Assembly (NCBI RefSeq): GCF_000003605.2
Contig: NW_003131853.1
Location: forward strand, 256,178 to 297,111
DNA length: 40,934 bases
Direction of reading: 5' to 3'
Source of the DNA: Saccoglossus kowalevskii
Lineage: Eukaryota; Hemichordata; Enteropneusta; Harrimaniidae
This document shows positions 1-40,934 of this stretch, one piece after another. Position numbers and translations under genes: made by a program. Positions within the stretch are counted from its first letter, which is position 1; each line of letters begins with the position of its first letter. The notes beneath the pieces are model-generated. The model worked only from the letters and a program-made list of their open reading frames with translations, did not search any database and was not told the DNA's origin.

Positions 1-85
<85 letters not shown>
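1..85. repeat. (TA)n microsatellite
   Basis: Uninterrupted alternating TA fills the left edge of the window up to the first break at position 86. It probably continues outside the window. Confidence 0.97.
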
Positions 86-88
<3 letters not shown>

Positions 89-2270
89 ACTATGCACAAT
101 TATAATTATAATTAACATAGGATGTACAACTTTACTTAGAAAACATCAGCCACGATCTGCATTTATAAGTTATTCCAATTAATAACTATTCATTAAAATA
201 ATTTCCTTTCATCTGATTGCAATGTAATAATATCTCTATCGCGTAGAAAAAACATTGCTACTCACTGTTTTAACCCGTCTCATACTACGCCGCATTCTCA
301 TTCCCAATGTTATCGATGTTTTCTTCCAGGTCTTCATTTTGTTGCCATGGTTCCATTGTTCCTCGTCATTCTGATTTATAAACAATTGCTCCACCTGTTG
401 TGTCATTCTTGAAGATTAGATATACTGATATATTACTAGTATCTACCTGGAGACGACGATATTGTAGTGCTCATCAGATGTTCGCAAGGATGCACACTAC
501 TCCATATATGAATTCATCACATCTATGCAATTACACCGCTGACAATCCGCATTGGGACGTGCTGTCATATCCTAACCATTAATTCATCCAGAGACAAAAT
601 TATTCGTTTCAAGCACACGTGAAACAAGAGATTATGTAATTATAATTGCTAATCAGTGATGCGCATTTCACATTTAAATGTACATCTCGAAACTATACAA
701 TACGTATAGTTTCGATCAGATCGCGGTGGCAGATACACTATGTTGTCGTATTGTAGATGATCCAGCTATCGACTTGGAGAAATGATTTCTTTTTCAAGAC
801 TTCAAATTCAATAAACTGTAATGAAGAGCAAATTACTTGAGAAACGTATACATTGGTTTGGTAGCAAGAATATACAGTCTTTTATCTTGACCCAGAAAAG
901 ATATTAAATAATGGACACAATAAATATTGTTCAAATACATGAAGACGATTGACTCTAAATAAGACTTGTCGATGTTCTTGATCAATTAATTCCTCCCTGC
1001 AAGCGGTCACACAATCCGTGCATTTTAAAGCCAAGTCATCTTTACGATTTATAGACACGGTTTTATAGCCATTCCACTTAAGATATCGTCTCAAATCTAC
1101 CACCACTGTATGATCTTTCTAAATGTGTCGAATACACTGACCCTGATCGTCGTGATTGTGACTAATATACTGGTGTGTGTCACTTCTATATTGTGATTTG
1201 TATGCAAATGAGTATATATGAAATTAAAAGCTTATACACATTACATAACAACTACCATATATTAATTAGTTTGAATAAAAAATGAAAGATCGATTCGATT
1301 TAGTATTGTGATAACGTAATATGAATATCCCTTCGTTTATAATATAGAAGGATGATTTACGTGTCCCCTGACAATGATTACTCAGCCAGAGACATGGAGA
1401 CGTTAATAGAAAAAAAAATGATTTCTATAAAATAACAAATAATTCCAGTCAGACGATCATCTTACTATCTGCTATAGCCAAATCTGTGTAATATAGTGCA
1501 ATGTTTGTTGCAATGTTACTATTCATTGAGTCTAATACCAACAATGTGAAGTGGTTTACCGGAGCGCTTCACAGAGTAGTTTTTAGTTGCATTTCACTGA
1601 TCGACATAAGTTTCATTCGATTTCCATGACGTGAACCCTATTGAGAAACAACAACAAATAACGGCTCACAGCTATACCATTGAAATTTGAATAGTTACAC
1701 AGTGTACTGGCATGGGAAATGTTACATTAGTGATACCAGCGAATAACCATTGAAATAACATATGATGAACACATTACGACGAGATGGATCTTGTTCTCTT
1801 CAACGGATCATTAATTGTCATTCAGTGACTACTGCATCTACTAACAGTATTAGTCTTGGGCTGAATACATTTCACTGACAATTTAACTCCAGTCACTGCC
1901 ATTCTTTATTAATGCATATTTGATAATTACGACATCTGTATCACTTTAAATTATATAGAATATTTTTTGAGTTTATTTGAGCGATTTACCCACAGTCAAC
2001 AGGAATGAGGTAAACGCAAACGTCATGTGACGACTTCTGTAATAAAATTAACTTCTTGTGAATAATTTAAATAGGCTATTACGTTTTTCATCTACAGTAA
2101 TTGGTTTGTTTATGTTATTATGCCAAATTGTGTATTCCATCAGGTATTGGGCATGTCCTTCACCAGACACGTGTAGCATTCAAGTTATTTTACTAGATAA
2201 TGTAACTTGTTTGTGTATGGTGTATTCGTCGACAATTTACATGTGTCCAACTTCATTATTCACTGACAGT
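86..2270. other. AT-rich intergenic DNA, no gene recognised
   Basis: I see no convincing coding exon, RNA gene or complete transposon here. Open frames are short and have no family resemblance. The one clear local structure is the perfect hairpin at 688-714. Confidence 0.6.
688..714. repeat. Perfect 11-bp inverted repeat (hairpin)
   Basis: CGAAACTATAC at 688-698 is followed after five bases (AATAC) by its exact reverse complement GTATAGTTTCG at 704-714. No T-run follows and no gene is adjacent, so no function is assigned. Confidence 0.7.
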
Positions 2271-2338
2271 TGACCTGGGACTTTTGATGACGGCAATTGA
2301 CCATTCAAGGGAAATCACTGACTACTGACCATTTTTTC

Positions 2339-5300
2339 TGGACCTGGGACCCTGGCAATTTATCTGGACCATTCGATGTGCGTCACTGGCCATTAACCTG
2401 GACTATTCGATGTGCGTCACTGTCCATTTATCTGGACCATTCGACGCGAGTCACTGGCAATTTATCTGGACCATTCGATGTCAGTCACTGGCCATTAATC
2501 TGGACCATTGGACATGAGTTACTGTCCATTTATCTAGACTATTCGATTTGAGTGTTTGGCTATTTATCTGGACTATTCGATGTGAGTCACTGGCCATTAA
2601 TTTGGACCATTCGACGTGAATCACTGGCCATTATTCTGGACTATTCGATGTGAGTCACTGGCCATTTATCTGGACGATTCGGCGCGAGTCACTGGCAATT
2701 TATCTGGACCATTCGATTTGAGTCACTGGCCATTAATCTGGACTATTCGATGTGAGACACTGGTCATTTATCTGGACCATTCGACATGAATCACTGGCAA
2801 TTTATTTGTATCATTCGATGTCAGTCACTGGCAATTAATGTGGACCATTCGATGTGAGTCACTGGCTTTTTATCTGAACCATTCGATGTGAGTCACTGGC
2901 TATTTATCTGGACTATTCAATGTGAGTCACTGGCTATTTATTCGGACTATTCGGTGTGAGTCACTGGCTATTTATCTGGACCATTCGACGTCAGTCACTG
3001 GCTATTTATCTTGACCATTCGACGTGAGTCACTGGCCATTTATCCGGACTATTCGATGTGAGTCACTGGCCATTAATCTGGACCATTTGGCGTGAGTCAC
3101 TGGACCGTAATCAGAACTATTCGATGTGAGTCACTGGCCATTTATCTGGACCATTCGACATGCGTCACTGGCCATTTATCTGGACTATTCGACGCGAGTC
3201 GCTGGCAATTTATCTGGACCATTCGATGCGAGTCACTGGCAATTTATCTGGACCATTAGATTTGAGTCACTGGCCATTAATCTGGACTATTCGATGTGAG
3301 ACACTGGTCATTTATCTGGACCATTCTACATGAATCACTGGCAATTTATTTGGATCATTCGATGTCAGTCACTGGCAATTAATGTGGACCATTCGATGTG
3401 AGTTACTGGCCATTTATCTGGATTATTCGACGTGAGTCACTGACGATTTATCTGGACCATTCGACGTGAGTCACTGGCTATTTATCTGGACCATTCGATT
3501 TGCGTCACTGGCCATTTATCTGGACTATTCGATGTGAGACACTGGTCATTTATCTGGACCATTCTACATGAATCACTGGCAATTTATTTGGATCATTCGA
3601 TGTCAGTCACTGGCAATTAATGTGGACCATTCGATGTGAGTTACTGGCCATTTATCTGGACTATTCGACGTGAGTCACTCACGATTTATCTGCACCATTC
3701 GACGTGAGTCCATGGCTATTTATCTGGACTATTCGATGTGAGTCACTGGCCATTAATCTGAACTATTCGATGTGAGTCACTGGCTATTTATCTGGACCAT
3801 TCGACGCGAGTCACTGGCAATTTATCTGGACCATTCGATTTGAGTCACTGGCCATTAATCTGGACTATTTGATGTGAAACACTGGTCATTAATCTGGACT
3901 ATTCGATGTGAGTCACTGGCTATTTATCTGGACCATTCGACGCGAGTCACTGGCAATTTATCTGGACCATTCGATTTGAGTCACTGGCCATTAATCTGGA
4001 CTATTCGATGTGAAACACTGGTCATTTATCTGGACCATTCGACATGAATCACTGGCAATTAATGTGGACCATTCGATGTGAGTTACTGGCCATTTATCTG
4101 GACTATTCGACGTGAGTCACTCACGATTTATCTGCACCATTCGACGTGAGTCCATGGCTATTTATCTGGACTATTCGATGTGAGTCACTGGCCATTAATC
4201 TGGACTATTCGATGTGAGTCACTGGCTATTTATCTGGACCATTCGATGCGAGTCACTGGCAATTTATCTGGACCATTCGATTTGAGTCACTGGCCATTTA
4301 TCTGGACCATTCGACGCGAGTCACTGGCAATTTATCTGGACCATTCGACGCGAGTCACTGGCAATTTATCTGGACCATTCGATTTGAGTCACTGGCCATT
4401 TATCTGGACTATTCGATGTGAGACACTGGTCATTTATCTGGACCATTCTACATGAATCACTGGCAATTTATTTGGATCATTCGATATCAGTCACTAGCAA
4501 TTAATGTGGACCATTCGATGTGAGTTACTGGCCATTTATCTGGACTATTCGACATGAGTCACTCCCGATTTATCTGCACCATTCGACGTGAGTCCATGGC
4601 TATTTATCTGGACTATTCGATGTAAGTCACTGGCCATTAATCTGGACTATTCGATGTGAGTCACTGGCTATTTATCTGGACCATTCGACGTGAGTCACTT
4701 GCCATTTATCTTGACTATTCGATGTGAGTCACTGGCCATTTATCTGGACTATTCGACGTGAGTCACTCCCGATTTATCTGCACCATTCGACGTGAGTCCA
4801 TGGCTATTTATCTGGACTATTCGATGTGAGTCACTGGCCATTAATCTGGACTATTCGATGTGAGTCACTGGCTATTTATCTGGACCATTCGACGTGAGTC
4901 ACTTGCCATTTACATGTATCTTGACTATTCGATGTGAGTCACTGGCTATTTATTCGGACTATTCGGTGTGAGTCACTGGCTATTTATCTGGACCATTCGA
5001 CGTCAGTCACTGGCTATTTATCTTGACCATTCGACGTGAGTCACTGGCCATTTATCTGGACTATTTGATGTGAGTCACTGGCCATTTATCTGGACATTCG
5101 AAGTGAGTTACTGGCTATTTATCTGGACCATTCGATGTGAGTCACTGGCCATTAATCTAGACCATTGGGCGTGAGTCACTGGACAGTAATCTGAACTATT
5201 CGATCTGAGTCACTGGCCATTTATCCGGACTATTCGATGTGAGTCACTGGTCATTTATCTGGACCATTCGACGTGAGTCACTGGCCATTAATCTGGACCA

Positions 5301-6793
5301 TTGGGCGTGAGTCACTGGACAGTAATCTGAACTATTCGATCTGAGTCACTGGCCATTTATCTGGACTATTCGATGTGAGTCACTGGTCATTTATCTGGAC
5401 CATTCGACGTGAGTCACTGGCTATTTATCTGGACTATTCGATGTGAGTCACTGGCCATTAATCTGGACTATTCGATGTGAGTCACTGGCTATTTATCTGG
5501 ACCATTCGACGCGAGTCACTGGCAATTTATCTGGACCATTCGATTTGAGTCACTGGCCATTAATCTGGACTATTTGATGTGAGACACTGGTCATTTATCT
5601 GGACCATTCGACATGAATCACTGGCAATTTATTTGGATCATTCGATGTCAGTCACTGGCAATTAATGTAGACCATTTGACGTGCGTCACTGGCCATTTAT
5701 CTGGACCATTCGACGCGAGTCACTGGCAATTTATCTGGACCATTCGACGCGAGTCACGGGCAATTTATCTGGACCATTCGATTTGAGTCACTGGCCATTA
5801 ATCTGGACTATTCGATGTGAGACACTGGTCATTTATCTGGACCATTCTACATGAATCACTGGCAATTTATTTGGATCATTTGATGTCAGTCACTGGCAAT
5901 TAATTTGGACCATTCGATGTGAGTCACTGGCCATTTTTCTGAACTATTCGACGTGAGTCACTCACGATTTATCTGAACCATTCGACGTGAGTCACTTGCC
6001 ATTTATCTGGACTATTCGATGTGAGTCACTGGCTATTTATCTGGACTATTCGATGTGAGTCACTGGCTATTTATTCGGACTATTCGGTTTGAGTCACTGG
6101 CTATTTATCTGGACTATTCGACGTCAGTCACTGGCTATTTATCTGGACCATTTGACGTGAGTCACTGGCCATTTATCTGGACTATTCGATGTGAGTCACT
6201 GGCTATTTATCTGGACTATTCGATGTGAGTCACTGGCTATTTATTCGGACTATTCGGTGTGAGTCACTGGCTATTTATCTGGACCATTCGACGTGAGTCA
6301 CTGGCCATTTATCTGGACTATTCGATGTGAGTCACTGGCCATTAATCTGGTCCATTGGGCGTGAGTCACTGGACAGTAATCTGAACTATTCGATGTGAGT
6401 CACTGGCCATTTATCTAGACCATTCGACGTGAGTTACTGGCCATTTATCTGGACCATTCGATGTGAGTCACTGGCCATTAATTTGGACCATTGGGCATGA
6501 GTCACTGGACAGTAATCTGAACTATTCGATCTGAGTCACTGGCCATTTATCGGGACCATTCGATGTGAGTCACTGGTCATTAATCTGGACCATTGGGCGT
6601 GAGTCACTGGACCGTAATCTGAACTATTCGATGGGAGTCACTGGCCATATATCTGGTCCATTCGACGTCAGTCACTGGCCATTAACCATTGGGCGTGAGT
6701 CACTGGACAGTAATCTGAACTATTCGATGTGATTCACTGGCCATTTATCTGGACTATTTGATGTGAGTCAGTGGCTATTTATCTGGACTATGC
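2339..6793. repeat. 34-bp tandem satellite, about 130 units, with higher-order structure
   Basis: The unit reads roughly GTGAGTCACTGG, then CCATTTATCTGGAC, then TATTCGAT, giving 34 bp. Sequence from about 2339 to 6793 is made of such units with substitutions and very few indels. Variant units recur at multiples of 34: the AATTTATTTG variant starts at 2799, 3343, 3581, 4465, 5625 and 5864, with spacings of 544, 238, 884, 1160 and 239. The ATTGGGC variant starts at 5164, 5300, 6354, 6490 and 6592. That is the mark of multi-unit (higher-order) duplication. Open frames inside, such as 4180-4455, repeat every 34 residues simply because three units make 102 nt; I do not call them genes. The left end decays into diverged copies from about 2270. 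Confidence 0.96.
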
Positions 6794-7116
6794 GACCTAG
6801 TCATATGACGACAATCACCAAATATTAACCAGATATCGACCTCGCCATATGATGAGAGTCACAAGTTATTCACATGGCCATACGATGAGAGTAATCAGCT
6901 ATCGACCTCGCCATATGATGAGAGACATAAGTTATTCACATGGCCATACGATGAGAGTAATCAGCTATCGACCTCGCCATATGATGAGAGTCACAAGTTA
7001 TTCACATGGCCGCATGATGAGAGTCGTCAGCTATCGACCTGCCATACGATGACAGTTACCAGCTATCGACCTGGCCATATGATTCAGGTCACCAGCTAGG
7101 TCATCAGGTCATTCTA
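6794..7116. repeat. 33-bp tandem array organised as 66-bp dimers
   Basis: Two alternating 33-bp monomers, CCATATGATGAGAGTCAC... and CCATACGATGAGAGTAAT..., recur with a 66-bp period: CCATATGATG starts at 6845, 6911 and 6977. The array abuts the 34-bp satellite and shares the core CCAT-CGATG-GAGTCAC, so it looks like a diverged edge of the same family. The frame 6849-7052 is open only because 33 is a multiple of three. The right end fades at about 7116. Confidence 0.85.
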
Positions 7117-10100
7117 AGAAAAACAACATTTGTACATTCAATGACAGCACATTACAACATGGAATCATGTCTGGGATAGTTGTAATGCCGAATATCTTGT
7201 TTTCGTCATATCATCACACTTTTAGAAAGTTACCCAGAGCGTCTGTCATCTGAATCACTATAGCTAGCCTACCACCTCCCGGCATGGTATATTTGGTTAC
7301 TTGTGATGTGTATTTTTTAATCGGAGAAGATCATCGAAAGTGGTGTACAATAGCGGTCAATTCCACATAAGCATACATATCATATGACCAGGTACTCTAT
7401 TTGTGCCCGACATATTTTATACTCGTCTTTAAGTTTTGGCATAAAATTCACATAATTCCTGTACACATACAACCAAGTCAACCTGCTAATTACGTAACAC
7501 GATAACAGTTCGTCCTTACCTTTGATCCCTGAATGAATCTGTGTACAGGCCGTTGCATGTGAAACGTTATCATTTGTCGTTGTTACACTGCATCCGGTCA
7601 CAGTTGATGTGTTACTATGATAATATTTGTCAATTAGCTAATGAAATATTTGATTGATCATAACTTCAGCTCATAAACGTGAGTTGGATAATACACACGC
7701 TATCGTCTACAATGTAATATCAGGCAACATGCCTAGGTGGAGAGGGTAGATTAATATTTGACCATAAATCTAGGACAGTTATGTTTTATTGTCGGTACAT
7801 TTATGCATACAACTCAATACTACTGTGAATCCTGCCTCGTCTTTCCCAACTGTGGATCATATAAACATAACGGATCTGAGATAATTGATCATAATTCTTT
7901 TCAAATTACGTTGAGAATTGAGCAGTGTGATTCGGACAATTCTTCTCCATAGTATAAATTGTTAAATTTATCCAGTTCTCTGTTATTGATTGTACTCAAG
8001 TTAACTTTCTATAAGACATCTATCCCTTGACAATGGCGTCTTATACTAAGCTATATTAATTCAATCTTAACAAACCAAGCTATTTTGTACTAGAACATAT
8101 ATGTGAAAGAACTCGTATTAACGAGTACATCAACAACATGCACTTAATACAGGATATCATAACAATGAATGTTTACATCATAAAGACACACGCCTGTGTC
8201 ACATATTGTCAACTTAGCAGTAATTTATAACGAGCTTCATAATAATTTACATTCAGCACATTTATTCACCCACTAACCTTTACATGAATGTTACTGATAG
8301 TGTAATTACTTATAATATATGCATGACAGTGATTTCAATCACTTACTACGTGTAATGAACGATGGCAAGTAGTAAGGTGACCCCAATGAACTATGACGTC
8401 CCATTTGTATAAACGTTAAATCTCGCAATCGTCGTTGATTGGGTGACGAGAAGGATCTGGAAATTAATTAAGCTTTTTCATCACCAAAAAACCAACGCGT
8501 TGTAAATGTCATCTCGTAACATTTAACAGAATGTATTAGATATCTTCGAGTTACGAGTTTTGCATTGGGCTATGTCTCTATTTATAGGTAGACCGCGCAA
8601 ACCACTCCTCACAATTATTAAAACGTATTTAGTGTACTAAGGGTGTTAACTGCAAACTATGGTGTCGAGGATGTATAATTTGGTGTTTCACTTAACAAAT
8701 CGCTGCATTAACAGGGTTTTGTTGGTGTCATGTTATGTGATCCCAAGTAAGAGGTCAAGAAGAGGGCACTCGGTTCATACCGTTAACTTTTGTTGAAGTT
8801 GTCTATATCTATACATTCTAATGTGTTAGTACGTCCAATATTTTACTATGTATTTGAAATATACTTACATATACGTATTTATGGATTGTTTATATTTTAT
8901 ATATAAATATATCAAGTGTTATAACCCATACTTGAAAAATAAAAACAATTGCTCATCGAATTCAACCTAATATATAGTCTCACAGTAGCTGCTGACATAG
9001 AAAGTAAAGCAAGTAAATAAGAATGAATAAATGGCATGGTATATGTATACATTTACTATGCAGTTTATTCAGTGTTATTTACTCATATATTGTCACTAGT
9101 GACAGGGGAGGTTTCCAAACCGTCCCTGAAAACGGGTTGCGAGCTAAGTTGAACAATGGATGAGAAGAGAAACTTACTAGCTGAACAAGAATTCGGTAAA
9201 ACCTATTCCAGGAAGCATTTAAAAATCAGTTTAAATAAAAATGTGCAAGATAACAATGGGATGCTCTTGAACCCGCGGTGTTTTCATTCCGAGCAAATGG
9301 CAATTTTACCGTAGCGTGCTACACTACGATTACATTTATCGCATTATCAATTGGAATAAACTTTCCATGATTTTAATACGAAATTGGTGTAATAACTCAT
9401 TTTAACAATAATTTCTGGCGCGAAATTGTAGTAACCTTATTAGTAAAACAATACATTTGCCATGGCTAGGACAGTCAAGTAACAAGGTACATATAGTCAC
9501 ATGGTGCCGCCCAATATTATTACAATGTTATAAGCCATTGCGCAATAGCACATGTTCTCCTGGGGTCCCCTGTCAATCATGACGCCTCTGTTTAAAAATG
9601 AAACGCCTTTTATTTATATAATTCATACATAAAATATAAATCTTGCTTCTTGCTACCTAATTGGTGGAAACGACTCATTCATTATATTTATAAGAATAAA
9701 TATGTCTTTGTTATGACTGCATACCATTATCATATACATTCTTGATAAGGTAGCATACTCTTAAAGAAATGTCAACACATTTATAACTGTTTTACAATAC
9801 GAGAAAAATTAAAAGTAAAATGCTTTAAACCAGCTGCTTCAGAAAATACAAATTAAGCAGTTTTTCTATGTTTAGAAATTTGAGCGTCTTGTTTGATTGT
9901 TTTCTTGTATTGTTAGTGTTAACTATTTATGTTTTCAGAATTAATTACTTTATTGTACTTTTCATCAAAACCTCAAATCTGGGGTACGATAGCAATAAAG
10001 ATTATATTCTCATAAAAATAAATAAATCTAGTTTTACAGGCCGTAGTTATGTTAATGTGCGTAGTAAAGTGTGCGAGATGTAACTGGTACTTATATTAGT

Positions 10101-10140
10101 ATTGACCATAGCACATGCAGTCAGTGACTGACTCGAAAGT
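7117..10140. other. AT-rich intergenic DNA, no gene recognised
   Basis: No exon, RNA gene or bounded transposon could be supported. Frames such as 7380-7601, 7758-7952 and 9868-10083 are short, low in complexity and without recognisable motifs. A 14-bp perfect palindrome, TGTCACTAGTGACA, lies at 9091-9104. Confidence 0.55.
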
Positions 10141-10142
10141 AG

Positions 10143-10153
10143 AGCGCCCTCTA
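10143..10153. promoter_or_regulatory. CTCF-core-like motif upstream of the TMEM276-like gene
   Basis: AGCGCCCTCTA matches the reverse complement of the core of the bilaterian CTCF consensus (AGCGCC-M-Y-CT-R); the outer bases do not match well. It lies about 225 bp upstream of the chosen ATG. A TATA-like TTATAAA follows near 10164. A single motif match of this length may be chance. Confidence 0.3.
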
Positions 10154-10376
10154 TGTGTTTTTTTTATAAACAACTTAGGGGAGCCCGATTTGAGTGTTTG
10201 TTTGTTTGTTAGAAAATCATCGTATTGATGTTGTTGTGGGAACGGAAGTAAGAACTAAAGTTGTCTATATTTATAGATTTTATTTTCGTCTTCCCTTCTC
10301 CATGATACATAGGAATTCCAAGAACTTGAGACTGGTATTTCTAGTCTTATCTGTGATTGCGTTTAATGAAGTTAAA

Positions 10377-11078
10377 ATGGATGCTAATCGCCAAGCAACT
10401 CCTGGCGGCGAGGTGGACATGCCACCAGTTAGACCAGATCACGAAGATAAGTCGAAGATGACATTGAGCGATACATTGTCTACTAATCAGAGACACACTA
10501 GTGTTGCAGTCTCAGATTTTATTTTAGCAGTTTCTGCATTCAATGCAGCCTTCGCAGTTATTGCTACTTCTAAACTCGGGGCCTTGGGCTTCAGTACTAT
10601 AGGATCAGCAGCTACCCTTGGTGTTGCTCGTTTTGTTTCCTCCACACCTTCTCCACAGCTAGTGGGCTTGCACGGTTTATTTTCGTGGTTGTCTTCAACA
10701 ATTGGGTTATCTTCGCTAGCGGCGGCCTTATACAGGTCTAATGGGCAATACATGATGTCAAGCGCCCACATGGCAGCTTCTTTGGCTTTAACGGCGGTTA
10801 CACGGGTACTCACTCCTGAAATTCAAGAGTTGGCAAGTCAGGGAGTAACAATTTCTGCAGTAATATCCATCCTTACATTCAGCATTTTTCGGTTCAACCC
10901 GTATGGTCTCGTCGGCGCTCTCATTTTCATCTTGTCAGCAGTTATTGGAACTAAAGGCACATTACTGGGAATGAAGAGAGTGGATTGGTTCCACTACGTG
11001 CTTGTGTTTGGTAATGTAGCGTTGATGAAAGCACTTCAACAATATGAACCACTGATCTATTATCGTCCAATAAAATAA
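10377..11078 (+). CDS. TMEM276: TMEM276-like multi-pass membrane protein, single exon
   Basis: 233 aa from ATG 10377, whose context AAAATGG (A at -3, G at +4) is strong. The first 40 residues are hydrophilic and acidic. About six or seven hydrophobic segments follow, near residues 43-63, 67-84, 94-118, 127-145, 153-171, 176-196 and 204-220. The family call is from memory of human TMEM276. The first membrane segment shares the pattern S..xLxV....AA......S...AGF, and a later one shares F..N.YG..G, followed by a K..D...AL tail. Human TMEM276 is a short multi-pass protein of unknown function encoded beside ZFTRAF1, and the ZFTRAF1 gene is also the neighbour here. The frame stays open upstream to a non-ATG codon at 10194. 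An in-frame ATG at 10302 would add 25 residues that look signal-like, but its context is weak (T at -3). No intron is seen in the coding part; 5' UTR exons may exist. It converges on ZFTRAF1. A local alternative is an unrelated multi-pass protein with chance similarity. Confidence 0.75.
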   Translation: MDANRQATPGGEVDMPPVRPDHEDKSKMTLSDTLSTNQRHTSVAVSDFILAVSAFNAAFAVIATSKLGALGFSTIGSAATLGVARFVSSTPSPQLVGLHGLFSWLSSTIGLSSLAAALYRSNGQYMMSSAHMAASLALTAVTRVLTPEIQELASQGVTISAVISILTFSIFRFNPYGLVGALIFILSAVIGTKGTLLGMKRVDWFHYVLVFGNVALMKALQQYEPLIYYRPIK

Positions 11079-11419
11079 CCCCCTAACCCTAACACTCCAG
11101 CCTCCTCTGAATGTTAAATGTATATACATAGATAACTAGAGTATCCTGAAGAGGACATATACTTTTAAATTAGAGAAGGGGCAAAGTTAGGTTTATGTTA
11201 TGGATGAGGAGCCTCTAAAGAATGAAATTTACTGGGAAAAGTACCTGATGATGGGATGATTGTTTACTACTGCACATACAAGAATACACCAGATATTGCG
11301 AATGTACAGTGTTTCTTCAGTTAGGGAGTAACTTTCAAGCTTCTGACCATGCTGCATCAGGTTGGTGGAATTTAAACTAATGGAGGAGGTAATTTGTCTT
11401 CAAGTGTAAGCATACAGGA

Positions 11420-11425
11420 AATAAA
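11420..11425 (+). terminator. Candidate polyadenylation signal of the TMEM276-like gene
   Basis: AATAAA lies about 340 nt after the stop codon on the same strand. It is a reasonable candidate, though such hexamers are frequent in AT-rich DNA. Confidence 0.4.
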
Positions 11426-12540
11426 TAGTGATGTTCTGCGTTAATGGATGAACAAAAATTACATTGCTATCATAAACATGACAGATACAGTAATGTGTAA
11501 CTGATGCATTTGTATTTATGTTTTAATAATTTAGACTTTCATATTGACTGAGTTTGTGATATACATGTAGAAAACCTATAGAACAGATATAATTAAAATA
11601 ATTATTTTGATATCACGATAAATTGTTAATTTAAATGAATGAGAGCTCTGGTTTAATTATTCATACACCTGATCTTAATTATTAATATCATAAGGAAGCA
11701 TTCTGGTGTGCTGAAGGTATGTGGAAGACAAGGTGGAATGATATTGTTAAAAGTCAATAGATTTATGCAGCAACACAGCCCAACTGAACTGAACTGCACT
11801 CAAAAGATATTCTCCCTCTCCTGATGAATGTCATTTTATATCTGATGGTGTTTTTCCCAATCAGATTTAAAAGGTTACCAAATGAGATACATCACATTAG
11901 CTCTAATGCGCTTACATAGATGACAGAAGTGTGTCCATAATCAATATTTGAATGATCCAGAGTACAGTTAATTTATGTGTGCTGCTAATAGAGAAAATAC
12001 AGTACCTGACAATTGTTATCTGCATTTTGTCACTATAGAGGAAATCTATAGCATACTAACGGAAGGAACAACTTGTGCTCGTTGACTCGCCCCCGAATCT
12101 TGGGTTTACCTATTATCAAAATGTTATTATACATGTATTAATACAAATATCAGGGATTATATTCCATATTCATAGAGTCGAATAATCACATATAGAAAAC
12201 CATGTAGTTTTTATCCATCCTCAATTTTTATTCATTACTCAAGGTAAATGGCTCACAATAGATGATCAGAACAGACTATTTGTGGGTTAATATAAATATT
12301 CCTTTTAAGTATCCAGGTTTACATTTGACTTAATGTACCATGAACTCCAGGAAATGTGCTGGGTTAATATGAACCATTGATGGTGCGCATCGTGTACGAA
12401 CATGAATGAGCCTGTGGCATTACTGGTGTAATCAAACAACATATCATACACACACACACACTTGAAATTCACAAAGCATCAATTCGTTGACGTTTACGCT
12501 ATGGTTCTATTGTTTGTCGCCATTCACAAAACCCAAACAA
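11426..12540. other. Intergenic AT-rich DNA, no gene recognised
   Basis: No exon or bounded element is visible. A short CA run lies near 12449-12462. Confidence 0.5.
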
Positions 12541-13520
12541 TCAAGAAAGCTTAGAAAAAAATAAGAAAGCTTAGAAAGATCTGTGTGCTGAGAGTATTGG
12601 AGGAATATTAAAAATTAATTCAAAATTTAAGAAAATTTCAAATAAAAAAGCAATAATATTTGTCTACTATTTAAAAACAATGTGATGCACATTATTGAAA
12701 TTTGATTGTACATTTGTGGTTTGCAGTCTTATTTATTCCAGAGCACCTCTACCACAAGTTGAATCTGATTTTTTAAGATATCAAAAATTGGGTAATAATC
12801 TATAGATATTTCAATGTACACGTTTTCAACATTAAACTAATCACGTCTGTGGATTACCCCAGAGCATCTATATCTATGAAGTTTCAATGAAATGTGATGA
12901 CCATGCATATTAAACAATTAGTATTTCAGTCCTTAGCATTGTTCCCAGGCACTTGTATACCCAGTCATATTAAATGCAATAATTGGTTTTTGATATATAG
13001 GTAGAAAATTGGGGAATTATTATGCATAGATTGCAACCCAAAACTAATTATAGGTGTATATTGTTAGAAGTATCATTATAATGTGATGATTAATTCTTAA
13101 GAAAGTTTAGAAAGAACTCAGTGCACTGAAGGTTTTGGAGGCATAAAGTAGGTACAAATAGTGTAGTGTATTTACTATACAGCAATTAAAAATATAACTG
13201 CAAGCACTGATCAAGGTGGTTTCAAGTAGCTATAGTTTAACAATTATATGAATATTGATATTTTGGTCTGCAACAGTACTTAAGATATTACAGTTATGCA
13301 TATTATTGAGGTCACATGACCATATACAGTCATCTGAAACATTAGTCATTAACCACATTGATCTCAACCAAATACTAATCAGGTTTGCACATTATCCCAA
13401 ACAATCTTTTTAATTAATATTAATGGCTTTCAACCCCAAACTAATGCATTTTCCTAGAGTATCTATGTACGAAATGTCATTCAAATGTAATTAGTACTTG
13501 AGATATCAGTGGAAAAGCTG
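12541..13520. repeat. Dispersed element built from diverged subrepeats
   Basis: The phrase AGAAAGCTTAGAAAG followed by GTGCTGAGAGTATTGGAG occurs at about 12543-12602, in diverged form at 13098-13142, and again at 40261-40303. A second module, AAACTAAT... then AGAGCATCTATGT... then AAGTTTCA-TGAAATGTGAT, recurs at about 12835 and 13438, with partial copies near 13042 and 13370, and twice at 40386-40573. The modules are ordered the same way in both places, so this is a dispersed repeat with internal tandem units. Superfamily and exact ends are unknown. Confidence 0.6.
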
Positions 13521-13790
13521 AAAATGGACTAATCATTATGGGAATTAAGTAATTATATATTCATTACTATGCAAAACCCCAAGAAATTATATTGAAGCAC
13601 ACAATATATAGTGAAACTATTGGTCACTAAAATTTATATCGTAGTGTTTACAAACTAAATGAAATAACTGTTTGTATAGCCTCCTTATACACAAATAATT
13701 GTATGCTTGAATATACTGTCAAAGCAGTACAACTCTGAAGGCTGTAAATTTTAAAAATAAAATGGCCACTATTTGGCCATCTTGAATTGG

Positions 13791-14009
13791 ATCATCAATT
13801 GAAATGAATGTACATAATGAAGATAAGATGTGTGATATATGTGTAAAATTTGAACATTATTAGGTCATAAGTAGTGTAAAATCTGTATTAGAAACCGCGG
13901 CTTCTATTAAAATGGTACAATGCAACAGAGGGGATGCGGCTTCTAATAGAGCATCTACACATATGAGAAATGATGAATTTTTGGTTCTCAATTATTCAAA
14001 AAAAATGGG
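13791..14009. repeat. 219-bp direct repeat, left copy, ending at the gap
   Basis: Identical base for base, as far as I can read, to 14443-14661. It ends exactly where the run of N begins. It contains the first 136 bp of the 180-bp MITE (from 13874). The identity and the abutting gap suggest an unmerged contig overlap rather than biology. Confidence 0.9.
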
Positions 14010-14059
14010 NNNNNNNNNNNNNNNNNNNNNNNNNNNNNNNNNNNNNNNNNNNNNNNNNN
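14010..14059. other. Scaffold gap of 50 N
   Basis: Exactly 50 undetermined bases, a round number typical of a placeholder gap of unknown true size. Confidence 0.99.
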
Positions 14060-14450
14060 CATTTTGTACACGAATAAGAGGTTTTATCTTAGTTACAGGG
14101 AGACCAGACAATAATGAATTACAGCTGTCTAAGCGAGAAGATATGAATGCATGTACCAACTTTTCAGTATCAGATTGGGATAATGATTTACGAATACGAT
14201 TAATATTTCTTAGATGGGAATATCCAGATCTACAAATAGTAGAAATGTGTGTTTCCATAGATAGCTGCGAATCAAACAAGACACCTAAGTTTCTAGCACT
14301 TGACGAAGCACTAACCAATTCTTCACCAATTGCGATACTAGACAAAGGACACGAGTCTTGTGAGAATCTCCGAGACGACATGCACACAAATTCAGTTTTC
14401 GACACATTCAAAAGTAGGAAATTACAAGACATCCAATCGCTAATCATCAA
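14060..14450 (-). mobile_element. LINE fragment: non-LTR reverse transcriptase C-terminal part, CR1/Jockey type
   Basis: The minus strand translates without interruption for about 130 residues with the hallmarks of the RT tail of CR1/Jockey-clade LINEs. In order these are W-M-S-x-N-F-L-L-L-N-x-x-K-T-E (near 14430-14390), A-R-N-L-G-V-L-F-D, then L-S-M-E-T-H-I, then H-L-R-N-I-x-R-I-R, then L-V-H-A-F-I-S-S-R-L-D-x-C-N-S-L-L-x-G-L-P, ending in R-V-Q-N at the gap. The catalytic core and endonuclease are absent, so the copy is partial. It stops at the gap on one side and at the right 219-bp repeat on the other, so its placement here may be an assembly product. Being intact over its length, it looks fairly young. 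Confidence 0.85.
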
Positions 14451-14661
14451 TTGAAATGAATGTACATAATGAAGATAAGATGTGTGATATATGTGTAAAA
14501 TTTGAACATTATTAGGTCATAAGTAGTGTAAAATCTGTATTAGAAACCGCGGCTTCTATTAAAATGGTACAATGCAACAGAGGGGATGCGGCTTCTAATA
14601 GAGCATCTACACATATGAGAAATGATGAATTTTTGGTTCTCAATTATTCAAAAAAAATGGG
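14443..14661. repeat. 219-bp direct repeat, right copy
   Basis: The second copy of 13791-14009. Here the sequence runs on into the complete 180-bp MITE (14526-14705), so this is likely the true locus and the left copy a redundant contig end. Confidence 0.9.
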
Positions 14662-14705
14662 TGCGACTTCTATTAGGGATGCGGCTTCTAATACAGATTT
14701 TACGG
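14526..14705. mobile_element. 180-bp MITE with TA target duplication (copy B)
   Basis: TA at 14524-14525 and 14706-14707 bound the element. The left end GTGTAAAATCTGTATTAGAA pairs with the reverse complement of the right end, CCGTAAAATCTGTATTAGAA, giving inverted repeats of about 22 bp. TA duplication suggests a non-autonomous Tc1/mariner-type element. The interior repeats the module GCGGCTTCTATTA or GCGGCTTCTAATA several times, and the left part has a near-palindrome around CCGCGG. Another complete copy of the same 180-bp length lies at 39396-39575, about 93% identical (12 differences counted). A cut-off copy starts at 13874. Confidence 0.85.
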
Positions 14706-14707
14706 TA

Positions 14708-15399
14708 GTCATTTATCAAATTAACGATTCTTCTTGTTTCTCTCATTTAATATTAAATGTACAGTATTAATTAATTAATTTGCGACCCCTTACAGAATGA
14801 GATAAAAATAGTGCAACAATTATTTCTCAGCAAATTTCAGGATACTCTCACAATTTTGGTGAAAAATACTTTTCAAAATATGCTGGGGAAAATGTATTCA
14901 TACTACATGAGAACTAGACTGATTGTTATGTAATTATCACACTGGTGAATATCTTACTTCATGAACATATAAAATGAATAAATACCAGAGAATGTATTAA
15001 TACTTGTATAATAGCATTTTATACCTTAAGTAGTACATGTTCTATATTAATCCAAAGGTTCTTTTTTGGAATAGTAACATTAATCTTATGGTCCCTTAAC
15101 GAATATGACAGGAATTGCATAACAGTTTTTATACTACTTTAATAACAATTTAGCTAAGCACAATTTTGGTGGGGAAAAATATACAAGCCATGATTTTGGC
15201 AGGAAAAATATTATCTACTTTTGGTGCCAAAAATGATTGATATCACTGTAAGGAAAACAATATATCTGGTTACTATGCTCTTTAAGTATCAGATCTTAGA
15301 GAGTGTAGTACTGACATCTTGTTCTTGTAATCACTAGTTAAAATGTCTGCACTTATTTCAGCCCAATTTTACTTGCATCTCAAAAATTATAAATGATTT
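14708..15399. other. Intergenic DNA, nothing recognised
   Basis: AT-rich with no exon-like frame. Phrases such as CACAATTTTGGTG recur loosely near 14850 and 15160, but I could not bound an element. Confidence 0.5.
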
Positions 15400-15403
15400 T
15401 TAA

Positions 15404-15554
15404 AGCGGGGGAGTCATCACCTGAGCATGCATCAGATGGCATAGCATGTCATTGTTTACAAACGTCCACCCATGAGACTTTGTGTTTTTAGCGCGTGTTG
15501 TTATTGTACTTGGGGCTCAATTCCTGCATATGCGCAGGTGGCACCCCTCCCGCT
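15404..15554. mobile_element. 151-bp MITE flanked by TTAA
   Basis: TTAA at 15400-15403 and 15555-15558 flank imperfect inverted ends. The left end starts AGCGGGGGAGTCATCACCTG; the right end, reverse complemented, starts AGCGGGAGGGGTGCCACCTG. TTAA duplication is typical of piggyBac and Kolobok-type elements. The interior is too short to code. It is clearly GC-richer than its surroundings. Confidence 0.7.
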
Positions 15555-15558
15555 TTAA

Positions 15559-16990
15559 GTTATTGCAACCACAAGAAACAATGATTTTAGACAAAACGAC
15601 CAAGGACAGATTTTTCAACCTCATAAACCTCACTTTCATCTAATGATACAGGCAAGGTAAAAAAAAATGAAAGTGCTTATTATTTTACTTAATTTGAAGC
15701 TAAGCTACTCTTATCAGTATTCAATTATACATATGAATATATTTGTGTTGGTTTCATGTTTATAAGCTAATGAGGCACACTTTCATCAATATCTCCAAAA
15801 ACACTAAAGCCAGCTATATCAAGTGATTATGCATTAGTTGACATGTTGTGGTAGTGTTAACGACAACACAGACAGACATTGTAACCACTACACCTAGCCA
15901 CTTCAAGGTAATAAAATTTTTGTCTATAACACATACACATGGGTATATTGAAAGGCTTGCATTGTGTGCTTAGACATGGAAGCCAAAAAAACACCCGGGA
16001 AACATTTGTTATTATTTATATTTATTGTGCACAAATCAAACAGCAGCAATTCACCAAAATCTATTCAAATAAATGCAGCATGCATATGAGAACACTGTTC
16101 AAGATACTAAACAGAAGACTATCAGTAATACGCACTTCTGAATAAGAAGAAAATGCAGATACACTATGCAATCATGTTGCTGGTAAAAATGATAATTCCC
16201 CAATGATTTTCAGGGAGTTCTTGAGCAGAAATGAGCCGCACCAAGCAGATCTGGATGTATATAGCCTAATGCTATATTGTATATATCTGGCAACTAAACT
16301 TATATCAAATGGGTGGGGAGAAAAGCTACCATGTGTGATAACAATACAATATTCCTTGTTATCTTTTAGCTATAAAATGTTAGCTCTAACTTGCTGTGCA
16401 CAGCAACACTTTCAAAATATAATTAAAACAATTTATATAAATAACAATAATTTGTTAAATATAACACTATTATTTAAAAATATGATACTGCAGCATAGAA
16501 ACAATACAATGTTAAAACAATCGGTGCTAGATCTAAAAACCAAATGTAAAAGTAAAACGTTTGAAGTAACAACAAAAACAATACTGGCCACTGCTCTTTT
16601 GAACTTATTTACATATTTAAAGTTGACTAAATTTGCTGGACATTGTAATTTGTCCAAGAAACATTCTTGTATACTACATTGATACTAAGTGCAGCAATTT
16701 ACTGGTACTAGTTTGCTTCTACTATCATCTTCAGCTTTGTAAATGCATGTAGATAATGCTAAATGTTTTGTGATCTTTTTGAATGAGCTTCTATGCTCCA
16801 TCGTGTGGCACAATACCCCATGATTTGCCTCTTGCATATATAGCAATCATGTCACAGTAGCTAAACATGCAAAAACTAAATTTTTGGGGGTATATAATAA
16901 ATAATGACCCTGTTTCAATTGAAGCTCAGCTCATGACTGATAAGCATTTTGTTGATGTCTTACAATAATATCATGTAATACTACAAAACA
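15559..16990. other. Intergenic DNA, no supported gene
   Basis: Frames at 15939-16145 and 16203-16682 are open but have AT-driven composition and no motif I can recognise. I do not call them genes. Confidence 0.5.
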
Positions 16991-17247
16991 GAAACTAGCA
17001 ATTTATCAGTACACACTTTTCAGATACATAGACAACATTGCTCCTAACTAACACTTTACATAAAACAGATACAGGTTGTTGTTGTAAATGTTGTTTCTGA
17101 AGAATAAACTGCAATTTATCAGTACAGTCCTTCACACACTTTTCAGATACATAGACAACATTTCTTCTTACTTACACTTTACATAAAACAGATACAGGTT
17201 GTTGTTGTAAATGTTGTTTCTGAAGAATAAACTGCAACATATCAGTA
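16991..17247. repeat. Tandem duplication with 123-bp period
   Basis: CACACTTTTCAGATACATAG starts at 17012 and again at 17135. The following ACTTTACATAAAACAGATAC and TTGTTGTTGTAAATG segments are repeated in step, and a third partial start (GCAACATATCAGTA) follows. Two nearly identical copies imply a recent local duplication. Confidence 0.9.
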
Positions 17248-17624
17248 GCTTGGTGGTGTGGGTCTTTTGAACTACTGGGTACACTGTCTAATTCAATGAA
17301 CATCCATGCTTTTTTTTCTAAAACAAACATGGTAGTCAATTAATTGACTATTGTTTTTCGCTCAATGCTGAAACATCAAAATAATGTTAATGTGAATACG
17401 ATGCAAAGTTTACACACAGTTCTTGCACCAATTCAGAAGAAAATAACAGTGTCCAAGTAATGTAAAAATCCTTGGCAAAGGACTGAAGAGCTGGTGTCTA
17501 TATCCAATATTAAGGTAGGATATAATTAAAAAAAAAATGGATTTTTTTACAAAGTAAAACAATACATTTTTAAAAAAGATGTACTAAATCATGTACATGT
17601 ATTTGGCATAATGAAGTAACAATA

Positions 17625-18025
17625 AAGTCAAACCTGTGTATATAAACCACCAAAGGACTTCATTAAATTATTCTTTATAGATAGGTGGTATATGGAGGTT
17701 GAATTACCTTTTTTATGGATGGCAAGCTCGTACATTTGACAATATTTGTTCAGGAATAATGAGCTGGTACTGTTCAACAGAAACATTTCTATTTGAGTTG
17801 ATCAAAATAAAAAAAGTTTGATTTGGGGAAATTGAAAATTATTTTTTAAACAGAATGTTAATTATTACTTTGGTCTCTAAACACAAATGAATCTGCAAAA
17901 GTATTCATGAATGAGTGGTCACATGGCACAGGTTGTTCATACATTATGCCTTACGACTACCAAAAAAATATCACTATAGGCAGGTAGTCTTTATATAAAG
18001 GTGGTCACTAACACAGGTTTGACTG
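17625..18025. mobile_element. 401-bp MITE-like element with TA flanks
   Basis: Left end AAGTCAAACCTGTGTATATA and right end, reverse complemented, CAGTCAAACCTGTGTTAGTG form an inverted repeat of about 26 bp ending in ACCACC. TA dinucleotides flank at 17623-17624 and 18026-18027. CAGTCAAACC ends with TA duplication fit a Tc1/mariner-type non-autonomous element. No coding frame is visible inside. Confidence 0.7.
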
Positions 18026-18027
18026 TA

Positions 18028-19277
18028 GTCTCTTGTGATAGTGTACAAATCAAGTGTATCTATGCTGAATGCTGAGAATAAAGCACTACAAATTAACACA
18101 CCCAAATAATGACTAAAAAATTATTTGAAAGCAGGTAGACAACTCTTGCATATATAAAGCTGATGGTGCAAAACTATTTAATTGGTTCCTTTTCTCAACA
18201 GATCTCCAAAATGTACATTGATTTCTTATATTAGAACCTTATATGTCATAACTCAAAAATGGCGATTGGTTCAACAATATTATAATATTCATGGATAATA
18301 GTATGTAATCATGTTATTACACATAAGCCTCAAATATAAGAAATACAATATTGCTTGTTATTCAGTTTTGATGAAATTAATAAAACATAACATCTGAGGG
18401 TTTTTGACAAACTATACATAGTGTATCCAAATTAGACAGATACAATAAACAATGAAATCTGTGTAAACTGAATATCACATAAACCAGGAATATTTTCTAG
18501 TCCCTTCTTGATAGGACTCACTATAGTCAGTTATACAAGAGACCAAATATTGTTCACCCTGACCAAATTGATATACAAGAACAACTGATTTGTACAAATG
18601 AATGACAAATCTGTAAACACTTTTTCTAGTCTTTTTGGTGTTCGGTTGAGACAAGTTTTACTCATATAGAATGTTAAAGCACAAACACTACATGGGTTGT
18701 CCCCCCCCCCAAAAAAAAAAAAAATTGAAGCAAAATTTACTTTGGTCAATACAATTGAACCCCTTCATTACATTTCAATACATGCATACAATTAACACGT
18801 CTAGGCACTACTGAGTTAATGTAAATAGTTGTTGATAGAAAGAGTACTATATATTATGTACTTCAAGGGCATGATAAAGAACAATAAACATGTGTGAACC
18901 ACACAAAGCATATTTCAATGTGCTTCAAAATGAACCCTCTACAAGCATGTTGTACAGAATACATATATTTTGATTCTAGTATCCCATAACAATAAAAGAG
19001 GCTAAAACCAGGGTATGATGAGATTTGCTAAATGCATGTTACTTTGTGGCAGATTCATCATGAACATGGTAATGTCAGATATATATGACATCAATATAGA
19101 TTTCATACCATGATACGAGACACAAAATAACATGGTGACAGTTGTCTACAATACTTTTCTTCAATGTTAGTTTTTCAACAATGTAAAAGAAAGACTTTTC
19201 CCTGAATGGCAGACATTGTGTCTTATATATTGTCATAGCCATTAATATATATCTTAGTATCATATATAATTCAATGG
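18028..19277. other. Intergenic DNA downstream of ZFTRAF1
   Basis: AT-rich with no exon recognised. A C10 run followed by A14 lies at 18701-18724. Part of this may be ZFTRAF1 3' UTR if a distal poly(A) site is used. Confidence 0.45.
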
Positions 19278-19283
19278 TTTTAA
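19278..19283 (-). terminator. Candidate ATTAAA poly(A) signal for ZFTRAF1
   Basis: The minus strand reads ATTAAA about 95 nt after the stop codon. I found no canonical AATAAA on this strand close by, so this variant hexamer is the nearest candidate. Confidence 0.35.
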
Positions 19284-19375
19284 TGCATGTTACATGTCAG
19301 TAATATATTAAATACTTTAAAAATAGAAACACACCACCAAATAATGCCTTTTTCAGTTTTATAAGAACATGGTAA

Positions 19376-19773
19376 TTATTTTTGAATTTGAAACATGATA
19401 ATTCTGCAGTTGATAGTCTTTGAAGCCAACAACTTGTTACATTCCCCAAGGGTGAACAGTGGAAGTAGATTGTAATCACTCTCATACTTGTCACTGGTGA
19501 ATTCATAGTTGTAGATAACAGGCTTGACTTTCATTTCACCGAATGGACCCTTCAGAACAATGAAGCGGACATCCAGGTTACAGTTAGATCCCACACGACT
19601 CTTCAATACCAGCTGGTAGCTGATCGTACGTTGGTAGCTCTGGGATGGATCACGGTGGTTATCATTGACCTGGCCTTTCACAACCCACTGTTGATCCAAT
19701 GCTGAGAAACGCGAAGTTTCGTAATACACACGTGGAATGAAATCATCTGTACGGTATGGTCTCAGTTGTAAAT
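19376..19773 (-). CDS. ZFTRAF1: ZFTRAF1 coding exon 4 (last)
   Basis: The acceptor TTTTACAG precedes AT, completing D220, then [11 protein letters not shown]. The exon encodes the conserved C-terminal half of the protein, and the TAA after FQIQK is at 19378-19376. It is 398 nt. Confidence 0.96.
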
Positions 19774-22700
19774 CTGTAAAACAGAAGCATTTATCAGACA
19801 ATACCTTACGTTTTATTGTTAACAATTACAGCAACATTTGACTTTTCTACTACCGGTACTTTCATTTACTACCATAAATACTCTAATTTAGGCACCGCTT
19901 TTTCAACATATCATTCTTTTCTGCTGTGAAATGTGTTAAATGCTTCTTCAAAGTTCAGTTTGTTTTTCAAAATTTACTAATTTCCCAACAAAATCAGAGC
20001 CAAAAGATCATTCAATTTCTTTTGTGTTGCAATTGCCATTCAATGAGGTCGCTGAACCCTCATTAACATTTAAATAACTATGGTAATTCAAATACGTTGA
20101 CACCATCCAGAATTCTGATTGGTTAATAAATGGTTTGACCTATCAGGTCAAAGAACACAGTTTCAGGTCAACTCATGTATAGAAAAAACATGGTGGATGT
20201 CAAATTGCATCCAGCATTTGCTTGCGACTGAAAACATTCACTTATGAAACTAAGTTGAATTTTACTTGCATTTCACAACCAACCAACCAACCAACAAATT
20301 GTTTTTTTGTACGATATTATACTTACGACTGAGTAATAATTGCAATACCTCAAATTATTCACTTGTGAAACACAGCATGACTGGATTGCGCTACCTTGCG
20401 GATCATTTGCTACTAAGCAATGGATTTGATTTGTTTTTATTTGAAATCTTACATTACCGACAAAATTAAAACCCATGCATAGTATTTTTTTGTTATGTGA
20501 AAATAATAATTTTGTGATGCCGAATTAAGGCCTTTTACTCTTCCCTGAGACCTAAATTAGAGTATTTACGGTAAAACATTTAATCTTCTATTTGCTGCAT
20601 AATACCTACTTGTAATCTTTTCACTGTTGATATACATATCATACATACCTTGTTGATTCTTTGTGGTCATATCAAAAAATCATACTAATTCATGGTTGCA
20701 GCATATGCTTAAAGCACTACATGTATACTTTTACACTTAATAATATTGTCATTTTAAGTTTCATTCCAAAATAACAATCCCTGCACGTACTAGTCAGGTT
20801 CAATTATCAAGTCCCAAAACAATATTATTATGCAACGCAATTTGTATTGGTATTTTTTTTTTCTGATGGAACGAAAACGCTCAAAATTAGCTGTTCTAAA
20901 CTTCCACTAAATCACAATGAATATAGAAATATGAAATCATTAAATAGTTAGAAGTGTAACACAGGTAATAAATGTGAACTGTGAATGCAATAATTTCTTC
21001 AATTGTTTCAGATGACAAATTCAAATGAGACACCAGGACAATTATATATTCCAGAAATGCAGCAGATCTGTACATTATGTGTAAAGATGTGGTGTTCTCC
21101 ACAGGTGTATTTTAATGGGATCTCCATCCATTCACATGACTATCTTTTTCCCCAAGAAATCAAAGCTGTCATATTAACTATATACAAATTAGGAATTAGA
21201 TCCCTTATCTAGCACTACAGTTTTGTGGAGAACATGGTTCTAATTATCAATATTTGTAGTTTTTTTAAAGATTACAAATATAAAATAGTTTAGATTCACA
21301 TAGTGATAATCTGTTATTTTACACAGTGACCACCATGCTTACAACAATCAATAGAAATATAATCAATACCCCAAATTCAGAATATCTTAAAATATCCAGA
21401 ACCCAGCATGAGAAAAAAGGTTAAAAGCGTCTTGGGAGTGACTTCCTAGCTCATCGTTTTCAAGTTTCTAAAACAAGGGCCACAGAATTATAAATTTACA
21501 GAAGGCGGGCAGGGTATGGTAAGTATGATTTCACTATGTACCGTAAATCTGAACTATTTTACTATGTTAAACCATAATTACCATATACAAATTGACAGAG
21601 AGATATAGATTAAAAGTTTTAGGTGGTCAAGTACATAGGCACACCAAGGAGGTGGGTAATCTGTTGATTCTGAAACCCTGGTAGAAAGGGGCATGCAACC
21701 TAATACCATACAATTAATTAATTATAGCCGATATGGTACTCACTGTAATGACATTGGTGCAGCTCTTCACCTTAGTGGAGAAACTTAGAGATGCTTACTT
21801 TCACTTGTACGACAGAACTATGCCCACAACACAAAGTGAAAAGTGATTTCTGGGCGTGAGGTTTTCTGATACAGAAAAAATTAGTCCTCACTATATATAG
21901 GTAAGCCTGGGCTTATTAGCTGGTATAAGTTTTTCTCTTTCCTGTGCTACATGTGAGTCTCTCTTGCACTGTCCACACACCCACCGACTAGCAACCAGTT
22001 GGCGGAAGCAGTTCATACCTTTTGCCTCCTGCAATATGTATGTTAATGGAAGGCTAGGGAATTAGCCAGTGCTCTGACCTAGCTGGCACACTAGAGTAGG
22101 GGATGCACAGCACCGTTTCCCCACCACAAAACTGACAAAACCCTTTGATCTCTGTGTTCTATAATAATAAGAGTACAGGGCTCTGACTGGAAAAACTAAA
22201 CAGTAATGCCTGTGGGAAAAGGAAAGCCAATCCAAGTTAAATCCTGCCCGTTTTTTCTCTCACTATTTTGCTTTTCCAATGGCTGGAAAGTTGGAAAATG
22301 AGAAAGTGAAAGTGTCACTGAATTCATTTCGAAGGAGGCTTACATAATATGTCTGGCTCCTGTAAACAGCCCCTTAAGAGGGGGTATATGGATCAGCTTT
22401 GATACCAGAACTGACAAGAGTAGTGAAACTATGGCACTACTGTTAACTAGAACTTCTTCTGAATCTCACCCAGGAAGTGGACTAGTACTCTCTTAAGGGC
22501 CAACCTCAGTACAGGAACTCTTGCTTCCAATAATGCCACTCTCCCCTAAAGTTTATGACATGGGCTTCCATCCTACCTTAAGGCGTCTGTTACCAGATTT
22601 ATGAATGGAGATGATAATTTGTTCTGCTATCCCTGCTGTGTAAGTAAGTCCATCCCCTACAGGAGGGTATTTTGACTAGTGGAGGTCCATGGTGTGTATG

Positions 22701-25700
22701 ACCAAAGCAGTGATTCTTTCCGCCTTGGACTCTTTCCACCTTGCTCGTAGTGCTAATGCCTGAATTGGGCAGTCCCTGCATAGAAGCCATCATTCCCACA
22801 AAAATTCATCATAATTACAAACTTGACTGTTGAATTGGCATGGAGCACACAAGCCAGGTCATTGACCTTGGTGCACTGTGCGAGCGAGAACTTTATTAGA
22901 CCCTTCAGCGAGTTGAACTCCGTACCCAGGAGTAGGGGTTGGGAAGGACTTTTGTCAGTTTTACTAAGAAACCCAGAATGTGCAAGATCGTAACTGTTTA
23001 AAGACATGTGCTTATAGCATGTCGGATCAGTACAGTCGTGCTATGGGTACTCCAAAATATTCTGTGAGTACCCTGGGGGGTGGGCTGTTTAGCCCTAAAG
23101 CATAAACATTTTGATAGTACTTTTTAAACCCTGAACCATAAGGCTTAGGTACTAACGGCTCTTGAGACAAAACAGTACATGCATATACCTGGTATACGTC
23201 TTTCAAAACGAGTGATGCTAGAAAATTGCCCATGTGCATGTATACAATGCATCACACAGGGGCAGGGGTTCCCACTCAAAAAAAATCTGCTGGAATGTTC
23301 CGATTTGGTAGGCTCAAGCCAGGTCAATAATATGGCGTACTGTATCAGTTGAGTAGCTCACCTGTCACTATGAAGATCGCCCCTTTGCTAACAATTCTCA
23401 AACTTTTTTTAGCGAATCAGCTGGAAGGCATTTTGATGACGATGAGGAAGAAAAGGATGGAACTTTAACCACAATAGTGGATGCCCAGTTGTCAAAGGCT
23501 CTCCTACCAGTGCTTCACTTTGCTTGAGTGGAGTGATGGCCTCTGCTTTCATCTGTCCACGTTCACAGGTTCTATACAAACTCCAGCCAAGCATGGCTAC
23601 AGAACTGTCAGCTGAATGTGGTGAAGATTTACAGAGGCTCTGAGCAAGTAGCCTAGGACTGCCCAAGAAGGTAACTTTTGCTACAACATAACATCACATG
23701 TAACCGTTGTTGATACTTAGAGAAGCTAATTGCTTGCAATTGCAGGACAAACAAGTTTGGACTCTGCCAGTCACAGAGTCTCAGGTTTGCTTTTCCCTGA
23801 TCAGTGAACAAATACAGCAACCTTCCCAATCTTGACCGACTCACTACATCAGTACAAGTACTAAAACCTGATGCACTTGACCTTCAGCAGGTTTATCAAC
23901 ATCAAGATGAATAAAACTTTCCTCTGTGAAAGAGTTTTCCAGCCTTGAGTCAAATGCTATAGTCACAAAATCAATCAATAAAACAATAAATATATCCATC
24001 ACAAATAAGTAAGTTGACAAAATAACAATTTATCTGATGACACAATAGCCATCTAGAGGAGAAATGGGGAATGAATCTCAACTTTCAGTTCACCTTTTCC
24101 ATAAAATACATAGACAATACATATAAAATACAGCCTAGAAGCTTCTAGTTTATTCAGAAGACGTCTAAACAGTTCTTTCACAGATTTCTGGTCTCTAAAA
24201 TTTGTTGATGCATTTTAGCTTAAAATTGTCAGATACATTTGAAACTGATGAGCTAGGAGTCGTGTCCAGGCTCCCCTACATTGGTGGCACATTTAACCTC
24301 TCTTCTCATGACTGGTTCTGGCTATTCTACGGTATATTTTTCATTTGACTTGAGAAATTCACAAAAATTTGTCACTGGTGAAATCAAAGCATTTTACAGT
24401 ATACTATTAACCTACATTGGTCTATGAACCACATGAGCAGGCCGGTTACCTCCCTAGTCAACCTGATATCATTGAATAAAAACTCTCCATAGTGTGCTAA
24501 AGTCTCGTTGAAGATGACTGTCCTTGGTTCTATCTAAGCACCAGTAATATGGGGACAAGACAAGAGTTTGAGCACCAGAATATCATACAATGCTGAAAAA
24601 GATCATCAAGATCAGATAAAAGTCAACCAAGGAAAAGAATCCTGACTCATATATAGAAAAGACATGTTTGGAAGCAGTGAAACTGACTTAAAATCTCCAG
24701 CATAAATATGACAGATTCTGTCGTTGTGTTCAATCCTTGAATGAAGACTGCTTAGGAGGTTCAAAAGGACAGTAGGGCAAGAAATTCAGTACTAAAAAAA
24801 CTCTCAATTCACAATTGTGTGCGTTTCAAACAGGGAAACAGAATGTGACACACATCAGTTCACTTGCATGAGGTCTAATCAGTTCCACCAGAGCAGCATT
24901 TATACAGTAGCCGACAATAATAGCACGATAGAATAGCAATTTAGAGCAAACAGTGGCTATACCAAATACAAATGTAGGAAAGAATATCAATCATCCATCA
25001 CTTGTACCAATGATAAAACTTAATTTCACATCAGGAAATGTACAAATTTAGCACCTGGTGAATCCTTCTCATGATAAAATTTCTTGACATGCTCCACCTT
25101 TTGCCAGACAATAAAACCTAACAACTGGCATGACTGAGAACTCACTTGCAGCACACTTAAACTGACCATCAGATTTAACAGTGGTATTGAAGGGTTCTGT
25201 CATAAACATTAGGACCTCTACTACATTATTATGATGACTTTCCTAATGATATTGTCATATTTAGACCAAGATATCATTTTGCAACACCCTTATCACTGAT
25301 GTTATAGTCATCTGACTGTAGTGAGTCGAAAACTGTCATGAACCAGCTCAAGATCAGCAACCCGCAAACTAGAATGTGGACCTGTAATGAGAGGACAGAT
25401 GAGTAAAAATGAAAGGAGACTGTCCATTCAACTATTAAAGTAGGGGGATTCAGAAGAGGTTTAATCCTTTAATCCAGTGATATCAGGTCGATCGAAAAGG
25501 CAACCCTAATCATTTGGTTCACAGACTAAGGTAGGTGTGTACACATATACTGTTTATACCAGTATATACCAGTAATGTTAATAATTAGAATTCTGTATTT
25601 AAAATCTGACGAACCTTCTAAAACTGTATACATTATACCTATATATTAGAATTGTATCAGACATATCATGTACTCTATTCTATTCTATTACTTTTTATTT

Positions 25701-28700
25701 AATGGTTCACCCCCTGGCCTTTATATACATGTAGTACATTTAACTGGATTGTTTAAAATCCCTCCTGTGTTAAGGAGTAGAAGAAAGCAGAAGAAGGGTA
25801 ATTGGTCACTAAGTTCAACTTTATTGATCATCATAGAGTAGTACATGTAATATAGTGCTGTGGAAATGTGAGTAGTAACTTTCTCAGAGAACCCCATCTC
25901 CACATACTAAAATGTCCAGCTGCCTTCGCAAGTACCAGTAATAGCATCTTGTGGTAGGATAATACATTCCAATCTTCACGCATCATATACAATGTTTTGT
26001 ACATGAATATGTTATCCCTGTACTGAAATTGTTGCATCAAAGAACACCTTCTTCTGGTAGACCTCAACCTCCATGAATTGTAATGGCCAGCATAATAACA
26101 AGCATCACTGTGGACAGTCTGGATATGTAACTTTCACACAATGTTATTTTCTAGCTAGCTGGCATTCTCCGAAAATACAGGAATATGGCTTTGATCTGAT
26201 GTGTTGTGACAATAAACCACACCCTTCTGCAGATAATGCAATCTCTTGTTACATCATGATTTTGTTCCAAAGTAACTTGATATTTTTACTGGATGCACAT
26301 TCGTTGCCGGAAAGTTAACAATCTACTCTTGAGTGATGTAAGCATTGCATGTTTATTGCTACAGTAACTGTACCAGTGAGGTGCAAATCACAGATTGATT
26401 GTGTACTGTCTACAACTACATAATGTTACTAGTCTCTTTACTGCCATTCTTGCGAGGATCAAATCAGTATGAGGACACCCTAAATACCATCATTTTATTA
26501 CTTTTTTACAATACAGCTGTGCTGCAAGCAATGTTGCTTTCAGGGAGGCAGGGTCATCATCAGATTTAGATTGCAGCATGATATTGGTGGTCAGGTGTAT
26601 CAATAAAATTCATGGTCACAGAAAATGTCACAGGTTTTCATCTATTCAGACATTCTTGTTGTCTTGCAGTATAATGCAACGCTTAGTCTGGTTAGGAAAA
26701 TCTTCTTTTCTAAGCAGTAATTCTAACCAGCTCCAGTCCATTCCCTGGCTCCTTGAAGTCTTGACAACCATTTGCATTGAAGAGCTTTACCGTTCAGTAA
26801 AGATTGAGTAAAATGTATCATAATGGCACAGTAAACACCACAAAAAAATGTTTGAGTCAGGTTCATTATGTTGACAATTAAGAGTAAGGCCATGCATGAA
26901 ACAGTGAAGGGCTGAAGGGTGAACCATTACCTTTTAATAAGATTTAACTTTTAACACTAATTTATGAACTATGACTGAAGCATAGTTACCAGTCCACTAT
27001 TTCTCTAATGAATAATTTGTTCTAGATTGTTCACATTTCAACTCATGATTAAAATCTATTCTGGCAACCAGGGAAAAGATAACTGTGTTCTGATGAGACT
27101 AGTTAATTCTGGAACTGTCATCTCTACTAAAGTTACATGAAGCTTAAAATTTGGTGAATACCCAAAATCAGTTCTTAAAATGAATACTGGCATTGTTTCT
27201 ACTTTAACTACCAAACTGAAGAGGTGATCAATTTTAATTGCCTGTGTCTCATTTGATTTTGCTTTTTTGATGAGCAAACATTTTGCCATTATTCTCTCTC
27301 TCACACTCATACAAACAAACCATTAGGACATAACCTGAATCCAGAGTACAAGCCAAGGTTGTAATTTTCAACAAAAACAAAGAAGAGATCTCACTACAAT
27401 ATTAACCATTTAATGTTATCTTCTCAAAAGACAGGAGGTTGAATATATTGCTGTACACTTTCATCTCATCATCACGAATTTGGTCTATGGATTGGAGGGC
27501 CTCCAGGATTTCAGCCCCGCTCTTTTGAGGGCGACAGCACTGCTGCTCATGTTCCTGTAGTTCATGATATGGTCCGCACCAGGAGCAGCCAATGCGCTGA
27601 TACTTGCAATTTGTCAACCTAGTTTGTATTTGCAGGTATAGTTAACAATATACAGGATTGTATGGATTAGACCAGATAGCATTTCTAACATGTGTATTGT
27701 ATCAGAAATCGAACATCATATAGAAATTACAATTCAAAAAATGAAAGATATAAAAAAGTATCACGATATACAGGAAGTAACAACAAAATGTCCAGATACA
27801 CTTGGCAGGAACTCCAGCTAATTGCTACCCAACTGCTTGGGAATATACCAGTATTACTGAAAACAGTGGACACCATTCAATCCCAACAAGAACATACATG
27901 TTAAGGAACAAACAATATTAACATTCAAAGCACTGTCTTCTATACAGAAAAAGAACAATTTGATTCAGCATCTTTCAATAATTATTTACAACTAGCATTA
28001 AATGTCAATATATATTTGTACTGACCACGAAAGATCTTAATAGCCGGACTAATTCATGCTCTGAATTTCTTCACATAAATTTCTTTTATATTTTGTATTT
28101 CACTTGACTATCTTTTGACTATCTATCATGGTTTCATTCTTTATATAAATATCTTGCGTCAAGGGCATGACACAACATCTTTTTATGGACATATACAAAT
28201 TAGTAAAATGATTTCCTATAAATGTAGCAGGTGCACTGATCAAATGTATCCACATCAATTTCATCAGTTCTTGATCAGATTGTGTATTTTATATAGGCCT
28301 AAAAAAATTGGCTTCCATGAGTGTAGCCATTAAAGAATACGATATAAGCAAACTCAGTTTATGTTGCAATTGACATTTTGTGACTTGGTCAAGGTGTCTC
28401 AGAGAATGGAAAACGAACACAAAGCGTTAAAACTGAATGGCTATGGTCAGCACATTTAAATAACATTAAATGATATGCATAAAGTACTGCTTCCTATTAT
28501 GCTCTTACCATGCTTTGAATACAATCGATCTAGGTGTGTCTTAAAAGCTGGAAAGCTTTGTTTATTTTAATGTTTTTGCCATATTGGATCAAAATTATAT
28601 GTAGTTGTGTTTGTACCAGACAACGCATCTTTGCCAGTTTGATATTTACTTAAATCAACTTCGAAACAAAATTTGCCAAAGCATGTGTGAAAAAATCAAC

Positions 28701-31700
28701 CAAATGACTACATAATTAATTAAATCTTCATTTTGAACTTCATCTGCCAGGAAGGAGTTGTGAAAAGGACAAGTGCCTTCTGAAAAAACTTAAAAACTAC
28801 AAGCAATGAAAAAAGAAGATGGAAAATTATTGGGCCTCTTTTGGTTATATGGTATATATCATTTCAGTTAGGAAGAGTGATCCATATTATTTAATCAAGA
28901 ATGAATATAAATGCATTTTTCTTTTAATTCCTGGTTCAACCAGATCTTCAGTGGTCAGTATTTTTTCCAAATTAAGTCTCGGTTAAAACCCTCCACTATC
29001 AAAAAACTGTGTGATTTTGCATATTAGGCATGCAATTGTAGTTTACTAACTAAATAGCTAATTTATTTACGGATATACCGGTACACTATCTAAACCTACC
29101 TAAATCACAAGAATTTTGAATCTACACACAAAAGACAGGCAACTTATTCTAGTTACTAAATAGCATACCATAAAAAATAGGTTTCATACTTAACACAACC
29201 TGGACATATTTACAGTTTGAGAAGTTTAACAGAACTTCAAAAGTGATGAATAATTTGCCTGAAATACTTTAGAGCCAATACACATTTTTTGAATATAGCC
29301 AGTCCTAAGGGACACATATCCAATTGAGCATGATGCTGCAGATCTTCATGCTACTAATTAATTTCCTAAAAATTTATTGCTATTATTCAGGTTGAAAAAA
29401 AATTATTGGGTAGGTTAGATGAGCTGCAAGTATGTTTGGTTTGTATTATTAGGTGTAAAAATTTTTTTTATTGTTTTATAAACTGAAGTCATACAACCTG
29501 GACACATTACAAGTTTGAGAGAGTCTGACTTAGCAAATCCTATGCAACCCAAATCGTTTTCTACAGACTAAAGCCATACAAGAAAACCCTAACAACTTTA
29601 ACTTTAATTGAAAATAGCACTTCTCTACTGACAGCATATGTTTTAAGAAAGAATATATGATAATTAAAACAGAGGTACTAGCTACAAGTCAATTACAAAG
29701 TGTGATAGTTAAGAGACATCTTATCACTATGAGGCATTGCCCTTTCTGACTGTTAAAACCAAAGGCAGGAAGCATACTGTAACACCAGGTGAAAGACTAC
29801 TAGATGATATCCTGGCCAGAATAAGGGCTGGAAGGAAACTGTGCAGGAAGGCCAAAAGTTGGCTAAGGAAGTAGGAAAGTCCCCTCAGGGGAACCCCACA
29901 GCTCCCACCCCCAAGAAGGGGTTCACATCAAAAAAGTAGCAAAGCATTTTTTGCAATTTTAGCTGTTAACATTAGTTTTACCCTCAAGGGTGGAAACAGA
30001 GTGGAATTGACCTCCCAAGCACGAGGATCAAACATTCTAGTGGGCTATCTCGACCTGAGTGAGACGAAGAAGGATGCGCCTGCTGATTGCAAAGCAGCTG
30101 ACTTGGCCCTATGCAGGAAAATAGATAGAAACACCTATGACCTGTCTAATTTCAATCACAGGATATAAGATGGGGTCTGGTATCACTGGGGATGTGTGCC
30201 TATGGAGATCTTGCCAACATTGCTTAAAGCGGTCTCATGTACATTATGGTTGCTAGGGAGCCACCTGCCTTGGTCTTGGACTTGATGGATTGTGCCAGTC
30301 CACAACTTGTGTTGGAGGGCCAGCTAGTGTCAGTCTAATCCTATAGTGCTACATCAGTCCAAGTCCTGGTACAGAATCAATTCTCTGTCCCTTGGGAGGA
30401 AGGGGGAGAGATGATTCAAAAGTGATTTAACAAACTATGAGGGTAAGCACCTTCAGTGACATGCCTATGGATCTGGCAGCATGATCCTAGGGTTGTTATT
30501 CCAAGGAGTGGCAAGCAAGCCTATTTGGTGCTTTAGCCTGGCAGTGAAGAACACATGATTTTGTGGGTTAGAAGGCGGTAAAAGCCACAACTTTTACACT
30601 GGACCAGTTGGTTCTAGTGGCAGGTGAACATGTCTAGAGACAGCTTGCCATTGACTGAACTAGTGGGTTCATTATGTGAAGCAGTCCCTCAGGCCTTGAG
30701 AATGCTACCAGTAAAATGGAGCGATGTTATGATGTTCTTACTAACAAGTCATTCAGCATCACGTCATCACACTCCTCTTGATGCAAGAAGCATGGTCGCT
30801 TTGTGTTTGACTGGGTGGGAAAACCCAGCAGCATGTATGAACAGAGCAAAGGCCCTGCCAAATCTACATGACCCACACAAACAATACAAACTAAAACTCC
30901 TTGTGATGAACACTGTAACAAATTTACTTGCAATGCCATGAGATGGAATGCTTGCGATCACTAGTATCGTTGTCAATAAACCCTCCTCTAGAAAGACTAA
31001 CAGCAACACATATGTGACTATAGAAAGGAAAACAGCAAATAGTAATATCATTATAGGCTTCACCAGGTGTGATCATGCCAATGTCTGCAGATGCAATGGT
31101 GATTCTACTGTAAGCAGTGATGGAAGAGACTTACATGGCAATAACTGCCTTACCTCTCATGGAAATCTGAGCATTGCCTAGACTGTTTCCTGAATGAAGT
31201 GAAAGTCATTGAAGAAAACCTGTAAAAATTCACCCTGATTGAGAAAGTAGTCTATTAAGTAGTATTGAAATTAATGGCTGGGGAAACAGAATTGCAATCT
31301 GGGTAGGCATCAGAAACTAGGTAACAAGACCTGCGACGAGCTTGTGACAATATATGTTGTAAATTGTGAGCCTGGATTGCTGACTTAAACTTGTGGCTGA
31401 TGACAGTCAAGTCAAAACCAGATGGGTATTTGGTCTCTGATCTTGAGCGGACACTGCACTGGAAGGATCAGAGTAAACCAGGTATAACAATTTAGCATTA
31501 GGCTTGCTAGTTTCAGCGTTACTTTCTCGGAGAAGGGTGAACGCTTTAAATAGTTGACTGTCGAGAACCCAGCTACCTACAACCAAACAGACACCAATCC
31601 TCCTACTACAAACCACATACAGGTCAGAAATCACACTGTTGACAACGATGTTGAGCAGGGACTGTAGTGGTAGGCAGGTTGGCTAGTTGTCCTAAAAAGG

Positions 31701-32440
31701 CAAGACAATTTCCCAAAAAAATGACAATCCGTAATAGTCATTTTTCATGGACTGACTTACTGAATCAAAAATAACTGGCCCTCGTTAATTTAAAACTAAA
31801 TTACCATTGGTGATTTGAGTTGGAAATTAACCAGTAGCCTAAGGAGCCTCAACCCCATGCCATTGGATATGGAGCAGTCCCCCTAAAACCTAACAAATTA
31901 AAAAAATCATCTGAAAGTATTTCTGGCCATCCATCATTTTGGACATAAAGTGTTTCAAACTAGTAGTGTGTCCAGGTTGTAAAACTTACTCAATATATTT
32001 AATCAGTTAATAATGTATTATAATTTATGTAGACAAAATAAACATTTTTATTTATAGCTAAAATGCTGTAAAGCATACAAAAACATTCAAGACCATATGG
32101 TAGTACCATGTAGAATTTTGTTTACACTAAACTTGGTAAATCATTATGTACTGTAGCATTTGTTGTGTGCAGGTTTTTACTGAAACTGGCAAAACCTGAA
32201 TATTGGTAATGCATATGCCAAAAACAAAGATATGCAGTAGAAGTGCCTTTAAATACTAAGCATATAAATAGCATATTAGTATTGGTAACAGTATGTATCT
32301 ATGATTTTATTTATGACTGCTAATTTATTTTATAGAAAAGATACAAAATCCACACCATCAGGTAATTTTATTCTGGCATTGATAAAAAATATGCTCATTA
32401 TGACACATTCAATTAAAGGTGGACATCATAAATTTGTATG

Positions 32441-32475
<35 letters not shown>

Positions 32476-35398
32476 TACTACTAGTAAAGTTTATTTTTAC
32501 TATTTAAATTATTATAATACCATCACATAATTTTAATTTTCCACTGGATATGAATGCTGCAATGTTATTCATAAGTGTTCAATATTTATCTGTCAAATTT
32601 AATTTTTCTGTATAAAAAGTAAAATCAGCCTTATTAACAGTACATAACAAACACAATATCACTTTTTTACAAGAATTTAGTAAATTCAGCAGAAACTGCC
32701 AGTTTAATTTGTATATCTCAATGGCTGTTAATAAAAATAATAGATAATGTCTGTACCTGATTATTAAATGTTGGTAATAAAATAAGTTGTTACCATTTGC
32801 CTATCTCAAAAAAACATATTGCTGCACTTTGATTGTTTTTTGCTTAATATGTAGTTTCTCAAAAAAATAATAATCTGCTTAGAATGTAGCCTCCTGTGCA
32901 CAAAGAAAGCATGTCAAATAAGCTTGCACAATGTGATTGCACTTATTTCTTTCTTTATAAAGACTTCACAACACATGTAGCCTAAATAAAAATTTCACTG
33001 GATAATCTTTCAGTTTGGTTGGAATGCTGCATGTATGAATTCTGTATGTACCTACATCTTGACCCTTGTTTATTTACTCTTCCATAATGAAATAAATGTG
33101 CAAACCATGTAAGGTTGAAAGTCATATCCACATTTAATAAATACTGCAATTCTATTTTATGTTGTAATATAAACATATACAACAGGTGGGGGATAGGATA
33201 TTGTTTCATTCACAGAATTTAATGTATTAATCAATCACACTTTTAGAAATTATTTCTTTTAAATTAAACTGGCAGAATTTCTGTATTTACTACATTTTTA
33301 CTATTATTGAGATTAGTATACATTAACATTGTTTATTCCTTAACACTCACTCATAAAATGACATCAAAGCTATCATTCAATTTATATGAAATGTAAATTG
33401 TGATTGAGTAAGACTCTGAAAAATTAACTTCAATGACACATCAGATATCAGTATTCAAATAATCAACTACAGACTTAACCAAACAGAGGATATCACAATA
33501 ACTTGGTGATGATGCAACTTTTTGAAATATTAACTAGAACTACGTTTGCATTGGAATAATGAGACAATAGGTCAATGGTACCGGTGATGTCGGAGCTGGA
33601 AAACATAGTAAACTATCAAATTAGAATAATTTAATACAAGACTAATACTCTTGAGTATTCTTTTCAGCATACTAAATTCATCACCACTCAAAAAATATTT
33701 ATTTCAGAAGAAACAAACAAAGTTTGTAATAGATGTCATTGAAGGTAAACTGTTTCAGAAACTCCCTCCATCATAAGCTTCAAGATTACTTTGCATTGCC
33801 AAAATGGGGGTTTAATCAACATTATGCTATGTGTGTGTGTAAGTATAATTATATGAATATTTTAGTTGAATATTTACCTATCACTACACTCTTGTCGTTC
33901 ATGAAATTCCAACGTACTTCTTGGTAAGTAATTGTTACAGTATTGACAGGCTGCTGGCAATTCACATACTGCTTTTTCAACAGCTAGGTTACGAGAGCAC
34001 ATACTTTTGCTGATTTCACAGCGACAGTTTGGGCAGGTAGCCTGTTCATTCTTGAGACGTGCATCTGCTAGAAGATGCGTAAAGCACCCAGCACACATTA
34101 AATGTCCATTAGTGCACTGTAATATAACCATTAAAAACAATTAGTTAATCCCGGTTTCTCAGATCATGGGAAGTATTAAAGGTAAAATAGGTGATCTAAA
34201 ATATCTGTGAGTGTAATATATAATAGACTATATGCGAGTAGGACATTTCAGAAAATGTCTTGTTCACAAAATTGGTTGCAAAGCCACTTTTACATAGCCT
34301 GTCAATCACGCAAGTCAAACCAATCAAGAAACCTCAGCAGTGGACTATTATTAAAAATTGATAGCCAAATAATCAGATAAAATCACAAATTGTTACTTTT
34401 GGACAATTATCAATATATCCCGATACAATATTAGTTTACTCATCCAACAGTTGAGTTTAATTTATGCACAACAAGCATGCATAATATGCAGGGAATGAAT
34501 TTTAAGGGCGTGGTCAGCCAGCAGAGCTCTGTGGGTTGGTCACCGGGGACAGCAAGACTTCGACCCTAATCGATTGATCAGACTCTTTCCCTCGGTCGTA
34601 CGGTATTTTGACAAAGTTTTGAATCACAACATTTGTGTACAATTATCGATGTAAAGATAGTGGTTTATCAAACAGTACGATCAGAACGACTGCAAACACC
34701 TAAGCGACAATATTGTTTATATCCTCCCTTGGAATTAGTTTATGAACACTCAGAGTCGTCTGAATGTAAATCGAAAAATATATTTATTTAGTAAGGATGC
34801 ATTTACCTAAATTGAATATTCTAGCTGTCCAATATTACGATGGTTTCGCGTCAAATATTAAATTTCAACTAAATACAAATTACTTCAACTGGCACAATTG
34901 AACCGCAGCTACATTCAGAGGTCAAGCTTTCCCAGGCTTCATCGCCCCTTTACAAGGGCTGTTTTGCAGTCACAGACTGTAGTCGCGGACTCCAGAACTG
35001 CACACAAATCTAACATTTTTTGCGTTGGCCCCACAACGAATTTACTTTTAAAACGTACAGTTAAAAGAAAATCATATAAACAATATAAAAATGTGAATTT
35101 CCGTTCAGAACACACAACGAACTGTTAGTTGGGAGATTTTTTTCTGCGACGCAAAAATTATAATTACGAAATCAAACTACATGATTCGAACCTGGAAAAC
35201 TGTACTCCGCGGCAGATCTAAACAAACGGCACAACAGAGAATTCCATTGAGTCTCTGTTCCAACTTTTCTTCTATTAATGATCTATCGTCTTCCGTCTTC
35301 TGTTTCTTTTTAACGGGTTCAGCCATTTCGAGTTTTTCTTCATTCGATTCGCAAATTTCTGCGACAGTCTCTATCGGTGCGATCGCAACGTCCGCCAT
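19376..35398 (-). CDS. ZFTRAF1: ZFTRAF1 (CYHR1), zinc finger TRAF-type protein, four exons, complete
   Basis: Coding exons 35398-35192, 34116-33878, 27618-27407 and 19773-19376 join in phase (0, 2, 1) to 351 aa plus stop, close to the vertebrate length. Order: a lysine-rich, NLS-like stretch (PVKKKQK, 28-34); a RING-like finger with C56xxC59, C70, H74, C77xxC80 and C97xxC100; TRAF-type zinc finger ligands C126xxC129, H141, C146, C153, C160, H172 and C177; a linker; and a conserved C-terminal half of about 135 residues with [16 protein letters not shown] and a final FQIQK. It matches my memory of human CYHR1 along its whole length ([23 protein letters not shown] and RPYRTDDF are near-identical). 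The mouse protein was reported to bind galectin-3; the RING suggests ubiquitin ligase activity, which is inference. Introns are 1075, 6259 and 7633 bp and full of repeats. The start ATG opens exon 1 just below CRE and CCAAT motifs. Confidence 0.96.
19872..20571. mobile_element. 700-bp non-autonomous DNA transposon in ZFTRAF1 intron 3
   Basis: TA at 19870-19871 and 20572-20573 flank the element. The left end CCATAAATACTCTAATTTAG and the right end, reverse complemented, CCGTAAATACTCTAATTTAG differ at one base in 20. TA duplication with CCGTAAA ends suggests a mariner-type MITE, and its terminal CCGTAAA resembles the 180-bp family. No transposase frame is visible. An (AACC)n run sits near 20278-20296. 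The element ends about 100 bp upstream of the exon 4 acceptor. Confidence 0.85.
20574..21900. other. ZFTRAF1 intron 3, nothing recognised
   Basis: AT-rich intron sequence. A CCGTAAATCTG phrase at 21541 resembles the mariner-type ends seen elsewhere, but no partner end was found. Confidence 0.45.
21901..23960. other. GC-richer island in intron 3, possibly a decayed mobile element
   Basis: Base composition here is visibly richer in G and C than the AT-rich surroundings, and both strands carry several medium-length open stretches in different frames. This is the look of an old coding sequence no longer maintained. I could not match it to a named family and found no terminal repeats, so type and limits are uncertain. 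Confidence 0.4.
23961..27406. other. ZFTRAF1 intron 3, remainder
   Basis: AT-rich intron without recognisable exons or bounded elements. Short frames (25831-26067, 26073-26318, 26578-26811, 27056-27310) have no conserved motif and are probably chance. Confidence 0.45.
27407..27618 (-). CDS. ZFTRAF1: ZFTRAF1 coding exon 3
   Basis: The acceptor ACTAG precedes G, completing R149; it then reads [11 protein letters not shown], aligned to human VTQCKYKRIGC, and on to [11 protein letters not shown]. It is 212 nt and ends with one base of D220 at the donor G|GTTAAT. Confidence 0.95.
27619..29190. other. ZFTRAF1 intron 2, 3' part, nothing recognised
   Basis: AT-rich intron DNA. No exon between ZFTRAF1 exons 2 and 3 is needed, because the phases already agree. 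Confidence 0.5.
29196..31979. mobile_element. Element with inverted terminal repeats and GC-richer core (2.5-2.8 kb)
   Basis: The right end, reverse complemented, reads CAACCTGGACACACTACTAG followed by TTTGA. A matching inverted copy starts at 29494 (CAACCTGGACACATTACAAG, then TTTGAGA), with TA on both outer sides (29492-29493 and 31980-31981). A third, same-orientation end starts at 29196 (CAACCTGGACATATTTACAG, then TTTGAGAAG). Its following 40 bp, with TTCAAAA-TGATG and GAAATACTTT, also resemble the inner right end. The outer left border is therefore either 29494 or 29196. The core, about 29770-31680, is GC-richer than the intron around it and looks like former coding sequence, but I do not recognise a transposase. 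TA flanks favour a cut-and-paste DNA transposon of unknown superfamily. Confidence 0.65.
31982..33877. other. ZFTRAF1 intron 2, 5' part
   Basis: Very AT-rich intron with an (ATT)n microsatellite and no other recognised feature. Confidence 0.5.
32441..32473. repeat. (ATT)n microsatellite
   Basis: About eleven perfect ATT units, followed by a short ACT run. Confidence 0.95.
33878..34116 (-). CDS. ZFTRAF1: ZFTRAF1 coding exon 2
   Basis: The acceptor TATTACAG precedes [12 protein letters not shown]. The exon carries the rest of the RING and the first half of the TRAF-type finger, ending in ECSD plus two bases of R149 at AG|GTAAAT. It is 239 nt, leaving phase 2. Confidence 0.95.
34117..35191. 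other. ZFTRAF1 intron 1, CpG-retaining
   Basis: A 1075-bp intron. From about 34550 to exon 1 it keeps many more CpG dinucleotides than most of the window, as expected next to an active promoter. A weak tRNA-like segment is at 34505-34570. The frame at 34898-35128 has no family resemblance. Confidence 0.5.
34505..34570 (+). repeat. Possible tRNA-derived SINE head
   Basis: TGGTCAGCCAG (34511) and ACTTCGACCCT (34557) resemble the A and B boxes of a RNA polymerase III promoter, and their 46-base spacing fits. The segment does not fold into a convincing tRNA and no second copy was seen in the window, so this is tentative. Confidence 0.25.
35192..35398 (-). CDS. ZFTRAF1: ZFTRAF1 coding exon 1
   Basis: 69 codons from ATG to STVFQ. 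It carries the acidic/lysine-rich head and the first RING cysteines (C56, C59). The donor is CAG|GTTCGA, phase 0. Confidence 0.93.
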
Positions 35399-35444
35399 GT
35401 TTGTTGACGTTTTTTGGGATTCTCTAGATTGAATGCAAAATTTG

Positions 35445-35502
35445 TGACGTCATAACCAACCAATCAGAGAGCACCTTTCAATTGTGAATTATACAGACCA
35501 AT
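35445..35502 (-). promoter_or_regulatory. ZFTRAF1 proximal promoter: full CRE and two CCAAT boxes
   Basis: TGACGTCA at 35445-35452 is the complete palindromic CREB/ATF site, 47 bp upstream of the start codon. CCAATCAG at 35460-35467 (an inverted CCAAT, CTGATTGG on the gene's strand) and CCAAT at 35498-35502 are typical NF-Y sites. No TATA box is evident. This arrangement is typical of housekeeping promoters. The transcription start probably lies between these sites and the ATG. Confidence 0.65.
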
Positions 35503-36306
35503 AAAATCAGGCGACTCATTACTAATTCATGAGGAATTAATAGCATTCTATGTAAACTATTATTTATGCCCTATTTTGACGTGGCAAGTTTGGCACCCAA
35601 AATGCAAATGAACGCTATGACCTTGACCTACTTAACCACTGATGTTTAAATAACTAGAGGATCTAGATAAACACATTTCAACAGTATTTTTGTTAGAGAA
35701 TTTTATTCAGAATTCAACTCAAAGGTGTACATTAAAAGCTAGTGCATCAAAATTGCATAAAGTTCATAATTTGTTTCAATATTAAATTTCATTTAAATAT
35801 TAACCAAAAAAACAAGCGCACTTCATCTCTTAGTCTGCATAACATTTCACACGCCTTTCATTAAAATAAGACAGACTACTAAAGTCCCAATTGTATTGTG
35901 CAAATTTTTAACTGACTAAAATTAATTCCAAATAGCCATAGCATGTAAAATTAACGCCTTTATTTAATAGCACAGGCACTAAACTTGTGAAAATAAAACT
36001 AGTGTCCAATATGATGATTATGTACTTGGCAATCTCATAAAATGGGCACACGTGTCTTTATGAAACCACCAGTTTTGAGAGTTGCTATTCAAATACAATC
36101 ATTTTTTTTTGTGTTACCAGACCCACTTAAACCATGATAACTTATTTTAATACAAGACAATCTTCCAAAAGTAGGCATCTATATAAAATATTTGTACAGT
36201 CAACATTTCATTATATTTACAGACAGCATTACGCTGCTGGGGGGGTTTTATTGATGAAATTCACACAAAAGACAGTATCAAGTTTAGGACTTCTCTCGCA
36301 CGTCAC
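35503..36306. other. Intergenic spacer or distal SSR1 3' UTR
   Basis: AT-rich. TTTATT (AATAAA on the minus strand) also occurs near 35702, so SSR1 transcripts might extend almost to the ZFTRAF1 promoter. No coding exon is seen. Confidence 0.4.
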
Positions 36307-36312
36307 TTTATT
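36307..36312 (-). terminator. Candidate AATAAA poly(A) signal of SSR1
   Basis: The minus strand reads AATAAA about 130 nt after the SSR1 stop codon. Further hexamers lie at 36247-36252 and near 35702. Confidence 0.45.
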
Positions 36313-36440
36313 ATTCATTACACAATTATCTTTGTCTTTTCCAAGCACCTTTTTCGATTCTGGAGAATATTCTCAGAACAAGTTAAAAAAAAATGTGACA
36401 CGTGAAATTTAACATTTGCAGTGCCATTTGATGGAATGTT

Positions 36441-36508
36441 TTACTTGTCATCTGAACCAGTTCCTCTCTTTGTACGCCTGCGTGGAGATCTTCTAGGAGA
36501 GGTTTTAT
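36441..36508 (-). CDS. SSR1: SSR1 last coding exon
   Basis: The acceptor CCTTGCAG precedes AT, completing an Asn codon, then KTSPRRSPRRRTKRGTGSDDK and TAA. It is too short for ordinary ORF calling and was found through the splice phase and the SPRR / GSD tail typical of TRAP-alpha. Confidence 0.93.
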
Positions 36509-39226
36509 CTGCAAGGAATGGATACAGTATTGAAAGATGAAGCAGGAAGTTTTTTAACATTTACCAAATTACATGTATATATATAGATTGATAATATGAA
36601 TGATAAACCAGGCTCAGCTGGGAAATTTCAATGGATGTTTGGGTAGTCACTCATAGATGTATCGAGTACATAGAGCTGGCAGGATAACGGCCAAAATAGG
36701 CAATGTTTATTTCATGGATCTTTTGGATATACAAATTTATTAACAGCTTGGAACTATTGTCCTCAGAAAAAAACAGCTAATCAGACATGCTTCAGGCAGA
36801 AATTGCAGGTGTTCAGAGAACAGAGAGATGACATAAAATTAGCATGAAGTGAAAATGTGAGAAGAAATACTCTGCCCATATCTTACACAACAATGCAGGT
36901 ATGTATCATCACTCCCTACAATGACACACTCTGAAACAATGTCAGCCCAAATGCCTTGTTCTATTACATCATTGGACATTGGCATGCAGGTAGCAAGTGT
37001 TCGAGCACCAAGTCCTGCTTGACCAGGCGAGTGATTGGTGAGTACCAGTCTATGGCAAAAATAGAACACCAATTTCTAACAGTTGTACTCAAGTCTAGAC
37101 TTGTTTCCAAAATTCATACATGGCTTAGTAGTCTAACCAGAAGTACAATTGTTTTAAATATTGTGTTTTGATTCCCATGTGTGAAGCGAGTGAAATGAGA
37201 GCTCATTTTTTGGTATTAACCAACTGTTACAATGTATAAACAGCTTGATGTATCCAGTTTGAAGATCCTCAATGTATTCATTTAATTGAACAATAAAGGG
37301 AGACAATATAAACTAAATTAAATGGTTTTGTGATAGATTGGGACCATCTGTGTTTACACTTACTCATTCCAGCTAGTGTTTCTTTTGGTATCCAATCATA
37401 ATCAACATCTGAATGGTTCTGAGTTCCAATTTCAATTGTTTGCTTAGCAGGTCTCTTCTTTTTCTACAAAGCAAAACAATAGACAATATAACAATAAGTT
37501 AATGAAGGACACAGCTGGGAATTAACAATGACATCAATAAATGTTCCAGCAATCTAACCTATAAATAGGACAATCAGCCTCTCGGCTGAGATAGCTCCAC
37601 TGTTAGCAATGCACATTTCAATTAAAGAACAGAAGATATCATTAAAAAATAAACAATATGCATAGTATCATTGCTATGGGACTTGCTGTTTTCAACAAGA
37701 ATTCAAAAATATCACTTTTCACCAAAGTGACAAAAATATTCATCAAAATTGGAGAATTGAAGATATCATGAAATGAACAAATCTGAGAGAGGTCCACATG
37801 TAGTACCTATATATGTAATATTAAAGCAATTGGACTTGTGGTTTTTAACAAGAAGTCGAAAATATCACTTTTTACCAAAAATGACAAAAATATTCACCAA
37901 AATTAGAGAATTGAAGATAAGATCATGAAATGAACAAATCGGAGAGAGGTCTACCCAAGGTACATATACACCAAGTATCAAAGCATTCAGGCTTGTAGTT
38001 TTCAAGAAGAAGTCGAAAAAGTTAAACATTGACACGGACAACGACGGACAATCACTCATATGATAAGCTCCGCTTGACAAAGTCGACAGTGGAGCTAAAA
38101 AGGAATTTAAGTACATAATCATTTATTTTAATTTTATTCTTAAAACACCTGTAGCAAAATAAAACAAAAATACAATGTAAACTAAATGTACAAATTCCAA
38201 TTATTAAATGTCAGGGCAAAAAACAAATTACCAGAGGGACAAATACTAAATCAACTGTTCACTTGAGAATTCAATGTACAAATTCTATTGAAATTGAATT
38301 TACTGGTATTCTCCTATTTGTTTGTGCATTGCATCATGGGAAAAAGTCATCAATGATAGACATCAAACGCAAGCCAAACTTTATAAATGTGACTAATGCC
38401 ACATTTAAACAGAATACACATGATGAATGATGCAAGTAAAATGCTACTCCACGTTATTGACAAGTACACATATTTTAGCATGCTTAGCAGTGACAATATT
38501 TCATGTCAAAATGTGTACATGATATTGGTAATTATAAATTGTAAAGTTAAATATGTAACTGTGGTCTGGGAGAACCTTGCTGCTGTTTAAGCAATTTTTC
38601 AGAGATTTTCCAATTTTTATTTCTTTTCTTTTGTTGTATTTTAGTGTATTTTAATTATAGTTTGTCTTATTTTATTTGTCTTTGTAATCATTTTTTACCT
38701 TACTAAACCCACAGATGGTTAAGTTGCGTAATAAAGTTATATCATTTTAAATAAAAAAAATTTGAACATTTTAAATTTACTATTAGTCTTTTTGAAAAAA
38801 CTATCAATACTTCTAAACATAAACAAATACACAAGAGAGCAAGACTAACACAAGTAGATCATTTCTTCATCCTATGTCACCAATCAAAATTGGAAAAATG
38901 ATAAAAATATTATGTAGGTTTTAAATTGGTTAATTCACCATTCACAAATTTAAAATTTGTCTTTAACGCTCAGTGGGTTAAACTGCATTATGGCCGTTTA
39001 TTCTATTCACAACAATTTTCCAACACGATAGTTGCATTTCGTATTGAACACAAAAGTGTCAGGGAAGTTCTAACACACATGCTTTAAGATACCGGTACTG
39101 CATACCACCTGATAATGTAGTTTTTTTACATGATAATTGGAACTCACCCCAAAGTTTGTTAGTAGTTGTTGGCCACCAACTGCAAGGAGCACAACAATGG
39201 CTATTAGGAACACGTAGAGAAAGAAC
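36441..39226 (-). CDS. SSR1: SSR1 (TRAP-alpha, translocon-associated protein alpha), last three coding exons
   Basis: TRAP-alpha is the large subunit of the TRAP complex at the ER translocon and assists co-translational import of some signal sequences. Three exons join in phase: 39226-39148, 37463-37364 and 36508-36441. They give the transmembrane helix (FFLYVFLIAIVVLLAV) and the cytosolic tail: KKKRPAKQTIEIGTQN, DYDWIPKETLAGM, NKTSPRRSPRR, and the basic end TKRGTGSDDK. Human SSR1 reads RKRKRPIQKVEMGT, WIPQETLNQINKASPRR and RSVGSDE at the same places, so the match is clear. The signal peptide, acidic head and lumenal domain are encoded beyond the right edge; about 1.7 kb of intron separates exon 39148-39226 from the window end. 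Introns here are 855 and 1684 bp. The gene lies in tandem with ZFTRAF1, which starts about 1 kb downstream. Confidence 0.94.
36666..36978 (+). repeat. 313-bp dispersed repeat, copy 1 (SSR1 last intron)
   Basis: From GTACATAGAGCTGGCAGGAT to ATTACATCATTGGACA it matches 39661-39974 in the same orientation with few differences. It has no inverted ends and no coding capacity. The class is unknown; it could be part of a longer interspersed repeat. Confidence 0.9.
37364..37463 (-). CDS. SSR1: SSR1 cytosolic-tail exon
   Basis: The acceptor CTTTGTAG precedes KKKRPAKQTIE. The exon is 100 nt: 33 codons plus one base, ending ATG A at the consensus donor GTAAGT. It encodes the conserved WIP-ETL motif. 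Confidence 0.94.
37593..38096. mobile_element. 504-bp element with AGCTCCACTGT ends and three internal units
   Basis: AGCTCCACTGT at the left (37593) is repeated inverted at the right (ACAGTGGAGCT, ending 38096). Inside, a unit of about 155 bp beginning RCTTGTRGTTTTCAACAAGA recurs at 37681, 37834 and 37991 with divergence. The right end includes GACGGACAATCACTCATATG and GATAAGCTC, a phrase I associate with abundant non-autonomous elements of marine invertebrates. It lies in an SSR1 intron. Confidence 0.65.
38100..39147. other. SSR1 intron, nothing further recognised
   Basis: AT-rich intron sequence without exon-like frames or bounded repeats. Confidence 0.5.
39148..39226 (-). CDS. SSR1: SSR1 transmembrane exon
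   Basis: The acceptor TTCTTCCAG precedes G (last base of a split codon), then 26 codons from FFLYVF to TNFG. The donor is GGG|GTGAGT. Another frame (39059-39271) is only a shadow of this exon. Confidence 0.9.
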
Positions 39227-39395
39227 CTGGAAGAAAATGTACAGAACCGACTTGTTAAAAACTATTGACAAATTAGACGTACAGAAACACGTGTGCCATA
39301 TACCGAATCTACTCTATATAATTAAACAAAACAAAATAATGATGTAGCTTTCGAATTTATGGCTTACATATGGGAGTGAATCAAATTGATAAGTA

Positions 39396-39575
39396 CTGTA
39401 AAATCTGTATTAAAAGCCGCGGCTTCTATTAAAATGGGACAATGCAACAGAGGGGATGCGGCTTCTATTAGAGCGTCTACACATATGAGAAATGATGAAT
39501 TTTTGGGTCTCAATTATTCAAAAAGAATGGGTGCGGCTTTTATAAGGGATGCAGCTTCTAATACAGATTTTACGG
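39396..39575. mobile_element. 180-bp MITE with TA target duplication (copy C)
   Basis: TA at 39394-39395 and 39576-39577 flank the element. Ends are CTGTAAAATCTGTATTAAAA and (reverse complement of the right end) CCGTAAAATCTGTATTAGAA. It has exactly the length of copy B and about 93% identity to it. It sits in an SSR1 intron, 170 bp upstream of the transmembrane exon. Confidence 0.88.
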
Positions 39576-39660
39576 TAATATTTTGTATAATGTTTGTGAA
39601 AATTCCTACACAATGGGAAATGCATATATTTAGACCGTATCTGGTCAAGCCAATGTAAAA

Positions 39661-39974
39661 GTACATGGAGCTGGCAGGATAAGGGCTAAAATAAGCGACG
39701 TTTATTTCATGGATCTTTTGGATATACAAATTTATTAACAGCTTGGAACTATTGTCCTCAGAAAAAAAACAGCTAATCAGACATGCTTCAGGCAGAAATT
39801 GCAGGTGTTCAGAAAACAGAGAGATGATATAAAATTAGCATGAAGTGAAAATGTGAGAAGAAAAACTCTGCCCACATCTTACACAACAATGCAGGCATGT
39901 ATCATCACTCCCTACAATGACACACCCTGAAACAATGTCAGCCCAAATGCCTTGTTCTATTACATCATTGGACA
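39661..39974 (+). repeat. 313-bp dispersed repeat, copy 2 (SSR1 intron)
   Basis: The counterpart of 36666-36978, starting GTACATGGAGCTGGCAGGAT and ending ATTACATCATTGGACA. It begins 84 bp after the 180-bp MITE. Confidence 0.9.
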
Positions 39975-40254
39975 CAGCTCGAGTACAACTCTAATACACA
40001 TTAATAGTTATGAATGATTTTGCAAAACTTCCAAAAAGGACATACATTTTGTTAGATGGTATAAACACATAGTCTTCATAACTTTATTTGCTCTATTAGA
40101 AGTGCATCTTCAATAAAAGCACACAAATTGTACGTTAAAATAATTATTTTGGTCATAGACTCACACCACTAATGTGTACTTTTAGTGTATGCGCTTCTAA
40201 AAGAGCAAATATGGTACTCTTTTAACAAGAGGATACTCATAAAATAAAAAAATA

Positions 40255-40580
40255 AATCAAAGAAAGCTTAGAAAGAACTCCCATGTGCTGAGAGTATTGG
40301 AGACACATTAAATATAATTTGAAATTACTTAGCTGAAAACTAATTATGCAAATCAGAAAATTAATATGACCAGATTTGAGTGTAAAACTAATGAGGTCTG
40401 CGCAATGTAACAGAAAATCTATGTCTCCAAGTTTAATTGAAATGTGATTAGAACCAAAAAATTATGAATTATTATGCTTATTAGGGAATTAATATGAACA
40501 GATTTTTACCCCAAACTAATTAGGTTTGTACATTGTCCTAGAGCATCTTTGTACTAAGTTTCATTGAAATGGAATAATTA
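40255..40580. repeat. Second copy of the subrepeat-bearing dispersed element
   Basis: AAGAAAGCTTAGAAAGAACT and GTGCTGAGAGTATTGGAG at 40260-40303 match 12543-12602. Two modules starting AAACTAAT at 40386 and 40513 (127 bp apart) match those at 12835 and 13438. Confidence 0.65.
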
Positions 40581-40582
40581 GC

Positions 40583-40760
40583 ACCGTGAAAACTCCAAAA
40601 TTTCGACCCCTCTAAAAATTTGACCGCCTATTTATTTGCCGGGTTTCGGTGTTTTATTCACCTCCAAATTTTCGACTCCACTAAAAATTGCCGACTCATT
40701 CTTATTCGAAAATTGCGACCAGTTTTAGTTTTCCCCCAAACGAAAAAAAAAACGATGTGA
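40583..40760. repeat. Repeat with duplicated TTTCGAC-CTCTAAAA module, element cut by window end
   Basis: CCAAAATTTCGACCCCTCTA with AAAATT following (about 40592) is repeated as CCAAATTTTCGACTCCACTA (about 40663), and a third TCGAAAATTGCGACC follows near 40706. The start ACCGTGAAAA resembles mariner-type ends with CCGTAAA. The right end may be outside the window. Confidence 0.45.
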
Positions 40761-40934
40761 GCGTTCAAACGGGACCTTCCTCAAAGGCATGAATCCGGGT
40801 TTCTGATTGACTGAGAGATTTTTATTTTATTGGTAACGAAAATATATTCTAAATAAACGAAGTTTCAAATAAAAACGAACACAAAAATCTCGGCATGCTG
40901 CGTTTCTGAATTGTTGATTATTACTGTACTCAGT

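Follow-up and report, generated by a model that had tools for sequence, protein, structure and literature searches.

Gene content of the locus

The window analysed here is a 40,934-nucleotide stretch of the genome of the hemichordate Saccoglossus kowalevskii (contig NW_003131853.1, positions 256,178 to 297,111), and it carries a ZFTRAF1 gene on the minus strand and a TMEM276-like gene on the plus strand. ZFTRAF1 is complete, with four exons that have GT/AG borders and encode 351 aa between 35398 and 19376. Exon 1 (35192..35398, minus strand) opens with the start codon at 35398 and encodes the start of the RING, exon 2 (33878..34116, minus strand) supplies the remaining RING and the start of the TRAF-type zinc finger, exon 3 (27407..27618, minus strand) covers the zinc finger region, and exon 4 (19376..19773, minus strand) contributes the conserved C-terminal domain and the stop codon. 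All four were placed by their genome matches, together with translation for the outer two exons and with AG/GT borders and Pfam for the inner two. The introns measure 1075, 6259, and 7633 bp.

Comparison with a partial human-type ZFTRAF1 sequence, not taken from a database record, gives 183 identical positions in 306 columns (60%), collinear over the RING, the zinc finger, and the C-terminal domain. In Pfam, Sina_RING matches at 28.7 bits (cut-off 29.3) and zf-TRAF at 24.7 (cut-off 27), and two further C3HC4 RING models match as well; all four matches lie somewhat under the curated cut-off. The gene is single-copy, as the four genome matches at E up to 0.001 (seven candidates scored) are all its own exons. 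A search for resembling solved structures found none at E up to 0.001, and no relatives of ZFTRAF1 were found in genome_contigs. Two viral contigs (1225-1374 and 9236-9385) encode a 48-aa stretch that matches ZFTRAF1 at its C-terminal end (34%), with an E of 6e-4 calculated among candidate stretches only, and this likeness may be chance.

The TMEM276-like gene (10377..11078, plus strand) has a single coding exon for a protein of 233 aa, as indicated by its open reading frame (ORF) and by genome and sequence matches. By-eye hydropathy and a low-confidence structure model place 6-7 hydrophobic segments in this protein. The ATG of the ORF lies exactly at 10377. An in-frame ATG upstream, at 10302, makes the segment 10302..10376 (plus strand) either a possible N-terminal extension, giving a 258-aa version, or 5′ UTR; read by eye, the start context is better at 10377 (AAAATGG) and weaker at 10302.

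The ORF is intact, and its frame is free of stops over 294 codons. In 200 Markov copies of 7101-19300, runs free of stops reach at most 175, and a chance ORF at 10377-11078 is rejected on this comparison. GC content at codon positions 1/2/3 of the ORF is 49/46/40%, and the two flanking stretches have 32-34%. The frame also ranks top in a codon scan of a 241-kb stretch, a rank that is not independent evidence because the scan was partly trained on the same frame. At the level of sequence, the main evidence that the ORF is a gene is its match to TMEM276.

Between the two stop codons lie 8297 bp (11079..19375) of repeats with a 50-N gap at 14010-14059, in which codon scan, Pfam, and Rfam led to no recognised gene. 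Five frames of this interval fall within the best 150 of the codon scan, with a maximum of 8.8 versus 44 for the TMEM276-like ORF. Two open frames of the interval had no match in Pfam; one of them resembles a reverse-transcriptase fragment, by eye only. Rfam has no match at gathering score anywhere in the window, and Pfam searches of seven window pieces return the RING and zinc-finger matches of ZFTRAF1 and, elsewhere, just two chance matches (0.037 and 0.058). An earlier note on this DNA had described a single-exon multi-pass gene as the next recognised gene after ZFTRAF1, and this description holds, no other gene being recognised in the 8.3 kb between the stops. A small unrecognised gene could still lie there.

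Several repeats surround the genes. A 219-bp stretch occurs twice at 13791-14661, 100% identical, with the first copy ending at the 50 Ns (14010-14059); the pattern, inside repeat DNA, suggests that assembly duplicated the stretch at a scaffold gap. At 2352-6795 a 34-bp unit is repeated in tandem about 131 times with 82% matches, and the TMEM276-like start lies about 3.6 kb downstream of the end of this array; a second array with a 66/33-bp unit occupies 6826-7098. A dispersed repeat is present in two nearby copies, at 36665-36978 and 39660-39974, that are 94-97% identical.

A 17,037-bp mitochondrial contig was also observed, with COX1 on the strand opposite to ND1 and COX2. These three genes hold 35 ATA codons (10, 15, and 10 in COX1, ND1, and COX2), and those judged stand at conserved isoleucines, for example in NVIVTAHAF and IMIGGFGNW of COX1. 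They also contain 11 AAA codons, including conserved lysines (GERKALGY in ND1), and two AGA codons, one of them at a conserved serine; AGG is absent. The mitochondrion of S. kowalevskii is described, in the portion of the source that treats its code, as having AUA for Ile, AAA for Lys, AGA for Ser, no AGG, and an inverted COX1 (PMC3121625), a description that the mitochondrial code and inverted COX1 observed here fit. Part of another account treats ATA as Ile as an ambulacrarian character and AAA as Asn as an echinoderm one (PMC2697986).

Identity of the TMEM276-like protein

The reference for identification was one human-type TMEM276 sequence, composed with the window protein already known and taken from no database record or profile. 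Aligned by blastp, it is identical to the ORF in 54 of 195 columns (28%, 46.2 bits); a second alignment gives 49 identities in 181 columns, and phmmer scores the pair at 34.9 bits. The match is colinear and spans residues 10-192 of the 192 in the human-type protein. The ORF also scores highest (141) of the 593 open frames in 241 kb that have at least 60 aa and no N, the runner-up scoring 50. In the whole genome of 572 Mb and 4830 contigs, the human-type TMEM276 has one match at E up to 10, which is this ORF (E 2.4e-6). These results bear out the earlier claim of a resemblance to TMEM276, for which a profile comparison had been proposed; it was run with the one human-type sequence in place of a profile, and this sequence matches the ORF. 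Of the motifs named in support of that claim, F..N.YG..G is found, as FRFNPYGLVG, and AGF is not: the window protein reads GALGF after the first helix, where the human-type sequence has AAGF.

The genome search also supports the reference sequence itself, since a faulty or made-up one would hardly single out the ORF at 10377-11078 in 572 Mb. Curated collections do not return the family: the 258-aa version has no match in Pfam, a single chance match in NCBIfam (taurine dioxygenase, 0.031), and a single chance match in the PDB (0.17). Human-type TMEM276 itself matches only SdpI (0.0075) and Pilin_N (0.86) in Pfam, both under cut-off, and since the human sequence also has no match above cut-off, Pfam seems to hold no TMEM276 model. 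No solved structure resembles human-type TMEM276 at E up to 1. As to a bacterial origin or transfer, a search that reaches only close relatives found none of the ORF in genome_contigs or viral_contigs.

Likeness to TMEM276 could come from helix composition, in which case the ORF would belong to some other multi-pass membrane family and its adjacency to ZFTRAF1 would be coincidental. The identity of only 28%, the reference not taken from a database, and the lack of a curated family match are compatible with this, and an AlphaFold2 model of the 233-aa protein as a single sequence had a mean pLDDT of 43.5, too poor for fold comparison. However, the local score of the TMEM276 match is reached by 0 of 2000 shuffles in each of three shuffle types (6000 in all, z 13.5-17.6), including shuffling inside 10-residue windows, which keeps the hydropathy pattern (z 13.5). 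The colinearity over nearly the whole human-type protein and the position of the ORF as the sole TMEM276-matching frame in the genome also speak against another family, which is very unlikely. Smoothed hydropathy of the ORF and human-type TMEM276 correlates at 0.68 across the alignment, a value given without a control.

The single coding exon would also suit a retrocopy of a TMEM276 gene inserted beside ZFTRAF1, and adjacency would then say nothing about ancestral order. But no parent copy, and no other TMEM276-like place, was found in the genome. Furthermore, 11079-13000 contains no A-run of 8 or more, and the longest word common to the upstream and downstream flanks is 12 nt and AT-rich. A retrocopy therefore appears highly improbable.

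Both a lack of TMEM276 similarity and a true orthologue elsewhere in the genome, either of which would count against the identification, were looked for, and neither appeared. With the ORF itself as query, no second genomic copy was found at E up to 0.001. Genome searches score only first-look candidates (one for the TMEM276 query, two for the ORF, seven for ZFTRAF1), and a very divergent second TMEM276 copy could escape them. On the sequence comparisons, the 233-aa ORF is very likely an orthologue of TMEM276.

Gene order and neighbourhood

The TMEM276-like gene and ZFTRAF1 are separate genes that converge, as the earlier note had stated, with the first on the plus strand at 10377-11078, the second on the minus strand at 35398-19376, and the start codons about 25 kb apart. 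Because they converge with 8.3 kb between their stops, a simple readthrough transcript joining the two is impossible here. A shared promoter is likewise excluded here by the convergent orientation and the distance between the start codons.

To the left of the TMEM276-like gene, the next recognised gene is a Piezo gene on the minus strand (NW_003131853.1, approximately 176-234 kb), for which Pfam searches of four pieces give Piezo_cap at 67.5 bits, THU9/anchor at 39.8, TM1-24 at 23.3 (below cut-off), and one piece without a match. About 60 kb to the right of ZFTRAF1 lies an ATXN1-like gene with an AXH domain (55.4 bits; NW_003131853.1 351711-353078, plus strand). Beyond the ATXN1-like gene come a RING gene, which by eye looks TRIM-like, and also an LDL-receptor-A gene; of the nine pieces scanned there, seven had no match.

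In human, we take TMEM276 and ZFTRAF1 (CYHR1) to be neighbours at 8q24.3, where the name of a TMEM276-ZFTRAF1 readthrough also exists, and presumably none of the Piezo, ATXN1-like, RING, and LDL-receptor-A neighbours is a human 8q24.3 gene. CYHR1 is placed at 8q24.3 in the literature, and the four flanking genes are all missing from a list in the same source that takes in ten genes on each side of HSF1, reaches TONSL, and stops before CYHR1 (PMC5740759). Because both the other recognised neighbours and the orientation differ from the human locus as given above, what is common to human and Saccoglossus is a bare, inverted pair. The changed orientation also argues against conservation of the head-to-tail or readthrough arrangement.

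Age of the linkage

An old linkage of TMEM276 and ZFTRAF1 is likely. The window would hold single-copy orthologues of both genes, adjacent and convergent. As the pair is adjacent in a hemichordate and, by the gene order taken for human, there too, its linkage would predate the split between chordates and ambulacrarians, and since the orientation differs between Saccoglossus and human, at least one local inversion after that split would have altered it. This combination of orthology, ancestral linkage, and later inversion is held with considerable confidence. The linkage had previously been proposed to date from early bilaterians; the dating compares two lineages, one hemichordate genome and the order taken for human, which carry the linkage to the chordate-ambulacrarian ancestor and not necessarily further.

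Survival of such a pair is not to be assumed, because a figure legend in Lin et al. (2024) reports that no microsynteny is apparent when two other hemichordates, Ptychodera and Schizocardium, are compared (PMC11175523). The same strong local scrambling lends some weight to the idea that adjacency arose separately in human and in Saccoglossus, through chance rearrangement within one ancestral chromosome, so that orthology would be right and old adjacency wrong. The orientation unlike that taken for human, the sharing of the pair alone (with Piezo and ATXN1-like as nearest recognised neighbours), and a selection bias, the pair having been noticed through being linked, all point the same way. Yet two genes that share a chromosome of about 1000 genes, a round figure, would be adjacent by chance in only about 2 in 1000 cases, and independent adjacency is thus judged unlikely. 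Linkage inherited from the chordate-ambulacrarian ancestor is the preferred reading.

Function and reasons for linkage

ZFTRAF1 most likely encodes a putative ubiquitin ligase of the RING type whose zinc finger is SINA/TRAF-like, and TMEM276 a putative small multi-pass membrane protein. Why they would have stayed together is a matter of judgement. Passive survival of an old neighbourhood is the most likely reason, favoured by slightly better than even expectation. Cis-regulatory constraint comes second as a possible though less probable cause, for example through elements of one gene within the long ZFTRAF1 introns, and selection on joint function, the least likely of the three, is doubtful. 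The shared regulation or joint function suggested in the earlier note is conjectural. A tentative proposal is that the pair was functionally constrained before the chordate-ambulacrarian split, either because elements in the ZFTRAF1 introns regulate TMEM276 or because both proteins act together, and that the mammalian readthrough would be a late by-product. For microsynteny in general, the choice between functional constraint and mere low recombination is left undecided in the relevant part of one survey (PMC8851819).

Place in the literature

Among the papers listed in searches of the main literature, none was found on TMEM276-ZFTRAF1 linkage, and TMEM276 itself is almost absent from the literature searched, appearing once as TMEM276B. 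Presumably TMEM276 was long hidden within the annotation of CYHR1, and the pair has probably escaped surveys that relied on older annotation of the human genome. The available portions of three papers do not treat the evolution of TMEM276 (PMC10376189, PMC5503638, PMC13290811). One of these portions has a TRAF zinc-finger heading under which both TMEM276 and ZFTRAF1 are given as zinc-binding (PMC10376189), a listing that may reflect confusion via the readthrough locus. A clear invertebrate relative suggests that TMEM276 is an old separate gene and not a mammalian isoform, and the Saccoglossus protein provides a divergent sequence useful for finding the family. The locus adds one more conserved gene pair, one partner of which is almost unstudied, and the retained neighbourhood of a RING protein offers a cheap lead to TMEM276 function.

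Comparison with known systems

ZFTRAF1 resembles the SINA/SIAH and TRAF RING-zinc-finger proteins in its Sina_RING and zf-TRAF matches, but differs from them in that its matches are all below the curated cut-offs; we take it to be a family of its own. As a pair, TMEM276 and ZFTRAF1 resemble conserved metazoan microsyntenic pairs and genomic regulatory blocks, in which two unrelated genes are kept adjacent for very long periods. Neither gene, however, is known to be a developmental regulator. The portion of the microsynteny survey that sets out its blocks requires at least three orthologues in each, whereas TMEM276/ZFTRAF1 is a bare pair (PMC8851819). The closest comparison is the human TMEM276/ZFTRAF1 locus, where both genes are likewise taken to be adjacent and the human-type proteins are 28% and 60% identical to those of Saccoglossus. 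The hemichordate locus differs from it in the convergent orientation, with 8.3 kb between the stops, and in its flanking genes, which are Piezo and ATXN1-like.
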